Assembly (NCBI RefSeq): GCF_022565915.1
Contig: NZ_JAJOYX010000002.1
Location: 628,293-692,292 of the forward strand
Direction: 5' to 3'
DNA length: 64,000 nucleotides
Source: Nesterenkonia sp. LB17
Lineage (GTDB): Bacteria > Actinomycetota > Actinomycetes > Actinomycetales > Micrococcaceae
Below are positions 1 through 64,000 of the stretch, one piece after another. Positions within the stretch are counted from its first letter, which is position 1. The number at the start of each line of letters is the position of its first letter. Position numbers and translations under genes: made by a program. Under the pieces are notes generated by a model. The model saw only the letters and a list, made by a program, of their open reading frames with translations, was not told where the DNA came from and did no database searches.

Positions 1-1
1 C

Positions 2-1639
2 CGGCGCGTCCAGGGGGACGGGATCCGCACCGCCTTCAGCAACCACCACGTCTCTGACGTGCTCGCGATCATCTGTGCGGCGGTGGGCTTCTCACCAGCG
101 CCACCACCAGAACGGGTGCTCGCGGTCGTCGAGCAGACCGCCCCCCAGAAGCAGGGGGACCAGTTGGACCAGGTACTGGGCGCAGAGATGGCTTCGCAGA
201 CCTACGCCGAGATCCCCCTGGTCTCCTGGGACCAGCTGCCGGCCCGCCACGGCAGCTATGACATCCTGCTGCCGGTCTCCGCCGAGCGACACTACTCCCC
301 CACCTACGCAGCAGACATGGTCACCGCGTTCCGCTATCAGCGCGCCGGCATCGTCTCGAAGCTGGACGGAACTGCCGAGGAGACCGATCACGCCGCGCTG
401 CGCCACGGGACGCTGTCTCCTGCAGCGACCGAGACGCTCTCCCTCGACCTCACGGCCTGGTGGCATCCCGCCGTCTCCGCGACCGCCAGCGCCCCGGCCC
501 TGCGAGCGCATGCCCGCGATCAGCGGATCCTCTTCGGCGATCATCTCGGTCATCATGCTCGGCTGACCGGCGCCTCGGCCCGGCGAGATCGCCCCTCGCT
601 GGTGGCAGATGAGGATCGCGCGGCGAGCTCCGCGCTCGTCGCCGCCACGGCGCAGGCACTGGATCTGCAGCTGACCGTGATCGTGCCGGTCTACAACAAC
701 GGTGATCACCTTCGACATAAGGCCTTCGCCTCGCTGCGCCGATCTTCGGTGTTCGAGAAGATGCACGTGCTGCTGGTCAACGACGGGTCGACCGACCCGG
801 TCACGGTGGACACCGTGGAGGAGCTGGCCCACGAGTACCCGAATGTGACGGCCTACCACCACGGCGGGGGCGGCTCGGGTTCTGCCTCCCGACCGCGCAA
901 CACCGGCCTCGAGCTGACCCAGACCCCCTTCGTCACCTACCTGGATCCCGATAATGAGGCGGTGGAGGACGGCTTCGCGCGTCTGCTGTCGGACATCTCC
1001 TCGCACGAGGACGTCGACTTCGTGCTCGGTGATATGACCCAGTGGGCCAGCCGGTTCGGAAGGCTGCGCTACAGCCAGCTGCTGAGGGAGGCCCTTGCTG
1101 ACTACCAGGATCCCTCCGGCACGATCACCGTGCCGCGCGATGCCCTGGAGCGACTGCGCTTTCGACCCATGGGAATCCAGACCGTCATCGCTCGCACCGA
1201 ATGGCTCAAGGGCTGCGGACTCGAGCAGCCCCTGGGCGCGGTGGGTCAGGACAGCTACTTCTTCCAGCAGATGCTCTACTGCGCCCGCCGCATCCGGGTG
1301 CAGAACATCGGGGTGCATACCTATTACGCGGTGGTCAGTGACTCCACGGTGAACACCATCAACCCGGGCTACTTCGAGAAGTACCGTCCGCTCGACGCCG
1401 CACGCGCCGACTGGCTGCGCGAGGTGGGCAAGCTCGAGGCCTACCGGGCCCTGCGTCTGGAGCCGTTCTTCGTGAGCTGGATGCTGCCGAAGCTTCGCCG
1501 GCTCGAGTCAGATCCGGCCAGCTGGCTCTTCGCGGCCGAGACCCTGGAAGACATGCTGGGATACTACGGGGATCACCAGTGGACCACGGCTGAGGCGATC
1601 GAGTTCTGGGACCAACTGGCTGAGGCGCGTCGCGGCTGA
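2..1639 (+). CDS. Family 2 glycosyltransferase, 5' end outside window
   Basis: The frame is open to the first base of the window, so the true start lies upstream; 545 residues are visible. A GT-A (family 2) fold begins near visible residue 221 with LTVIVPVYNN, followed by LLVNDGSTD and the acidic metal/nucleotide-binding stretch TYLDPDNE; GQDSYFFQQML downstream resembles the acceptor-side region. The first ~200 residues are not recognisable to me and may be a second transferase-like domain. No membrane helix is evident, so the protein is probably cytosolic or peripheral, adding sugars to a surface polymer. It precedes a convergent acyltransferase and lies near wecC, which fits a role in cell-surface glycan synthesis. 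The donor and acceptor cannot be read from the sequence. Confidence 0.85.
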   Translation, partial: RRVQGDGIRTAFSNHHVSDVLAIICAAVGFSPAPPPERVLAVVEQTAPQKQGDQLDQVLGAEMASQTYAEIPLVSWDQLPARHGSYDILLPVSAERHYSPTYAADMVTAFRYQRAGIVSKLDGTAEETDHAALRHGTLSPAATETLSLDLTAWWHPAVSATASAPALRAHARDQRILFGDHLGHHARLTGASARRDRPSLVADEDRAASSALVAATAQALDLQLTVIVPVYNNGDHLRHKAFASLRRSSVFEKMHVLLVNDGSTDPVTVDTVEELAHEYPNVTAYHHGGGGSGSASRPRNTGLELTQTPFVTYLDPDNEAVEDGFARLLSDISSHEDVDFVLGDMTQWASRFGRLRYSQLLREALADYQDPSGTITVPRDALERLRFRPMGIQTVIARTEWLKGCGLEQPLGAVGQDSYFFQQMLYCARRIRVQNIGVHTYYAVVSDSTVNTINPGYFEKYRPLDAARADWLREVGKLEAYRALRLEPFFVSWMLPKLRRLESDPASWLFAAETLEDMLGYYGDHQWTTAEAIEFWDQLAEARRG

Positions 1640-1663
1640 ACACTTAGATGATGCCCGAGCCGG

Positions 1664-3859
1664 TCATCGCTGCAGCGCGGGCTCCATGCGTTCGCCCAGC
1701 TCGCCGGTGACCGACCGCACGAAGTTCTGTGAGACGTGGCTGTTGTCGTTATAGGTGATCGCCCCGCCGAGGACCGCGTAGCAGGTGGCCTCCTCCTCCG
1801 AACACAGCAGATCCTCCGTCGGCACGAAGTGGTAGTTCTCCGTATCGGCGAAGACCGTCTCGGACTGGGTCAGCCAGCGCTCCGTGACCCGGGTGTCCTC
1901 AAGGTCGTCGTTGCAGGATGACGGGTCCTCCTCGTTCAGCGCCACGCACTCTGGCAGCGTCTCCTCGTCATTGCGCTCGACGTTGAGCCGGGGAATCTCG
2001 CCCAGGACCACGACCGCCTTCTCGGCGTCGAGCCAGACCTGGATCGGGGTGAGGATGCTGCGCGCCGTACCGGTGAGCTCCACCTCGGAGTCCGGCAGGT
2101 CCACCTCGACGTCAGGGCCCGCGAAGCCACCGGTCATCTGGCTTCCAGCCACCACGACGGTCTCCACCTGGTCATCCTCGGAGAGCATTCCCAAGATCTC
2201 CAGATTGGCCTCTCCACAGGGGTCATCGGCCCCTGAATAGGTCGAGGCCCGTGGGGTGCAGCCGGAACGGGTCAGCACGAGCAGCTGTTTGCCGGCGTCC
2301 TGCGCGATCTCATCGAGGGCCGGCAGCCACATCGTGGCGTGGGAATCACCGAACACCGCGATGGTGCCGTCGGCCTCGGACGCCTCGGCGCCGAGCCAGC
2401 ACTCGGGGACCCCTGCGTCCTGCGCTTCGGCCTGGCACCCGGGATGCACCGGTGCCTGTGGCTGCTCGGCGACCTCGGCCGCCGAGGGCGTGAGCCCCAG
2501 CGTGCTTTCGAACGGGTCTCCACACTGGTCGGGATTCGCCAGCGCCCGGTAGCCGTAGCAGGGGTGGTCCTCGGAGAGCTCCGAGGCGGCGAACTCCTGC
2601 TCGACGACCTCCACCGAGTAGTGGGCCACGCCCACCACCAGGGCCATCCCTGCGCCGGCGGCGATCATGGTGCGCCAGGTGGGCAGCAGGACCTTCGCTC
2701 GGCGCAGCGGAGTCTCGTAGAACCGGGTGCTCAGCGCGGAGATCACGATGACCCCGAGGATCAGGGCGAGCTTGACGTCCCACTGCTCGGCGTTCTCCAG
2801 CAGATAGGGCGCGAAGATCACCACCGGCCAGTGCCAGAGGTAGATCGCATAGGACCAGTCGCCGATCGCGGTGACCGGGCGCAGCGAGAGCCACCAGTGG
2901 ATCCCGGTCCAGCGCCCCTTGCCGCCGAAGGCCAACAGCAGGGTCGCCCCGACGGTGGGGATCACCGCCGTCCAGCCAGGGAACGGGGTCATCTCGCTGT
3001 AGGCGCATGCCGAACCCAGGATCATCGCCAGTCCGACCCAGCCCAGCAGATTCCCCCAGCGTCCGGTGAACTGGCTGGCGCCGAGGACCAGGGCGAGCAG
3101 GGCGCCCAGCGCGAACTCCCAGATCCTGGTGGGCGTGATGAAGTACGCCTGGGCGGAGGACTCTGCGGTGTAGCCGATCGAGAAGGCCAGGGAGCTCGCG
3201 CCGAGGAGTCCGATCACCCAGAGGAAGATCCTCCGCGTGTAGTTGCGCGGCACCGCCTCAGCATCGGCCGGACGCCGACCGCGCCGAGCCAGGATGGCGA
3301 TGCCCAGGACGACGGCGAGCAGCACCGGCCACAGGACGTAGAACTGCTCCTCCACGGAGAGCGACCAGAAGTGTTGGACTGCGGTGGCACGTTCATCGGC
3401 CTTGGAATAGTCGATCGCGTCATCGGCCAGGACCCAGTTCTGCACATACAGCGTCGAGGCCATGATCTGCCGGCGGGTGCCCTGCCATTCGGTGCTGGGC
3501 AGGATCATCACCGCCGCGACCGCCGTGAGTCCCAGCACCAGCAGGCTCAGCGGCAGCAGGCGCCGGATCCTGCGCGCCCAGAACCGCCCCAGCCGGATCC
3601 GCCCGGTCCTTGCCGCCTCCTTGAACAGGTGCGCGGTGATCAGATAGCCCGAGATCACGAAGAACACGTCAACGCCCACGTACCCGCCGGTCAGATGCTC
3701 CGGCCAGAAGTGATAGGCGACGACGATCAGCACCGCCAGCGCACGCAGGCCCTGGATCTCCGGCTGGAACCGTCCGCCGCGCGAGGTCCGCCCGGTGTGC
3801 TCCGGCACGGTCGGCACAGCGGCCGGCATGGCGCAGGTGGGCTCAGCGCGTGTGGGCAT
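1664..3859 (-). CDS. Acyltransferase-3/SGNH membrane O-acyltransferase (group A, copy 1)
   Basis: A 731-residue OafA-type protein that would move an acyl (usually acetyl) group across the membrane and transfer it to an extracytoplasmic glycan. The N-terminal acyltransferase-3 domain starts near residue 31 (FQPEIQGLRALAVL, conserved His in VAYHFWP, DVFFVISGYLI, FWSLSVEEQFYVLWP) and has about ten membrane helices up to ~residue 380. The C-terminal extracytoplasmic SGNH domain has the nucleophile motif FGDSHATMW near residue 500 and the Asp/His motif NDNSHVS near residue 706. The frame extends further upstream, but ATG at 3859 directly precedes the conserved region and has a GAAGGA element before it. 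It is divergent from wecC and closely related to the gene at 5306-7480. Confidence 0.88.
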   Translation of the reverse strand: MPTRAEPTCAMPAAVPTVPEHTGRTSRGGRFQPEIQGLRALAVLIVVAYHFWPEHLTGGYVGVDVFFVISGYLITAHLFKEAARTGRIRLGRFWARRIRRLLPLSLLVLGLTAVAAVMILPSTEWQGTRRQIMASTLYVQNWVLADDAIDYSKADERATAVQHFWSLSVEEQFYVLWPVLLAVVLGIAILARRGRRPADAEAVPRNYTRRIFLWVIGLLGASSLAFSIGYTAESSAQAYFITPTRIWEFALGALLALVLGASQFTGRWGNLLGWVGLAMILGSACAYSEMTPFPGWTAVIPTVGATLLLAFGGKGRWTGIHWWLSLRPVTAIGDWSYAIYLWHWPVVIFAPYLLENAEQWDVKLALILGVIVISALSTRFYETPLRRAKVLLPTWRTMIAAGAGMALVVGVAHYSVEVVEQEFAASELSEDHPCYGYRALANPDQCGDPFESTLGLTPSAAEVAEQPQAPVHPGCQAEAQDAGVPECWLGAEASEADGTIAVFGDSHATMWLPALDEIAQDAGKQLLVLTRSGCTPRASTYSGADDPCGEANLEILGMLSEDDQVETVVVAGSQMTGGFAGPDVEVDLPDSEVELTGTARSILTPIQVWLDAEKAVVVLGEIPRLNVERNDEETLPECVALNEEDPSSCNDDLEDTRVTERWLTQSETVFADTENYHFVPTEDLLCSEEEATCYAVLGGAITYNDNSHVSQNFVRSVTGELGERMEPALQR

Positions 3860-3972
3860 AGGCGGTTCTTGGATTCCTTCGACGCTCGATGGCAACCGCT
3901 CCAAGATATCGCCGTTCTCCGAGAAACCCCGACCCCGCACCGGACCCCAGATTCTGGCGTTTGAATGAGGTA

Positions 3973-4001
3973 GTGACCGCAAGAACCCCCTGGGATAGAC
4001 T
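3973..4001 (+). promoter_or_regulatory. Candidate promoter of wecC
   Basis: A GTGACC element at 3973-3978 and a TAGACT element at 3996-4001 are separated by 17 bases, a standard actinobacterial housekeeping arrangement. The predicted start of transcription lies about 55 bases before the wecC start codon. This is read by eye from consensus only. Confidence 0.45.
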
Positions 4002-4063
4002 CGCGTGCTGTCAGCCTCCTCGGGCTCTCAGCTTCACCGTGTCGCCTAGGAAAGTGATCCACC

Positions 4064-5299
4064 TTGCCAAGGAACATCTCGCGCGTCGCCGTCATCGGGC
4101 TCGGCTACATCGGTCTGCCCACCGCCGCCATCCTCGCGGACCATGGCGTCACCACGATCGGCATGGACGTCTCCGAACGCAATGTCGCGGCGATCAACCG
4201 GGGCGAGGTCCCCTTCGTGGAGCCGGGTCTGCGAGAGGTCCTGCAGCGCGCGGTGATCAGCGGCACGCTGAGCGCGACCACGCAGACACCCGAGGCCGAC
4301 GCCTATATCGTCGCGGTGCCCACCCCCTTCACCGAGACCCACTCGGCCGACCTGTCCTACATCGAGGCTGCCGCAGACGGGATCGCCGCGAAGCTCACCG
4401 GTGGGGAGCTGATCATCCTTGAATCGACCTCCCCACCCGGGGCGACCGAACACCTCGCGCAGCGCATCCTGTCCGCCCGCCCCGATCTGAGCACCGCCGA
4501 CATCCTGGTCGCCCACTGCCCCGAACGCGTGCTGCCGGGGAAGATCATGGAAGAGATGATCACCAATGACCGGATCATCGGCGGACTGACGCCCGAGGCC
4601 GCCGAGGCCGCCCGGGATCTCTACGCAGCCTTCTGCAAGGGTGAGTTCCTGCTCACCGACGCTCGCACCGCCGAGATGGCGAAGCTCACCGAGAACAGCT
4701 TCCGCGACGTCAACATCGCGTTCGCCAATGAGCTCTCGGTCATCAGCCACAAGCTCGGGATCGACGTCTGGGAGCTCATCGAGCTCGCCAATCACCACCC
4801 GAGGGTCAACATCCTCCAACCCGGTCCCGGGGTCGGGGGTCACTGCATCGCAGTGGATCCGTGGTTCATCGTCGACGCCGCTCCGCAGGACGCGAACCTC
4901 ATCCGCACCGCGCGCCAGACCAACGACGCGAAGCCCGAATGGGTGCTCGGCCGGATAGAACAGGCTCTGGAATCGGCAGGGACCGGAGCCACGGTGGCGC
5001 TGCTGGGACTGGCGTTCAAGGCCAACATCGATGATCTGCGCGAGTCCCCCTCGCTGCACATCGCCGAGCAGCTCGCCCAGCGCGCCCCCGATGCGCAGCT
5101 GCTCGCGGTGGAACCACACATCGAGGCGCTTCCCGCGTCACTCGCCGGTTTCGGCAACGTCGAGCTGAGCGGACTCGACGAGGCGCTGGAGCGTGCCGAC
5201 GTCGTCGTGCTGCTGGTCGATCATCAGGTGTTCAAGGAGCTCCCGGTCTCACGCCTGGCAGACGCCACGGTGATCGACACCCGCGGCATCTGGCGCTGA
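4064..5299 (+). CDS. wecC: UDP-N-acetyl-D-mannosaminuronate dehydrogenase (WecC-like)
   Basis: A 411-residue NAD-dependent nucleotide-sugar 6-dehydrogenase. It would oxidise UDP-ManNAc twice to UDP-ManNAcA in the cytosol, supplying a uronic acid for a surface polymer. Visible features are the Rossmann motif VIGLGYIGLPTAA at the N terminus, ESTSPPGAT, PERVLPGKI, the central TENSFRDVNIAFANEL helix, and the catalytic cysteine in GVGGHCIAVDPWF near residue 266; LGLAFKANIDDLRESPS opens the C-terminal UDP-binding domain. The start is TTG at 4064, backed by AGGAAAGTGAT just upstream. Its expected partner, the 2-epimerase WecB, is encoded 25 kb away at 30412-31569. UDP-glucose dehydrogenase is the alternative, but the motifs and the wecB in the same window favour ManNAc. 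Confidence 0.88.
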   Translation: MPRNISRVAVIGLGYIGLPTAAILADHGVTTIGMDVSERNVAAINRGEVPFVEPGLREVLQRAVISGTLSATTQTPEADAYIVAVPTPFTETHSADLSYIEAAADGIAAKLTGGELIILESTSPPGATEHLAQRILSARPDLSTADILVAHCPERVLPGKIMEEMITNDRIIGGLTPEAAEAARDLYAAFCKGEFLLTDARTAEMAKLTENSFRDVNIAFANELSVISHKLGIDVWELIELANHHPRVNILQPGPGVGGHCIAVDPWFIVDAAPQDANLIRTARQTNDAKPEWVLGRIEQALESAGTGATVALLGLAFKANIDDLRESPSLHIAEQLAQRAPDAQLLAVEPHIEALPASLAGFGNVELSGLDEALERADVVVLLVDHQVFKELPVSRLADATVIDTRGIWR

Positions 5300-5305
5300 G
5301 CCGCT

Positions 5306-7480
5306 CTAGGAGTTCCCGGCCAGCGCCGGCTCCATCCGGTCGGTGAGCTCGGCGGCCGTGGAGCGCACGAACGTCCGGGCGAGGTGGCTGTTGTCCGAGT
5401 AGGTGATGGCACCGCCGAGCACGGCGTAGCAGGTGTCCTCGCGGCAGACCAGATCCTCGGTGGGCACGAAGTGGTAGTTCTCTTCCTCGGCGAAGACCTC
5501 GGCAGAACGGGTCAGCCAGCGGTCCCCCACCCGGGTGTCCTGAAGCGTCTCGTTGCAGGCAGAGAGGTCATCCTCGTTCAGCGCCACGCACTCCGGCAGG
5601 GTCTCCTCCTGCTCGTCGTTGCTCATCCGTGGGACCTCGCCGAAGACCACGACGTCCTTCTCCGCCTCGAGCCAGCGCTGGATCGGCTCGTACATCGCCA
5701 GTGCCGAATCGTCGAGGTCATGTTCCTCCGCGTCCAGACCGAGGTCGCGGCTGGGTCCGCCGAACTCGAAGTGCCGCTGGCTGGCCGCCACGATCACCGT
5801 CTCGACGCTCTCATCCTCGGAGAGCTGGTCGATGATCTCGGCGTTGGCCCTGAGGCACTCGCTGGAGTCGGCCCCGACCTCCCCGCCTCGGGGTGTGCAG
5901 GCTGAGCGCGTGAGCACCAGCAGCTGCTTCTCCTGCTCCTGGGCGATCTCGTCGAGCGCCGGGAGCCACATCGTGGCGTGGGAGTCGCCGAAAACCGCGA
6001 TCGTGCCGTCGGCCTCGGACTCCTCCGCCCCGAGCCAGCATTCCTGCACGCCGGGGGTGTCCTCGTCGGCCTGGCAGCCGGGGAACGCCTCTTCCTGGTA
6101 CTGCTCCGTCACCACCGCGGGCGTGGGAAACAGCCCGAGCTCGCCCTCGAACGGGGTGCCGCATTCGTCGGGGTTCGCCAGCGCCTGGTAGCCGTAGCAG
6201 GGGTGGTCCTCGGTGAGTGTGGAGTCAGCCGCGCTGGACTGCATCGTGGAGACCGCTGCGATCCCGGAGACGATGACCAGCACCATGCCGGCCCCGGCGG
6301 CGACCATCGTCCGCCAGGTGGGCAGCAGGATCTTCGCGCGACGTATCGGGGTCTCGAAGAATCGGGTGCTCAGCGCGGAGAGCCCGATGATGCCCAGGAT
6401 AAGCAGGACCTTCACGTACCAGAACCGGGCGGCGTCGCTGATATAGGGCGAGAAGATCACCACCGGCCAGTGCCAGAGGTAGATCGCGTAGGACCAGTCG
6501 CCGATCGCGGTGGCGGGTCGCAGCGAGAGCCACCAGTGGACCCCGGTCCCGGGTTCGCGGCCCCCGCAGGCCAGCACCAGAACGGTCCCCAGGGTCGGCA
6601 CAAGCGCGGTCCAGCCGGGGAACGGGGTCGCATCGGTGTAGAAGACGGCTGCGCCGGCGATCATCAGGAACCCCGCCCAGCCGAGCAGATTGCCCCACCG
6701 GCCGCTGAACTGCCGGGATCCCAGGACCAGTGCCGCGATCGCCCCCAGGGTGAACTCCCAGATCCGAGTCGGGGTCACGAAATAGGCCTGCGCGGGTGCT
6801 GCGGCGGTGTAGTAGATGGAGAACGCCAGTGAGAACGCCCCGAGCAGCCCGACGACCCACAGGAATGCCGCCCGGATCTGACGGCGCTCGAGCGCCGGAG
6901 CGCCGGAGCGCCGCTGCCGGAACGCCAGGAACATCAGCGTCAGCGCCAGCAGGACCGGCCACAGGATGTAGAACTGCTCCTCGACCGAGAGCGTCCAGAA
7001 ATGTTGAACCGCTGTGGCCCGCTCGTCCGCCTTGGAGTACTCCACGGCGTCGGCGGCGAGGATCCAGTTCTGCACGTAGAGCGTGGAGGCGATGATCTGG
7101 CGCAGGGTGGCCTGCCACGCGGTGCTCGGCAGGATCAGCACGGCGGAGATCGCGGTCAGCAGCAGCACCAGCAGGCTCAGCGGCAGCAGCCGGCGGATGC
7201 GGCGGGCCCAGAACTGGCCCAGCCGCACTCCCCCGGTCTTCACGGCCTCTTTGAACAGATGCGCGGTGATCAGGTAGCCCGAGATCACGAAGAACACGTC
7301 GACGCCGACGTAGCCGCCGGTGAGGCGGTCGGGCCAGAAGTGGTAGAGCAGCACGACCAGCACCGCCAGCGCACGCAGCCCCTGGATCTCGGGCTGGAAG
7401 CGGGTCGGGGCTCCGCCGGCGGCCGGATGAGGCCGCCCTGAGGCCGTCGCCTCCTCCGAAGAAGTCGAAGTCACGCTCAT
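5306..7480 (-). CDS. Acyltransferase-3/SGNH membrane O-acyltransferase (group A, copy 2)
   Basis: A 724-residue paralogue of the protein encoded at 1664-3859, with nearly the same membrane domain (FQPEIQGLRALAVLVVLLYH, DVFFVISGYLI, FWTLSVEEQFYILWP). The SGNH domain carries FGDSHATMWLPALDE near residue 498 and SDNSHLARTF near residue 697. The two copies differ most in the extracytoplasmic domain, which suggests different acceptor sites on the glycan. ATG at 7480 has GAGAGGCG upstream. Its stop lies 6 bases beyond the wecC stop, convergent with it. Together the two group A genes bracket wecC. Confidence 0.88.
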   Translation of the reverse strand: MSVTSTSSEEATASGRPHPAAGGAPTRFQPEIQGLRALAVLVVLLYHFWPDRLTGGYVGVDVFFVISGYLITAHLFKEAVKTGGVRLGQFWARRIRRLLPLSLLVLLLTAISAVLILPSTAWQATLRQIIASTLYVQNWILAADAVEYSKADERATAVQHFWTLSVEEQFYILWPVLLALTLMFLAFRQRRSGAPALERRQIRAAFLWVVGLLGAFSLAFSIYYTAAAPAQAYFVTPTRIWEFTLGAIAALVLGSRQFSGRWGNLLGWAGFLMIAGAAVFYTDATPFPGWTALVPTLGTVLVLACGGREPGTGVHWWLSLRPATAIGDWSYAIYLWHWPVVIFSPYISDAARFWYVKVLLILGIIGLSALSTRFFETPIRRAKILLPTWRTMVAAGAGMVLVIVSGIAAVSTMQSSAADSTLTEDHPCYGYQALANPDECGTPFEGELGLFPTPAVVTEQYQEEAFPGCQADEDTPGVQECWLGAEESEADGTIAVFGDSHATMWLPALDEIAQEQEKQLLVLTRSACTPRGGEVGADSSECLRANAEIIDQLSEDESVETVIVAASQRHFEFGGPSRDLGLDAEEHDLDDSALAMYEPIQRWLEAEKDVVVFGEVPRMSNDEQEETLPECVALNEDDLSACNETLQDTRVGDRWLTRSAEVFAEEENYHFVPTEDLVCREDTCYAVLGGAITYSDNSHLARTFVRSTAAELTDRMEPALAGNS

Positions 7481-7664
7481 GTGCGCCTCTCGCCTTGTCT
7501 GATCATCGACACCGGGGCGCCGCTGGGTTCACATCCATCGCAGATCTTTCTGCGACCTGGATGGTCGCCGAAGACTCCGATGCCGCACCTTACTCCAGGG
7601 TCCTGGAGGTTCGCGGGAGGTGGGAACCTTCGTGGCCTTGGCCTCCGGCTCGGCGGGTCTGTGA

Positions 7665-7677
7665 CAGACTGGGCCCG
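7665..7677 (+). promoter_or_regulatory. Possible leaderless promoter of ftsY
   Basis: CAGACT at 7665-7670 ends six bases before the ftsY GTG, and no ribosome-binding site is visible. That spacing would place the transcript start at or next to the start codon. No good -35 element is visible, so confidence is low. Confidence 0.3.
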
Positions 7678-8876
7678 TGGATTTTGACGTACTTATTCTG
7701 TTCATCGTTCTTGCTGTGACTCTGCTCGGCACCCTGGGATTCTTCCTGGTGCAGGGCGGAAAGCTGCTGCCCAAGGACAAGCGTGAGCAATACCTGACCC
7801 AGCGCGACCCGGATGACCTCCCCTCCGGCGGGGTGGACACCCTTGAGGCTCCCACCGAAGACCGCCCGGGGACCGCGGAGCCGACCCTCGGCGACGGCGT
7901 CGACACCCTCGAGGAGCCGACGGTCGTTGAACCGACCGTCGAGACCCCCGAACCGGTGGCCGGACGTCTGGCCAGGCTGCGCGCCCGGCTGGTCAAGTCC
8001 AACAACATCTTCGGCAAGTCGCTGCTTGCGCTGCTGTCTCGCGACGAGATCGACGAGGACGTCTGGGAAGAGATCGAAGAGGTCCTGCTGATGGCGGACC
8101 TCGGCACCGATCCCACCATGGAGCTCGTCGACAGGCTCCGCGAACGGGTCAAGGTCGAAGGCACCAAGGACCCGGTCGTGGTCAAGGCGATGCTCACCGA
8201 AGAGCTGACTACCCTGGTCGATCCCACCCTTGATCGCCGACTCACGGTGACGGCGGAGGGTCGTCCCGCGGTCATCATGGTCGTCGGCGTCAACGGCGTC
8301 GGCAAGACCACCACGGTGGGCAAGCTGGCCCGGATGCTGGTCGCCGAGGACAAGGACGTGCTCCTCGGAGCGGCCGACACCTTCCGCGCAGCCGCCGCCG
8401 AACAGCTGAGCACCTGGGGTCACCGGGTGGGCGTGCCGACGGTGAAGTCCGACGTCGAAGGCGCTGACCCGGCGTCGGTGGCCTATGAGGCCGTGGACAA
8501 GGGGATCGAGCTCGAAGCCGACGTGGTCATGATCGACACTGCAGGCCGGCTGCAGAACAAGTCCAACCTGATGGACGAACTCGGCAAGGTCAAGCGTGTG
8601 GTGGAGAAGAAGTCCGCCGTCGACGAGGTCCTGCTGGTCCTCGACGCCACCACCGGTCAGAACGGCCTGAACCAGGCCAAGGTCTTCTCCGAGGTCGTCA
8701 ACGTCACCGGCATCGTGCTGACCAAGCTCGACGGCACCGCTCGAGGCGGCATCGTGGTCGCCATCCAGCGCCAGCTCGGCGTCCCGGTGAAGCTCATCGG
8801 ACTCGGTGAGGGGCCCGACGATCTCGCACCCTTCGACGCCGCCGAGTTCGTCGCCGCGCTGCTCGAAGACCACTGA
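7677..8876 (+). CDS. ftsY: Signal recognition particle receptor FtsY
   Basis: A 399-residue SRP receptor GTPase that docks SRP-ribosome complexes at the membrane for co-translational insertion. It has one N-terminal membrane helix (residues ~5-24), a Thr/Glu/Pro-rich acidic linker to ~residue 95, then the NG domain: GVNGVGKTTTVGK (P-loop, ~residue 204), LGAADTFRAAAAEQL, MIDTAGRLQNKSNLM (~287) and TKLDGTARGG (~349). The GTG start at 7677 has no ribosome-binding site but a -10-like hexamer just upstream, so it may be leaderless. In many actinobacteria ftsY follows smc; here smc lies 12 kb away and points toward ftsY, a sign of local rearrangement. Only a weak 7-bp hairpin (8881-8909) separates it from the convergent regulator gene. 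Confidence 0.97.
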   Translation: MDFDVLILFIVLAVTLLGTLGFFLVQGGKLLPKDKREQYLTQRDPDDLPSGGVDTLEAPTEDRPGTAEPTLGDGVDTLEEPTVVEPTVETPEPVAGRLARLRARLVKSNNIFGKSLLALLSRDEIDEDVWEEIEEVLLMADLGTDPTMELVDRLRERVKVEGTKDPVVVKAMLTEELTTLVDPTLDRRLTVTAEGRPAVIMVVGVNGVGKTTTVGKLARMLVAEDKDVLLGAADTFRAAAAEQLSTWGHRVGVPTVKSDVEGADPASVAYEAVDKGIELEADVVMIDTAGRLQNKSNLMDELGKVKRVVEKKSAVDEVLLVLDATTGQNGLNQAKVFSEVVNVTGIVLTKLDGTARGGIVVAIQRQLGVPVKLIGLGEGPDDLAPFDAAEFVAALLEDH

Positions 8877-8949
8877 CCATCAGCGCCCGCTGACCCTCGG
8901 CAGGCGCTGCACCTCAGCGGTCCTCCGCCTGCGGAATCCGCGAAGCCGC

Positions 8950-9666
8950 CTAGCTGAGGAATCCGCGCAGCAGCGAGGCGGTGCCCTCCAGGTGATCGAT
9001 CATCAGCGACTTCGCCCCGGACCCGTCACCGGCCAGGATGGCCGTGGTGATCGCCAGGTGCTGCTGATTCGAATGCTCGAGATTCGCCGGCAGCAGCGGA
9101 ATCTCATCCAGCAGCGCGCTCACCCGCGCCCGGGTGTCGGTCACGGCGGTGATGAGCGACGGGGACCCGCTCAGCTCGGCGACCGCGATGTGAAACCGAG
9201 CGTCACGGGCGCGATAGCTGGACCGATCGGCGCGCTCCAGATCTGAGAGACAACCCTGAAGGTGCTCGCGCGCCGAGGCGGAGAGGTCTGCCTGGGCCGC
9301 CAGCTCCGCGGCGGCCGGCTCGAGCACCGCGCGAAAGACCAGCACGTCGCGGCGCTGCAGGGGATCCATGTGTTCTACGCCCTGCGGCGTGGCGCTCGGC
9401 GCCTCCAGGATGTAGGTCCCGCCGTAGCGACCCCGACGGACGTCGAGAAAGCCTGCCTGCTGCAGCTCAGCGAGGGCTTCGCGCAGGGTTGCGCGGGAGA
9501 CCCCGAGGTGCCCGGCCAGTTCCCGCTCCGGGGGCAGCTTCTGTCCCGGGGGGAAGAGTCCGACCCGGATCGCCTGGAGCAGATGCTCGATCGTCTCCTC
9601 GAACGTATTTCCTGAACGCACCGGACGCAGCACCGCATAGGGGTTCCCGAAGTCTGCCGCCGTCAT
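8950..9666 (-). CDS. GntR-family (FadR/FCD) transcriptional regulator
   Basis: A 238-residue DNA-binding regulator. The winged helix-turn-helix covers residues ~15-85 (LPPERELAGHLGVSRATLREALAEL, typical GntR), followed by an all-helical FCD ligand-binding domain (residues ~95-230). Members of this group usually repress neighbouring catabolic operons and are released by a pathway metabolite. Upstream and divergent lie an insertion sequence and then the amine-catabolism operon beginning at 11329. I infer that it regulated, and perhaps still regulates, that operon. A near-perfect palindrome at 11266-11281 is a candidate operator. The ligand is unknown. Confidence 0.9.
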   Translation of the reverse strand: MTAADFGNPYAVLRPVRSGNTFEETIEHLLQAIRVGLFPPGQKLPPERELAGHLGVSRATLREALAELQQAGFLDVRRGRYGGTYILEAPSATPQGVEHMDPLQRRDVLVFRAVLEPAAAELAAQADLSASAREHLQGCLSDLERADRSSYRARDARFHIAVAELSGSPSLITAVTDTRARVSALLDEIPLLPANLEHSNQQHLAITTAILAGDGSGAKSLMIDHLEGTASLLRGFLS

Positions 9667-9789
9667 CTGGTCCTCCGTTCCGGCTCACGCACTGGCTCTG
9701 GCCTCAGCCTACGGGCTCCCCCGCGCGGGGTTACGACATGGGAGTCCACCTCCGTGGTGCCTCACTGCCAAGTCCTCGGGAACTACAAG

Positions 9790-9821
9790 CCGTGCCTCAG
9801 ATAAAAGTCCCCGCGAAACCT
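9790..9821 (+). repeat. Left terminal inverted repeat of the insertion sequence
   Basis: It begins CCGTGCCTCAGATA and continues into AAAGTCCCCGCGAAACCT. It matches the complement of 11148-11180 apart from a four-base block and one substitution. It runs up to the 3' end of the transposase gene. Confidence 0.75.
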
Positions 9822-11115
9822 AACCGACCTGCCGATTGAATCGGATACCACCAGGATCAGGCATCGCGGTCGCGGTCGCGGTCCGAACCTCTCGCTCAAG
9901 CTCTCGAGTCTTCTCCCCGGCCAGCCTGATCAGCTGTTGTTGGATCTGATCGATCTCCGCAGCAATGGCCATGGGGTTCAGTCGATCGTGGTGATCTCCG
10001 AGTTCACTCTGCTGAGCGGGGCCCAGGATTCCAGAGGCCACCAACCTGCGAAACGGTGTCTGCGGAGCGTCGTAGATCCGCTTGCGTCGACCGAGCGTGT
10101 CGGTGGACCAGCGGATCGGTTTCTTCGTCGGGGTCAAGAAGTTCAACCGCTCATTGACCAGGGGCCAGAGCCGGTTCAGCAGCGCCAGCTCCGCCGCGGT
10201 GTCATACCGGTAGTAGAACCCATAACGCCGAACCACGTGCCCGTTCTTGGACTCTATGGTGGCCTGATCGTTCTTCTTGTAGGGCCTGGACCGGGTGAAG
10301 TAGATCTGTCTCTGCCCGGCCCAGCTGACCAGGTCGTGGTTGATGAACTCCCCGCCGTTGTCGAAGTCCAAGCCGCTGAGCAGGTACGGAATTGATTCCA
10401 GAGCGGCTTCCATGACGGTCAGGATATGTATCCGTGCGTTGTTGCGGATCGCGCGGGTGAACACCCAGCCGGTGTGCACATCTGTGAGGTTCACCGAGCG
10501 GGCGAACTCACCTTTGAGGGTGGGGCCGCAGTGGGCGACGGTGTCGACTTCGAAGAATCCGGGTTCGTCCTCGACCTCGTCACCGGCCCTACGGATGTTG
10601 ATCGAGGCGCGAAGCAGCGATCCGGGCTTGGTCGTGGACCTTCCGCGCAGCGGCTCCTTCGCCTTTGCCGGGGCAAGGTAGCGATCAATCGTCGCGGCGC
10701 TCATCGCGAGCAGCTCCTCGCGCACCTCGGGGCTGTATCGATCCTGGCCCGGGATCAGCGAGCCATGGCGTTGCATTGCTTCGATCCATTCGCTCATCGA
10801 GGCAGCCAGGTATTTCCCACACAGCCCACCGGAGACCGACCAGATCTGTTGCAGCACCACCAGAGAGTCGTAGGAATATCTGCGTGGACGACTCTTGCGT
10901 CGGTCCAGGACAGCCACGGTCGCGCTTGTCCGCCCGGGTGGTTGGGTGATGCGTCGGCGCAGCTGCTGACGGGCGTGGTCCCGGTTCCAACCGGTGATCC
11001 CGACAACGGTGTCCAGGATCGCTGCCTTTTGCTTCTTCGTCGCCCGGGCGTAGGCCTGCGCGTACTTCTTGGTCACTTCGATGCGGGTCCTCATCGACAC
11101 GTCCCTGTCAGCCAT
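9820..11115 (-). CDS. DDE transposase of the insertion sequence
   Basis: A 431-residue transposase with a helix-turn-helix-like N terminus (ITGWNRDHARQQLRRR) and an integrase-type catalytic core. The DDE residues are readable as the first Asp in FFEVDTVAHCG, the second in GLDFDNGGEFINH, and the Glu in ATIESKNGHVVRR. ATG at 11115 is preferred because the longer frame would begin inside the terminal repeat. The order of motifs and the ESKNG signature match the group usually filed as ISNCY/integrase-core transposases; IS481 is a more distant alternative. The gene is intact, so the element may still be mobile. Confidence 0.88.
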   Translation of the reverse strand: MADRDVSMRTRIEVTKKYAQAYARATKKQKAAILDTVVGITGWNRDHARQQLRRRITQPPGRTSATVAVLDRRKSRPRRYSYDSLVVLQQIWSVSGGLCGKYLAASMSEWIEAMQRHGSLIPGQDRYSPEVREELLAMSAATIDRYLAPAKAKEPLRGRSTTKPGSLLRASINIRRAGDEVEDEPGFFEVDTVAHCGPTLKGEFARSVNLTDVHTGWVFTRAIRNNARIHILTVMEAALESIPYLLSGLDFDNGGEFINHDLVSWAGQRQIYFTRSRPYKKNDQATIESKNGHVVRRYGFYYRYDTAAELALLNRLWPLVNERLNFLTPTKKPIRWSTDTLGRRKRIYDAPQTPFRRLVASGILGPAQQSELGDHHDRLNPMAIAAEIDQIQQQLIRLAGEKTRELEREVRTATATAMPDPGGIRFNRQVG

Positions 11116-11147
11116 ACCCCATCGTTGCCGTGCCACAGGTCCTGCGG

Positions 11148-11180
11148 AAGATTTCGCGGGGAGAAGTATCTGAGGCACGG
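11148..11180 (-). repeat. Right terminal inverted repeat of the insertion sequence
   Basis: The complement reads CCGTGCCTCAGATA, then CTTC, then TCCCCGCGAAAT, matching the left end at 9790-9821 with a four-base difference block. Confidence 0.75.
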
Positions 11181-11186
11181 CCCCTG

Positions 11187-11212
11187 CTACGCGGGGACTT
11201 TATATGAGGATC
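11187..11212 (-). repeat. Extra end-like copy outside the insertion sequence
   Basis: The complement contains CCTCATATAAAGTCCCCGCG, close to CCTCAGATAAAAGTCCCCGCG of the left terminal repeat. It could be the real outer end, or the remnant of an earlier or tandem insertion. Confidence 0.55.
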
Positions 11213-11221
11213 GTCGACCTC

Positions 11222-11250
11222 TTGACGCCCCGGGGGAGAGCTGTCAGAAT
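11222..11250 (+). promoter_or_regulatory. Candidate promoter of the amine-catabolism operon
   Basis: TTGACG at 11222-11227 and CAGAAT at 11245-11250 are 17 bases apart. They lie just beyond the insertion sequence, so the operon seems to have kept its own promoter. The call rests on consensus alone. Confidence 0.5.
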
Positions 11251-11265
11251 TCCGCACAGCACCAT

Positions 11266-11281
11266 GGACTGAAATCAGTCC
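11266..11281. promoter_or_regulatory. Palindromic operator candidate
   Basis: GGACTGAAATCAGTCC is a 16-base palindrome with seven paired bases per arm and one central mismatch. It lies 16 bases after the -10 hexamer and 48 bases before the permease start, with ACCAT and ATGGT flanking it. This is a typical place for a repressor of the GntR/FCD type, the nearest regulator being encoded at 8950-9666. Confidence 0.45.
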
Positions 11282-11328
11282 TTTGATGGTCTCCCCCGTC
11301 GGGTCGAATCCACAAGAGGTGGACAGCC

Positions 11329-12762
11329 ATGCCGCATGACAAGAGCAGGTCATTCCTCGCTGATTCCAGCTACATGGCGCATCGCCGGCTCAAGACCGGA
11401 GCCGCGGGGTGGATCCTGCTGGCAGGCCTGGGCGTGTCATACGTCATCTCCGGGGACTTCGCGGGATGGAATCTCGGTCTGGCCGAAGGCGGGTGGGGCG
11501 GTCTGCTGATCGCCTTCGTGCTCATGGGCTTGATGTACACCTGCATGGTCTTCGGCCTCGCCGAGATGTCCTCCTCGCTGCCCACCGCAGGCGCCGGCTA
11601 CGGCTTCGCCCGGCGGGCCCTCGGCCCGCTCGGCGGCTACGCGACCGGTGTCGCGGTGCTCATCGAGTACGCGGTCGCGCCGGCCGCGATCGCCACCTTC
11701 ATCGGCGGCTACATCGAGGCACTGGGCCTGTTCGGCATGACCAATTCCTGGCCCGTCTACCTGGCGGCCTATGTGGTGTTCGTGGGCATCCACCTCTACG
11801 GAGTGGGTGAGGCGCTGCGGCTGATGTTCGGCATCACCGCGATCGCCGTGCTCGCCCTGGTGGTCACCGTCATTGCCCTGGTTCCGCATTTCGACGCCGC
11901 CAACCTCTTCGACATCGTCCCGAACGACGCCGTGGGAGCCAGTGCGTTCCTGCCGATGGGCTACGCCGGAGCGATGGCGGCGCTGGTCTACGGGATCTGG
12001 TTCTTCCTGGCGATCGAAGGCGTGCCGCTGGCCGCCGAGGAGACCACCGATCCGAAGCGCGACATGCCGCGCGGCATCATCGTGGCGATGCTGATCCTGC
12101 TGGTCACCGGTGCGCTGATGCTGGTCCTGGTCCCCGGGGCGGCAGGCGCAGAGTCGATGAGCACCTCCGACAATCCGCTGCCCGAGGCGATCCGCGCCGT
12201 CGCCGGCCCCGACAGCGTGATGGCGAGCATCGTCAACTACGCCGGACTCGCGGGACTGATCGCCAGCTTCTTCTCCATCATCTACGCCTACTCCCGGCAG
12301 CTCTTCGCACTCTCCCGCGCCGGTTACCTGCCCCGCTGGCTCTCACTGACCGGGAAGCGCCGGACCCCGTGGGTCGCGCTGATCGTGCCGGGGACCATCG
12401 GCTTCGTGCTGGCGGCGGCCACCGGGGACGGAGGCCTGCTGATCAACATCGCGGTCTTCGGGGCCACCGTGTCCTATGTGCTACTCAACCTCTCCCACAT
12501 CGTGCTGCGCCTGCGCGAGCCCGACCTCCCGCGGGCCTACCGCACCCCCGGCGGGGTGGTCACCACCGGCGTCGCGCTCGTCCTGGCCGTGGTGGCGGTG
12601 ATCGCGACCTTCCTCGTCGATGTCTTCGCGGCCTCCATCACAGCCGCGGTGTTCCTGGCCTTCCTCGCCTACTTCTGGTTCTACAGCCGCCATCGCGTGG
12701 TCGCCAACGCACCGGAGGAAGAGTTCGCCCGGGTCAAGGACGCAGACTCCACGCTGAACTGA
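11329..12762 (+). CDS. APC-family amine permease (ethanolamine-permease-like)
   Basis: A 477-residue member of the amino acid-polyamine-organocation superfamily with about 12 membrane helices. The first helices read GWILLAGLGVSYVISGDFAG and WNLGLAEGGWGGLL, the signature style of the ethanolamine:proton symporters (Eat type). GIWFFLAIEGVPLAAEETTDP lies in the middle and RTPWVALIVPG in the loop before the late helices. The first gene of an operon with a glutamine-synthetase-like ligase, hydrolase, aldehyde dehydrogenase and SDR, it probably imports the amine that the ligase glutamylates. Ethanolamine is my first choice of substrate, with putrescine or another amine as alternatives. ATG at 11329 follows an AGAGGTGGA element. 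Confidence 0.85.
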   Translation: MPHDKSRSFLADSSYMAHRRLKTGAAGWILLAGLGVSYVISGDFAGWNLGLAEGGWGGLLIAFVLMGLMYTCMVFGLAEMSSSLPTAGAGYGFARRALGPLGGYATGVAVLIEYAVAPAAIATFIGGYIEALGLFGMTNSWPVYLAAYVVFVGIHLYGVGEALRLMFGITAIAVLALVVTVIALVPHFDAANLFDIVPNDAVGASAFLPMGYAGAMAALVYGIWFFLAIEGVPLAAEETTDPKRDMPRGIIVAMLILLVTGALMLVLVPGAAGAESMSTSDNPLPEAIRAVAGPDSVMASIVNYAGLAGLIASFFSIIYAYSRQLFALSRAGYLPRWLSLTGKRRTPWVALIVPGTIGFVLAAATGDGGLLINIAVFGATVSYVLLNLSHIVLRLREPDLPRAYRTPGGVVTTGVALVLAVVAVIATFLVDVFAASITAAVFLAFLAYFWFYSRHRVVANAPEEEFARVKDADSTLN

Positions 12763-12819
12763 GCCCGACCGGTCACCCACGCCCCTGCCATCACCCCTGC
12801 AACCCAAGGATCAGATCCC

Positions 12820-14202
12820 GTGACGACATCGCCCAAGCATCCCCGCAACGATCGAATGCTCACCGTCCCTGGGCTGCGCCAGGAGATCACCGAAGGGCGC
12901 ATCGACACCGTGGTGCTGGCCTTCACCGATATGCAGGGCCGGCTGCAGGGCAAGCTCTGCCACGCCCAGTTCTTCCTGGACTCGATGCTCGAAGAGGGAG
13001 CCGAGGGGTGCAACTACCTGCTGGCCGTGGACACCGAGATGAACACCCCCGGCGGCTATGCGATCAGCAGCTGGGAGGCCGGCTACGGGGATATGAGCTT
13101 CGCCATGGACCTGGACACCATCCGGCGGATGCCGCACAACCCGGGTCAGGTGATGATCCAGTGTGACCTCACCGCCCATGACGGCCAGCTGATCCCGATG
13201 TCCCCGCGGGCCATGCTGAGCCGTCAGCTCGACCGCGCTCGGGAGATGGGCTACCAGATGCTCACCGGGACGGAGCTCGAGTTCTGCGTCTACAACACCA
13301 GCTATGAGGACGCCTGGGACTCCAACTACCAGAGCCTGGTCCCGGCGAACCGATACAACGTCGATTACAACATCCTGGGCTCCCAACGGGTCGAGCCGCT
13401 GCTGCGCGAGATCCGCAACGCCATGTACACCGCCGGGATGACGGTGGAGAGCGCCAAGGGAGAGTGTAACTTCGGTCAGCACGAGATCGCCTTCCGCTTC
13501 GACGAGGGACTGGTCACGGCGGACAACCACGTGGTCTACAAGCTGGCCTCGAAGCAGATCGCCCAGCAGCAGGGCAAGTCCATCACGTTCATGGCCAAGC
13601 CCAACGAGCGTGAGGGCAGCTCCTGCCACATCCACATGTCGCTGCGCGGGCTCGACGGTGAACTGAGCTTCTGGGATGAGGAGAAGGACGCCCGCAGCGC
13701 CACCTACGACTACTTCATCGCCGGGGTGCTCAAGGGCATGCGCGAACTCTGCATCTTCTACGCCCCGAACATCAACTCCTATAAGCGCTTCGCCAAGGGC
13801 AGCTTCGCCCCCACCTCGGTGGCCTGGGGCATCGACAACCGCTCCTGTGCGGTGCGCCTGGTCGGCACCGGCCAGTCCGCCCGGATGGAGAACCGTCTCC
13901 CCGGCGGCGACGTCAACCCCTACCTGGCACTCTCAGCGATGCTGGCCTCAGGCCTCTACGGGATCGAGCACCAGCTGGAGCTGGAACCCATGATGGAGGG
14001 CAACGCCTATGAGTCCGACGCACAGGTCGTGCCCACGGCGATGAGAGAGGCCCGCGACCTGCTCGCCGACTCGGCACTTGCCCGCGAGGTCTTCGGCGAG
14101 GATGTGGTCGAGCACTACGTCCACTACGCCGATGTGGAGCTGGAAGCCTTCGAGTCCGCCGTCACCGACTGGGAGCTGCACCGTGGTTTCGAGCGGCTCT
14201 AG
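12820..14202 (+). CDS. Glutamine-synthetase-like gamma-glutamyl-amine ligase
   Basis: A 460-residue glutamine synthetase family protein. The family motifs are GTELEFCVYN (~residue 147), ESAKGECNFGQHEI (~208, metal and glutamate binding), NEREGSSCHIHMSL (~265) and RLVGTGQSARMENRLPGGDVNPYL (~345). Context argues against ammonia assimilation: it follows an amine permease and precedes a PuuD-type hydrolase and an aldehyde dehydrogenase. It therefore most likely joins glutamate to an amine with ATP, as Streptomyces GlnA4 does with ethanolamine and PuuA with putrescine. GTG at 12820 has AAGGA nine bases upstream. The stop overlaps the next gene by 20 bases, which suggests translational coupling. 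The exact amine is an inference. Confidence 0.87.
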   Translation: MTTSPKHPRNDRMLTVPGLRQEITEGRIDTVVLAFTDMQGRLQGKLCHAQFFLDSMLEEGAEGCNYLLAVDTEMNTPGGYAISSWEAGYGDMSFAMDLDTIRRMPHNPGQVMIQCDLTAHDGQLIPMSPRAMLSRQLDRAREMGYQMLTGTELEFCVYNTSYEDAWDSNYQSLVPANRYNVDYNILGSQRVEPLLREIRNAMYTAGMTVESAKGECNFGQHEIAFRFDEGLVTADNHVVYKLASKQIAQQQGKSITFMAKPNEREGSSCHIHMSLRGLDGELSFWDEEKDARSATYDYFIAGVLKGMRELCIFYAPNINSYKRFAKGSFAPTSVAWGIDNRSCAVRLVGTGQSARMENRLPGGDVNPYLALSAMLASGLYGIEHQLELEPMMEGNAYESDAQVVPTAMREARDLLADSALAREVFGEDVVEHYVHYADVELEAFESAVTDWELHRGFERL

Positions 14203-15004
14203 GGATTCTTCGTCGGCGCCGCGCCGGCGACCCCGGATCGCGCTCACCACGTATTACCAGGAGGGCTCGTGGGGCGATTGGAACTCGGTGGCGGCGATCG
14301 TGCCCGGGTCCTACGTGGAAGGCGTCGCGGCGGCCGGGGGAACCCCTGTGCTGCTGCCCCCGGTGGGCACCGACACCTCGGTGCTGGAGCCGATGGACGG
14401 GCTGATCGTGATCGGCGGAGTCGACGTGGATCCGCGCTTCTACGGCGCCGACCGGCACGAACGCACCTCCTCCCAGCCCAGCCGGGATGAACACGACATC
14501 GCGCTGACCCGGGCAGCCCTGGAGAGGGGCCTGCCGCTGTTCGCCATCTGCCGGGGCGCTCAGATCCTCAACGTCGCGCTGGGTGGGACCCTGATCCAAC
14601 ACCTGCCCGACGTCAACCCCGACGCCGAGCAGTACCAGCCCGGACCCGGCCTGTACGGAAGGGTCCAGTTCACCACCGAGCCGGGCAGCCGGTGCGCGCA
14701 GCTGCTCGGCGCGAGCGCCCAGTCGCCGTGCTACCACCATCAGGCCCTGGATGAGGTGGCGGAGGGCCTGGTCGTCACCGCCCGCGCCGCCGACGGCACC
14801 ATCGAGGCCGTGGAGACCACCACGGAGGCCTGGACCCTGGGGGTCCAGTTCCACCCCGAGGAGAACCGCAAGGATGCTCGGCTCTTCGAGGGCTTCATCG
14901 ACGTGGCCCGGCGCTTCGCCGAGCGGCGAGACGCCCCCCAAGACCCACATCGGGGACCCGGCGCCCACCCTGACCAGCACCGAGAGGACGCACTGCACCC
15001 ATGA
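14183..15004 (+). CDS. Class I glutamine-amidotransferase-like gamma-glutamyl hydrolase (PuuD-like)
   Basis: A 273-residue protein of the PuuD/peptidase C26 group, which splits gamma-glutamyl amides back to glutamate. The nucleophile is in [12 protein letters not shown], with [13 protein letters not shown] and GVQFHPEEN supplying the His and Glu of the triad. An early [10 protein letters not shown] element is also typical. I chose GTG at 14183, which has GGGAG upstream and overlaps the ligase gene by 20 bases; a longer frame exists but its first ~35 residues only shadow the upstream gene. The 3' end overlaps the aldehyde dehydrogenase start as ATGA. In this operon it would release glutamate and the oxidised amine product (glycine if the substrate is ethanolamine). 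Confidence 0.87.
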
Positions 15005-16359
15005 CCGTGACCCAGATCGTCGATCCCACGACCGAAGAGATCATCGAGACCATCGAGCTGGTCTCGCTGCAGGAGACCGACGCCGCCATCGCCCGCGCCC
15101 AGCGCGCGTTCCTCACCTGGCGCACCGTGGAGCCGGCGGACCGGGCGCGACTGCTGCGTCGCTTCGCCGACGCGGTGGACGCCGACCTGGAACATCTCGC
15201 CGCCATGGAGGTGCGCAACGCCGGGCACACCATCGGCAACGCCCGCTGGGAGGCCGGAAACGTCCGTGACGTCCTGACCTACTACTCCGGAACCCCCGAG
15301 CGGCTCTCCGGTCGTCAGATCCCCACCCCGGGAGGGGTCAACCTGACCTTCCACGAGCCGCTGGGCGTGATCGGGGTGATCGTGCCCTGGAACTTCCCTA
15401 TGCCGATCGCCGCATGGGGCTTCGCGCCAGCCCTGGCGGCAGGAAACACCGTGGTGCTCAAGCCCGCGGAGATCACCCCGCTGACCGCCATCCGGCTGGG
15501 CGAGCTTGCCCTGCAGGCCGGACTGCCCGAGGACGTCTTCACCGTGCTGCCGGGCAAGGGCTCCGTGGTCGGTGAGCGCTTCGTGACCCACCCGGACGTC
15601 CGGAAGGTCGTCTTCACCGGCTCCACAGCGGTGGGCAAGCGGATCATGGCTGGCTGCGCTGACCAGGTCAAGCGCCTGACCCTGGAGCTGGGTGGGAAGA
15701 ACTCCAACATCATCTTCGCCGATGCCGACCTGGACCAGGCCGCCGCCGCCACTCCCGGCGGCGCGTTCGACAACGCCGGCCAGGACTGCTGCGCCCGTTC
15801 CCGGGTGCTGGTGCAGCGCTCGGTCCTGGATCGGTATCTGGAGCTGCTGGAGCTTGCCGTGCGCGACTTCCACTGCGGCGATCCGAGCCTGGAACAGACC
15901 GCCATGGGTCCGCTGGTCTCCGCCGCCCACCGCGACTCGGTGGCCGCCTACCTCGACGACGACGCCCCCATCGCCTTCCAGGGGTCAGCCCCCACCGGCC
16001 CTGGATTCTGGTTCCCGCCGACCGTGCTCACTCCCTCTCCCGACTCCCGAGTCTTCAACGAGGAGATCTTCGGACCGATCATCGCCGTGGTCCCCTTCGA
16101 GGATGAGGCCGAGGCGATCCGCCTGGCCAATGACACCGACTACGGCCTCTCCGGCTCCATCTGGACCCGTGACGTGGGACGCGCCCTGCGGGTCTCCCGC
16201 GGGGTCGACGCCGGGAACCTCTCGGTGAACACCCACGCCTCGGTGCGCTACTGGACCCCCTTCGGAGGGTTCAAGCAATCGGGCTTCGGACGGGAGCTGG
16301 GGCCCGACGCCGCCGAGGCCTTCACCGAGACCAAGAACGTCTTCATCTCCAGCAGCTGA
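15001..16359 (+). CDS. Aldehyde dehydrogenase
   Basis: A 452-residue NAD(P)-dependent aldehyde dehydrogenase. Key signatures are [37 protein letters not shown], the general-base Glu in [11 protein letters not shown], and the catalytic Cys in [12 protein letters not shown] (~residue 262); [13 protein letters not shown] and [13 protein letters not shown] follow. The ATGA overlap with the hydrolase gene marks co-translation. In the pathway proposed here it would oxidise a gamma-glutamylated amino-aldehyde to the acid. At 452 residues it is slightly shorter than the usual ~480-490. Confidence 0.92.
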
Positions 16360-16434
16360 CCGATTGCGTGACCGCGCAGCCGAACACCTCATCAACTGAG
16401 AACTTCAGCAGATGACCCTCAATCAAGGAGCCCC

Positions 16435-17211
16435 ATGCAGATCAACGCCCGTCGTCTCGTCGACCGCAGCGCCGTCATCACCGGGGGCGCCAGCGGCATC
16501 GGTCTCGCCAGTGCCCGCCGCATGGCCGCCGAAGGAGCACGCGTCGTCATCGCCGACGTCGACGCGGCCGCCGGGGAGCAGGCCGCCGCGGAGCTCGGAG
16601 GCCTGTTCGTCAAGGTCGACGTCACCAACCCGGAGGAGGTCCAGGACCTCTACGCGCAGACCCATGAGGCCTTCGGCAGCGTGGACATCGCGTTCAACAA
16701 CGCCGGCATCGCCCCGCCCGACGACGCGTCCATCCTGGACACCGGCATCGACGCCTGGCGCAGGGTCCAGGACGTCAACCTCACCTCGGTCTACCACTGC
16801 TGCAAATATGCGATCCCCTATATGCAGAAGCAGGGCAGGGGCTCCATCATCAACACCGCATCCTTCGTCGCCGTCATGGGCGCGGCCACCTCGCAGATCT
16901 CCTACAGCGCATCGAAAGGTGGCGTCCTCTCGATGAGCCGTGAACTGGGAGTGGAGTTCGCCCGCCAGGGCATCCGCGTCAATGCCCTGTGTCCCGGACC
17001 GGTCAACACGCCGCTGCTGAAGGAACTGTTCGCCAAGGACCTCGAAAAGGCGGCTCGCCGCCTCGTGCACGTGCCGCTGGGCCGCTTCGCCGAGCCCGAA
17101 GAGCTCGCCGCGGCCGTGGCCTTCCTGGCCAGCGATGACTCCTCGTTCATGACCGCCTCGACGTTCCTGGTCGACGGCGGCATCTCGGGAGCCTACGTCA
17201 CGCCGTTCTGA
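16435..17211 (+). CDS. Short-chain dehydrogenase/reductase
   Basis: A 258-residue classical SDR with the cofactor motif TGGASGIGLA, NNAG near residue 86, and the catalytic Tyr-Lys pair in SYSASKGG. It is the last gene of the amine operon, 75 bases after the aldehyde dehydrogenase. If ethanolamine is the substrate, an alcohol dehydrogenase step is needed to turn gamma-glutamylethanolamide into the aldehyde, and this SDR is the obvious candidate. That assignment is inference; homologues are usually annotated loosely as 3-oxoacyl-ACP reductases. Confidence 0.88.
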   Translation: MQINARRLVDRSAVITGGASGIGLASARRMAAEGARVVIADVDAAAGEQAAAELGGLFVKVDVTNPEEVQDLYAQTHEAFGSVDIAFNNAGIAPPDDASILDTGIDAWRRVQDVNLTSVYHCCKYAIPYMQKQGRGSIINTASFVAVMGAATSQISYSASKGGVLSMSRELGVEFARQGIRVNALCPGPVNTPLLKELFAKDLEKAARRLVHVPLGRFAEPEELAAAVAFLASDDSSFMTASTFLVDGGISGAYVTPF

Positions 17212-17260
17212 GCGTGAAGGCTGCGGCGAGGGCTCTCCCCTGCCCTCCGCGGGGAAAGCT

Positions 17261-17298
17261 TTAACCTTTCTGAAACATCACGGCGCGCCCGGTGAAAC
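17261..17298 (+). promoter_or_regulatory. GlnR-like box upstream of amt
   Basis: Half-sites are spaced exactly as in the actinobacterial GlnR pattern: TTAAC, six bases, GAAAC (17272-17276), six bases, GCGCG, six bases, GAAAC (17294-17298). The two GAAAC elements are 22 bases apart, the expected period; the GCGCG half-site is a poor match. Location 75-110 bases before the ammonium transporter start fits nitrogen control. Confidence 0.5.
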
Positions 17299-17372
17299 AC
17301 GAGCCAGTCACCATTGAGATCAGCTCGCATCGGTGAAGTTCACCGATGAATTGATGTTTCCTGGAGGGACAC

Positions 17373-18653
17373 ATGGAACTTGGATCACTAGACGTCTGGG
17401 TGCTTGTGGCAAGCGGACTCGTGCTGCTCATGACACCCGGACTGGCCTTCTTCTACGGCGGTCTGTCTCAGGCCAAGTCCGCCATCAACATGATGATGAT
17501 GAGCTTCGCGGCCATGGGACTCGTCGGCGTGGTCTGGGCCCTCTGGGGCTCCGCCATCGCAGGTGGAGAGTCCGTCGGCGGCCTGTTCGGCAATCCCGCC
17601 ACTGACTTCGGCCTCTACAGCACCCTCGCAGAAGCTCCGGAGGAACTGATCGGCATCGGCTTCGGCGCCACCTTCGCCATCATCACCACGGCCCTGATCT
17701 CCGGCGCGATCGCTGACCGCGCCAAATTCTCCGCCTGGATGGTCTTCGTGCCCATCTGGGTCACCCTGGTCTACTGCCCGCTGGCCTTCATGGTCTGGGG
17801 CGATGGTGGACTCCTCGTCGAGGGCGGCGCCGTGGGCGACGCCGTCGGTGAGGCAGTCGACTACGCCGGCGGTCTCGTGGTCCACATGTGCGCCGGCCTC
17901 GCCGCTCTGGTCCTTGCACTGATCCTGGGCAAGCGTCGCAACTTCACCGAACGCGAATCACACCGCCCCCACAACACCCCGTTCGTGCTGCTGGGCGCCT
18001 CGCTGCTCTGGTTCGGCTGGTTCGGCTTCAACGGCGGCGCAGCCACGGAGGCCGGCGAAGCAGGACTCATCTGGGTCAACACCCTCCTTGCCCCCGCATC
18101 GGCACTGGTGGTCTGGCTCCTCACCCAGCGCATCCGCGGCGAGAAGCCGACCGCCCTCGGCGCCGCATCGGGCATCGTGGCCGGCCTGGTGGCCATCACT
18201 CCCGCCTGTGCCCACGTGGACCCGGTCGGCGCCATCATCATCGGCGCCGTCTCCGGGTTCCTCTGCTACCTGGCAGTCGGCCTGAAGTACAAGCTCGGCT
18301 TCGACGACACGCTCGACGTGGTCGGCCTGCACTTCGTCGCCGGCCTCTGGGGCACCGTGGCCATCGGTCTGCTGGGCCGCGCCGAACTGATCGACGGCGA
18401 ACGCTCCGGTCTGTTCTACGGCGGCGGTCTGGGCCTCATGGGCTCGCAGGTCGTGGCTGTCCTGGTGACTCTGGTCTTCACCGTGGTGATGACCGCGATC
18501 ATCGCCTACGCCATCCACGCCACCATCGGATTCCGCGTCACCTCGGATGTCGAGACCCTCGGCATCGACCGCTCCGAGCACGACGAAGATGCCTACATCT
18601 TCGAGACCATCAACGGTTCCAGCAAGAGCCCCGCTGGCGCACCGCGCGAGTGA
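17373..18653 (+). CDS. amt: Ammonium transporter (Amt family)
   Basis: A 426-residue channel-like ammonium transporter with about 11 membrane helices. Family marks include TPGLAFFYGGL near the N terminus, the pore region with DYAGGLVVHMCAGLAALVLA (first pore His in VVHM), GASLLWFGWFGFNGG, and VGLHFVAGLWGTVAIGL with the second pore His. The acidic C-terminal tail is cytosolic. A GlnR-like box lies upstream and GGAGGG precedes the ATG. The glnK gene that often follows amt is absent; instead a terminator and a convergent MFS gene follow. Ammonium uptake beside an amine-degrading operon makes sense for nitrogen scavenging. Confidence 0.95.
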   Translation: MELGSLDVWVLVASGLVLLMTPGLAFFYGGLSQAKSAINMMMMSFAAMGLVGVVWALWGSAIAGGESVGGLFGNPATDFGLYSTLAEAPEELIGIGFGATFAIITTALISGAIADRAKFSAWMVFVPIWVTLVYCPLAFMVWGDGGLLVEGGAVGDAVGEAVDYAGGLVVHMCAGLAALVLALILGKRRNFTERESHRPHNTPFVLLGASLLWFGWFGFNGGAATEAGEAGLIWVNTLLAPASALVVWLLTQRIRGEKPTALGAASGIVAGLVAITPACAHVDPVGAIIIGAVSGFLCYLAVGLKYKLGFDDTLDVVGLHFVAGLWGTVAIGLLGRAELIDGERSGLFYGGGLGLMGSQVVAVLVTLVFTVVMTAIIAYAIHATIGFRVTSDVETLGIDRSEHDEDAYIFETINGSSKSPAGAPRE

Positions 18654-18677
18654 CGACCTCCTAGGTCACCGCTTCGT

Positions 18678-18740
18678 CTCAAGAGCCTGGGTCCGGTTCA
18701 TCGAGCATCTCGCTCGGTCAACCGGACCCAGGCTCTTGAG
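18678..18740. terminator. Bidirectional terminator between amt and the MFS gene
   Basis: A perfect 21-bp stem (18678-18698 with 18720-18740) closes a 21-base loop. It stands between two convergent genes and could stop transcription from both sides. Confidence 0.8.
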
Positions 18741-18759
18741 TGGATTCAGCGGCAGCGCC

Positions 18760-19992
18760 TCAGGGCTGCACTGTCTCAGCCGACTCTTCCTCGGCCTCCA
18801 AGGTCTCCGGAGCCTGAGTCCAGGCCAGGGCGCCGAACATCAGGATCACCCCGGTGACGCCGAAGGCCCAGGCGTAGCCGAGCTGGTCCACCAGGAACCC
18901 CGCCAGCAGCGGTCCGATGATCGCGCCGAAGTCCTGCGTCATCTGGAAGGTCGACACCACCGATCCCCCGTTGCGCCCCGAACCGACGATGTCGGCGATC
19001 GCCGCCTGCTGGGCGGGGTTCATCAGCCCGGTGCCCACCCCTGCGATCACGCTGAGCAGCAGCAGGATCAGCGGGCTGGGCGCCAGACCGAGAAGACCCG
19101 TGGCCAGCGCCGAGATGAGAAGCCCGAGGATGATCGGACGTCGTCGTCCATACCGATCTGACCGGCGCGAGAAGAGCAGCACGGCTGCCACATTGCCGGC
19201 GGCGAACGTGGCCAGCGCGACTCCTGCGAGCTGGCTGGAATCCAGCATCCATCCGGAACCGACGAAGGCGGTGGCGGCGAAGAGCGGCACCACGGAGTTG
19301 CGCAGCCCGAAGGTCGCCCATCCGTTGGCGAAGCCGGCGGTCAGCGCCGCACGGTATCCGCGGTGCTGCCAGGCCTCGGCCAGGGTGACCGTCTCTCGAT
19401 CTTCCTTGCGACCACGGTCCTCCAGCCGGGACTGGCGAAGCATGATGAACACGATCGCCGCCGCCACCACCAAGGCCCCTCCGTAGACCAGGAAGGGCAC
19501 CCGAGGGCCGAAGACCAGCAGTCCCGAGCCGATGAGCGGACCGGCGACGCTGCCGAACAGGAACGCCGAGGCATAGGCGCCGGAGACCCGGCCGCGGATC
19601 GTGGGCGGGGACTTCCGAGCCAGGAACGTCATCGCCGAGACGGTGAAGAAGGTCGAGCCGATGCCGCCGAGCGCCCGGAAGAGCAGCAGCAGCTCATAGC
19701 TGGGGGCGTACGCGGTGGCGATCATGGACACCGCCACGATGAGCAGCCCGATCACGTAGACCGGGGTCTCCCCCAACCACTGGGTGAGCTTCCCGGAGGC
19801 CGGCGCGAAGAGCAGCCTGAAGAGCCCGAAGGCCGAGACCACGGCCGAGACGGCCATGGCGGAGACCCCGAAGTCCGAGGCGTACTGCGGCAGGATCGGC
19901 GCCACGATGCCGAAGCCGATCGCGATCACGAAGGCCGAGACGATCATCACCTTCAGCTCAGGAGGGATCCTGGTCTTCACCTCACGTGTCAT
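18760..19992 (-). CDS. Major facilitator superfamily exporter
   Basis: A 410-residue membrane protein with about 12 helices and the MFS pattern of a drug:proton antiporter: VAPILPQYASDFG in helix 1, a loop 2-3 element FAPASGKLTQWLGETPVYVIG, ALGGIGSTFFTVSAMTFLA, and the second-half loop FSRRSDRYGRRRPIILG. ATG at 19992 is preferred over an upstream in-frame ATG because AGGAG precedes it and the following residues start the first helix. No adjacent regulator gives away the substrate. Confidence 0.87.
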   Translation of the reverse strand: MTREVKTRIPPELKVMIVSAFVIAIGFGIVAPILPQYASDFGVSAMAVSAVVSAFGLFRLLFAPASGKLTQWLGETPVYVIGLLIVAVSMIATAYAPSYELLLLFRALGGIGSTFFTVSAMTFLARKSPPTIRGRVSGAYASAFLFGSVAGPLIGSGLLVFGPRVPFLVYGGALVVAAAIVFIMLRQSRLEDRGRKEDRETVTLAEAWQHRGYRAALTAGFANGWATFGLRNSVVPLFAATAFVGSGWMLDSSQLAGVALATFAAGNVAAVLLFSRRSDRYGRRRPIILGLLISALATGLLGLAPSPLILLLLSVIAGVGTGLMNPAQQAAIADIVGSGRNGGSVVSTFQMTQDFGAIIGPLLAGFLVDQLGYAWAFGVTGVILMFGALAWTQAPETLEAEEESAETVQP

Positions 19993-20120
19993 TGAGCCGC
20001 TCCTGTCCTTATGCCACCGGTCATCCTCGTTGCTCAACGCAACGAACCCCAGGACCATTCCCTCCGCCGCTCTTCGATCCCATGGCACGATGGGAGCACT
20101 TCATCACGAGAGGCGATTCG

Positions 20121-20513
20121 ATGGAACCCACCGGTGGCAGCCTGGAGGCCCTTCTGAGCGCGATCACGCCGAAGGTTCGGCAGCGAGACGCCCGCACCAT
20201 GGTGGGACTGATGCAGCGCATCACCGCCGAAGACCCGCAGCTCTGGGGCAGCATCGTGGGCTTCGGGACGTATCACTGCCGCTACGACTCAGGCCGCGAG
20301 GGCGACGCTCCTGCGGCCGCCTTCGCCGCACGTCGACAGGCCACCACCATCTATCTGCTCGACGGGATCGACCCGCACGCAGAGGAGCTCGGCCGCCTGG
20401 GTGCGCACAGCACCGGAGTCGGCTGTCTCTACATCCCACGCCTGGACCCGGTGGATGTCACGGTGCTCGAAGAGATCATCACCGGCTCGTATCGGTCCGT
20501 CACGGCGTGGTGA
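20121..20513 (+). CDS. DUF1801 domain protein
   Basis: A 130-residue protein of the YdhG-like DUF1801 family, function unknown. It shows MQRITAEDPQLWGSIVGFGTYH, a family-like core, followed by YDSGREGDAPAAAFAARRQ and IYLLDGI. ATG at 20121 has GAGAGG upstream; an in-frame ATG at 20082 is an alternative. Its last 14 bases overlap the smc stop from the opposite strand, so the two transcripts converge and cross. Confidence 0.7.
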   Translation: MEPTGGSLEALLSAITPKVRQRDARTMVGLMQRITAEDPQLWGSIVGFGTYHCRYDSGREGDAPAAAFAARRQATTIYLLDGIDPHAEELGRLGAHSTGVGCLYIPRLDPVDVTVLEEIITGSYRSVTAW

Positions 20514-23500
20514 GCTCTGCTGCTGTGGGCTCTGCGGAGGTCCCCAGCCGCTGGGAGACGACCCGGGTGGAGCCGTCCTGCCGCATGGACACCCCGTAGA
20601 GCGCATCGGCGATCTCCATCGTGCGCTTCTGGTGGGTGATGATGATCAGCTGGGAGGATTCGCGGAGCTCCTCGAAGATCACCAGCAGGCGGGAGAGGTT
20701 CGTGTCGTCAAGCGCGGCCTCCACCTCGTCCATCACGTAGAACGGACTCGGCCGGGCTTTGAAGATCGCGACCAGCAGCGCGACAGCGGTGAGCGAGCGT
20801 TCCCCGCCGGAGAGCAGCGAGAGGCGGCGGATCCGCTTGCCCGGAGGCCTCGCCTGCACCTCGATGCCGGTGTTGAGCATGTCCTCCGGGTTGGTCAGCT
20901 CCAGCCGTCCCTCCCCGCCGGGGAAGAGTCGCGCGAAGACCCGTTCGAACTGCACCTTGGTGTCCAGCCAGGCCTCGGTGAACACCTTCTCCACGGTGGC
21001 ATCCACATCGGCGATGATCTCGAGCAGGTCCTGCCTGGACCTCTTGAGATCGCTCAGCTGCTCCTGCAGGTAGCGGTGACGCTCCTCGAGTGCGGAGTGC
21101 TCCTCGAGCGCCAGCGGGTTGACCTTGCCCAGCGCCCTGAGGTCACGGCGGGCCTGCGCGAGCCGCTTCTCCTGCTCGGACCGGTTGAAGGGCACGCCCG
21201 ACTCGGCTTCGTCAGCTGGATCGGCTGGATCGGCTGGGTCCTCGGGCCTGTCCGGTTGGGTGGGATCAGCCTGCGTCAGGAGCTGATCCGATGCCTGCGG
21301 CACCAGCTGATCCGGACCATAGTGCTCGATGAGGTACTCCGCGGTGAGACTGAGCTCCTCGAGTCCGCGGGCCTCCGCGGCCTCCAGGCTCAGTCGCAGC
21401 TCGGTGCGGGTCAGCTCCGCCTGGTGCAACGCAGCCGTGAGAGTCTCGAGCTCAGCCGCCTCGGCCTTGCGCGCTGCGCGGAGTGAGAGGGTCCGCTGGC
21501 GGGTCGCGTCAGCGGCGGTCTCGGCGGCGCCGCGAGTGGTCTGCGAACGCTGGAGGACGCCGAACAATGTCTGATAGGCCGCTTCGGCTTCGCGCTGAAT
21601 GGTCTCTGCCTGCAGTGCGCGGGAGCTGCGGGCCTGAGCGATCCTCCGCGCCTCTTCCCTGCGTGTCTCTTCGGCGGCTGCGCTGCGGCGCAGCCCGGCG
21701 GCGCGTTCGAGCATCTGTTTGTGCTGCTCTTCGGCGGCGCGCAGCTCCAGCCGGGCGTCGACCTCTTCGCGGCGCTGGGTCGTGGCAGCAGCGGAGAGTC
21801 GATCCCGTTCAACGCTGGACGGCTCCTCTTCGGTGTCCTCGCTCTGCGCCGCCTGCAGGCGCGCCTCGGCTTCTTCGCACTGCTGCTGGGCCTCGGCGGC
21901 GGCCGCATCTGCCTCGCGAATCTCTTGGTCGGCGTGTTCGATCCGCTCGGCGGACCGCGCCAGTTCCGCATGAAGCCGGCCGAGCTGTTCGGTCGTGGCG
22001 TGCATCTCGGCGTCGTTGGCATGCAGCGCCTGCAGGGTCTCCTCGACGTGCAGCTCCGCGGCGCTGACCTCTGACTCCTCAGCGACGGAGGCGGAGACAC
22101 GTTCGTCGAGCTCGAGCTCACGCTGGCGCAGCGCCTCGGTGAGTTCGCTGATCTCGGCATTGATCGCCACGTCGGAGTTCTCCAGCACGGTGCCGCCGAT
22201 CTGCTCACCGGCGCGGAGGATGACCCCCGCAGGAGTCACCGCGGTGCGCACCTCGGGAAGCTCCAGCAGCGCGGCCGCCTGGCGCTGGTCAGCGCAGAGC
22301 ACGACGCCGGCAAGCGCGGCGTGCACCGGGATCTGAAGGTCGTCGTCGATGCCGACCACCTGGCGAGCCCAGATCGCGCCTGCCGGCAGCTCGATGCTGG
22401 GGAGTTCGATGTTGTGGAGCTCGATGTCGGGGAGCTCAGCGCCGTGAACCTCACTCCCCGGAGGCTCAGCGGCGGGTCGGCGGGAGGCGAGAGGAGTCTC
22501 GGCCGCCACTTGGTGGATCAGGTGCGCACGGCCGGCCTCTCCGGCCGCCAGCCAGCCCAGTGCATCAGCCGCGGTCTCGGCGTCCTTGACGATGAGCGCC
22601 GCGTCGAGGCTGCCGAGGCAGGCGGCGATCGCGGTCTCCCACCCGCGGGTGATGCGCAGCCGCTGCGCCAGGGGTGCCACGATCTCCTCGGCCCGGTCGC
22701 GGAGCAGCGCCGCGGCTCCGTCACGAGGGGTTCGGGCGGCGGAGAGTCCGGAGAGCCGCGCTCGGTGTTCGCTGATCACCGTGCGCAGCCGCTGCTGCTG
22801 TGCCAGCTTCTCGTCATAGGCCCCGCGCAGTGCTTTGAGCCGCTCATGGGCAGCCTCGTAGGCGGCGTCAAGGCCCTCTTCGCCGGTCTCGACGCCCGCG
22901 ATCCGCTGCTCCAGCTCCGCGAACTCGCCGCGGGCTCGCTGCTGCGCGGCGCGGGCCGCGTCGCCCTGTTCCTGGCCACGAAGGCGTCTGGCCTGTGCCG
23001 CGTCGATGCGCCCCCGGGCGGTGTCCACCCGGCCGCGCAGCGTCGCGAGTCCCGCGCGACGGTCCGCGACGGCACGCAGCTGCTCGGTCAGACGGGTCTC
23101 TTCGTCCTTCCATGCCTCCTCGGCCTGTGCCCGCCCAGCGGAAGTGCGTTCCAGGCGTTCCCTGGCGGCGGTGACCTCGGCGTCGAGCTCTGCGGCCTGC
23201 TCGGCCACGCTCTGGGCCTGGGCCCGCAGCGCCTGCGGGTCGCGGCCGCTCAGTTGCACCACGGCGGCGGCCTGCAGGCTGCGGGCGCGCTCCTCGGCGA
23301 GCGAGGCGACCGAGCGCAGCCGCTCCTGGACCTGCTCGAGCCGGTGGTGGCCGGCCAACAGCTTCTCCGCGTGGGCGCGCTGCGCTGCGGCCTGCTTCTC
23401 CAGCTGCGCGATCTCGGTGTCCTGGGCGTCGAGCCAGGCGCGCAGCTGCTCGGCGGATTCCCGGTCGTCCTGTTCTCCCTGGCTGGACTCGTGCAGCGCG

Positions 23501-24216
23501 GTGGCCGCACGGACGAGGTCATCGGCGATGAGCCGGGAGAGTGAATCGCGCAGATCGTGCTGGATGCGCTGAGCTCGGCGGGCTACCCGGGCCTGCCGGC
23601 CCAACGGGGCGAGCTGCCGGGAGATCTCGCTGATCAGGTCCTCGAGGCGGGAAAGGTTGGTCTGCATCGATTCGAGCTTGCGCACGCTGCGTTCCCGACG
23701 GCGACGGTGCTTGAGCACCCCGGCAGCCTCCTCGATGAAGCCGCGCCGCTGCTCCGGGGTGGCCTGCAGGATCTGATCCAGCTGCCCCTGCCCCACGATC
23801 ACGTGCATCTCCCGGCCCAGCCCGGAGTCGGAGAGCAGCTCCTGGATGTCGAGCAGTCGGCACTTGGCGCCGTTGATCGTGTAGTCGCTGCCCCCGGCAC
23901 GGAACATCGTCCGAGAGATCGTGACCTCGGAGTATTCGATCGGCAGCGCGCCGTCGGAATTGTCGATGGTCAGCGACACCGAGGTGCGTCCCAGCGGCTG
24001 GCGCTCGGTGGTGCCGGCGAAGATGACGTCTTCCATGGTGCCGCCGCGCAGGGACTTGGCGCCCTGTTCGCCCATGACCCAGGCCAGCGCGTCGACCACA
24101 TTGGACTTGCCCGACCCGTTGGGGCCGACCACGGCGGTGACCCCTGGTTCGAACTCGAAGGTGGTGGCCGAGGCGAAAGACTTGAATCCGCGAACGGTCA
24201 GGGTCTTCAGGTGCAC
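20500..24216 (-). CDS. smc: Chromosome segregation protein SMC
   Basis: A 1238-residue SMC ATPase. It has an N-terminal Walker A ([15 protein letters not shown], residue ~32), Q-loop region and the DSGLGREMHVIVGQGQLDQ element, two long coiled-coil arms rich in Arg, Glu, Ala and Gln (residues ~165-500 and ~660-1000), a hinge around residues 500-650, and the C-terminal signature LSLLSGGERSLTAVALL followed by Walker B PFYVMDEVEAALDD. It dimerises, works with ScpA/ScpB and organises the chromosome. A variable stretch near residue 590 has repeated EL/IEL units. A decayed copy of its 5' end lies at 27121-27613. In many relatives smc is directly followed by ftsY; here the two are separated and oppositely oriented. 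Confidence 0.97.
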   Translation of the reverse strand: MHLKTLTVRGFKSFASATTFEFEPGVTAVVGPNGSGKSNVVDALAWVMGEQGAKSLRGGTMEDVIFAGTTERQPLGRTSVSLTIDNSDGALPIEYSEVTISRTMFRAGGSDYTINGAKCRLLDIQELLSDSGLGREMHVIVGQGQLDQILQATPEQRRGFIEEAAGVLKHRRRRERSVRKLESMQTNLSRLEDLISEISRQLAPLGRQARVARRAQRIQHDLRDSLSRLIADDLVRAATALHESSQGEQDDRESAEQLRAWLDAQDTEIAQLEKQAAAQRAHAEKLLAGHHRLEQVQERLRSVASLAEERARSLQAAAVVQLSGRDPQALRAQAQSVAEQAAELDAEVTAARERLERTSAGRAQAEEAWKDEETRLTEQLRAVADRRAGLATLRGRVDTARGRIDAAQARRLRGQEQGDAARAAQQRARGEFAELEQRIAGVETGEEGLDAAYEAAHERLKALRGAYDEKLAQQQRLRTVISEHRARLSGLSAARTPRDGAAALLRDRAEEIVAPLAQRLRITRGWETAIAACLGSLDAALIVKDAETAADALGWLAAGEAGRAHLIHQVAAETPLASRRPAAEPPGSEVHGAELPDIELHNIELPSIELPAGAIWARQVVGIDDDLQIPVHAALAGVVLCADQRQAAALLELPEVRTAVTPAGVILRAGEQIGGTVLENSDVAINAEISELTEALRQRELELDERVSASVAEESEVSAAELHVEETLQALHANDAEMHATTEQLGRLHAELARSAERIEHADQEIREADAAAAEAQQQCEEAEARLQAAQSEDTEEEPSSVERDRLSAAATTQRREEVDARLELRAAEEQHKQMLERAAGLRRSAAAEETRREEARRIAQARSSRALQAETIQREAEAAYQTLFGVLQRSQTTRGAAETAADATRQRTLSLRAARKAEAAELETLTAALHQAELTRTELRLSLEAAEARGLEELSLTAEYLIEHYGPDQLVPQASDQLLTQADPTQPDRPEDPADPADPADEAESGVPFNRSEQEKRLAQARRDLRALGKVNPLALEEHSALEERHRYLQEQLSDLKRSRQDLLEIIADVDATVEKVFTEAWLDTKVQFERVFARLFPGGEGRLELTNPEDMLNTGIEVQARPPGKRIRRLSLLSGGERSLTAVALLVAIFKARPSPFYVMDEVEAALDDTNLSRLLVIFEELRESSQLIIITHQKRTMEIADALYGVSMRQDGSTRVVSQRLGTSAEPTAAELTTP

Positions 24217-24226
24217 GGGTGCGGAC

Positions 24227-24523
24227 TCACACTTCCCCGGACTCGCCGGGGCTCACCGGGATCCCGAAGTAGAACGCCGCCATCGCACCAGCGGTGGTGG
24301 TGTCCCCCTGGACGACGGCGTCGGGCTTTTTCCGCGTGAAGATCGCGTCCAGGCCGGTGTACGTGCGGGTGAGCACCCCGTTGAGCATCTGCCGGGGCTG
24401 GATGATGTTCAGGTGATGGTCCGGCACGATGCGGAAGAGATCGCTGGCCTGCAGCGCCTTGACGATCGGCGCCATCTTGATGGCTTCGGGACGAGTCCCA
24501 CAGATGGGCATGATTCGATTCAT
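24227..24523 (-). pseudogene. Decayed UDP-GlcNAc 2-epimerase (wecB) fragment
   Basis: About 98 codons closely match the first ~130 codons of the intact wecB at 30412-31569 (RIMPICGTRPEAIKMAPIVK, then NIIQPRQ, LNGVLTRT, TGLDAIF, GDTTT, AGAMAAFY). Compared with it, roughly 25 codons after ASDLF are missing, a few more are lost around the GDTTT region, and the frame ends soon after GIPV in unrelated residues. Two thirds of the enzyme, including the catalytic region, is absent, so it cannot work. It lies between smc and the left inverted repeat. Confidence 0.85.
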
Positions 24524-24563
24524 GGCTTGTACCTGTCCCTTCGCGCGCATGGTGTCTGCCACA

Positions 24564-24716
24564 CAGCCTAGCTTCCCGTGACGACATGGGACCGGTCTAA
24601 CACCCAGGTATCGGGGTCCGGACCGATTCTGCCGATAAACTCAGGCCCCATGTCAGCAACTGAATCCGGACGGTGCAGGAAAGGGGTTGATCGTGCGTTC
24701 AGTATCGACGCGTTCG
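24564..24716 (+). repeat. Inverted repeat, left copy (promoter and start of an acyltransferase)
   Basis: About 153 bases match the complement of 26964-27118 with roughly nine differences (about 93-94% by eye), including one single-base gap. The left copy contains the upstream region, ribosome-binding site and first codons of the acyltransferase at 24693-26828. Confidence 0.88.
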
Positions 24717-26828
24717 CCGCGCGGCCGTGCCGCTGCGGCCCCCGCCGCTGAGGTTCAGACCCTGACCCGAGGCCTGCCCGAACGCAGGTTCCGCCCAGAG
24801 CTCCACGGGGTCCGCGGCCTGGCAATCCTGGGTGTGGTGCTGTTCCACCTTTTCGGAGCAGGCCGAGTCTCAGGCGGCATCGACATCTTCCTCGCAGTCT
24901 CGGGCTTCCTCTTCACCGGCATGCTGCTGCGCGAGTCCGCCGCCGGTGGCGGCCCCATCGACATCGGACGCTACCTCGCTCGCATCGCCCGAAGGCTGTT
25001 GCCTGCGGCGGCGATAGTCATCTCGGTGACTCTGGCCGTGGGACTCTTCCTGTTCCCCAGCACCCGGCATGAGCAGCTCTGGGGTGAAGCCCGGGCGTCC
25101 TTGCTCTACTTCGAGAACATCGAACTTATCAACTCTCAGCTGGCCTATGGTGCCGCAGGGCCCGACACCAGCCCGTTCCAGCATTTCTGGTCGCTCAGCG
25201 TGCAGGGACAGTTCTACCTCGTCTGGCCGCTGGTCGCCATCGCCGCGGTGCTCCTGGCCCAGAAGATCAAGAAGCCCGCTGCACACGTGATGATCGCCCT
25301 GGTCGGGCTGGTCATCGCGGCATCCTTCAGCTTCACGCTCTACATGCAGACGATGGACCAGGACCAGGCCTACCTCATGACGCGCACGCGCTTCTGGGAA
25401 CTGGCATTCGGCGGTGTCCTCGCGCTCGTCGCCTCCTCGATCGCTCTGCCTCCTCGAATCCGGTTCCTCGCAGGCTGGCTCGGGATCGGCCTGATCCTCA
25501 CCTGCGGCTTCGTCCTCGACGGGGCCTCGCTGTTCCCGGGGCCCTGGGCGCTGTGGCCGCTGGCTGGCCTCACACTGGTGATGCTCTCGACCAACGGCGG
25601 GACCGGACCCCAGGAACCGAAGGCCAGCGCCTCGACGTTCCTCTCCAACCGCTTCTTCGCCTGGATCGGCAGCATCGCCTACGGGCTCTATCTGTGGCAC
25701 TGGCCGCTCTTGATCTTCTACCTCCAGGTGCGAGACCAAGAGGCGATCGGCGTTCAGGGGGCCGTGGTCGTCTTCGCGGTCTCACTGCTGCTCGCCTGGG
25801 TGACCTACCGGTGGGTCGAGCAGCCCATGAGCAGAACGAAGATCCGCGAGAAGACGCAGCTCGCATCCGCCGCCGTTATGCTGGGGGCAGCCGGAGTGGC
25901 CTCTTCGCTGATCCTCAACCAGCTGGCGCCTGTGATCCCAGAGGGCTATGCCATGTCTGGTGTCGACCGGAATGACTACCCCGGTGCCGCCGCCGTGGGC
26001 GGCGGGCAGCCTGTCGATGAAAGCATCGACTTTTTCCCGGAACCGACCGAGCTGAGCGCAAGCCTCCCGATGCACATGTCCTGGGACTGTGAACAGACCT
26101 ACTTGAGCGAACCGGGCTCCGACGAGGTCACGGTCTGCGAGGACCCTGATCCGCCCGCGGATCCACGGGCAACGGTCATGCTGACCGGAGGCTCCCACTC
26201 CGGTCACTGGTACAACGCACTCGCACTCCTTGCCGAAGAGCAGGACTGGGAACTCATCGTCGTCATCAAGTCTGGATGCAGGCTGCAGCACACAGACGAG
26301 GCCGATGGCGATGATACTGACGCTGACGCTGACGCTGACGATGACATCTATTGCGCGAGGTGGAACGCGAACCTGCCCGCCTTCATGGCGGAGCGTCAAC
26401 CCGACGTGGTGATCTCCACCGGGACAGCCTTGTACGACAGCGGCAGTGAGGAGCACCTCACCCGGGGAGCGGAAGATCGTTGGAGCGAGATCGTACAGAC
26501 CGGCGCCGAACTGCTCCTGATCCGAGGAACAGCTCGTCCAGACGAGGACGTGCCCGACTGCCTCGCGTCCGGGGGGACTGCGGAGAGCTGCGGCGCTGAA
26601 TACAGCATCTACGCCGAGCATGATCTCCTCGCACAGGCCACGCAGGATGCGTCGATCTATTCGATCGACATGACCGAGTACGTATGCCCCGACGGCTCAT
26701 GCCCGGCCGTCATCGGCAATGTCGCCGTCTACAGCGATAACAGCCATCTCAGCGCGCACTACGTGGAGACTCTCGCCCCGTACCTCGATGAAAAGATCAG
26801 GTCTGAGATGCCTCAGCTTTACCGCTGA
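24693..26828 (+). CDS. Acyltransferase-3/SGNH membrane O-acyltransferase (group B, copy 1)
   Basis: A 711-residue protein of the same architecture as the group A enzymes but a different subfamily: [41 protein letters not shown] and [15 protein letters not shown] in the membrane domain. In the SGNH domain the nucleophile motif is GGSHSGHW (near residue 499) instead of GDSH, and the Asp/His motif is SDNSHLS (near 681). An acidic insert ([16 protein letters not shown]) coincides with a hexanucleotide repeat. GTG at 24693 has AGGAAAGG eight bases upstream; TTG at 24687 is too close to it. The start region lies inside a 153-bp repeat that recurs inverted downstream of the gene. Confidence 0.87.
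26317..26340 (+). repeat. Hexanucleotide tandem repeat inside the acyltransferase gene
   Basis: Four units of CTGACG lie in frame and encode alternating Asp and Ala in the SGNH domain. Change in unit number would alter length by two residues per unit without a frameshift. Confidence 0.85.
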
Positions 26829-27120
26829 TTCCCAGGTCCGTCCCGGAGCGCTTGGAGATTCGGCGGTCGGGCACCCGGTCGCGCAGACGCACAAGGACCG
26901 ACCGGACAGGCCCCGAGGGTCCCCTCAGCGACATCGGCGTGAGTGGTCGACGAAGGCGACACAGCGAACGCGTCGAACCTGAACGCACGATCAACCCCTT
27001 TCTTGCACCGTCCGGATTCCGTTGCTGACATGGGGCCTGAGTTTATCGGCAGGATCGGTCCGGACTCCGGTACCTGGGTGTTAGACCGGTCCCATGTCGT
27101 CACGGGGAAGCTAGGCTGGG
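26829..27120. other. Geneless stretch with the inverted repeat and scrambled sequence
   Basis: After the acyltransferase stop there are about 135 bases without recognisable coding content, then the right copy of the inverted repeat. On the minus strand the repeat restarts an acyltransferase-like beginning (VRSGSTRS) that soon runs into unrelated sequence, so it is a dead gene start. Confidence 0.6.
26964..27118 (-). repeat. Inverted repeat, right copy
   Basis: The complement matches 24564-24716, including AGAAAGGGGTTGATCGTGCG, the ribosome-binding site and start of the acyltransferase gene. It abuts the decayed smc copy, joined at a shared CTGGG. Confidence 0.88.
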
Positions 27121-27613
27121 CGTCGAGCCAGGCGCGCAGATCGTGCTGGATGCGCTGGGCTCGGCGGGCAACCCGGGCCTGCAGGCCCAACGGCGCGAGC
27201 TGCCGGGAGATCTCGCTGATGGAGTCCGAGAGCAGCTCCTGGATGTCGAGCAGTCGGCATTTGGCGCCGTTGATCGTGTAGTCGCTGCCCCCGGCGCGGA
27301 ACATCGTCCGAGAGATCGTGACCTCGGAGTATTCGATCGGCAGCGCGCCGTCGGAGTTGTCGATGGTCAGCGACGCCGAGGCGCGGCCCAGCGGCTGCCG
27401 CTCGGTGGTCCCGGCGAAGATGACGTCCTCCATGGTGCCGCCGCGCAGCGACTTAGCGCCCTGTTCGCCCATGACCCAGGCCAGCGCGTCGACCACATTG
27501 GACTTGCCCGACCCGTTGGGGCCGACCACGGCGGTGACCCCTGGTTCGAACTCGAAGGTGGTGGCCGAGGCGAAAGACTTGAATCCGCGGACCGTGAGGG
27601 TCTTCAGATGCAC
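27121..27613 (-). pseudogene. Decayed 5' copy of smc
   Basis: It starts like intact smc ([20 protein letters not shown], Walker A GPNGSGKS) and follows it at very high identity to residue ~132 ([11 protein letters not shown]). It then jumps to [12 protein letters not shown] (about 57 codons lost) and again from IQHDLR to AWLDAQ (36 codons lost), and finally runs into the right inverted repeat. The second loss lies between two CGCGCAG copies that are 108 bases apart in intact smc (23439 and 23547) and appear once here (27133). The coiled coils, hinge and Walker B are absent, so no SMC function is possible. Confidence 0.9.
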
Positions 27614-27758
27614 TCTGCAAAGTCCTGACTACTGGGAGCCGCGGCGGGCACTGCCGTGCGGTTCACGTTGACGCTGAGGTGCATGACTCGATTCTACGCA
27701 GCTGCACCCGACCCTTTCGGTGGACAGAAAATGCGAGCACCGCCGGCTGGGGACGAGC

Positions 27759-29837
27759 TTATCCACGGAACAGGTCAGGCGTTCGGCCCCTGAGCTCCTC
27801 CTCCAACATGGGAACCATCGATTCCACATAGGAATTCGTCAGATGACTGCTGTCTCGGTACACGGCGACCTCACCTATCACTGCGGGACAGGAACCATCG
27901 AAGCAGAGGTATTCGGTCATATCCAGAGTGTGGGTGGAGTCCGGGAGATCAATGCCGTCCAACGGATCGTCGTCAGCAAGCGTCTCGAATGTCGGGCCGC
28001 ATTCGAGCGCACCACCGCCTTCGGCAAGACACTCCGGGGCATCCTCGTTGGGCCGGGGTGTGCCCCGCATCAGCAGCAGCTCTGAACCCGATTCCGTGAT
28101 CTCCTGCCATCGGTCCGGTGCGCCAGCCTCGATGGTCTCGGGCCCATCACCTTCTCGGGCCACGACGCTTCCCGGTGTGATCACCAGGTCCGGCTGCCGC
28201 TCGTCGAGAACGTCCAGGAAGTTGACGTTCCATTCGGCGCATTTGTTGGTCTCGACATTTGAGATGCCTCCGAATCTGCATCCGGACTTGTCCACCACGA
28301 GGAGCTCCCAGTCGTTCTGCTCTGCCATGACGACGAAGGCCTGGTGCCACTGCCCGGCGTGGGAACCTCCCGCGATCATCACCGTCGCTCGAGGTGTACT
28401 CGGTGCATCTGGGTCTTCGCAGACCAGTGCCTCGCCGGTTCCCGGGTCATGGCCATTCCTCTGGCGGCAGTCCCAGCCGTAGTAGGCCGGCATGTCATTG
28501 GCGATGTTGGGGATCGGTGGATGAACCTCGGCACCGTCCCACAGATCCCCCCAAGGCGTTCCCACTGCTGCGGCGCCGAAGCTGGGGCCCTCAGTCGAAG
28601 ACGGCTGTGTTCTAGCTTCCGCGGGGGCATTGAGGACCCCGATTGCCGCGCTCGTTCCGACTGCGGCGGCCACGAGCGTTCCTGCGGCCAGGCCGAGCTT
28701 CAACCGCGGGCGCGAAAAGCTGGATCTGCTCAGTGGAACCTCTACCAACCGGTGGGTGAGCCACGCGAGCGCAAACGACAGCAGGAGGATCAAGGTGCCG
28801 CCGCGCAGACCTACCTCGTCTCTGTCACGGACTTCGAGATAGAAGATCAGCAACGGCCAGTGCCACAGATACAGTCCGTAGGCCAGGTCGCCTACCCAGC
28901 CGATGGGCTTGAGCGTGAGCAGACGCTCGACACCTGGACGCGGGGACGCATTCGAGTCCTGGCCGGGCGAGGACATCAGGATCAGCGCGAACCCCAGCAG
29001 CGGCCAGAGCGCCAGCGGTCCGGGAAACACCTCGGCGCCGTCCATGATGAAGCCGGTGCTGACCACCATTCCGAGACCTGCCCAGCCCGCCACGAGTCGA
29101 ACCGAGGGGCCAAGCGTGATTCTTGACGATACAAGGGCGAGCAGCCCGCCGAAGGCGAATTCCCAGAAGCGTGTGGTGGTCATGAAGTACGCGCGATCTT
29201 GACTGATCGTCTGCATATAGACCGCGTGGATCAGGGACGCGGCGAGCACGAACATGACAAGGACGATCATCAGCGATGTTGCCGATCGGTTGAGACGCTT
29301 TGCACACCACACCGCGGCGATGGCTACCAATGGCCAGATCAGAAAGAACTGGCCCTGAACCGAAAGGGACCAGAAGTGCTGGAACGGGCTTGCCGCGGCT
29401 CCGGCCACCTCATACGACATGGTGTCAGCGATCAGCTGCCAGTTCTCCACGTAGAACAGCGACGCCCGTGCTTCGATCAGCAGCTGGGGGTGCCGGGTGC
29501 TGGGGAAAACCATCCAGGCGGCAAGGAACGTCACCGTGATGACCAACGCCGCCGGAATCACGAGCCGCTTGAGCAGCCGGAGGAAGTACCGGCCTGCTCG
29601 AATGGATCCTCCTGACTCTGTGGCCTCGCGCAACAGCATCGCTGTGAACAGGAACCCGGATATGGCGAGGAAGATATCGATTCCGCCGGAGACACGCCCC
29701 GAGCCGTAGAGGTGGAATGCCACTACTCCAAGGATTGCAAGTCCGCGAAGACCGTGGATCTCGGGCCGGAAATGCCGTGGAGGAAGCCCGTCAAGCAGCG
29801 TTGCAGACTTTCGGGAAGATATTTTGGCGTGCTTCAT
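27759..29837 (-). CDS. Acyltransferase-3/SGNH membrane O-acyltransferase (group B, copy 2)
   Basis: A 692-residue group B paralogue: [56 protein letters not shown], then the extracytoplasmic SGNH domain with GGSHAGQWHQAF (near residue 490) and YRDSSHLTNSYVESM (near 664). Cysteines such as those in YYGWDCRQ, LVCEDPD and CLAEGG are shared with the other group B proteins and suggest disulfides outside the cell. ATG at 29837 has GAAAG upstream; TTG at 29843 in the same frame is possible. It lies downstream of wecB on the same strand, 570 bases away. Confidence 0.87.
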   Translation of the reverse strand: MKHAKISSRKSATLLDGLPPRHFRPEIHGLRGLAILGVVAFHLYGSGRVSGGIDIFLAISGFLFTAMLLREATESGGSIRAGRYFLRLLKRLVIPAALVITVTFLAAWMVFPSTRHPQLLIEARASLFYVENWQLIADTMSYEVAGAAASPFQHFWSLSVQGQFFLIWPLVAIAAVWCAKRLNRSATSLMIVLVMFVLAASLIHAVYMQTISQDRAYFMTTTRFWEFAFGGLLALVSSRITLGPSVRLVAGWAGLGMVVSTGFIMDGAEVFPGPLALWPLLGFALILMSSPGQDSNASPRPGVERLLTLKPIGWVGDLAYGLYLWHWPLLIFYLEVRDRDEVGLRGGTLILLLSFALAWLTHRLVEVPLSRSSFSRPRLKLGLAAGTLVAAAVGTSAAIGVLNAPAEARTQPSSTEGPSFGAAAVGTPWGDLWDGAEVHPPIPNIANDMPAYYGWDCRQRNGHDPGTGEALVCEDPDAPSTPRATVMIAGGSHAGQWHQAFVVMAEQNDWELLVVDKSGCRFGGISNVETNKCAEWNVNFLDVLDERQPDLVITPGSVVAREGDGPETIEAGAPDRWQEITESGSELLLMRGTPRPNEDAPECLAEGGGALECGPTFETLADDDPLDGIDLPDSTHTLDMTEYLCFDGSCPAVIGEVAVYRDSSHLTNSYVESMVPMLEEELRGRTPDLFRG

Positions 29838-30411
29838 CGACAACTTTCGCTGGGGACAGACACATGACTAGCAGCAGCAAGACAGAGAGTGCGAAACGGT
29901 CTTATTGGCTGCAGGCTCGCGCGGGATGATGGCGCCGATGCTCGGATTCATCCTTCTCGAGACCTGCTTTAGCAGACGTTCAACGTCATGGAGAGGAGTG
30001 TGCAACAACGAGATTCAAGGACTATCGGTGACCCTTGACCCATTGAAACCTCAGGTCAAGGGGATCGCATCGAGCTCGGCGGGGTCAGATCCTCGGACTC
30101 TTGATCGCGCATCCGAGGATCTCGTTGTTGTGGCATAACTACTCTCAGGTCAGACGGCGTTAATGATCATAATGCCAAACTGAACGAAGCCTGAATGCCG
30201 ACACGCGTTCGATTCTGAGTCCTTTAAGGCGTCCGTAAATTCCGGAGAGTTCCGGAACTGGACCCGGAACCGGTCCCTCCCCCGGACCTGTGCCTGCACG
30301 CTGCGGTCGAGCCTGACGTCAGTTGACGATCGACCGACCTGCGGCTCGCGACGTCCGGGCTGCTTCCGTGCGGGGCGAGTGGATAGTTATGGAACTTATG
30401 CGGCGGATGAC
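29838..30411. other. Long intergenic region between wecB and an acyltransferase
   Basis: There is no convincing gene. The first ~390 bases are visibly richer in A and T than the neighbours. It holds a hairpin at 30087-30122 and a palindrome GTTCCGGAAC at 30249-30258 next to further CCGGA-type repeats. It presumably contains the promoter of the acyltransferase reading leftward. Confidence 0.5.
30087..30122. terminator. Hairpin, possible terminator
   Basis: AGATCCTCGGA (30087-30097) pairs perfectly with 30112-30122 around a 14-base loop. No long T run follows, so it may be a terminator for wecB readthrough or a regulatory structure. Confidence 0.4.
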
Positions 30412-31569
30412 TTATGCACCGGTGGGCACAGGAGAGAAGTCCTCGAGCCGGTCGCCGAGACCGAACATGGCTGCGATCGCGGCGACGGTCCGCTTGGCAG
30501 CGTGGCCATCGCCATAGGGGTTCACCGCATTGGCCATCGCCGCGTAGGCCGCCGGGTCGTCGAAGAGCGCCGAGACCTCCTCGACCACCCGATCCTCGGC
30601 GGTGCCGATGAGCCGGACCGTGCCGGCGTCGACGGCCTCGGGCCGCTCGGTGTTCTCCCGCATCACCAGTACCGGCTTGCCCAGTGAGGGAGCCTCTTCC
30701 TGGACGCCGCCGGAGTCGGTGAGCACCACGGTGGCCAGATTCATCAGGCGGCTGAACTCGCCGTAGGGCAGCGGCTCGGTGACGATCACGTTCTCGTGCC
30801 CGGCCAGCGCGGGAAGGATCGCTTCACGGACCACCGGGTTGCGGTGGGCCGGAAGCACGATCAGCTTCTCCGGGTAGCGGTCGGCGAGGCGGGCCAGTGC
30901 CCGGCCCACACCTTCCATTGCGGAGCCCTGGTTCTCCCGACGGTGGGTGGTGACCAGCAGCACGTCACGCCCGGAGGCTGCGGCCTCTTCGAGCTGGGCG
31001 TCACCGAAGGGCACATGCTTGCTTGCGACCTCGAGCAGCGCGTCGATCACAGTGTTTCCGGTGACCACGATGTCCTGCGCCGGAAGCGCCTCGCGCAGCA
31101 GGTTGTCCCGGGACTGCGAGGTGGGAGCCAGGTGCAGCGCGGTGATCTGGCTGGTCATCTTGCGGTTCGCCTCTTCGGGAAACGGCGAATAGAGGTTGAA
31201 GGAACGCAGCCCGGCCTCGGCGTGGATCACCGGGATGCCGGAGTAGAACGCTGCCATCGCGCCCGCGGTCGTCGTCGTGGTGTCACCCTGGACGACGACG
31301 GCGTCAGGCTTGTGCTGCGCGAAGATGGCATCCAGGCCGGTGACGGTGCGGGTGAGCACCCCGTTGAGCGTCTGCCGGGGCTGGATGATGTTCAGATCGT
31401 GGTCCGGCTCGATGCCGAAGAGCTCGTTGACCTGGTCCAGCATCTCGCGATGCTGTCCGGTCACGGTGACCTCACACTCGAAGAGATCGCTGGCCTGCAG
31501 CGCCTTGACGATGGGCGCCATCTTGATGGCCTCGGGACGGGTCCCGTAGATCGGCATGATTCGCTTCAT
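30412..31569 (-). CDS. wecB: UDP-N-acetylglucosamine 2-epimerase (non-hydrolysing)
   Basis: A 385-residue cytosolic enzyme interconverting UDP-GlcNAc and UDP-ManNAc. Visible motifs are YGTRPEAIKMAPIV at the N terminus, VTGQHREMLDQV, QGDTTTTTAGAMAAFY, HAEAGLRSFNLYSPFPEE with the catalytic acidic and His residues, THRRENQGSAMEG, and LTDSGGVQEEAPSLGKPVLVMRENTERPEA. The length is normal for the family. Its product feeds the WecC-like dehydrogenase at 4064-5299, so the pair yields UDP-ManNAcA. A decayed second copy of its first third lies at 24227-24523, in the same orientation. Confidence 0.96.
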   Translation of the reverse strand: MKRIMPIYGTRPEAIKMAPIVKALQASDLFECEVTVTGQHREMLDQVNELFGIEPDHDLNIIQPRQTLNGVLTRTVTGLDAIFAQHKPDAVVVQGDTTTTTAGAMAAFYSGIPVIHAEAGLRSFNLYSPFPEEANRKMTSQITALHLAPTSQSRDNLLREALPAQDIVVTGNTVIDALLEVASKHVPFGDAQLEEAAASGRDVLLVTTHRRENQGSAMEGVGRALARLADRYPEKLIVLPAHRNPVVREAILPALAGHENVIVTEPLPYGEFSRLMNLATVVLTDSGGVQEEAPSLGKPVLVMRENTERPEAVDAGTVRLIGTAEDRVVEEVSALFDDPAAYAAMANAVNPYGDGHAAKRTVAAIAAMFGLGDRLEDFSPVPTGA

Positions 31570-31771
31570 CCGACCATCCTAGTCAAGAGGCTCTGTCGGT
31601 CCACTGGACCGCGTCGACCGGCGGTCCTGCACCTCCCGTGGCGGAACGCGCTCGGCTGGCCGACCTGATGAACAGGCTGGGGCCAGTTAGACTCTTATTC
31701 GCGCAACACCGTTGCCACCGTCATCAGCAACTTCTGACACCGGACCGTAACTGACCTAGAAGGGGCTCCCA

Positions 31772-33154
31772 ATGAGCATTCAGACATTCTTTCGTCGTGC
31801 GGGGGAGCGCCGTGAGCAGCAGCAGCGCGTAGCCGAGACATCAAAGGACCTCGCGGTCGAGACGGAAACCGCATCAGAGCCGTCCCAGAATCCGGTGTTC
31901 GTTGGACACACGAGATTCAGCGTCCACCAATATGGCTCCGGCTTCTTCAAGGCCTCGAGAACTGGGGAAGACGGTGTCGGATTTAGTGAAGAGCAGTACA
32001 CGTCGTGGCTCTATAGTCCCGAGAGGTTGGGGCCCCGTACAGACATCTTCGTCAATGAGAGCATCCCCCAGCTCGCCCTGGCGGCCAGGGACCACCAAGT
32101 TGTGCATTTCGTCTCCTACTCGCCGTCGCTTCCTGAGTCCTATAAGGAGCTTCTTCGTGCCGCCGCAGATCGCCACCCTTTTGTCCGGCTGAACGAGACG
32201 GCACAGCCTGTGAGCGCCACGCCGCCGGCGCACCTGGTCCGATCCGCGCTGAAGGAATTTGGCATGACGACGGGCACGTTCGGCGTCTATCGTCTCGACG
32301 ATGACGACATTCTTTCCAACAGCTATTTCTCTCGGATGTCGACATACATCACTCCCGAGCACGCTGGGTGGTGGGTTTCTCTGGGACGGGGCTACTCGGC
32401 CGTGCGAGTTGACGGCCAATACGTGTTCACCCGCGGACTCTACTACCCAAAGATCGCGCTGGGCCTTCTTCTCGTAGCTTCAATGGCGGAAGACGGTTCG
32501 ATCGAGCACCTGAGAGCACCGAAACATACCGTGGTCGATCAGCACGCACCCACGATCCTCGACTCGCGGACACCAACGGTCTTCCACGTTCGCCACAAGA
32601 CCCAGGACAGCACCGTTGAGGGTACCAAGCAGCCGTTCTTTCAAGAGGCGTTCATTCGCATTCGCGGTGAGGGTCCCGCAGACCTCGCGGAAGTCCGCGA
32701 ACTCTTTCCGGTCATTGCCGACCAGGTGCATCGTGCACCGGGCGTCGAAGCTGACTCCGAGGTCCTGCTCGACCAGCCCGCAACGCTGCCAGCGTCAGGA
32801 CTCACCTATTCGTGGGATACCGAAGGTGCCCTTAGTCTCAGGGTGGATCTCCCCTCTGGCGTGAGGCTCCGACCGAAAAGAATACGAGTCCGCTTTTCAG
32901 TCGCCAACGCGACACCGGGTGAGCCCCATGCGTCGAAAGCCCACGTTGATTTCTTCAGAAAGGCGAAAGCGGAGTTCATTCCTGAGAAAGACGAATACTC
33001 GATCTACCTGTCACATATGACGACGGGACTCGGTTACTTGCTCTGCCTCGAGCCCCCGGAGGACCTTCGTGTCACATCTTTCACTTTCGAGCCGGGGACC
33101 GCGGAGGATGTAGACGTCGCATCCATCACAGCATTTCCTCTGGGCTCCTCCTGA
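31772..33154 (+). CDS. Putative glycosyltransferase (rhamnosyltransferase-like)
   Basis: A 460-residue cytosolic protein. Its centre resembles the putative rhamnosyltransferase family: FVGHTRFSVHQYGSG at residue ~48, TDIFVNESIPQLALAA, VVHFVSYSPSLPESYKELL and the acidic nucleotide/metal-binding motif YRLDDDDILSNSYFSRM at ~residue 172. The last ~150 residues form a beta-rich region I do not recognise. AGAAGGGG lies seven bases before the ATG. It opens a two-gene run with the ATP-grasp gene and is at the left edge of the polysaccharide island; base composition is less GC-rich than in the core genes. The donor sugar is not readable. Confidence 0.65.
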   Translation: MSIQTFFRRAGERREQQQRVAETSKDLAVETETASEPSQNPVFVGHTRFSVHQYGSGFFKASRTGEDGVGFSEEQYTSWLYSPERLGPRTDIFVNESIPQLALAARDHQVVHFVSYSPSLPESYKELLRAAADRHPFVRLNETAQPVSATPPAHLVRSALKEFGMTTGTFGVYRLDDDDILSNSYFSRMSTYITPEHAGWWVSLGRGYSAVRVDGQYVFTRGLYYPKIALGLLLVASMAEDGSIEHLRAPKHTVVDQHAPTILDSRTPTVFHVRHKTQDSTVEGTKQPFFQEAFIRIRGEGPADLAEVRELFPVIADQVHRAPGVEADSEVLLDQPATLPASGLTYSWDTEGALSLRVDLPSGVRLRPKRIRVRFSVANATPGEPHASKAHVDFFRKAKAEFIPEKDEYSIYLSHMTTGLGYLLCLEPPEDLRVTSFTFEPGTAEDVDVASITAFPLGSS

Positions 33155-33205
33155 CGCCCAGACGGGTAGTCCATGCACCTCTTTCTCTAGATTCAAGGCT
33201 CTGGC

Positions 33206-34237
33206 ATGAAAAACGCTGCAACTGAAAAGTTCATTCAGGAAAACTTTGCCGGCATGGCTCCACGCGATTACGGCGACCGACCGGCCTACGGACCGAAGAA
33301 TCTCTTCGCGCAGGCTGCCCGCAGGGCCAAGATCCACGTGAGCGCGGTAGGGCAGCGACAGGTGTTCACCTACGACGGAAGGACGGTGGGAGGCGCAGAG
33401 GGCTTCCTGACATCACTGACGAGTGTGGGCGGCGAACGGGCCTCTTTCGACCGAAAATTAGCGCGACGCTACCTCTCGCTCGCCGGAATTCCCATCCCGG
33501 AGGGTCAGGTCTTCTCAACCGCTGAGCGCGATGCGGCACAGGGGTACGCCGCTCAAATGACCGGCCCTGTAGCCATCAAGCCACGGTTCGGCGAATCTGG
33601 CCTCGGAGTCTCCCTTCAAGTTGATCCTGCGGTCACTTTCGGAGACGCCTGGTCCCACGCCGAGCAATATGACTTCCCAAACGCCACGGGCCACGGGGGC
33701 GTCGTGGTGGAGCGATTCCACGACGGTCTGAACCTCCGTGCCTACGTCGTGGACGAAGAAGTCGTTGCAGCAGTGATCCGGGTGCCTCTGTTCGGACTGG
33801 GTGACGGACGCTCGACGCTCAGTGATCTGGCCCAAGAAGCCGATCGAGGAAGGAAGCGGAATCCCCTTCTGGCGAAGTTCGAGCTTGAGACCGCGCTGAT
33901 GCCACGTGCCGAAGCGAAGGCGTCGGACCCGATATCCAACGTTGACCGGATCTACTGGTTCAGCCCGGGCGTGAACATGAGACTTGGCGGACTCACGGTG
34001 GATGTCACCGACCGCCTCGATAAGTCCCTCAAGACTTTGGCCGTCGACGCCCGCTGGGCTGTACCGGGTTCCCCGGTGGCGGGCGTCGACATTCTGGCCC
34101 CAAGCCTAGACTCCGCAGTGGACGCCACCGTGCTGGAGGTCGACGCCCAAGCCAGCTTCAGCATCCACCATTACCCCTGGTCTGGAAACGGCCGCCGGGT
34201 CGCGGACAAGGTCCTGGCCCGCATGACGAGAGACTAG
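33206..34237 (+). CDS. ATP-grasp ligase, cyanophycin-synthetase-like
   Basis: A 343-residue protein with an ATP-grasp fold, which makes acyl-phosphate intermediates and amide (or ester) bonds. The order of motifs follows the cyanophycin synthetase/GshF type: DRKLARRYLSLAGIPIPEG (~residue 73), VAIKPRFGESGLGVSL with the ATP-binding Lys and Gly-rich loop (~119), VVVERFHDGLNLRAYVVDEEVVAAVIR (~160), GLGDGRSTLSDL, GVDILAP and TVLEVDAQASFSIHHYPWSG with the metal-binding Glu (~310). It lacks the C-terminal Mur-ligase half of cyanophycin synthetase. Position inside a polysaccharide locus with a uronic-acid pathway suggests amidation of a sugar carboxylate, or addition of an amino acid to the polymer precursor; this is inference. 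Confidence 0.75.
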   Translation: MKNAATEKFIQENFAGMAPRDYGDRPAYGPKNLFAQAARRAKIHVSAVGQRQVFTYDGRTVGGAEGFLTSLTSVGGERASFDRKLARRYLSLAGIPIPEGQVFSTAERDAAQGYAAQMTGPVAIKPRFGESGLGVSLQVDPAVTFGDAWSHAEQYDFPNATGHGGVVVERFHDGLNLRAYVVDEEVVAAVIRVPLFGLGDGRSTLSDLAQEADRGRKRNPLLAKFELETALMPRAEAKASDPISNVDRIYWFSPGVNMRLGGLTVDVTDRLDKSLKTLAVDARWAVPGSPVAGVDILAPSLDSAVDATVLEVDAQASFSIHHYPWSGNGRRVADKVLARMTRD

Positions 34238-34285
34238 GCTGGCCAGCCCACGCTGTGGTCTCCCGCGCATTTCAGCTCAGTTTGA

Positions 34286-36403
34286 TTAGTAGAGATCGGG
34301 AATCTGTCGTTGAAGTTTCTCGTCCAGGTATGGGGCCAGCGTCTCAACATAGGCGTTCGTCAAGTGGCTGTCGTCTCGGTAGACAGCTACATTTCCGATG
34401 ACGGCTGGACACTCCTGGGCAGGACAGATGCGATCCGTCATATCCACCGTATGGATCGAGTCTTGCTGACCATAAGGCTCTAGAGGGTTCTGGTCCTCGA
34501 AGACGCTGAAATCCGGTCCGCATTCGGACGGTGATTTGCCCGAGGCCAGGCACTGAGGAGCGTCCTGTTCCGGGCGGGGCGTTGCGCGCATGAGCAGCAA
34601 GTCAGTACCCGTCTCAGTGATCTCCTCCCAGCGATCAGGGGCCCCGTCCCAGATATGTTCCTTCGGGCCACTCTGGAAGGCAACCGTTCCTGGAGTCACC
34701 ACGAGATCCGGTGACCGCTCCTGGACAACCTTGACGAAGTCCCGATTCCACTGGTCACAGGTGTTGTTCTCCGGATCCTCTAACGGACCGAACCGGCAAC
34801 CGCTCTTGTCCACCACAAGAAGCTCCCAGTTGTTCTGCTCAGCGAGCAGCGAGAATGCGTGGTGCCATTGCCCAGCATGAGATCCACCCGCGAGCATGAC
34901 AGTGGCGCTCGGATTCTCGGGCTTATTCAGATCCTCGCAGACTAGCACTGCGCCAGAGCCGGGATCATTGCCCACCTTCTGGCGACAGCCCCACTGGTGA
35001 TACGTCGGTTGATCCTGCGCAATGGAGTCCAAGGCCGGGTAGATCTCAGCTGCTGGAACGGGCTTGATCACCGACGACTCGATAGCGTCTGCGCCCGGAT
35101 ACTGTTCGGAATCCACCCCGGTCATGGTGTACCCGTCGGGGATTGGTGGACTGGTGAAGAGCAGCACTGCGGAGAGCGCCGCAGCACCGACAGCAATGCC
35201 ACCGCCGGCCACCGCCAATTGGCGCCACTGAGGCAGGGCCTTGGCTATCCCGATCGGCGTCTCGACGAAGCGATGTGTGAGCCAGGCAAGACACAAGGAC
35301 AGGAAGAACAAGAGCAGACCACCTCGGACACCCACCGCAGGATAATCGCGAATCTCGAGATAGAAGATCAGCAACGGCCAGTGCCACAGATAGAGGCCGT
35401 AGGCAAGGTCACCAATCCACGCCAGCAACCGCGCCGACAATAACTTTGCCGCCGTCCAGGGGTGGTCGAGTGCAGCCCCGGCTGGTCCCGCCGAGATGAT
35501 GATGAACGCAAATCCGGCAAGCGGCCACAGTGCGAGGGGCCCGGGGAAGACTTGCGCACCATCGAGGGCGAAGCCTGCGGTAAGGACCAATCCCAAGCCG
35601 ATCCAACCGACTAAGGGGCGGATGACTGCGGGCACTGTCATTCTTGCGGCCAGCAACGCAAGGAGACCACCAAAAGCGAGTTCCCACAGCCTAGTGCGTG
35701 TCATCAGGTACGCCTGGTCCTGACTGATGGTCTGCATGTAGATGGCGTAGATGAGGGACGCGACCAGAACGAGGCCCACCAGAAGCATCATGATCGTTGT
35801 GGCCGATCGCCGAACCCGCTTGGCGATCCACACGGCGAGGATCGCGACGACCGGCCAGACAAGGTAGAACTGACCTTGAACCGAGAGCGACCAGAAGTGC
35901 TGGAAGGGGCTGGTGCCAGCCCCCGCAGCCTCATAGGACATCTGCGCCCTGAGCAGCTCCAAATTCTCGAAGTAGAGCAGCGAAGCTCTGGCCTCAGCCA
36001 AGAGCTGGAGACGATCGGTCACGGGCATGACGAAGAACCCGACCACAGTGGTGACGCCAATCACCAGCACTGCGGGTGCAAGCAATCTTCGAGCAAGTCG
36101 AGACAAGTACCGACCCACGTCGATTCGTCCACCAGTCTCGGCAGCTTCCCTAAGGAGCATCGCAGTGAAGAGGAAACCGGAGACTGCCAGGAAGATGTCG
36201 ATTCCACCGGAAACCCGTCCTGCTCCGAAAAGATGGAACAACACGACGCCGAGGATGGCCAGCCCCCGGAGACCATGAAGTTCTGGGCGGAATCGACGCC
36301 CGGGAAGACCGCGGACTAGTTGCTGTTCCTGCAGCCGAGCTGTATCGCTCCCGCTAAAGCTGGATTCCGCTCCAGGCCTAGAGGCCGTGACGTCACTTCT
36401 CAC
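34286..36403 (-). CDS. Acyltransferase-3/SGNH membrane O-acyltransferase (group B, copy 3)
   Basis: A 705-residue group B enzyme: [50 protein letters not shown], about ten membrane helices, then an SGNH domain with GGSHAGQWHHAF (near residue 508) and YRDDSHLTNAYVETL (near 679). GTG at 36403 is chosen because the residues after it (VRSDVTASRPG) resemble the start of copy 1; it overlaps the pyruvyltransferase stop by 11 bases. The frame extends upstream to 36481 without a better start. It is the last gene of a leftward three-gene operon with a pyruvyltransferase and a glycosyltransferase. Confidence 0.85.
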   Translation of the reverse strand: MRSDVTASRPGAESSFSGSDTARLQEQQLVRGLPGRRFRPELHGLRGLAILGVVLFHLFGAGRVSGGIDIFLAVSGFLFTAMLLREAAETGGRIDVGRYLSRLARRLLAPAVLVIGVTTVVGFFVMPVTDRLQLLAEARASLLYFENLELLRAQMSYEAAGAGTSPFQHFWSLSVQGQFYLVWPVVAILAVWIAKRVRRSATTIMMLLVGLVLVASLIYAIYMQTISQDQAYLMTRTRLWELAFGGLLALLAARMTVPAVIRPLVGWIGLGLVLTAGFALDGAQVFPGPLALWPLAGFAFIIISAGPAGAALDHPWTAAKLLSARLLAWIGDLAYGLYLWHWPLLIFYLEIRDYPAVGVRGGLLLFFLSLCLAWLTHRFVETPIGIAKALPQWRQLAVAGGGIAVGAAALSAVLLFTSPPIPDGYTMTGVDSEQYPGADAIESSVIKPVPAAEIYPALDSIAQDQPTYHQWGCRQKVGNDPGSGAVLVCEDLNKPENPSATVMLAGGSHAGQWHHAFSLLAEQNNWELLVVDKSGCRFGPLEDPENNTCDQWNRDFVKVVQERSPDLVVTPGTVAFQSGPKEHIWDGAPDRWEEITETGTDLLLMRATPRPEQDAPQCLASGKSPSECGPDFSVFEDQNPLEPYGQQDSIHTVDMTDRICPAQECPAVIGNVAVYRDDSHLTNAYVETLAPYLDEKLQRQIPDLY

Positions 36404-37760
36404 TGAACATCTTTGAGATGCGGCGCTGTCCGGACCTGACCACTCGCTTGCCGAAAAGTCCCAAGTCGTTCCCGCGAGCACTGAGACGAGTACGCAACGG
36501 GTATCCGGACCAGGAAAACTTCACTTTGGCCTTGGGCATCGCGGGTTCTGTACTACGTGGCCCCGTGATGGGGAGCGCCGCCTCGAGGGCATCGAGATCG
36601 ATACTCAGACGAGGCAGGGTTGCCTGTTTGCTCACCTTCAGGAGTTCGAGGGTCTCGAGCTCAGTCGACACCATCTGATGTTCCGCAACAACCGAGGCGT
36701 CGAGCGTGGAGAAGTAGTCATCGAACTTGAAGCGTGCGCCAGCCAGCGCTTCGTCTGTGACGTTCAGCCACACCCAAGGCACGCCGAACGCCTGGGCAAT
36801 GATCAGTCCGTGCAGCGATGTAGAGACGCAGATGTCGGAGCTTGCGATCTGATCGATCACTGTGGTCAGGTCATTCCGCACGTCGACCACGCTCACACCG
36901 TCGGTAGAGAGGGAGTCCAGCCATTTCCGATGTGAGTAGTGCGGAACGAACGACACGCCGGAAGTTCCGACATTCTCGACAGTCGGTGTGTATACACGCG
37001 GAAGCAGCAGAGCCGGATCTCCGAACACCTCTGGCACATCCCAGTCCAGCTGTGATGTCAGTTGGGCGTGTGTGAGCTTTCCTCTGACCGCATGCACACG
37101 AACGCCCTTGAGCTGCGTCAGATCGTGCAGATGCTTTTCGTTGATCTCACGGATGAGTCCACTTCCCCAGATGTCAGCGTTCGGACGCTTGATCATTTGA
37201 ATCACAGAACCCACGCTGACCAACGTGCGTCCCGGGACCTTCATGAATCGAGCGTTGACCGTCGGCCGGCCGGAATACGCCGAGATTACCCAGGGACCGA
37301 TAGAGTCTCCGAAGTTCGAGCGCTTGTCCCACCAGAATCCGGCGACGGGGTTCCTCGTTGGATGCGCCTTGCCCGCCTTGAGCAGCTCAAGAGCTGAGCT
37401 TTCCGAGATGAGAAACTGAGCCCACCCCGCAACGCGGTCCAAGACCGTCCGCGAAGACGCTGTCTCAGAGAAGTGCTCAATGACGTGGTGCTCACGAGGC
37501 TCAGCCACCAGCAGGGCTTGACCCAGAAGCGTGTTCCGGAGGAAGCGTTCGCTGGAGTCGGACTCGCCAAAAGCAATGAGTTCGGCTCCCCCAGCCTCGT
37601 TGGTGCGCAGCTCCAAAGACACGGTTCCATCACGCGTCTCCAACTCGAACACAGCTGAAGCTCGCTGGGACTTCCAACGGATGGCAACGCCCAAGACGCT
37701 CAAGGGCCGATGGTCTCGTGCTGCGGCGTGTGCTCTGCTAGCCGGTTGGGGGGCGCTCAT
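36393..37760 (-). CDS. Polysaccharide pyruvyltransferase family protein
   Basis: A 455-residue protein whose central part fits the polysaccharide pyruvyltransferase family, which transfers pyruvate from phosphoenolpyruvate to sugars as a ketal. Motifs are WWDKRSNFGDSIGPWVISAY (~residue 143), DIWGSGLI, VHAVRGKLTHAQL, VFGDPALLLPRVY and SSDICVSTSLHGLIIAQAFGVPWVWL (~330). The ~110 N-terminal residues and a basic C terminus (LRTRLSARGN, GKRVVRSGQRR) are extra; the latter may touch the membrane. Pyruvyl ketals would add negative charge to the surface polymer. The gene follows the large glycosyltransferase and overlaps the acyltransferase downstream. The sugar substrate is unknown. Confidence 0.82.
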   Translation of the reverse strand: MSAPQPASRAHAAARDHRPLSVLGVAIRWKSQRASAVFELETRDGTVSLELRTNEAGGAELIAFGESDSSERFLRNTLLGQALLVAEPREHHVIEHFSETASSRTVLDRVAGWAQFLISESSALELLKAGKAHPTRNPVAGFWWDKRSNFGDSIGPWVISAYSGRPTVNARFMKVPGRTLVSVGSVIQMIKRPNADIWGSGLIREINEKHLHDLTQLKGVRVHAVRGKLTHAQLTSQLDWDVPEVFGDPALLLPRVYTPTVENVGTSGVSFVPHYSHRKWLDSLSTDGVSVVDVRNDLTTVIDQIASSDICVSTSLHGLIIAQAFGVPWVWLNVTDEALAGARFKFDDYFSTLDASVVAEHQMVSTELETLELLKVSKQATLPRLSIDLDALEAALPITGPRSTEPAMPKAKVKFSWSGYPLRTRLSARGNDLGLFGKRVVRSGQRRISKMFSEK

Positions 37761-37896
37761 TGTTCTCCAAATAGTTGCTTCTTGATTGGGCTCGACGAAA
37801 CGCTACGCGCACCTCTCGGGACACTTCCACGATCGAACTCGTCAACGGTCCTCCGGTGATGATATGCGGACTGCCATAGTGCTCGGAATCAGTGCG

Positions 37897-40686
37897 TCAC
37901 CCGATCCGGTGCAGGTAGTCGCTGACAGTGCGATGTGACTGGACGAACGCCAGACCACGTTCCTGTTGCGCGACGTACTCCTGAGGATTCCACGAACTGT
38001 CAATAACTTCGGGCACTTCGCGCGGCTCGGCGTAGATCGCTGCCTCACCGAACTGTCCTCGCAGCCGGGGCGGAAGGATGCAGACTACTCCCTGCCGCAT
38101 TGCTTCGACGATGTAGGGTTCGGTCGATTCATCGGCCGAGTCACGGGTGTGTCCGAGGTAAAAGTCGATCCGACCCAGATATGCGCTCGGTCCTTCGGGA
38201 GAGGGATACTCGATGGTCCAACCCAGCGGGGCCAGCGGTTCCGCGAGAATACGCTCTCGGACCATCAGTTCCGGGCGACCCTCGAGAAGAACTTCAGCAG
38301 ATCCGTTGGTCGGCAGGAGCGACTCCCGTGCCGACTTGGTCTTAGGCCAGTTCCGTTCCTCCTCATCCATCGGACGTCCCAAGATTGGTCGATTTCCAAA
38401 GTCGGGAACACGCGTCGGTCCATCTTTGGGCGCGATGCCTAGCCAGAGTTCTTTGGAGAGCTGAGTGCTGGGCAACATCGCACGCAAAGCCTCGTAGATG
38501 AAGGACGACTGGGCCGCCCAGACTGGGTGCTGTCCAAAGATCTCGCCGCAGTTTCGAGAGACGTCCGCGGCGTCGTAACTCTGGCGACTCTGTGACATGA
38601 GGCCAGGCAGCTGATTTGCGACGACCACAATCCTCTCCGGCTGTATGGCTGATTCGGCTGCGGGCAAGAGTTGCATCACTGTGGGCCAGTGAATGAGCAT
38701 CAGCTCTGCAGTCGCAACTCGGTCCAGTGTCAACCTGTCTACGGAACCGTCGAGGAAGAGACGTTCCAACACTGGAACTATCCTGCGCTTAGATGCGCTC
38801 GGTATCAATCCGTTCTGAAGGGCGACGATTCCTACCTTGAGCCCGGAGTCCAAGGCAGTGCGAATCTCACGTTCGAGTGTGAGAGCGTTGCCTCCCTGAA
38901 GCCCGAATTCCGAAAGATAGATGACGTCGTAGTGCGGTACGTGACTCTTATCGCGTTCCGGCAAGAATGACGTCGGTCCCACGAATCTTCTGTCACCGGG
39001 ATCTTCAGGCATGAACGGAGATGCCCCGCTTCGAATGCGCTTGTGCCAATCACCGTAGGCATCCTGGTAGATCTCTCGATCAGGATGCCGGTAGCCCAAA
39101 CCGAAGTCGTTGCTCGTCAGATTCCCGTCACCCAATAGAGAGAACGCCATGGGGACATGATCAGTGGCGACCAGCTTCTCGCCGAAGGCGATCTCAAATC
39201 TTGTCCGATACTCCCCATCTGCGGACTTCCGCACAGCATCCCAGTAGCCGAGTTTTTCCATGACTTCAACACGTCGATACATGATCGACGCGAAGCTGGG
39301 ATGCACTACTCGATCAGGACCCCACCGGACGAGGAACTTGAGGTCTTCGTCAACTCGAACCCAGTTGACGATGTTGGCGTGCTTTCGGGGGTGTGCCTGG
39401 AGATCTCGTGCTTGACGCTCGATCTTCTGTGGATGATGCCAATCATCTTTGTCCGCCACAGTGACAAATTCGCCCTGAGCCGAAGCGAATGCCTCGTTTC
39501 GAACGGCGTACGCCCCACGGTTCTGCTCGCAGAAGGTCAGTCGGATACGAGAATCCGTCCGGGCCCAAGCTTCTAGCTGCTGCCGATACGGCGTCGAAGT
39601 CCCATCCTCGAAATACTGCGGTGAGGCGTCGTCGATGATCAAGACCTCGATGTTGGTCCATGTCTGATTCAGAAGCGACTGGATGGCAACATCTGTGGAG
39701 GCATCTGGTTCGTAGATCGGCATGATGATCGAGACAAGCGGCAGATCCGGTTCCTCGAGAGGCTGAGCACGCACTCGGATCTTGTCGAACGAAGGACTGT
39801 CGCCCTCTTCGAAATCCAACGGTGCCAGTCCGATCTCGGTGAATCGTTCGTTCAGGCGGGCCAGCCATTCACCCTTCTTGTGAGGCAACCCTGTGACATT
39901 TGGGTTGACTGCATTGAGCTGAAGAAATCTTTGCGAGAACGCGCGCCATTCGACTGGTTCTCGATAGTCCAACACCTCATCCGCACGAGAAAACTGCGCA
40001 TTCCACGTGAGAAGGTCCGAGTATAAGGAACGGTCGACGCCGTCGAAGTGCCGATCGATGTTGTAGATGCGGTTGGCAAGCTCGTAGAGAGTGAGGCAAT
40101 TCCTCAGATCCCATTCGCTCAGTCGCTGACTGTAGAGAACGCGCGCAAGCCCGAAGAATCCCGGTCGCCACAGGGCGCGTCTCAACGCAGCCTGCTCTTC
40201 GAGGTTCTCGGGATGAAGAAGGGCCTGTTCCGCGAGCTTCATCAAAGTGCGATAGCCATAGGCCCCGTGTGTGGCACTCAGCGCCAGCACCTCTCGAGAT
40301 CCTCGGGATCGCGTTTCACGCGCAAGCCTGATGAACCAATTAAGGCGATCGGGCCTTGAGCGTAGTTCCGCTGCCCACTGGTGCAGCACCTCGTCTGCCT
40401 CGAGTGCCTGTTCCTGCCGCTCCAACGAAGGCTGTCGCCCCATCCGACGAGGAGCAACGCGGTCTAGCCTGCGGTTTATCCGTCTCGTCAGCTGTCGGAA
40501 GCCGAATATCTCGACAGCTAGAAGAACCGCGAGCCCAAGGAGCAATCCGAGAACCACCATGCTCAAAACGTCGGCGGTTGACCCAATCAGGGCTACGGCG
40601 GCAGCCAAAACGAACACCGTTACTGCAGTCCACTGCATCTTCGTCAGACTGCGGATCTTGCCGGCTAGCGGGCGGACAAAACTCAC
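37897..40686 (-). CDS. Large membrane-anchored two-domain glycosyltransferase
   Basis: A 929-residue protein. Two membrane helices at residues ~20-65 anchor it, followed by a helical region to ~residue 310. A family 2 GT-A domain starts near residue 325 (LPLVSIIMPIYEPDASTD, VLIIDDASPQYF, CEQNRGAYAVRNEAF, VTVADKDDWHHPQKIERQ). From ~residue 600 a second region (HYDVIYLSEFGLQGGNALTL, later RIVVVANQLPGLMS and PYIVEAMRQGVVCILPPRL) looks like a GT-B glycosyltransferase. GTG at 40686 has AAGGAACC upstream. It is the first gene of the leftward operon and is divergent from the acyltransferase at 40794. A bifunctional polymerising or bridging transferase is plausible but not shown. Confidence 0.8.
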   Translation of the reverse strand: MSFVRPLAGKIRSLTKMQWTAVTVFVLAAAVALIGSTADVLSMVVLGLLLGLAVLLAVEIFGFRQLTRRINRRLDRVAPRRMGRQPSLERQEQALEADEVLHQWAAELRSRPDRLNWFIRLARETRSRGSREVLALSATHGAYGYRTLMKLAEQALLHPENLEEQAALRRALWRPGFFGLARVLYSQRLSEWDLRNCLTLYELANRIYNIDRHFDGVDRSLYSDLLTWNAQFSRADEVLDYREPVEWRAFSQRFLQLNAVNPNVTGLPHKKGEWLARLNERFTEIGLAPLDFEEGDSPSFDKIRVRAQPLEEPDLPLVSIIMPIYEPDASTDVAIQSLLNQTWTNIEVLIIDDASPQYFEDGTSTPYRQQLEAWARTDSRIRLTFCEQNRGAYAVRNEAFASAQGEFVTVADKDDWHHPQKIERQARDLQAHPRKHANIVNWVRVDEDLKFLVRWGPDRVVHPSFASIMYRRVEVMEKLGYWDAVRKSADGEYRTRFEIAFGEKLVATDHVPMAFSLLGDGNLTSNDFGLGYRHPDREIYQDAYGDWHKRIRSGASPFMPEDPGDRRFVGPTSFLPERDKSHVPHYDVIYLSEFGLQGGNALTLEREIRTALDSGLKVGIVALQNGLIPSASKRRIVPVLERLFLDGSVDRLTLDRVATAELMLIHWPTVMQLLPAAESAIQPERIVVVANQLPGLMSQSRQSYDAADVSRNCGEIFGQHPVWAAQSSFIYEALRAMLPSTQLSKELWLGIAPKDGPTRVPDFGNRPILGRPMDEEERNWPKTKSARESLLPTNGSAEVLLEGRPELMVRERILAEPLAPLGWTIEYPSPEGPSAYLGRIDFYLGHTRDSADESTEPYIVEAMRQGVVCILPPRLRGQFGEAAIYAEPREVPEVIDSSWNPQEYVAQQERGLAFVQSHRTVSDYLHRIG

Positions 40687-40793
40687 GGTGGGAGGTTCCT
40701 TAATGTGGTCGCCGGTCAGGTTACGAAATCGACGGTAAGTATAGATGAGCCGAAGCAGTCGGCCTGGAATGCACTCCAGTAGCCTAGGCCACT

Positions 40794-42914
40794 ATGCCCC
40801 GAAAGCCTCTTGACCTGAATCCGCGCGCCGTCGCAAGACCGGCCGTATCCCGCTGGGATCTTCCGGAGCGCCGCTACCGACCAGAGCTGCACGGCCTGCG
40901 CGGGCTCGCCATCGCCGGAGTGGTGCTGTTTCACCTCTTTGGCGCGGGCCGGGTCTCCGGTGGCATCGACATCTTTCTCGCTATCTCAGGCTTTCTCTTC
41001 ACCGCCATGCTGCTGCGCGAGGTGGGCACCACCGGGCGCATCGACCTCATCCGCTACCTTGCGCGGCTGGCCCGAAGAATCCTCGCTCCCGCGGCGCTGG
41101 TCATTGCCGTGACCACCCTGGGGGGGCTGCTGCTGCTGCCGCTCACCCAGCACGCACAGCTTCTCACCGAGGCTCGAGCATCGCTTCTGTACTTCGAGAA
41201 CATCGAGCTCATCCGCTCGCAGCTCTCCTACGAAGCTGCCGGAGCCGAGACGAGCCCCTTCCAACACTTCTGGTCCCTCTCCGTGCAGGGCCAGTTCTAC
41301 CTCGTCTGGCCCGTCGTGGCGCTGCTCGCCGTCTGGCTCGCACGCCGGACCAGGTTCTCCCTCACCGTAACGATGGCCTCGCTGATCGGCCTGCTCATGG
41401 CGGCCTCGTTGACGACGGCCATCGTGGTCCAGCAGCAAAACCAGCAGGAGGCCTATCTTCTGACCCAGGCACGCATCTGGGAGCTTGGATTCGGCGGCCT
41501 TATGGCGCTTATCGGGGCCAGGCTCGTGCTGCCTGCTCGACTGCGAACCCTCGCGGGATGGCTGGGGCTTGCGCTCGTCGTCAGCTGTGGATTCGTCCTG
41601 GACGGGGCCGCGCTCTTCCCGGGTCCGTGGGCGCTCTGGCCGTTGGCCGGCATAGCGCTGATCTTCGCCTCGTCATCGCCCGGAGAGTCGGACCGGAACC
41701 CAGTGCATCGCGGCACCGCCGCCGGCCTGCTGGCCAGGGCCCCCTTCACCAGGCTCGGCGATATTGCCTACGGCCTCTTTCTCTGGCACTGGCCGCTGTT
41801 GATCTTCACCTTGGAATTCCGGGACGCCCCCGCCCTCTCCCTCGTGGACGCAGCGATCCTGCTCGCCGTCTCGCTCCTGCTGGGCTGGCTGACTTTCCGC
41901 TTCGTAGAAGAGCCGCTCGCTCGTGCGAGGCGCTCCCCTGAGCGACCGGCCCGCAAGGCGGGGCTCGTGACGCTTTCCCTGGCCGCCGGCACTCTGGTCA
42001 TCGGCGGGGTCACAACTACGACTTATGTGCAGATGACCACCGCTCCCCAGGAGGACGGGATGGCGATGGCGGGCGTGGACCGCTTGCTCTATCCGGGTGC
42101 TGACATCATCCAGGCCGACGAATCCGCCCTAGACGTTGAGTTCTATCCCGAGCTTGGCGGCATCTCCCGCCGGGTGCCCGAGTATGCCCGGACCGACTGT
42201 CACCAGCCCACCGGCGATCAGCCCGGTACTGGAGAGGTCCTGGTCTGCGAAGATGCCGCACAGCCGCAGGAACCCGCCCAGACGATCATGCTTGCAGGCG
42301 GTTCGCACGCGGGACATTGGCACAACGCGTGGATCATCCTGGCCGAGAAGCACAACTGGGAGGTCCTGGTGTCGACCAAGGGCGGATGTGTCTTCCGCGC
42401 AAATGACCCCGCGGAGACCTCGACCTGCGATGACTGGAACGACCAATTCCCAGAGGTGCTGGCCGAACGGGAGCCAGATCTGGTGGTCACACCCGGCACG
42501 GCGATCCCCCGAGAAAACGGGAATGAAGAGATCCACCACGGCGCGCAGGAACGTTGGAAACAGATCACCGACACCGGGAGTCATCTTCTTCTCATGCGCG
42601 GCACTCCCCGCACCGAGGAGAATATCCCGGACTGCTTGGCAGATGGCGGGGATGAGCTCTCCTGCGCCCCAGAGTTCGGCAAGTACGCCGACGTAGATCC
42701 GTTGAGCCAGCTCAACCTCCCGGAGAACACCTACATCCTTGACCTCACCGAACACTTCTGCCCCGAGCAGAAGTGCTCAGCGGTCATCGGCAACGTCTTG
42801 GTCTACCGAGACAGCCACCATCTGACGAACGAATACGTGGAGACGATGGTTCCCCACCTCGAACGCGCGCTCCAGAAATCGGTTCCGGAACTCTTCGCCT
42901 CCCAGGCAAGTTGA
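40794..42914 (+). CDS. Acyltransferase-3/SGNH membrane O-acyltransferase (group B, copy 4)
   Basis: A 706-residue group B enzyme: [50 protein letters not shown], then an SGNH domain with GGSHAGHWHNAW (near residue 502) and YRDSHHLTNEYVETM (near 674). The ATG at 40794 has no clear ribosome-binding site; a TAGCCT element ends eight bases upstream, so a leaderless transcript is possible. It stands directly before the exporter genes, in the same orientation, and so may be made with them. Confidence 0.88.
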   Translation: MPRKPLDLNPRAVARPAVSRWDLPERRYRPELHGLRGLAIAGVVLFHLFGAGRVSGGIDIFLAISGFLFTAMLLREVGTTGRIDLIRYLARLARRILAPAALVIAVTTLGGLLLLPLTQHAQLLTEARASLLYFENIELIRSQLSYEAAGAETSPFQHFWSLSVQGQFYLVWPVVALLAVWLARRTRFSLTVTMASLIGLLMAASLTTAIVVQQQNQQEAYLLTQARIWELGFGGLMALIGARLVLPARLRTLAGWLGLALVVSCGFVLDGAALFPGPWALWPLAGIALIFASSSPGESDRNPVHRGTAAGLLARAPFTRLGDIAYGLFLWHWPLLIFTLEFRDAPALSLVDAAILLAVSLLLGWLTFRFVEEPLARARRSPERPARKAGLVTLSLAAGTLVIGGVTTTTYVQMTTAPQEDGMAMAGVDRLLYPGADIIQADESALDVEFYPELGGISRRVPEYARTDCHQPTGDQPGTGEVLVCEDAAQPQEPAQTIMLAGGSHAGHWHNAWIILAEKHNWEVLVSTKGGCVFRANDPAETSTCDDWNDQFPEVLAEREPDLVVTPGTAIPRENGNEEIHHGAQERWKQITDTGSHLLLMRGTPRTEENIPDCLADGGDELSCAPEFGKYADVDPLSQLNLPENTYILDLTEHFCPEQKCSAVIGNVLVYRDSHHLTNEYVETMVPHLERALQKSVPELFASQAS

Positions 42915-43062
42915 CCCAGGGAAGAAGAAGGTGCGCTGATAGACTGACTCGCGCTCGGTCGGTCTCAAGTCTCAGCACCGCTCAGTGGCAGATCCAGAAT
43001 CTTTGGCTCAGAGTATGAAATCGCGCACCCGCCCGGTTGAGGCATCAGAAAGGAAGTCAGTG

Positions 43063-44001
43063 ATGGCCGCACCTGCTCTAGAGCGCGCCGATGAGACCCC
43101 GGAACCTGGCGAAAGGGGCAGAGTCGCCCAGCTCGATGGCACGGGGCTCATCCGCGTCGGTGCCCGGCCCCGGCTCTTCGGCTATATTCGCGAGATCTGG
43201 TCCTTCCGCCATTTCTTGTACTACGACTCACACTCCCGAGTCGCTTCGGCCAACAGCTACGACTCCCTGGGCCGAGTCTGGATGATCCTGAACCCGATGT
43301 TCATGGGGTGCGCGTACTTCTTCATCTTTGGGCTGTTGCTACAGACCGGTCGAGGAATCGATAACTTCATCGGGTACCTGATCATCGGAGTGTTTACGTT
43401 TCGGTTCTTCACGACTGCAGTCTCAGGCGGGTCGAATGCCATCGCTGGCAACCAGAAGGTTGTTCAGGCGTTCAACTTCCCTCGAGCCTGTCTTGTCATT
43501 TCGACGACCGTGAGAGAGCTCTTCTCCAGCCTTCCGATGTTCTTCGTCATGGCGCTGCTGGTTCTGACTATTGGCGACATGAAGCTCGATGGCGCGGCGT
43601 CCATCCCGACCGCGTTGAGCTGGCACTGGTTGCTCTTCTTCCCTTGCATCGGCTTGGCGTTGATGGTGATGCTTGGGTGGTCGTTGGCATTGGCTCGCGC
43701 TGTGAATGCACATAACGACGTGAAGCACGTGATCGGCTTCGGAACACGGATCCTCTTCTACACCTCCGCAGTGTTCTTCTCCCCAGAGCGGTGGTCCAAC
43801 ATAGGCGCGGACTGGCTGGTGACGGTCATGAACCTGAATCCCCTGTTCTGCGTGCTCGACATCATCAGGCATGCGTGGCTGTATGACGGCTTCGCAGACC
43901 CGGCCCGCTGGATCGTGCTGGCGTCATGGGCTGTAGGCTCCTTGCTCATCGGGTTCTTGATCTTCTGGCAGGGCGAGGAGAGCTACGGAAAGGAACGATG
44001 A
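43063..44001 (+). CDS. wzm: Polysaccharide/teichoic-acid ABC exporter permease (Wzm/TagG type)
   Basis: A 312-residue ABC-2 type permease with six predicted membrane helices (first at VWMILNPMFMGCAYFFIFGLL, last at IVLASWAVGSLLIGFLIFW). It pairs with the ATPase encoded immediately downstream to export a lipid-linked polysaccharide. ATG at 43063 is chosen because AAAGGAAG lies ten bases upstream; an upstream in-frame ATG at 42985 lacks a ribosome-binding site. NAHNDVKHVIGFGTRILFYTSAVFF and NLNPLFCVLDIIRHAWL are typical of this family. The ATGA overlap with the ATPase gene shows coupling. Confidence 0.9.
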   Translation: MAAPALERADETPEPGERGRVAQLDGTGLIRVGARPRLFGYIREIWSFRHFLYYDSHSRVASANSYDSLGRVWMILNPMFMGCAYFFIFGLLLQTGRGIDNFIGYLIIGVFTFRFFTTAVSGGSNAIAGNQKVVQAFNFPRACLVISTTVRELFSSLPMFFVMALLVLTIGDMKLDGAASIPTALSWHWLLFFPCIGLALMVMLGWSLALARAVNAHNDVKHVIGFGTRILFYTSAVFFSPERWSNIGADWLVTVMNLNPLFCVLDIIRHAWLYDGFADPARWIVLASWAVGSLLIGFLIFWQGEESYGKER

Positions 44002-45035
44002 CGACGTCAACTCCTTACATATCTCGTCGCAGCAGAGCTTCTGAAGCAGATCTGATCGCTGAAGATCTCGCAGTTGAGTTCGATGACAACGCTGGAGACG
44101 CAACCGAGACCCGAGACGACCATCCATTCACCCAGCAAACCCCTGTGATCCGGACCGTCAAGCCCGAGAATGTTTGTCTCGTGGTAGACGATGCGTCGAT
44201 GACCTATCGTGTCCGTTCTTCATCGGACAAGCACGAGTCTTCGGGGCGCATAGCTCGAGGGATCAAGCGCGTCACAGGCGCTGGCTGGGCCGAGGTCCAC
44301 GCCCTCTCGAGCCTCAGCTTCATCGTAAATCGCGGGGAATCGGTCGGCGTGATCGGAACCAACGGCTCCGGTAAGTCCACTCTGATGAAGCTGCTCACCG
44401 GTAAGGTCCGCCCGACCAGCGGTGAGGTTTACGCCACCTCGACCCCTGTGATGCTCGGCGTCAATGCCGCCCTGGTCAAAGAGATCTCCGGCCGAGAGAA
44501 CATTCGCCTCGGCTGCCTGGCCATGGGACTTTCTCCCGAGCAGACCGCGGCGAAATACGATCAGATCGTGGAAATCTCCGGGCTCAGCGACGCCCTCGAG
44601 ATGCCGTTGAAGACCTATTCCTCTGGCATGTCCTCCCGTCTTCAGTTCGCCATCGCGACCTCGGTCGACCCGGACATTCTTCTCATCGATGAGGCACTGA
44701 ACACTGGAGACGCACAATTCCGAGCGCGCACCAAGGAGCGCTTGGATGAGGTGCGTTCCAACGCCGGCTGTGTCTTCCTGGTCTCTCACTCACTGGGCAC
44801 CATCAAGCAGATGTGTACGCGTGTGATCTGGATCGAGCAGGGTGAGATGCTCGCTGACGGCGACCCCCAATGGGTGTGTGACCAGTATGAGGAGTACACC
44901 TCGCACAAAGCCAATGGCCGTATGCGCGCAGCAAAAGTGGTGTATGAGCGTACCCGGCTCCGGCTGGATCGGATGCAGATCGACTTCACCACTGGGACCC
45001 GCCCCAAGAAGGCCGGCACGGGCCGCAATCGCTGA
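43998..45035 (+). CDS. wzt: Polysaccharide/teichoic-acid ABC exporter ATPase (Wzt/TagH type)
   Basis: A 345-residue ABC ATPase: Walker A GVIGTNGSGKSTLMKLL (~residue 120), Q-loop region with MLGVNAALVKEISGRENI, signature TYSSGMSSRLQFAIA, Walker B DILLIDEALNTGD and the switch His in VFLVSHSLG. Unusual are ~85 acidic residues before the nucleotide-binding domain and a short C terminus without the carbohydrate-binding domain found in O-antigen Wzt proteins. Export would therefore be of the TagH/short-Wzt type, without terminal-modification recognition. It starts at ATG 43998, overlapping the permease stop. Confidence 0.92.
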   Translation: MTTSTPYISRRSRASEADLIAEDLAVEFDDNAGDATETRDDHPFTQQTPVIRTVKPENVCLVVDDASMTYRVRSSSDKHESSGRIARGIKRVTGAGWAEVHALSSLSFIVNRGESVGVIGTNGSGKSTLMKLLTGKVRPTSGEVYATSTPVMLGVNAALVKEISGRENIRLGCLAMGLSPEQTAAKYDQIVEISGLSDALEMPLKTYSSGMSSRLQFAIATSVDPDILLIDEALNTGDAQFRARTKERLDEVRSNAGCVFLVSHSLGTIKQMCTRVIWIEQGEMLADGDPQWVCDQYEEYTSHKANGRMRAAKVVYERTRLRLDRMQIDFTTGTRPKKAGTGRNR

Positions 45036-45041
45036 ACGTGC

Positions 45042-45086
45042 AAGAACGGCGGCCCAGGGATCCACATCCCCAAAGCCGCCGTTCTT
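45042..45086. terminator. Terminator between wzt and ndk
   Basis: AAGAACGGCGGC (45042-45053) pairs with GCCGCCGTTCTT (45075-45086) around a 21-base loop. It lies between convergent operons and could serve both. Confidence 0.75.
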
Positions 45087-45137
45087 CGGTCCAATCACAC
45101 GCTCAGCTGCTCAACCACGCCGAGCGCCTACTCCCCT

Positions 45138-45551
45138 TCAGCTGAACCAGATGCCGATCTCGCGCTCGGCGGACTCCACCGAGTCGGAGCCGTGGACCAG
45201 GTTCTTCTGCACCTTCTCGCCCCAGTCCCGGCCGAGGTCTCCGCGGATCGTGCCCGGAGCCGCCGTCGTCGGCTCTGTGGTGCCGGCAAGGGAGCGGAAG
45301 CCTTCGATGACGCGCTCACCCTCCACGACCGCGGCGACCACCGGGCCGGAGAGCATGAAGTCCACCAGCGGCTGGTAGAAGGGCTTGCCCTCGTGCTCGG
45401 CGTAGTGCTGCGCCAGCTGCTCGGTGCTGGCGCTGAGCTGCTGCAGCGCGGTGACGCGGTAGCCCTTGGCCTCCACCCGACGCAGGATCTCACCGGTCAG
45501 ACCTCGCTCAACACCGTCGGGCTTGACCAGGATCAGGGTACGTTCAGTCAT
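45138..45551 (-). CDS. ndk: Nucleoside diphosphate kinase
   Basis: A 137-residue kinase that balances nucleoside triphosphate pools. It has the canonical start [35 protein letters not shown] and the phospho-accepting His in KNLVHGSDS (~residue 115). ATG at 45551 has GAGGAG upstream; an upstream in-frame start at 45626 would run through the neighbouring gene. The start overlaps the DUF4233 stop by eight bases. It is the last gene of the ileS-folC-DUF4233-ndk operon. Confidence 0.97.
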
Positions 45552-46113
45552 TCTTGTGCTCCTCAGTTGTCGGGTTCTCTGCCAGGGCCTCTTCGGCCCG
45601 GAATCTGTCGAGCTTCTCGTCGTCAAGCTGATCGCCCTTGTTCAGCGCGTACCACCAGCAGGCCATGAAGGCCACGCCGGGGATCGCTGCCAGTGGCACG
45701 ATCAGGCCTTCGCTGGTCACCAGCGCCACCGCGATGAAGCCGAAGAGCATCACGAACTGCAGCACCCAGCCGAACGCATAGCCGCCTCGGCGCTGCAGGA
45801 TGGCGCAGGTGAAGATCAGGACCACCGCCAGGGCCAGCGAGCCGCCCAGCAGCCACCAGGCGTACCACTCGTTCTGGTTCAACCCCCAGGCCATGAGGCT
45901 GAAGAAGAACATCAGCACTGCCTCCAGGCACAGCACGGTGGAGGCGAACAGCGTCTTCACCGATCGTGGTGCCTTGACCTGTCCGGGGCGCCATTCGCGC
46001 TGTGCGCGGGTCTGCTTGGGCATCCTCTGCTCCTGCCTCGTGCTGGGTGCTGGTTCTTGCGGGGTTCTCTGAACTGGTTCTGGTTCGCCGCTCGACTCGG
46101 GGTCTTGACTCAT
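45544..46113 (-). CDS. DUF4233 membrane protein
   Basis: A 189-residue actinobacterial membrane protein of unknown function. A polar, Pro/Gln/Glu-rich N terminus of ~50 residues precedes four predicted helices ([71 protein letters not shown]), then a charged tail. Its position between folC and ndk is conserved in many actinobacteria. Start and stop overlap both neighbours. Confidence 0.85.
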
Positions 46114-47486
46114 GTTCCCTCGGGTGCTCCCAGCAGCGTGCGGGCCTCACCCACCAGGGTGATCGATCCGGTGATCAGCACGCCGCCGATCAGGCCCGGG
46201 TCGGCCTCGTCGGCGCGCCCCACCGCCCAGTCGATCGCGTCGTCGAGGCGTTCGGTGACGTAGATGTCCTGCTCGGCGTAGCCGACCTCGAGCGCGAGTG
46301 TTCCGAGCTGTCCTGCGGGAATGGCCCGCGGGGAGGTGGACTGCGTGAAGCAGATGTCCTCGACCAGACCCTCATACTCCTTGTACAGCGCGGTGAGCAT
46401 CTCGCGGGCGTCCTTGTCCTGCAGGATCCCGACCACGAGCACCAGTCGGGAGAGCCCGAAGCTCTCCTTGAGCGCCTGCGCGCTGGCGGTGATCCCGGCA
46501 GGGTTGTGCGCGGCGTCGACGATGATGCTCGGGCCGGTGCGCAGGGTCTCGAGTCGTCCGGGGGCGCTGATGTTCTCCGCGGCCAGGCGCAGGTTCTCGA
46601 TGTTGAGCTCCTGGTCTCCCCCGCCGATGAACGCCTCCAGAGCGGCTACCGCCACGGCGAAGTTCTGCGCCTGGTGCGCCCCGTGCAGGGGCAGCAGGAT
46701 GTCCGGGTAGCGTCCGGCCAGGCCGGAGACGGTCAGCTGCTGACCCCCTACCCCAGGCACCCGGGATTCGACGCCGAACTCCACGCCTTCGAAGCGGTAT
46801 GGCACATTCTTGGCCCGCGCCTCGGCGAGCAGCACATCGGCCGCGGCCGGGACCTGGGCGGCGGAGATCAGGAACCCGTCGGACTTGATGATGCCGGACT
46901 TTTCCAGGGCGATGTCGCGCTCGTCGTCGCCGAGCAGGTCGGTGTGGTCCAGGCTGATCGGGGTGACCACGCTGACCGATCCGTCGGCCACATTGGTGGC
47001 GTCGGTGATGCCGCCGAGGCCGACCTCGAGCACCATGACATCCACCGGGGCGTCGGCGAAGACCGCGAACGCCAGGATGGTGACACATTCGAAGTAGGTC
47101 AGCGGGACCTCGCCGCGGTCGGCCAGCTTCGCGTCGACCAGGCTTATGAAGGGGCGCACCTCGTCCCAGATCCGCACGAAGGTGCCGTCGTCGACCGGCT
47201 GGCCGTCGAGGCAGATCCGTTCGGTCACCGAGGTCAGGTGCGGGGAGGTGTAGCGCCCGACGCGCAGATCGTGGGCGAGCAGGCCGGCCTCGATCATCCG
47301 GGCGGTGGAGGTCTTGCCGTTGGTGCCGGTGATGTGGATGACCGGCGCGGTCCGGTTCGGCTCCCCCAGCAGGTCCATGGCCTCGACCATGGGCTGCATC
47401 CGCGGTTCCATCTTGTTCTCCGGTGCGCGCGAGAGCAGCTCCGCGTAGACGCTGGCCACTGAGAACTGATCAAGGTCTTCGCTCAT
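46110..47486 (-). CDS. folC: Bifunctional folylpolyglutamate/dihydrofolate synthase
   Basis: A 458-residue Mur-ligase-like enzyme that adds glutamate to dihydropteroate and to folates. The ATP-binding loop [20 protein letters not shown] starts near residue 50, [12 protein letters not shown] follows, and [21 protein letters not shown] and [13 protein letters not shown] mark the central and C-terminal domains. Length is normal. The ATG overlaps the ileS stop and its own stop overlaps the DUF4233 start, both as ATGA-type junctions. Confidence 0.95.
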
Positions 47487-50400
47487 GCTCGAGCTCCTTC
47501 GACGACGGACACATGAATGCTCGGTTCGGCTGAACTCTCGCAGGCGACCGGGTGCAGATCCACCGTGAGGGTCTCCTCGCTGACGAGCTGACGGTGGGCT
47601 TCCAGCGCCGCGACGATGGCCGGGGACGCCGTGACCGTGGTCTCGATCCGGTCTGAGACCTGCAGATCGGCGTCCTTGCGGGCCTGCTGGATGCTGCGGA
47701 TCAGGTCCCGGGCGGTGCCCTCGGCAATCAGCTCCTCGCTGAGCTCCGTGTCCAGCACCAGGAAGCCGCCCGTACCGTCCAGGACCGTGACGGCCTTCTC
47801 GCCGAGCTCTTCGGAGACCGTGGTGCTCAAAGTGTACTCACCATCGAAGAGCTCCAACCCTCCAGCGGTCACCACGCCGGCCTCGACCGACCAGTCACCG
47901 GACTTCGCGCCCTTGATGGCCTGCTGGACCTGCTTGCCCAGTCGGGGGCCGACGACGCGGGCGTTGACCACCAGCTGCTGTCCGATGCCGAAGTCCGCCG
48001 CATCGGTCTGCGCGGCGTCGAGCAGCTGGACCTGTTTGAGGTTCAGCTCATCGGCGATGATCTGCTGGTAGGTGCCTTCCAGCGCCTGAGCCTGCGGCAC
48101 GGCCACGGAGAGCTTGGCCAGCGGCTGGCGGACCCGGAGATTCGCCTGCTTGCGCAGCGAGGACCCGGCGGAGCTGACCAGACGGGTGAGCTCCATCAGC
48201 TCCACGGCACGCTCGTCGCGCAGATAGTCCTCAGGGTCTGGCCAGTCGGCCAGGTGCACCGAGCGCTTCCCGGTCAGGCCGCGCCAGATCTCCTCGCTGA
48301 TCAGCGGCAGCAACGGAGCCGAGACCCGGGCGAAGGTCTCCAGCACCGTGTAGAGCACGTCGTAGGCGGCGAAGTCCTCGGCGTAGAAGCGGGCCCGAGA
48401 CCGGCGGATGTACCAGTTGGTCAGCGTGTCGGAGAACCGGCGCAGCGACTCACACGCGGCGGAGACGTCGTAGGCGTCGAGCGAGGAGGTGACCTCGCGG
48501 ACCAGATCACCGGTGGCGGCGAGGATGTAGCGGTCCAGCGGGCTGGCGACGTCGTCGGCCCCCACGGACTTGGCCTGGTAGCCGGCGCCCTGGTTGGCGG
48601 TGTTGGCGTAGAGCCCGAAGAAGTGCCAGGCGTTCCACATCGGCAGCAGCACCTGTCGGACGCTCTCACGGATGCCCTCCTCGGTGACCACCAGGTTGCC
48701 GCCGCGCAGGATCGGCGAGGACATCAGGAACCAGCGCATCGCGTCGGAGCCGTCGCGGTCCAGGACCTCGGAGACGTCCGGGTAGTTCTGCAGCGACTTC
48801 GACATCTTCTGGCCGTCGGAGCCCAGCACGATCCCGTGGCTGATCACGTTGGTGAAGGCCGGGCGGTCGAAGAGCGCGGTAGCCAGCACGTGCATGGTGT
48901 AGAACCAGCCGCGGGTCTGCCCGATGTACTCCACGATGAAGTCCGCCGGGTGGTGATCGGCGAACCACTGGGCGTTCTCGAAGGGGTAGTGGACCTGGGC
49001 GAACTGCATCGAGCCGGAGTCGAACCAGACGTCGAGGACGTCCTCGACCCGGCGCATCGTGGAGGCGCCCGTGGGGTCGTCGGGGTTCGGGCGGGTCAGC
49101 GCATCGATCCAGGGCCGGTGCAGGTCGGGCTCGCCCTCGGCGTTGCGCGGGTAGTCGCCGAAGGCCTCCTTGAGCTCCTCCAGCGAGCCGTAGACCTCGG
49201 TCCGCGGGTGCTCCGGATCGTCCGAGACCCAGACCGGCAGCGGACTGCCCCAGTAGCGGTTGCGGGAGATCGACCAGTCGCGGGCGTTCTCCAGCCATTT
49301 GCCGAACTGGCCGTGCTTGACGTTGCCCGGGATCCAGTTGATCTGCTCGTTGAGCTCGAGCATCCGCTCCTTGACCTGGGTGACAGCCACGTACCAGGAG
49401 GTCACCGCCTTGTAGATCAGCGGGGTGCGGCAGCGCCAGCAGTGCGGGTAGGAGTGCACATAGGATGCCTCACGAACCAGTCGCCCGGAGGTCTTGAGCT
49501 CGTTGATGATGGTGCGGTTGGCCTCGAAGACCTGGACCCCGGCGATCTCGGCCAGCGGGGTCTTGCCCGTGGGGGTGGGCTGGGCGAACATCGGCAGGAA
49601 CCGGGCGCCCTCGTCCACGGAGAGGATCACCGGGATCCCGGCCTCCTCGGAGGAGCGCTGATCCTCTTCACCGTAGGCCGAGGCCTGGTGGACCAGCCCG
49701 GTCCCGTCGGTGGTGGTCACGTAGTCCTCCACCAGCACCCGGAAGGCGTGCTCGGTGCCCCAGGTCTCGGCGTCGGTGTAGTAGTCCCACAGCGGCGCGT
49801 ACTCGAGCCCGGCCAGCTCGGTGCCCTGGTAGCGGGCGACGACGGCGGCGGCTGCCGCCTCGGCCGCGGTGGCAGGCACCGCTTCGGAGGCTTGCACGTC
49901 TGTGGCTTGCACGTCGGTGGCTTCAGCGTCGGTGAACCCCAGGTCCTTGGCGTAGGCGCCGAGCAGCTCGGCAGCGATCAGGTGCCGGCCGGGCAGCGCG
50001 GAATCTGCGGGTGCCTGGACGACGACGTATTCCACCTCAGGACCCACGGCGACGGAGAAGTTGGTGGGCAGGGTCCAGGGTGTGGTGGTCCAGGCCAACA
50101 GGTTGACCCCGGTGAGGGCGTCGCCGTGCGCGCCGCCTCCGGTGATCGGGAAAGCCACGGTGACCGAGGGGTCCTGGCGGTCCTTGTAGACGTCGTCGTC
50201 CATGCGCAGCTCGTGGTTGGACAGCGGGGTCTCGTCCTTCCAGCAGTACGGCAGCACGCGGAAGCCCTGGTAGGTCAGGCCCTTCTCGTGCAGCTGCTTG
50301 AAGGCCCAGATGACCGATTCCATGTAGTCCACGTTGAGCGTCTTGTAGTCATTCTCGAAGTCCACCCAACGGGCCTGCCGGTGCACATAGGATTCCCATT

Positions 50401-50857
50401 CGCCGGTGTACCTCAGCACTGAGGCACGGCAGGCGTCGTTGAACTTGTCCACGCCGAAGGCCTCGATCTCGGCCTTGTCGGTCATGCCGAGTTCCTTCAT
50501 GGCGGTCAGCTCGGCGGGCAGCCCATGGGTGTCCCAGCCGAAGCGCCGCTCCACCCGGGAGCCGCGCTGGGTCTGGTAACGCGCCACGAGGTCTTTGACG
50601 TAGCCGGTGAGCAGATGACCGTAGTGCGGCAGACCGTTGGCGAAGGGCGGACCGTCGTAGAAGACGAACTCGTTGGCCTCACCGGAGGCGTCCTCGGTGG
50701 GCCGGTTGTCGATGGAGGCCTGGAAGGTGCCGTCCTTCTCCCACTGCGCCAGCACGCGCTCTTCGATCTTCGGGAAGCGCGGGGAGGCGGGGATCCGACG
50801 TGCGCCTGACTCGGCGGCTGATGCGCGGGGATACACGGGAGAGTTGTTCTCGGTCAT
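47483..50857 (-). CDS. ileS: Isoleucyl-tRNA synthetase
   Basis: A 1124-residue class I synthetase. It has the HIGH-type motif [15 protein letters not shown] (~residue 78), the editing domain in the middle, KMSKS in [13 protein letters not shown] (~residue 680), and an anticodon-binding C terminus. The sequence style ([25 protein letters not shown]) is that of the eukaryote-like type 2 enzymes common in actinobacteria, a group in which reduced mupirocin sensitivity is known; sensitivity cannot be read here. A ~25-residue Ala/Thr/Glu-rich insert near residue 315 contains a short repeat ([11 protein letters not shown]). Expression is probably controlled by the T-box leader upstream. Confidence 0.97.
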
Positions 50858-51113
50858 GGAGGTCCGTCCTGCTGTGGTGCTGAGCGATGGTCTGACGCAC
50901 TCACAAGGACGCCTGCCGGGCGCGGTACCACCTTGCTTGCCCCACGCCTGCCGTCCCTGCTCCGTGAAGGAGCTGAGGACGCGCCGTCGTCGGGCCTCTC
51001 CATGACTGCTGTGACGGGCTTACCCGTCCGGCTCTACTGAGGCGCCGCGGAGGTGATGCCGCGGGACCGGTTCTACCGGAAGCTCACCGGTGATGGCCGG
51101 GTCAAAGCTGCTG
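50858..51113 (-). promoter_or_regulatory. T-box riboswitch leader of ileS
   Basis: On the minus strand the leader contains AAGGTGGTACCGCG (50921-50934), matching the T-box consensus in 13 of 14 positions. Upstream are several GC-rich hairpins, including one with CCGCGG arms enclosing an ATC triplet, and further ATC triplets that could serve as the Ile specifier. Actinobacterial ileS leaders are usually translational T-boxes that expose or hide the ribosome-binding site depending on tRNA-Ile charging. The specifier cannot be assigned without folding. Confidence 0.85.
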
Positions 51114-51119
51114 GTGTTC

Positions 51120-51125
51120 AGTCTA
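51120..51125 (-). promoter_or_regulatory. Candidate -10 element of the ileS leader
   Basis: TAGACT on the minus strand sits just before the T-box leader; a weak TGGCCC lies 17 bases upstream. A start near 51113 would give a leader of about 255 bases. Confidence 0.4.
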
Positions 51126-51482
51126 CTGGGTCCGTGCCTGAGGGGCCATCCGGGGCCGGTGCCCCGGGCACCGGGAACGGTCGAGTGAAATAGGCAGTGT
51201 GTTACGGTCTACTGCTTGTGGCCTGGTTCACCCCCTTTGATGGATGAGGGTGCGGCCCGGCCGCCACGAGGGGACACCGTCCCGCGCCATCTGCACCAGC
51301 TCCGCCGAGGCCTGAGAACAGGCCCGCGTCATGAGCTCAGAGCGCGGCCACGGATCCGTTGAAGCACGATGCGGCGTCACGCGATGCCTTGCCTGTGCGC
51401 GCCCAAAAATGCGGCGCCAGGCGGATGTGACGACGAGTGAATGCAGCGAGACGACTGATACTCAACGAGGGGAACATACGAC
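51126..51482. other. Divergent intergenic region before the symporter gene
   Basis: About 357 bases separate the ileS leader from the sodium symporter gene. I see no gene. It should contain the symporter promoter and a long 5' leader, with a GAGGGGAA ribosome-binding site at the end; no strong hairpin or known riboswitch is recognised. Confidence 0.4.
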
Positions 51483-53189
51483 GTGAACGAATCAAGCGCA
51501 GTCCAGTTCGGCGCCATCACGGTGGTGCTGCTGCTGGTGGCCTTCTACGGGGGGACTTACCTGGTCTCGCATCGGATCAGGAAGAAGAAGGAGAACGCTG
51601 ACCAGTACATGACGGCCGGCAACAAGATCGGCTTCGGGATCTCCGCGGCGTCCATGACCGCGACCTGGATCTGGGCGTCGTCGATGTACGCCTCCGCCGA
51701 GGCCGGGTACACCTACGGGATCTCCGGGCCCATCCACTACGGGCTCTGGGGGGCGCTGATGATCCTGTTCATCTACCCCTTCGGCAAGCGGATCCGCGCG
51801 GTGGCGCCGCGGGCGCACAGCATCGCCGAGGTGATGTACGCCCGGCACGGACGCTCGAGTCAGCTGATGCTCGCGGGCTCCAATGTGGTGGGCAGCCTGA
51901 TCTCGCTGATGTCGAACTTCATCGCCGGCGGGGTGCTGATCGCGATGCTCTCTCCGTTCACCTTCATCCAGGGCGTGCTCACCGTGGCCGCCGGGGTGCT
52001 GCTCTACACGCTGTGGTCCGGCTTCCGCGCCTCGGTGCTCACCGACTTCATCCAGGTCATGGCGATGTTCGGGGCCGTGGCCGTGATCATCCCGTTCATC
52101 TTCTTCGCCGCGGACTTCCCGTCCGCCTTCGAGACCGGCGCGCAGAACCTCTCGCCCGAGCAGCAGAGCTTCTTCTCCAGCGAGGCGTTCCTGAATCAGG
52201 GCGCGCCCTATATCGCGGCGGTGCTCGCCTACGCGATCGGCAACCAGACCATCGCCCAGCGGCTCTTCGCCGTGCGCGAGGATCTGATCAAGCCGACCTT
52301 CATCACCGCCACCATCGGCTATGGCGCCATGGTCATCGGGGTGGGCATGTTCGGCGTGATGGCCCTCTACCTGGGCTTCGAACCCACCGACGGCGACGTC
52401 AACAACATCATTCCCGAGATGGCGGCGAGCTACCTGCCCGCGGCGCTGCTGGCGATCTTCTTCGTGATGATCATCGGCGCCCTCTCCTCCACCGCTGACT
52501 CCGACCTCTCAGCGATGTCCTCGATCATGATGGCCGATGTCTACGGGCAGAACGTGGCAGGCAAGGCCAAGGCCAACCCGCAGACCATGCTTCTGGTAGG
52601 CCGAGTGACCATGCTGCTGGCCACCGCCGCGGCGGTGAGCTTCGCCAGCCTGCAGCTGAGCATCCTGGACCTGCTGGTGTTCGTCGGCGCGCTCTGGGGC
52701 GCGCTGGTCTTCCCGGTGCTGGCCAGCTTCTACTGGAAGAAGGTCACCAACAAGGCCTTCACCGTCTCGGTGCTCGCGGCGCTGGCCTGCTTCGTGCCGG
52801 TGCGCTTCGAATGGTTCCCGCTCTCCGGGGCGGTCGGGATCTTCGTGGACCTGCTCTCGGTGGTCGGCATCGCGGTGATCCTGGGGCTGATGTGCTTCGG
52901 CTTCTTCGGAATGAAGGTCGCCAAGGTGGTGGCGGTGATCGCCGCCGTGGTCTCGGCGCCGTTCGTCATCGGCTTCCTGCACGACTACGCCACGCTCAGC
53001 GCCTCGCTGGTCGCCTATGCGGTCAGCACCATCGTCTGCTGGGCGATGTCGGTGCGCGGCAACGCCGAGTTCGACTTCGCGCTGATCGCGCAGCGGACCG
53101 GCAACTTCGACGACGACGCGGCAGCCGGCCCCGCAGATGCTGCCAGCACCGCCAACCCTGAACCGACAACAGTGGGAGACACCCGATGA
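51483..53189 (+). CDS. Sodium:solute symporter (SSS family)
   Basis: A 568-residue membrane protein with about 13-14 helices. The N-terminal part has GGTYLVSHRIRKKKENADQY, AGNKIGFGISAASMTATWIW and SMYASAEAGYTYGISG, typical of the SSS fold. Sodium-site-like residues occur in IGALSSTADSDLSAMSSIM (~residue 335). The C terminus is acidic. GTG at 51483 follows GAGGGGAA. A 43-residue membrane peptide gene overlaps its stop, suggesting a two-component transporter. The substrate is not readable; urea, organic acids or compatible solutes are all possible within the family. Confidence 0.88.
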   Translation: MNESSAVQFGAITVVLLLVAFYGGTYLVSHRIRKKKENADQYMTAGNKIGFGISAASMTATWIWASSMYASAEAGYTYGISGPIHYGLWGALMILFIYPFGKRIRAVAPRAHSIAEVMYARHGRSSQLMLAGSNVVGSLISLMSNFIAGGVLIAMLSPFTFIQGVLTVAAGVLLYTLWSGFRASVLTDFIQVMAMFGAVAVIIPFIFFAADFPSAFETGAQNLSPEQQSFFSSEAFLNQGAPYIAAVLAYAIGNQTIAQRLFAVREDLIKPTFITATIGYGAMVIGVGMFGVMALYLGFEPTDGDVNNIIPEMAASYLPAALLAIFFVMIIGALSSTADSDLSAMSSIMMADVYGQNVAGKAKANPQTMLLVGRVTMLLATAAAVSFASLQLSILDLLVFVGALWGALVFPVLASFYWKKVTNKAFTVSVLAALACFVPVRFEWFPLSGAVGIFVDLLSVVGIAVILGLMCFGFFGMKVAKVVAVIAAVVSAPFVIGFLHDYATLSASLVAYAVSTIVCWAMSVRGNAEFDFALIAQRTGNFDDDAAAGPADAASTANPEPTTVGDTR

Positions 53190-53317
53190 GCCCCCTTGCG
53201 ATGACCCTCTACACCCTGATGTGGCCGCTGATCGTGCTCGCGGTCATGGGCGTGATCGGCTACGCCTTCTTCGCCGACTGGAAGAAGGCTCGCGAGTCCG
53301 GGCAGGACATCATCTGA
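53186..53317 (+). CDS. Small membrane subunit of the symporter (43 residues)
   Basis: The ATG overlaps the symporter stop as ATGA. The peptide has one hydrophobic helix (TLYTLMWPLIVLAVMGVIGY) followed by a charged tail FFADWKKARESGQDII. Such tiny proteins encoded right after SSS-type transporters are known as putative transporter small subunits. It probably binds the symporter in the membrane and helps its assembly or activity; this is inferred from the coupling and family knowledge. Confidence 0.75.
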   Translation: MSPLAMTLYTLMWPLIVLAVMGVIGYAFFADWKKARESGQDII

Positions 53318-53433
53318 GTCTGGACGCAGGGCCGCCCCATGGGGGCTGCCCTGCCCTGGGGCGGCCCCCGGCAGGACTGTGCCGCGCGACGACGGCGCTA
53401 TAGGGTGATGTGGGATCTCGAGAGGAGCCGGTG

Positions 53434-54141
53434 ATGAACATCGATGTCTGGCCGGAGACGGCCCCGACGCAGATTCTGCTCCTGACCCTCGCGTTCCTGA
53501 TGTCCGCGACCATCGGGATCGAGCGTGACATCCGGCAGAAGTCCGCCGGAGCGCGCACCCACATCCTGGTCGGCATGGGCTCGGCCCTGTTCACCCTGGT
53601 CTCCGCCTACGGGTTCTCGCACCTCATCGGCGGGGACGTGGTCCTGGACCCGTCGCGGATCGCCGCGCAGATCGTCAGCGGGATCGGCTTCATCGGCGCA
53701 GGGGTGATCTTCGTCCGGCAGAACGTCGTCTCCGGGCTGACCACCGCGGCGTCGATCTGGGTGACGGCCGCCGTCGGGATGGCCTGCGGGGCCGGCATGC
53801 CGGTGATCGCTGGGCTGACCGTGGTCTTCTACCTGCTCTCGGTCACCGTGGTGACGAACCTGGTCCGCCGACTCCCCCGCCACGACCGCTCCGAACGCTA
53901 TATCGTGCGCTACGCAGACGGTCGCGGGATCCTGCGCGAGATCCTCGGCGCCGCGGCTCAGTGGGGCTATGAGACCCGGCTGGTGCGTACCCGACGGCTC
54001 GAGGTCGGCGATGGGTTCGCGGTGGACGCCACGATGACCTTCACCCGCACCCAGCGCGTGGGCCGGGAACACCTCTTCGAAGCACTCCAGGAGCTCGACG
54101 GCGTCCTGGAGATCCGCACCGTGACCGAGGAGAACGACTGA
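53434..54141 (+). CDS. MgtC/SapB family membrane protein
   Basis: A 235-residue protein with about four or five N-terminal helices carrying MgtC family marks: SATIGIERDIRQKSAGARTHILVG (~residue 20), GSALFTLVSAYGF, IVSGIGFIGAGVIFVRQNVVSGLTTAASIWVTAAVG. The cytosolic C-terminal ~85 residues look like an ACT-type domain. ATG at 53434 has GAGGAG upstream. Family members influence magnesium homeostasis, ATPase activity and stress survival; the precise role here is unknown. Confidence 0.88.
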   Translation: MNIDVWPETAPTQILLLTLAFLMSATIGIERDIRQKSAGARTHILVGMGSALFTLVSAYGFSHLIGGDVVLDPSRIAAQIVSGIGFIGAGVIFVRQNVVSGLTTAASIWVTAAVGMACGAGMPVIAGLTVVFYLLSVTVVTNLVRRLPRHDRSERYIVRYADGRGILREILGAAAQWGYETRLVRTRRLEVGDGFAVDATMTFTRTQRVGREHLFEALQELDGVLEIRTVTEEND

Positions 54142-54192
54142 CCGGTCGGGCTGCCCAGCCCAGATGGGTCGAATAATCGCACAGCAGCGCAG

Positions 54193-54240
54193 AACTCGTC
54201 GAGCTATCGCCTGACGATCGGCTGTAGCTCCATGATTTCT
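54193..54240 (-). terminator. Degenerate terminator-like hairpin after the nuclease gene
   Basis: It is 79% identical over 48 bases to the valS terminator at 55637-55684 and can form the same hairpin with three mismatches and two G-U pairs. It sits 44 bases beyond the nuclease stop, on its strand. Confidence 0.6.
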
Positions 54241-54283
54241 CGCCCTCCGCAGGCAAAGTCACTCAAGTATTCGGTGCGCAGAG

Positions 54284-55537
54284 TCAGCACGGCTTCCACC
54301 AGTTGCCACCGGGGAGGAAACAGCGCGGTCCGGTGTAACTGGTCGGTTCCTCCCGGTGGGTATACCCGGCGGGTCGGTCCGACGGTCCAAGGTTCGGTGT
54401 TCCGCCACCGCCCCCGGGAGAACCGTTGCTCGGTGGCGGCGGTGCGGGCCCAGGCGCCGGCGCAGGTGCCGGTGCAGGTGCTGGCGCCGGTGTCGGTGCA
54501 GGGGCTGGCGCCGGGGCCGGGGCCGGCTGTTGCCTGGGTGGTGGTGCCGGGGCAGGCTGAGGAGCCTGGCTTGGGGCTGGCTGCGGAGCCGCGGGAGGCT
54601 GAGCTTTCTCTCTTTCGCGACTCTCCGCGGCACGCCGCTGTTCTTCCGCTTCACGGTCAGCCTCAGCCTGCTCCGCGGAACGCCGCTGTTCTTCCGCTTC
54701 ACGGTCAGCCTCAGCCTGCTCCGCGGCGGCTCGTTCAGCGTCTCGCTCCTCATCAATACGCTGAATCTCGGCTTCGTCCTCGGAGACTCGTTGCTCGACC
54801 GCAGTGATCGCCCTATCGAGGCGCTCCTCGTATAAGTCGAGGTGAGCACCGTGCGCGCGGTGGTGGACTCCCGGCTCGTCTGCGTCCAGGGAAAGTATCA
54901 GGTCCCGGGCCGCGTCGACGAGGAGCAAGGCAGCCGCCGCGGCGGCAGCTGACTCTTTCAGAGCCTCATACTCCTCGGGAGGTTCGGCAGCCAATCCGAC
55001 CACCCCATCGAGCGCTTCCTGCACCTGCGCTGGAACTGTGCAGGGCAGCGAATCGTCGAAGAGGCCTCGACCAGCAGATTCAGCCTCAGCCTGCGCCTCT
55101 TGCACCGGTGGAAGGAATCTGTCATTGGGTGCGAAGTAGACCGCGATGCCGAACCCGGCTCTTGCGATGGCTGCGTTGACGAGCTCATCCCCCTTGTACA
55201 CTCCGGCGAGCACCCGGTCGTACCGATCCGTGCGCTCCTCATCAAATTCGAGGCGGACAGAGTCGCCGGGCGCCAGCAGTTCGTTCAGATACTCCGATGC
55301 TTCGGGACCCAGACACTCCACTCCACGATCTGGGTGTTTCGTCTCTGGGGTATCAATGTTGAGCAGCCGAACACTGTGGCGTTCACCGGCATATTCGACG
55401 CGGATGGTGTCACCGTCGATCACATCGACCACCCGCGCGTCGACCCAGCTGTCGCTCGCCGGAGAAGACGCGGACGCACAACCGCTGCTGGCGAGTAGTC
55501 CGATCAAAACCGCTGGAACTAGAAGAGACCTGTTCAA
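54284..55537 (-). CDS. Lipoprotein thermonuclease with coiled-coil and Pro/Ala-rich tail
   Basis: A 417-residue secreted nuclease. TTG at 55537 (GGGAG eight bases upstream) gives a lipoprotein signal, RSLLVPAVLIGLLASSGC, with Cys at residue 20. A staphylococcal-nuclease domain (residues ~30-165) keeps the catalytic set: RLLNIDTPET, GPEASEYL and RTDRYDRVLA, with calcium-site-like VIDGDTIRV. Then comes an Ala-rich helical part, a coiled coil with two 16-residue repeats (EQAEADREAEEQRR), a long PA-repeat segment and a Cys-bearing end (GPRCFLPGGNWWKPC). The tail could span the wall and hold the enzyme outside. The gene lies between two related terminator hairpins, so it may be an inserted cassette. 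Confidence 0.87.
   Translation of the reverse strand: MNRSLLVPAVLIGLLASSGCASASSPASDSWVDARVVDVIDGDTIRVEYAGERHSVRLLNIDTPETKHPDRGVECLGPEASEYLNELLAPGDSVRLEFDEERTDRYDRVLAGVYKGDELVNAAIARAGFGIAVYFAPNDRFLPPVQEAQAEAESAGRGLFDDSLPCTVPAQVQEALDGVVGLAAEPPEEYEALKESAAAAAAALLLVDAARDLILSLDADEPGVHHRAHGAHLDLYEERLDRAITAVEQRVSEDEAEIQRIDEERDAERAAAEQAEADREAEEQRRSAEQAEADREAEEQRRAAESREREKAQPPAAPQPAPSQAPQPAPAPPPRQQPAPAPAPAPAPTPAPAPAPAPAPAPGPAPPPPSNGSPGGGGGTPNLGPSDRPAGYTHREEPTSYTGPRCFLPGGNWWKPC
54636..54731 (-). repeat. Two 48-bp tandem repeats in the nuclease gene
   Basis: Copies at 54636-54683 and 54684-54731 differ only near their ends and encode the repeated coiled-coil unit AEQAEADREAEEQRR. Confidence 0.9.
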
Positions 55538-55636
55538 ACTGAGTACTCCCACCACGAAAGCTTGACATTGCCTGTGCAGAGAATACACGTCCTGGGGCAG
55601 AAGTCTCGGTGGTCGAATCATCCTAGAGCTGCGCCA

Positions 55637-55682
55637 AAATCGTAGAGCCATAGCCCGATGATCGGCTATGGCTCTACGATTT
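55637..55682 (-). terminator. Terminator of valS
   Basis: A perfect 19-bp stem (55637-55655 with 55664-55682) closes an eight-base loop, 18 bases beyond the valS stop on its strand. Its minus-strand 3' arm ends in ATTTT, consistent with intrinsic termination. A diverged copy lies at 54193-54240. Confidence 0.8.
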
Positions 55683-55700
55683 CTTGACTTCGCGGAAGCG

Positions 55701-58397
55701 TCAGACCTGGGCGGGCTGCTCTTCCTCGACGAGCTCCACGTCGGTGACGACCACGTGCTGCACGGCTTCGGACTGAACCACCAGTTCCAGGGAGCGCGCC
55801 CGAGTGGCCGCCTGCACGTCCGCGATCGCCGCGTCGATGTGGGCCAGCGTCCGCTCCGGCGCGAAGACCTTGGCGGTGATCACTTCGGTGCGCTGCTTGA
55901 CCTTGGCCTCGGACTTGACCTTGCGCAGACCCGAGAGCACCTGCGCGACGGAGTCCAGCATCCCGGCCGAGCCCTGCACGGATTCCAGCCCGGAGGTTTC
56001 CGGCCACTGGGTGGAGTGCACCGAGCCGATGCGCCACCAGCGCCAGACCTCATCGGTCACGAACGGCAGCACCGGAGCGAAGAGCCGCAGCAGCGAATCC
56101 AGCGTGGTGGCCAGGGCCGCCAGCACCGAGTCCTGCGCCTGCTCGCCGCGTGAGCCGTAGGCGCGATCCTTGACCAGCTCCACGTAGTCGTCGGTGAAGG
56201 ACCAGAAGAATGACTCCACCAGCTGCAGCGCCCGGGCGTAGTCATAGTCGGCGAAGTGCTTGGTGGCCTGCTCCACCACGGTGCGCAGCTCGGCGATCAG
56301 GGCGCGGTCCAGGGGCTCGGTGAGGACCTGGGCTCCAGCGTCGTCGGTGATGATGTGGGCCTCGGTCACGCCCAGGTTCAGTGCGAACTTCGAGGCGTTG
56401 AGCAGCTTGATCGCCAGCCGTCGACCGATCTTCATCTGCGCGACCTCGTAGGCGGTGTCCGCGCCGAGCTTGGCCGAGGCAGCCCAGTAGCGCACCGCGT
56501 CAGAGCCGAACTGCTCCAGCGGCTCGGTGGGCACGACCACGTTGCCCTTGGACTTGGACATCTTCTTCCGGTCCGGGTCCAGGATCCATCCGGAGATCGC
56601 GGTGTTGGTCCACGGCACGGAGTCGTTCAACGAGTTCGCGCGGACCGCGGAGGCGAAGAGCCAGGTGCGGATGATGTCGTGGCCCTGCGGGCGCAGGTCG
56701 AAGGGGAAGACCTTGTTGAAGAAGTCGTTGTCCTTCTCCCAGCGGCCTGCGATGTGCGGGGTGATCGCCGAGGTGGCCCAGGTGTCCAGCACGTCGGCCT
56801 CGCCGATGAAGCCGCCGGCGGCGCCGCGCTGGGACTCCTCATACCCGGCGGGGACCTGCGAGGCCGGGTCCACCGGCAGCAGCGCCTCCTCGGGCAGCAG
56901 CGGGTTGTCATAGTCGGGCTCGGCGTCGGCGTTGAGCGGGTACCAGACCGGGATCGGCACGCCGAAGAAGCGCTGCCGAGAGACCAGCCAGTCACCGTTG
57001 AGGCCCTCCACCCAGTTCTCGTAGCGCGAGCGCATGAAGGCCGGGTGCCAGGAGATCTCCTTGCCGCGGGCGACCATCTTCTCCCGGCGGGCGGCGTCGC
57101 GGCCGCCGTTGCGGATGTACCACTGCCGCGAGGTCACGACCTCCAGCGGCTTGTCGCCCTTCTCGTAGAAGTGCACCGCGTGGGTGATCTTCTTCGGCTC
57201 ACCGTCGAGCAGATCGGCGGCCTTGAGCAGCTCCACCACGGCTTCCTTGGCAGAATGCACGGTCTTGCCGGCGAGCTGCTCGTAGTTCGCCCGGCCTTCG
57301 GCGGAGCTGATCCATTCCGGGGTCTCGCGGGAGAAGCGGCCGTCGCGGCCGATCAGCGCGCGGGTGGGCAGCTGCAGCTCACGCCACCAGGTCACGTCCG
57401 TCATGTCGCCGAAGGTGCAGATCATGGCGGCCCCGGAGCCCTTGTCCGGCTGTGCCAGTCCGTGCGCCTTGACCTCGACCTCGACGCCGAAGAGCGGGGA
57501 GATCACGGTCTTGCCGAAGAGCTGCTGGTAGCGCTCATCGTCAGGGTGCGCGACCAGGGCCACGCAGGAGGGCAGAAGCTCAGGGCGGGTGGTCTCGATG
57601 AAGACCTGCTCACCGGTGTCCTTCACGGTGAAGGGATAGCGGTGGTACGCCCCGGGGTGGTCCTTGGCCTCCAGCTCGGCCTGGGCCACTGCGGTGCGGA
57701 AGGTGATGTCCCACAGAGTCGGCGCCTGGGCGGTGTAGGCGTTGCCGGCATGGATGTCGCGCAGAAAGGCGCGCTGGGAGGCGGCGCGAGAATCGTCGTC
57801 GATGGTGCGGTAGGTCTGGCGCCAGTCCACGGAGAGGCCCAGCCGGGAGAAGAGATCTTCGAAGATCTTCTCGTCCTCCACGGTGAGTGTCTCGCAGAGC
57901 TCGATGAAGTTCGCCCGGCTGATGGCGTCCCAGTCGCGCTGGTTCTTGGCCGGCTTCTCCGGCGGGGTGTAGTCCGGGTCGTAGGGCTGCGCGGGGTCAC
58001 AGCGCACGCCGTAGTAGTTCTGCACCCGGCGCTCGGTGGGCAGACCGTTGTCGTCCCAGCCCAACGGATAGAAGACGTTCTTGCCCGACATCCGCATGAA
58101 GCGCGCCATCACGTCGGTCTGCGTGTAGGAGAACATGTGCCCCACGTGCAGCGCCCCGGAGGCGGTGGGCGGCGGAGTGTCGATGGAGTAGACATCCGCG
58201 CGCTCGGTGTCCTCGTTGAAGTGGTAGATCTCCTCGGCCTGCCAGGCGGTGTGGAGCTTCTCCTCGAGGCCCTCCAGCGCCGGGCGGTCCGGGACCACGG
58301 GGGTCTTGCGCGCGGCGGTGCCGTGGGATGCGTCTGTGGAAAGGGTCTCGGTGGCGGGCGCGTCTGTGCCCGGAGTGTGATCAGCCATGCTGGCCAT
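55701..58397 (-). CDS. valS: Valyl-tRNA synthetase
   Basis: An 898-residue class I synthetase. It has HIGH as HVGHMFSYTQTD (~residue 82), the actinobacterial-style GWDDNGLPTERRVQNYYGV, the editing domain (ETTRPELLPSCVALVAHP), and KMSKSKGNVVVP near residue 610, followed by an anticodon-binding domain; a C-terminal coiled coil is reduced, as in the shorter ValS class. A Thr/Ala/Asp-rich N-terminal extension of ~35 residues is poorly conserved. Starts at ATG 58397 or 58388 are both possible. No T-box is visible upstream, unlike ileS. Confidence 0.96.
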   Translation of the reverse strand: MASMADHTPGTDAPATETLSTDASHGTAARKTPVVPDRPALEGLEEKLHTAWQAEEIYHFNEDTERADVYSIDTPPPTASGALHVGHMFSYTQTDVMARFMRMSGKNVFYPLGWDDNGLPTERRVQNYYGVRCDPAQPYDPDYTPPEKPAKNQRDWDAISRANFIELCETLTVEDEKIFEDLFSRLGLSVDWRQTYRTIDDDSRAASQRAFLRDIHAGNAYTAQAPTLWDITFRTAVAQAELEAKDHPGAYHRYPFTVKDTGEQVFIETTRPELLPSCVALVAHPDDERYQQLFGKTVISPLFGVEVEVKAHGLAQPDKGSGAAMICTFGDMTDVTWWRELQLPTRALIGRDGRFSRETPEWISSAEGRANYEQLAGKTVHSAKEAVVELLKAADLLDGEPKKITHAVHFYEKGDKPLEVVTSRQWYIRNGGRDAARREKMVARGKEISWHPAFMRSRYENWVEGLNGDWLVSRQRFFGVPIPVWYPLNADAEPDYDNPLLPEEALLPVDPASQVPAGYEESQRGAAGGFIGEADVLDTWATSAITPHIAGRWEKDNDFFNKVFPFDLRPQGHDIIRTWLFASAVRANSLNDSVPWTNTAISGWILDPDRKKMSKSKGNVVVPTEPLEQFGSDAVRYWAASAKLGADTAYEVAQMKIGRRLAIKLLNASKFALNLGVTEAHIITDDAGAQVLTEPLDRALIAELRTVVEQATKHFADYDYARALQLVESFFWSFTDDYVELVKDRAYGSRGEQAQDSVLAALATTLDSLLRLFAPVLPFVTDEVWRWWRIGSVHSTQWPETSGLESVQGSAGMLDSVAQVLSGLRKVKSEAKVKQRTEVITAKVFAPERTLAHIDAAIADVQAATRARSLELVVQSEAVQHVVVTDVELVEEEQPAQV

Positions 58398-58469
58398 TCT
58401 CTCACGGCGGCAGTGTCACATATTGAACGGGCGGTTCTCCCGGAGCACCCCGCTCACTAGGCTGTCTTC

Positions 58470-59234
58470 ATGATTGACACTGATGCCTCCACCCGCAGCG
58501 CCCTGGTCACCGGCGCCTCCTCCGGGATCGGCGCCGCCACCGCGCACCGCCTCACCACCGAGGGCTGGCGGGTCTTCGCCGTCGCCCGCCGGGCCGAGAA
58601 GCTCGAGAGCCTGGCCGAGCAGGAGGGGATCATTCCGATCATCTGCGACGTCACCGACCCGGAGCAGGTGGCGGCCGCGCTGGAAGAGGTCACCGCGGCC
58701 GGCGGGATCGACACGCTGATCAACAACGCCGGCGGCGCGCTGGGCATGGACACGGTCGCCGAGGGACGGCCCGAGGACTGGCTCTGGATGTACGAGGTCA
58801 ACGTGCTGGGCGCGTTGAACATGATCAAGGCCTTCGTCCCGATGCTGCGCGCCCACGGCGAGGGCACGATCCTCACCGTGACCTCCACCGCCGCCCTCGC
58901 CCCCTATGAGGGCGGGGCAGGCTATAACGCGGCGAAGTTCGGCGAGCACGCACTCACCGGCGCGCTGCGCCTGGAGGAGGCCGAGCACAACATCCGCGTG
59001 ATCGAGGTGCTGCCCGGCATGGTGGCCACCGAGGAGTTCACCGCCAAGCGGCTGCGCGGCGATGTGGCCGCCGCCGAGGCGGTCTACCGCGGAGTCAAGC
59101 ACCCGCTGGTGGCCGAGGACATCGCCGAGGTCATCGCCGCCGCAGTCACCCTCCCTCACCACGTGAACCTGGACCAGGTGGTGGTCCGCCCGGTCGCTCA
59201 GGCCGCCCAGCACAAGGTGATCCGCGAGGAGTGA
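58470..59234 (+). CDS. Short-chain dehydrogenase/reductase
   Basis: A 254-residue classical SDR: TGASSGIGAATAH (residue ~14), NNAGG (~88), and the catalytic Tyr-Lys in GYNAAKFGEHAL (~152). The C-terminal part is of the serine 3-dehydrogenase/YdfG group (EVLPGMVATEEF, HPLVAEDIAEVI). It would reduce or oxidise a small hydroxy compound with NADP(H). It is divergent from valS and separated from the next gene by a strong terminator. Confidence 0.9.
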   Translation: MIDTDASTRSALVTGASSGIGAATAHRLTTEGWRVFAVARRAEKLESLAEQEGIIPIICDVTDPEQVAAALEEVTAAGGIDTLINNAGGALGMDTVAEGRPEDWLWMYEVNVLGALNMIKAFVPMLRAHGEGTILTVTSTAALAPYEGGAGYNAAKFGEHALTGALRLEEAEHNIRVIEVLPGMVATEEFTAKRLRGDVAAAEAVYRGVKHPLVAEDIAEVIAAAVTLPHHVNLDQVVVRPVAQAAQHKVIREE

Positions 59235-59311
59235 TCAGCCGCGGCACCCCGGCCGCCTGACGCGGCACCGACCCGAGGCTGCTGCCTCGAGGGCCGACGC
59301 CAGCAGAACCG

Positions 59312-59357
59312 ACGACGACGCCGGCGCGGGCTCTCAAGCCCGCGCCGGCGTCGTCGT
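59312..59357. terminator. Bidirectional terminator
   Basis: A perfect 21-bp GC-rich stem (59312-59332 with 59337-59357) closes a four-base loop between convergent genes. Confidence 0.85.
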
Positions 59358-59399
59358 GTGGTGGCGTCCTGAAGTGACGTCACATGGTGGAAGTCCCGA

Positions 59400-60002
59400 T
59401 CAGTCGAAGACTGGGGACTCCGTGCGTGAGCGCTTGAGCTCGAAGAAGTACGGGAACTGCGCCAGGGCCACGGCGCCGTCGAAGACCTTGCCGGCGTCCT
59501 CGCCGCGCGGAATCCGGGTGAGCACCGGACCGAAGAACGCGGTGCCCTGGAACGCCACGACCGGGGTGCCGACGTCCTGACCGACCAGGGAGATGCCCTT
59601 GTCGTGGGAGGCGCGCATCTCGGCGTCGTTCTTATCCGTCTTGGCCTCGGCGAGGAGGTCCTCCTGCAGGCCCACGGCGCGCAGCGCGTTGAGCGTGGCG
59701 GACTCGAAGTCCTTGTTGCCGTTGTTGTGGATCTCGGTGCCGGCGGCGGTGTAGAACTCGCCGACCTTGGCCTCACCGTGCTGCAGCGCGACAGCGGTGG
59801 CGGCGCGGGCGGGGATCCAGCGGGCGAGCTGCTCGGGATCTTCGGCCGGTGAGGGGTTCTTGGCCTCGTTGAGCACGCCCAGACTCATCACGTTCCAGTG
59901 CACCTCGATGTCGCGGACCTTCTCCGCCTCCAGGATCCAGCGTGATGTCACCCAGGCGAAGGGGCACAGCGGGTCAAACCAGAAATCGACGCGTTCAGCC
60001 AT
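59400..60002 (-). CDS. DsbA-family protein, mycothiol-dependent nitroreductase-like
   Basis: A 200-residue thioredoxin-fold protein resembling Mycobacterium Rv2466c. The N terminus reads VDFWFDPLCPFAWVTSRWI, where the family usually has a two-Cys CPWC; here only the first Cys remains (CPFA). GTPVVAFQGTAFFGPVL carries the cis-Pro loop. It would be cytosolic and use mycothiol to reduce disulfides or electrophiles. A mycothione reductase gene follows upstream on the same strand, 206 bases away, which supports the mycothiol link. A monothiol mechanism is inferred. Confidence 0.82.
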   Translation of the reverse strand: MAERVDFWFDPLCPFAWVTSRWILEAEKVRDIEVHWNVMSLGVLNEAKNPSPAEDPEQLARWIPARAATAVALQHGEAKVGEFYTAAGTEIHNNGNKDFESATLNALRAVGLQEDLLAEAKTDKNDAEMRASHDKGISLVGQDVGTPVVAFQGTAFFGPVLTRIPRGEDAGKVFDGAVALAQFPYFFELKRSRTESPVFD

Positions 60003-60208
60003 GAAGGACTCCTCTCGGCGCGGGGCATTCAGCCTCCGCGCACGGATCAGTGTTGGTTCGTGTCAGCTGCAGCTCGTCAACGGAGATGATTCTGCTGCAG
60101 GTGCTTCTCGTGGTCACAACTGGGGCGCTGCTGATTCCATTCCTGCGGCGGCGCTGTCAGTGGCGCCACCTGTGCTCCCGGGATCAGATCGGATCCGCCC
60201 AGGTCACC

Positions 60209-61657
60209 TCAGAGCGGGGCGTCCTCTGCGATCGGGACTTCCAGGCCCAGGAGCGCATTCTCGGTGACCTCCATCAGGGCCGGATGGATCCAGTACTGGC
60301 CGCGGGCGGCGGTGTAGGCGTCCTGGCCGAAGCTCATCGCGTGGATGACCGGCTGGATCAGGTTCGAAGCCTGGTAGCCCATGACGTGGGCCCCAAGGAT
60401 CTGGCCGGTGCGGCGGTCCGCGATCACCTTGAAGATCCCGCTGCCATCCTCCATCGCCCAGCCGTAGGCGGTGTCGCCGTACCTCTGGATCTTGGTGGTG
60501 AGGTGCTCCTCACCGATGGCTTGGGCCGCCTGCGCCTCGGTCGCCCCGACCTGGGCGATCTCGGGGAAGGAGAAGATCGCCGAGGGGATGGCCTCATGCC
60601 GTGAGGGCCGGATCCGGTCCGGATGCACCAGGTTGTGGGCGACCACCCGGGCCTCCTGATTCGCCACGTGCTTGAGCATCGCCTCGGAACTGACGTCGCC
60701 GAGCGCATAGAGGCCGTCCACGGGCTCGCCCTGCATGAGCACCCGCTGGTATTCATCCACCAAGAGGCGTCCGTTCGGGTGGACATCGAGCCCGATCTCT
60801 CGGGCACCGATGAGGTCGGTGTTCGGGGTGCGGCCGATGGCCACCAGGACCGCGTCCACGTCGTAGTGCTCGACCCGGCCGTCAGAGGTGACCAGCTCGA
60901 CTCGCAGGCCCGGGCCGTGCTCGGAGATGCTCGTGATGGTGCGCTCGTAGTGCACGGTCCAGTTCTTCTCCGCCTCGGCCGTATAGGCCGCGGAGATGTC
61001 GTGGTCCAGTGCGGTCATCAGTCCGTGGCTGCGGTTGATCTGGATGACCTCTGTTCCGAAGCCTGAGAACACCCCTGCGAACTCGCAGGCGATGTAGCCG
61101 CCACCGAGGATCAGCAGCTTGTCGGGCCGCTGGTCGATGCGCATGATGGTGTCCGAGGTGTGCACCCCGGGGAGGCCTATGCCCGCGACGTCCGGGAGCA
61201 CCGGACGGGAGCCGGCGGCGATGACCAGCTGGTCAGCCTCGGCCCGGACCCCTGATTCGGAGACGAAGGCGAAGGGCGTCTGGCTGAAGTCCCCGGTGAG
61301 CGTGACCTTCTCGGCGACGAGGTCGACGTTGTCCAGCTCGACCTCCCGGTAGTGCCGGCCGCCGGCCGAGATGGCGTCGATGCGGGAGAAGACCCGGTCC
61401 CGCATGGCGGGCCAGTCCACGTCGGTGGTCTCCTGGGTGACGTTGAGCCGGGCCGCTTCGACAGGCCCTCGGGCCAGCGCCGCCGGGCGGACGAACATCT
61501 TGGTGGGGATGCAGCCCACATTGAGGCAGGTGCCGCCGAAGGCTCCCGTGCCCCCTGCACCCTTGTCCGCCAGGACGACGCTTTTGTCATCCCAGAAGGG
61601 TGTGATCAGGGAGTTCCCGGAGCCGGAGCCGATGATGGAGAGGTCATAGTGGGCCAT
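60209..61657 (-). CDS. mtr: Mycothione reductase
   Basis: A 482-residue FAD-dependent pyridine nucleotide-disulfide oxidoreductase. FAD motif IIGSGSGNSLI, redox pair in GGTCLNVGCIPTKMF (~residue 42), NAD(P) motif LLILGGGYIACEFAGVF (~180), YALGDVSSEAMLKHVANQEA, and the C-terminal base His in GQYWIHPALMEVTENALLGL. The closing region and FWDDKSVVLADKG fit mycothione reductase rather than lipoamide dehydrogenase. It restores mycothiol from its disulfide in the cytosol, the main thiol buffer of actinobacteria. Confidence 0.92.
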   Translation of the reverse strand: MAHYDLSIIGSGSGNSLITPFWDDKSVVLADKGAGGTGAFGGTCLNVGCIPTKMFVRPAALARGPVEAARLNVTQETTDVDWPAMRDRVFSRIDAISAGGRHYREVELDNVDLVAEKVTLTGDFSQTPFAFVSESGVRAEADQLVIAAGSRPVLPDVAGIGLPGVHTSDTIMRIDQRPDKLLILGGGYIACEFAGVFSGFGTEVIQINRSHGLMTALDHDISAAYTAEAEKNWTVHYERTITSISEHGPGLRVELVTSDGRVEHYDVDAVLVAIGRTPNTDLIGAREIGLDVHPNGRLLVDEYQRVLMQGEPVDGLYALGDVSSEAMLKHVANQEARVVAHNLVHPDRIRPSRHEAIPSAIFSFPEIAQVGATEAQAAQAIGEEHLTTKIQRYGDTAYGWAMEDGSGIFKVIADRRTGQILGAHVMGYQASNLIQPVIHAMSFGQDAYTAARGQYWIHPALMEVTENALLGLEVPIAEDAPL

Positions 61658-61809
61658 GCGGCCATCCTAGACGGGAACGTCGGACCGGCTTCACAGCGGC
61701 CTCACGAGAATCCCTCGGCGGTCAGGTCCGTTGTCGTGGGGGAACCACCTCCCATCTGCGGCGCCACGCCGCAGATCCACCTCCCGGATCTACACCAAGG
61801 AACAGCCCG

Positions 61810-61837
61810 TGATCTTCATCGTCGTGAAGCTTCCAGG
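61810..61837 (+). repeat. Direct repeat, left copy (possible attachment-site remnant)
   Basis: TGATCTTCATCGTCGTGAA then GCTTCCAGG; identical to the start of the monooxygenase gene at 63683-63709 apart from one substitution-plus-gap site. It reads as a truncated beginning of that gene. Confidence 0.65.
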
Positions 61838-61922
61838 GTCCGATTCGATGAGATCAGCCTAGATCTGCGGATGTAGGCCGCGGTTCTCAGAGCCCGCGCA
61901 CCACGATGGTCCCGCTTCTGCC

Positions 61923-62201
61923 TTACCCATCTCGCCCCCCCTCCCCGATCACCGGGTGGAGCAGCCTGGACAGCAGGTCTCGGCGCACCCCCACGGAGAG
62001 CTCGTCCCAGTCCCACAACAGGTCCGGCATGAGGGTCCCCACGGGGATGCGATCCTGCACGTTCAGGTCTCGCAACTGGCCCTGAAGCTCCGCAGACTCG
62101 GCGTGGGTGGTGGTCTTTATCTGCTCGTAGGTGTCTCGATCGACTTCCCCATCCAGGTACCGGAGGGTCTGGGTGTCGAGCCGGTTCTGAGGCTTTATCA
62201 A
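61923..62201 (-). pseudogene. C-terminal remnant of a large serine recombinase
   Basis: A 92-codon frame whose sequence (LRYLDGEVDRDTYEQIKTT, AELQGQLRDLN, then LLWDWDELSVGVRRDLLSRLLHPV) follows the coiled-coil and closing segment of phage-type serine integrases. The catalytic serine domain, zinc ribbon and most of the protein are missing, and there is no ribosome-binding site. It marks the former presence of an integrated element and lies 85 bases from the left direct repeat. Confidence 0.7.
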
Positions 62202-62473
62202 CTACCGCTGCATCGCGCCCAGATGGGCCCTACTGCAGTCCGCTGGTGCTGTTTCGGGGCGACCGCTCCAACTTCGGACGTAACCACTCGGAGTCAGGCC
62301 AGGACGACCTCTTCAACTGTGTACCGCACGACGCTCAGACGGACCGGGTGCGGCCCGATCGCGGCCCCGGATATCCGGCTACCCCAGGAGTGCCCTCGCC
62401 GGGTGACCCTGGAGGTGTCTCCGAGCCATCCACGAGATTCAGGAGGATCGTCGCCTCTGGTCGTGCCACTGCG

Positions 62474-62516
62474 CGAAAGGCCCCCACCTGTTCACCTTCA
62501 AATGGGGGCCCTTTCG
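62474..62516 (-). terminator. Terminator of the DUF4190-like gene
   Basis: CGAAAGGCCCCCA and TGGGGGCCCTTTCG pair with one bulge around a 16-base loop, directly after the stop of the minus-strand gene. Confidence 0.7.
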
Positions 62517-62522
62517 GCTACG

Positions 62523-63428
62523 TCAGGAGGTTTCGAAGAAGAAGTCCTGGGTGTCGAAGAATCCTACGCGGACGCGGAGAGTGCCGTCGTCGTCGTTTGG
62601 CACGGCCAGGGCAACATTTCCGGTCTCTGAGCCACCATTGTAAAGCTCCACGAGGGAGTCGAAAGCGTCTGGAGCGACGACAGCGAAGTCGTAGTCGGAG
62701 ATGGTCTCCCCTGTGCCGGTCACGTAAGCAAGCTCTGCTGCCATCATCGGTGAGTCCGAGTCGTCACCGAGGTAGGTGGCGGTCATATTCACCAGCATGT
62801 AGCTCTGTCCCTCCGGGGCGGGATCGTTGAACTCGTTCTCTGCTGCGATCGCGTCATCCGCGTTGGGGCTAACGCTGTTGATGGTGACTTCCCAATCCTC
62901 GTGTGAGACCGATTCTCCGAGCGGCAGTGGGTTATCGCGGGTACCCTCGTCCCCGTCGGTGCCGGCTGCTTCTGGCTCCTCACGCTCCTCGGCAAGGTCT
63001 TCCTGCTCGCCCTGGATGTCCTCTTCGAGCTCAGCAACCTCTTCGTCGTCATCAGGGTCGACGTCCTGAGACTCTTCTTCCATCTGCTGCATCTCGTCGT
63101 CGAATGCTGAGAGGAAGGCCCCTGCGAAGACGAGACCGATGATTGCAATGACGGTGCCGATCGCGCCGGTGATCGCGCCGGCTATGCCCTGCCCACGGCC
63201 CCGACGTTTCACGATCGCGACGACGCCGAGGATGACGGCAAGAGGGCCGAGAATAAAGGTAATCAGACCTATGACTGGGATGAATGCGAAGACGATGGCG
63301 ATGATGCCGAGCACCATAGCGGCGATACCGATGCCCTTGCTCTCTGGCGGCGCCTGCGCCGCCGGGTACTGCTGATGCTGGTCGTACTGCTGCGGTTGCT
63401 GAGGGTTCTGTGGGTACTGGTCAGACAT
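62523..63428 (-). CDS. DUF4190/DUF5067-like acidic membrane protein
   Basis: A 301-residue surface protein. A Gln/Pro/Tyr-rich cytosolic head (~30 residues) precedes two or three helices (IAAMVLGIIAIVFAFIPVIG, FILGPLAVILGVVAIV, GAIGTVIAIIGLVFAGAFL) with the GRGQGIAG loop of DUF4190 proteins. A very acidic linker (residues ~110-165, mostly Glu and Asp) leads to an extracytoplasmic beta domain of the DUF5067/DUF4352 kind (ITINSVSP-like, SYMLVNMTATY). Function unknown. The extreme acidity suits a high-salt exterior. It lies between the two direct repeats. Confidence 0.75.
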   Translation of the reverse strand: MSDQYPQNPQQPQQYDQHQQYPAAQAPPESKGIGIAAMVLGIIAIVFAFIPVIGLITFILGPLAVILGVVAIVKRRGRGQGIAGAITGAIGTVIAIIGLVFAGAFLSAFDDEMQQMEEESQDVDPDDDEEVAELEEDIQGEQEDLAEEREEPEAAGTDGDEGTRDNPLPLGESVSHEDWEVTINSVSPNADDAIAAENEFNDPAPEGQSYMLVNMTATYLGDDSDSPMMAAELAYVTGTGETISDYDFAVVAPDAFDSLVELYNGGSETGNVALAVPNDDDGTLRVRVGFFDTQDFFFETS

Positions 63429-63681
63429 GGTTACCTCGTCAAGGTGGGGTACATTGCTGTGCGCGAGTGATGCCGCCGCGGTCGAAGTTGCAGGGAATCA
63501 CCTTGAAGACTACGTGAAACGAATTGCCCTCGAGAAGCGAAAAATGCTGCTGATTTTACGTCGTCGGCCCTGGTCATGGTGTGAACTGGGGAGAACCGGG
63601 AGACTGGACGGCATGCCATTGAAATGGCATCGAACGCAACGCCGACGTCTCCTTCCCTCATCGTCAGAAAGTAGTACTTAC
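63429..63681. other. Intergenic region before the monooxygenase gene
   Basis: About 250 bases with no convincing gene; it would hold divergent promoters. A short direct palindrome-like GCCATTGAAATGGC occurs at 63614-63627. Confidence 0.4.
63614..63627. promoter_or_regulatory. Short palindrome upstream of the monooxygenase gene
   Basis: GCCATTGAAATGGC has six-base arms around two central bases and lies 55 bases before the start codon; a possible operator. Confidence 0.3.
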
Positions 63682-64000
63682 ATGATCTTCATCGTCGTGA
63701 AATTCCAGGTCAAGCCCGAACACGCAGAAAAGTGGCCTGCGATCACGGCTGAGTTCACCGAAGCCACCCGCGCCGAGCCCGGGAACAAGTGGTTCCAATG
63801 GTCCCGCAGCGTGGAGGACCCCAACGAGTATGTGCTCATCGAGGCCTTCGACGACGACGCCGCCGGTCCGCACGTGGAATCGGCGCACTTCCAGCGGGCG
63901 GTCAGCTCGGACGGCGCCATGGCAGCGGCCCTGGTCTCCACCCCGAAGATCATCTCCCGGCAGATCGAGGGTGAGGACTGGGAGGAGATGGGCGAGATGA
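63682..64000 (+). CDS. Antibiotic-biosynthesis-monooxygenase-like protein, 3' end outside window
   Basis: The first 106 residues are visible and no stop is reached. The sequence (MIFIVVKFQVKPEHAEKW, EPGNKWFQWSRSVEDPNEYVLIEAF, HVESAHFQRAV) has the ferredoxin-like dimeric alpha-beta barrel pattern of the ABM/YgiN family, small quinol oxidases or stress proteins. Its first ~9 codons are duplicated at 61810-61837, which suggests that something once inserted at this start. Confidence 0.8.
   Translation, partial: MIFIVVKFQVKPEHAEKWPAITAEFTEATRAEPGNKWFQWSRSVEDPNEYVLIEAFDDDAAGPHVESAHFQRAVSSDGAMAAALVSTPKIISRQIEGEDWEEMGEM
63683..63709 (+). repeat. Direct repeat, right copy
   Basis: It matches 61810-61837 and forms the first codons of the monooxygenase-like gene. 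Confidence 0.65.

Follow-up and report, generated by a model that had tools for sequence, protein, structure and literature searches.

The stretch of DNA analysed here (the window) comprises 64,000 nucleotides of the genome of Nesterenkonia sp. LB17, an actinobacterium of high GC content (contig NZ_JAJOYX010000002.1, positions 628,293 to 692,292, forward strand) and contains six genes that pair an acyltransferase-3 (AT3) membrane domain with an SGNH domain. The initial annotation had proposed this composition, and domain searches bear it out at the coordinates in Table 1: every one of the six products matches PF01757 (Acyl_transf_3; 72-97 bits against a cut-off of 31) and, C-terminal to it, PF19040 (the AT3-fused SGNH domain; 73-114 bits against a cut-off of 27), so that membership by both domains, in this order and above both cut-offs, is 6/6. 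In the whole genome, PF19040 matches (E <= 0.001) fall at exactly these six sites and nowhere else. PF01757 also matches five other open frames of the genome, which have no PF19040 domain. In the following, the six genes are called A1, A2 and B1 to B4.

Table 1. Features of the locus, in window coordinates; percentages are identities to the genomes or copies named
Feature	Position	Strand	Remarks
GT_a, family-2 glycosyltransferase, 3' part	1..1639	+	PF00535; 91% to G020, 71-75% to G019/G023/G009
A1, OafA/OatA-type AT3-SGNH acyltransferase	1664..3859	-	91% to G020 orthologue
WecC, UDP-ManNAc dehydrogenase	4064..5299	+	NF008286, 573 bits (cut-off 459)
A2, OafA/OatA-type AT3-SGNH acyltransferase	5306..7480	-	96% to G020 orthologue
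FtsY, housekeeping, between the two locus halves	7677..8876	+	TIGR00064 above cut-off
Transposase	9820..11178		weak IS30/IS481-like family-model match
smc, intact, housekeeping border of cassette half	20500..24216	-	TIGR02168 above cut-off
wecB fragment, 5' part	24217..24523	-	84-87% to intact wecB copies
Upstream region of the glycosyltransferase absent here	24524..24692	+	as after wecB in G023, G019
B1, SucT-type AT3-SGNH acyltransferase	24693..26828	+	76-79% to G019/G023
Inverted second copy of glycosyltransferase upstream region and start	26934..27137	-	~155 nt, 95% to 24564-24717
smc fragment, 393 nt and a ~88-nt piece	27133..27613	-	96% and 95% to intact smc
B2, SucT-type AT3-SGNH acyltransferase	27759..29837	-	no close orthologue in relatives compared
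WecB, intact, UDP-GlcNAc 2-epimerase	30412..31569	-	TIGR00236, 455 bits (cut-off 210)
GTrham, glycosyltransferase with rhamnosyl-transferase-like domain, cassette	31772..33154	+	PF11316; 47-53% in four best genomes
ATP-grasp ligase, cyanophycin-synthetase-like, cassette	33206..34237	+	far below model cut-off
B3, SucT-type AT3-SGNH acyltransferase	34286..36403	-	no close orthologue in relatives compared
PyrT, polysaccharide pyruvyl transferase, cassette	36393..37760	-	PF04230
GT2big, large family-2 glycosyltransferase, cassette	37897..40686	-	PF00535
B4, SucT-type AT3-SGNH acyltransferase, positional resident beside exporter	40794..42914	+	89% to G020
ABC-2 glycan exporter permease (Wzm/TagG-like)	42985..44001	+	PF01061; NF050109 below cut-off
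ABC exporter ATPase (Wzt/TagH-like)	43926..45035	+	PF00005; TagH models below cut-off

From its gene content, the region is probably a wall- or surface-glycan locus that is split around a block extending from ftsY to smc. The two A genes flank wecC, and about 17 kb separates them from the B genes; this interval holds ftsY, a GntR gene, the transposase, a putrescine-type island, amt, an MFS gene and smc, of which ftsY, the transposase and smc were checked by family models, while several of the other names come from reading the translations. At the left end, the 1033-aa GT_a frame enters the window from upstream (position 59 is merely the first start codon inside it), and another glycosyltransferase sits upstream, outside the window. 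The start of A1 is uncertain, its frame being open to 3982.

The part of the interval between ftsY and amt (8950-17211) consists of the GntR regulator, the transposase and a putrescine-type catabolic set comprising a permease and glutamine-synthetase-like, PuuD-like, aldehyde dehydrogenase and SDR genes, all named from their translations. The GntR and permease genes are also present in the fetched stretches of 6 of the 17 relatives compared below.

The division of the six proteins into two subfamilies, also proposed initially, is confirmed by their identities: A1 and A2 are 68% identical, B1 to B4 are 50-57% identical to each other, and A and B proteins share 28-31%. Judged from these sequences, they represent two old lineages, of which A1/A2 is OafA/OatA-like and B1 to B4 resemble SucT. 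The motifs quoted for the B group hold in part. Only B3 and B4 have RPELHGLRGL exactly; B1 has [11 protein letters not shown] and B2 has RPEIHGLRGL; the second motif, [14 protein letters not shown], is found in B1 and B3, whereas B2 and B4 read ...AISGFLF.

All six proteins keep the R-X10-H of TMH1 and the SGNH catalytic residues (block-I Ser, block-V Asp and His), which are described in PMC7448272 as required for full OafA activity; in these residues and in the order of the two domains they agree with OafA/OafB and OatA. The same paper gives the GG-F/Y-XGV-D/P/V motif as a mark of characterised fused acetyltransferases. This motif is present in A1 and A2, whereas B1 to B4 lack three of its residues, in the TMH1-2 region, and retain the Asp. 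The two groups also differ in three further respects: A1/A2 have a Glu (in SVEEQ), a long TMH1-2 loop and GDSH, and B1 to B4 have Gln in place of the Glu, a short loop and GGSH. The Glu shared with OafA/OafB and OatA probably corresponds to OafB Glu143, having been mapped solely by its spacing from a conserved Trp; mutagenesis reported in PMC9833829 found that residue to be important in OafA and OatA. A sequence search of solved structures with B4 and A2 gave no match at E <= 0.01.

The features of the B group are common to SucT. QGQ, the short loop and GGSH occur in B1 to B4 as well as in six sequences that score above the cut-off of the SucT model NF058601 (L154-L159). None of our six proteins attains that cut-off of 1275 bits: B1 to B4 score 341-426 bits by hmmscan (264-426 in the genome scan) and A1/A2 223-241 bits. 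The acceptor polymer of the B proteins is presumably different from that of mycobacterial SucT, without which lipoarabinomannan and arabinogalactan are no longer succinylated (PMC10503756).

The split extends beyond this genome. In an alignment of 69 rows, 25 rows have Glu, a 10-residue loop and GDS, and 43 have Gln and a loop three residues shorter (35 with GGS, 4 with GDS, 3 with GAS and 1 with GSS); the remaining row (L098_7555) is apparently frame-broken and fits neither state. The Glu/Gln and loop states track phylogeny, and the rows do not count as independent observations. A wider pattern count over 132 sequences, namely those from loci L039 and up that fit our regular expressions, with several non-independent sequences per genome, gives a less clean division. 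All 44 Glu sequences have the long loop and 37/44 have GDSH; the short loop was found in 78 of the 88 Gln sequences and the long one in 2, and 8 could not be parsed. GGSH alone is not diagnostic, because 17/88 Gln sequences have GDSH.

Six is a high number for such genes. In a genus sample of 30 genomes, to which this one belongs, it is the maximum number of PF19040 matches (six in 3 genomes, four in 1, three in 5, two in 6, one in 4 and none in 11), where matches were counted at E <= 0.001 and include a few partial ones as well as the sole match of G003 and one of the two in G006, which lie below the curated cut-off. It is also the highest count among 149 genomes of the family with completeness >= 90%, where six matches occur in 3 genomes and five in 3.

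To place the genes in their context, the locus was compared with stretches fetched from 17 congeners; several of these stretches are short, partial or end at a contig border. A common outline is visible in these stretches: glycosyltransferases and A genes lie by wecC/ftsY, smc adjoins wecB, a variable middle follows, and B4, the exporter, ndk, folC and ileS are often present. The ends are conserved (the wecC side, wecB beside smc, and the ABC exporter beside ndk-folC-ileS), whereas the middle is divergent and of lower GC. With respect to the nearest relative, G020, wecC, A2, ftsY, wecB and ileS are 94-97% identical, and A1, GT_a and B4 89-91%. The flank genes together (GT_a, A1, WecC, A2, FtsY, GntR, APC, Amt, MFS, SMC, WecB, Ndk, FolC and IleRS) show 84-97% identity and a GC3 of 83-91, in contrast to 40-64% and 64-71 for the middle genes GTrham, ATPgrasp, PyrT and GT2big; across the middle including B2 and B3, GC3 is 64-74. 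B1 has a GC3 of 80. No sharp line divides resident from cassette genes, because B4 (89%, GC3 80) and TagG/TagH (83%, GC3 76/70) are intermediate.

The six genes differ in their distribution among these relatives. A1, A2 and B4 have positional orthologues: A1- and A2-type genes are both found in 6/17 relatives, one A gene in 7/17 and none in 4/17, and an intact B4 orthologue occurs in 8/17. B1 has orthologues only in G019 (76%) and G023 (79%), where they follow a large glycosyltransferase adjoining wecB, and B2 and B3 have no match above 59% identity among the relatives compared. Single-copy orthologues in fixed order, which had been named as evidence against variation at this locus, are therefore found in part for A1, A2 and B4 and not for B1 to B3. 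The variation itself is real, as a difference between species, which is the level at which replacement was assessed; its form, however, looks like that of a cassette replaced around the genes, with scars at smc/wecB. Where orthologues could be paired, dN/dS is well below 1 for A1, A2, B1 and B4 (A1-G020 0.19, A2-G020 0.08, B4-G020 0.23, B1-G023 0.19, B1-G019 0.18); the value for B3 is 0.17, at saturated dS.

Gene loss has also left signs in the genus. In G026, B4 has decayed to pieces (L144:7094-7754), the only trace of the gene there, and in G001 a B-type gene is in two pieces (L136:7034-9313).

The scars lie between smc and wecB. Of the 12 relatives whose stretch shows both genes, 11 have ~120 bp or less between the end of wecB and the start of smc (G005 has 1.8 kb), whereas here the interval is 6.2 kb and contains, in order, the wecB fragment, the glycosyltransferase upstream region, B1, the inverted copy, the smc fragment and B2, followed by intact wecB. 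The wecB fragment has an internal gap of ~60 nt, ends after ~350 nt of the gene, and is 84% identical to the intact copy of this genome and 86-87% to those of G023 and G004. The first residues of B1 match the start of the glycosyltransferase that is absent here and present in G023 and G019. The smc fragment consists of the first 393 nt of smc and the further piece of ~88 nt; it is 96.2% identical to G020 and 95.9% to the intact copy, and the 5' end of the intact smc is 94.1% identical to G020 and 94.7% to G023, so that either copy may be the native 5' end. An assembly error is an unlikely source of the fragments, because they differ by at least 4% from the intact copies and have internal gaps.

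B1 is enclosed by the inverted repeat of ~155 nt (24564-24717 and 26964-27118, 95% identical), an arrangement that could suggest an invertible element with the repeats acting as a switch. The upstream region and start are the same in both copies of the repeat, however, and the gene would therefore be readable in either orientation; moreover, the transposase at 9820-11178 is the sole mobile-element gene among the proteins scanned, and no recombinase was found among them. We consider such a switch highly improbable.

The relationships of the six genes were examined with a tree of 69 rows, built by a quick method, to which 16 of the 78 loci from other genera contributed rows and from which genus ORFs shorter than 580 aa were omitted (5/46: two split-gene pieces of G001, two pieces cut by the locus border in G012, and one fragment of G015). 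A1 and A2 fall in related clades, B1 and B4 in different clades, and B2 and B3 on separate deep branches. Plain duplication in tandem, by which all six paralogues would have arisen in place and then diverged, fits A1/A2, which form related clades in the genus, lie on either side of wecC and share 68% identity. For the B genes it is disfavoured by the tree, in which B1 and B4 group apart with orthologues from other species, as well as by the cassette neighbours of B2 and B3, which differ from those of the relatives; as an account of the whole set it is unlikely.

The initial annotation had also raised the possibility that the copies serve as a store of variants through which the surface is altered by recombination between them, and had proposed comparing the membrane and SGNH domains for recombination. 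We ran this comparison with AT3-only and SGNH-only trees of 51/69 rows (again by a quick method), and found no exchange among the six: A1, A2, B1 and B4 stay with their own orthologues in both trees, while neither tree resolves B2 and B3 well. No two of the genes share an exact run longer than 38 nt (B2-B3), compared with 27-78 nt for orthologue pairs, and all B copies have diverged to 50-57%. This run is long for genes 58% identical in DNA, but the two also have an unusually similar segment at a conserved motif (28825-28898 and 35346-35419, 86%). The number of copies does differ between species, from 0 to 6, and a candidate domain exchange exists outside the window, in a gene of G019/G023 described below. 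On balance, a reservoir of this kind is very unlikely, and the corresponding claim is not upheld.

Instead, the locus is probably best explained by replacement of cassettes with retention of acyltransferases, and it is probably because cassettes were replaced while acyltransferases were kept that the count is so high. By this explanation, A1, A2 and B4 would be long-standing residents, B2 and B3 members of the present cassette, and B1 a leftover of an earlier cassette of a kind still present in G019 and G023. The cassette would have been swapped by recombination in the flanking smc/wecB sequence, and old and new pieces would have stayed side by side as broken wecB, upstream region-B1, inverted copy, smc 5' end, B2 and wecB. 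We infer this order of events from the arrangement of the pieces; since direct and inverted orientations are mixed, more than one event would be needed.

Turnover of cassettes is ordinary in kind for surface-glycan loci. In pneumococcal cps and enterobacterial O-antigen loci, variable cassettes lie between conserved flanks and are exchanged by flank recombination. The present locus is like these in its conserved ends, its divergent low-GC middle and its putative flank recombination; it differs in that the housekeeping block ftsY...smc splits it and in that acyltransferases appear to survive the replacement. It thus shows a possible route by which surface-glycan loci accumulate decorating enzymes, at a stage where the scars are still readable. 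Three plasmid records match window positions 20000-32000, over <= 8% of the query and in sequence resembling smc and wecB, and 65 and 59 phage records were found with A2 and B4 as queries, all below 60% identity.

As for the polymer, UDP-ManNAcA is probably made by WecB and WecC, because both exceed their equivalog cut-offs, and the product of the locus would then probably contain ManNAcA. The locus also carries genes for its assembly and decoration (glycosyltransferases, the pyruvyl transferase and the ATP-grasp ligase) and an exporter with ABC-2 permease and ATPase Pfam domains, for which the specific TagH, Wzm/Wzt and galactan models score below cut-off. The ATP-grasp ligase, which has a tblastn match in the fetched stretches of 13/17 relatives, may couple an amino acid to a uronic acid. 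Micrococcus, which we take to be kin of this genome, provides a wall polymer for comparison. The teichuronic acid of Micrococcus luteus is a ManNAcA-Glc repeat (PMC3005890); it shares ManNAcA with the polymer predicted here from genes, whereas this locus has additional genes for pyruvyl and acyl decoration. A literature search for the polymer chemistry of this organism, and another for this locus or multiple AT3-SGNH genes in Nesterenkonia, found none, and the words acyltransferase, acetyltransferase, teichoic and capsul are absent from the main text of PMC8875376.

By analogy with the mechanism proposed for OafB/OatA, the AT3 domain would take an acyl group from acyl-CoA and the SGNH domain would pass it to glycan hydroxyls outside the membrane. 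We infer that the six enzymes O-acylate the ManNAcA glycan, with acetyl groups probably added by the A proteins and succinyl groups perhaps by the B proteins. That one surface polymer is acylated at several positions is plausible, because the genes sit among those for UDP-ManNAcA, glycosyltransferases and a glycan-type exporter. Six would, however, be a large number of acceptor sites for one repeat unit, and known AT3-SGNH proteins modify peptidoglycan (OatA) or LPS (OafA, OafB) (PMC9558356); some copies may accordingly act on other targets, such as peptidoglycan or a glycolipid, and merely be located here. As all six genes lie here and the genome has no others, we regard this as possible but less likely than not.

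A broader reading, which we offer tentatively and hold to be rather doubtful, is that the AT3-SGNH proteins of Actinomycetota form two classes readable from sequence: one of acetyl type, with Glu, the long loop and GDSH, and one of SucT type, with Gln, the short loop and in many cases GGSH, which would use succinyl-CoA or another larger acyl-CoA. That the Glu/Gln split means a different acyl donor is a guess. If it is true, A would add neutral acetyl and B several acidic groups to one wall glycan, and cassette exchange would shift the surface charge while older acylation enzymes are kept as an evolving toolkit. The split (Glu versus Gln, loop length) is a simple one in a large family for which donor specificity is difficult to predict, and this genome offers a natural set of both kinds of enzyme side by side that can be used for testing it.

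The candidate domain exchange mentioned above is a third AT3-SGNH type in G019/G023 (L118:13226-15448, L123:952-3174), whose AT3 domain groups with A and whose SGNH domain groups with B. It may be a domain chimera, although the program flags long branches.

Clusters of AT3-SGNH genes are not unique to this locus, and smaller ones exist elsewhere. Among the 78 loci from other genera, homologues of at least 500 aa number one in 54, two in 18, three in 4, four in 1 and none in 1. The locus with four is that of Corynebacterium sp. CNJ-954, where the homologues lie in tandem within ~10 kb (L098:5014-15086) and one of them is the apparently frame-broken L098_7555. In the class sample, contig 49 of G227 has four matches within ~20 kb, counted by the SucT model and not by PF19040.
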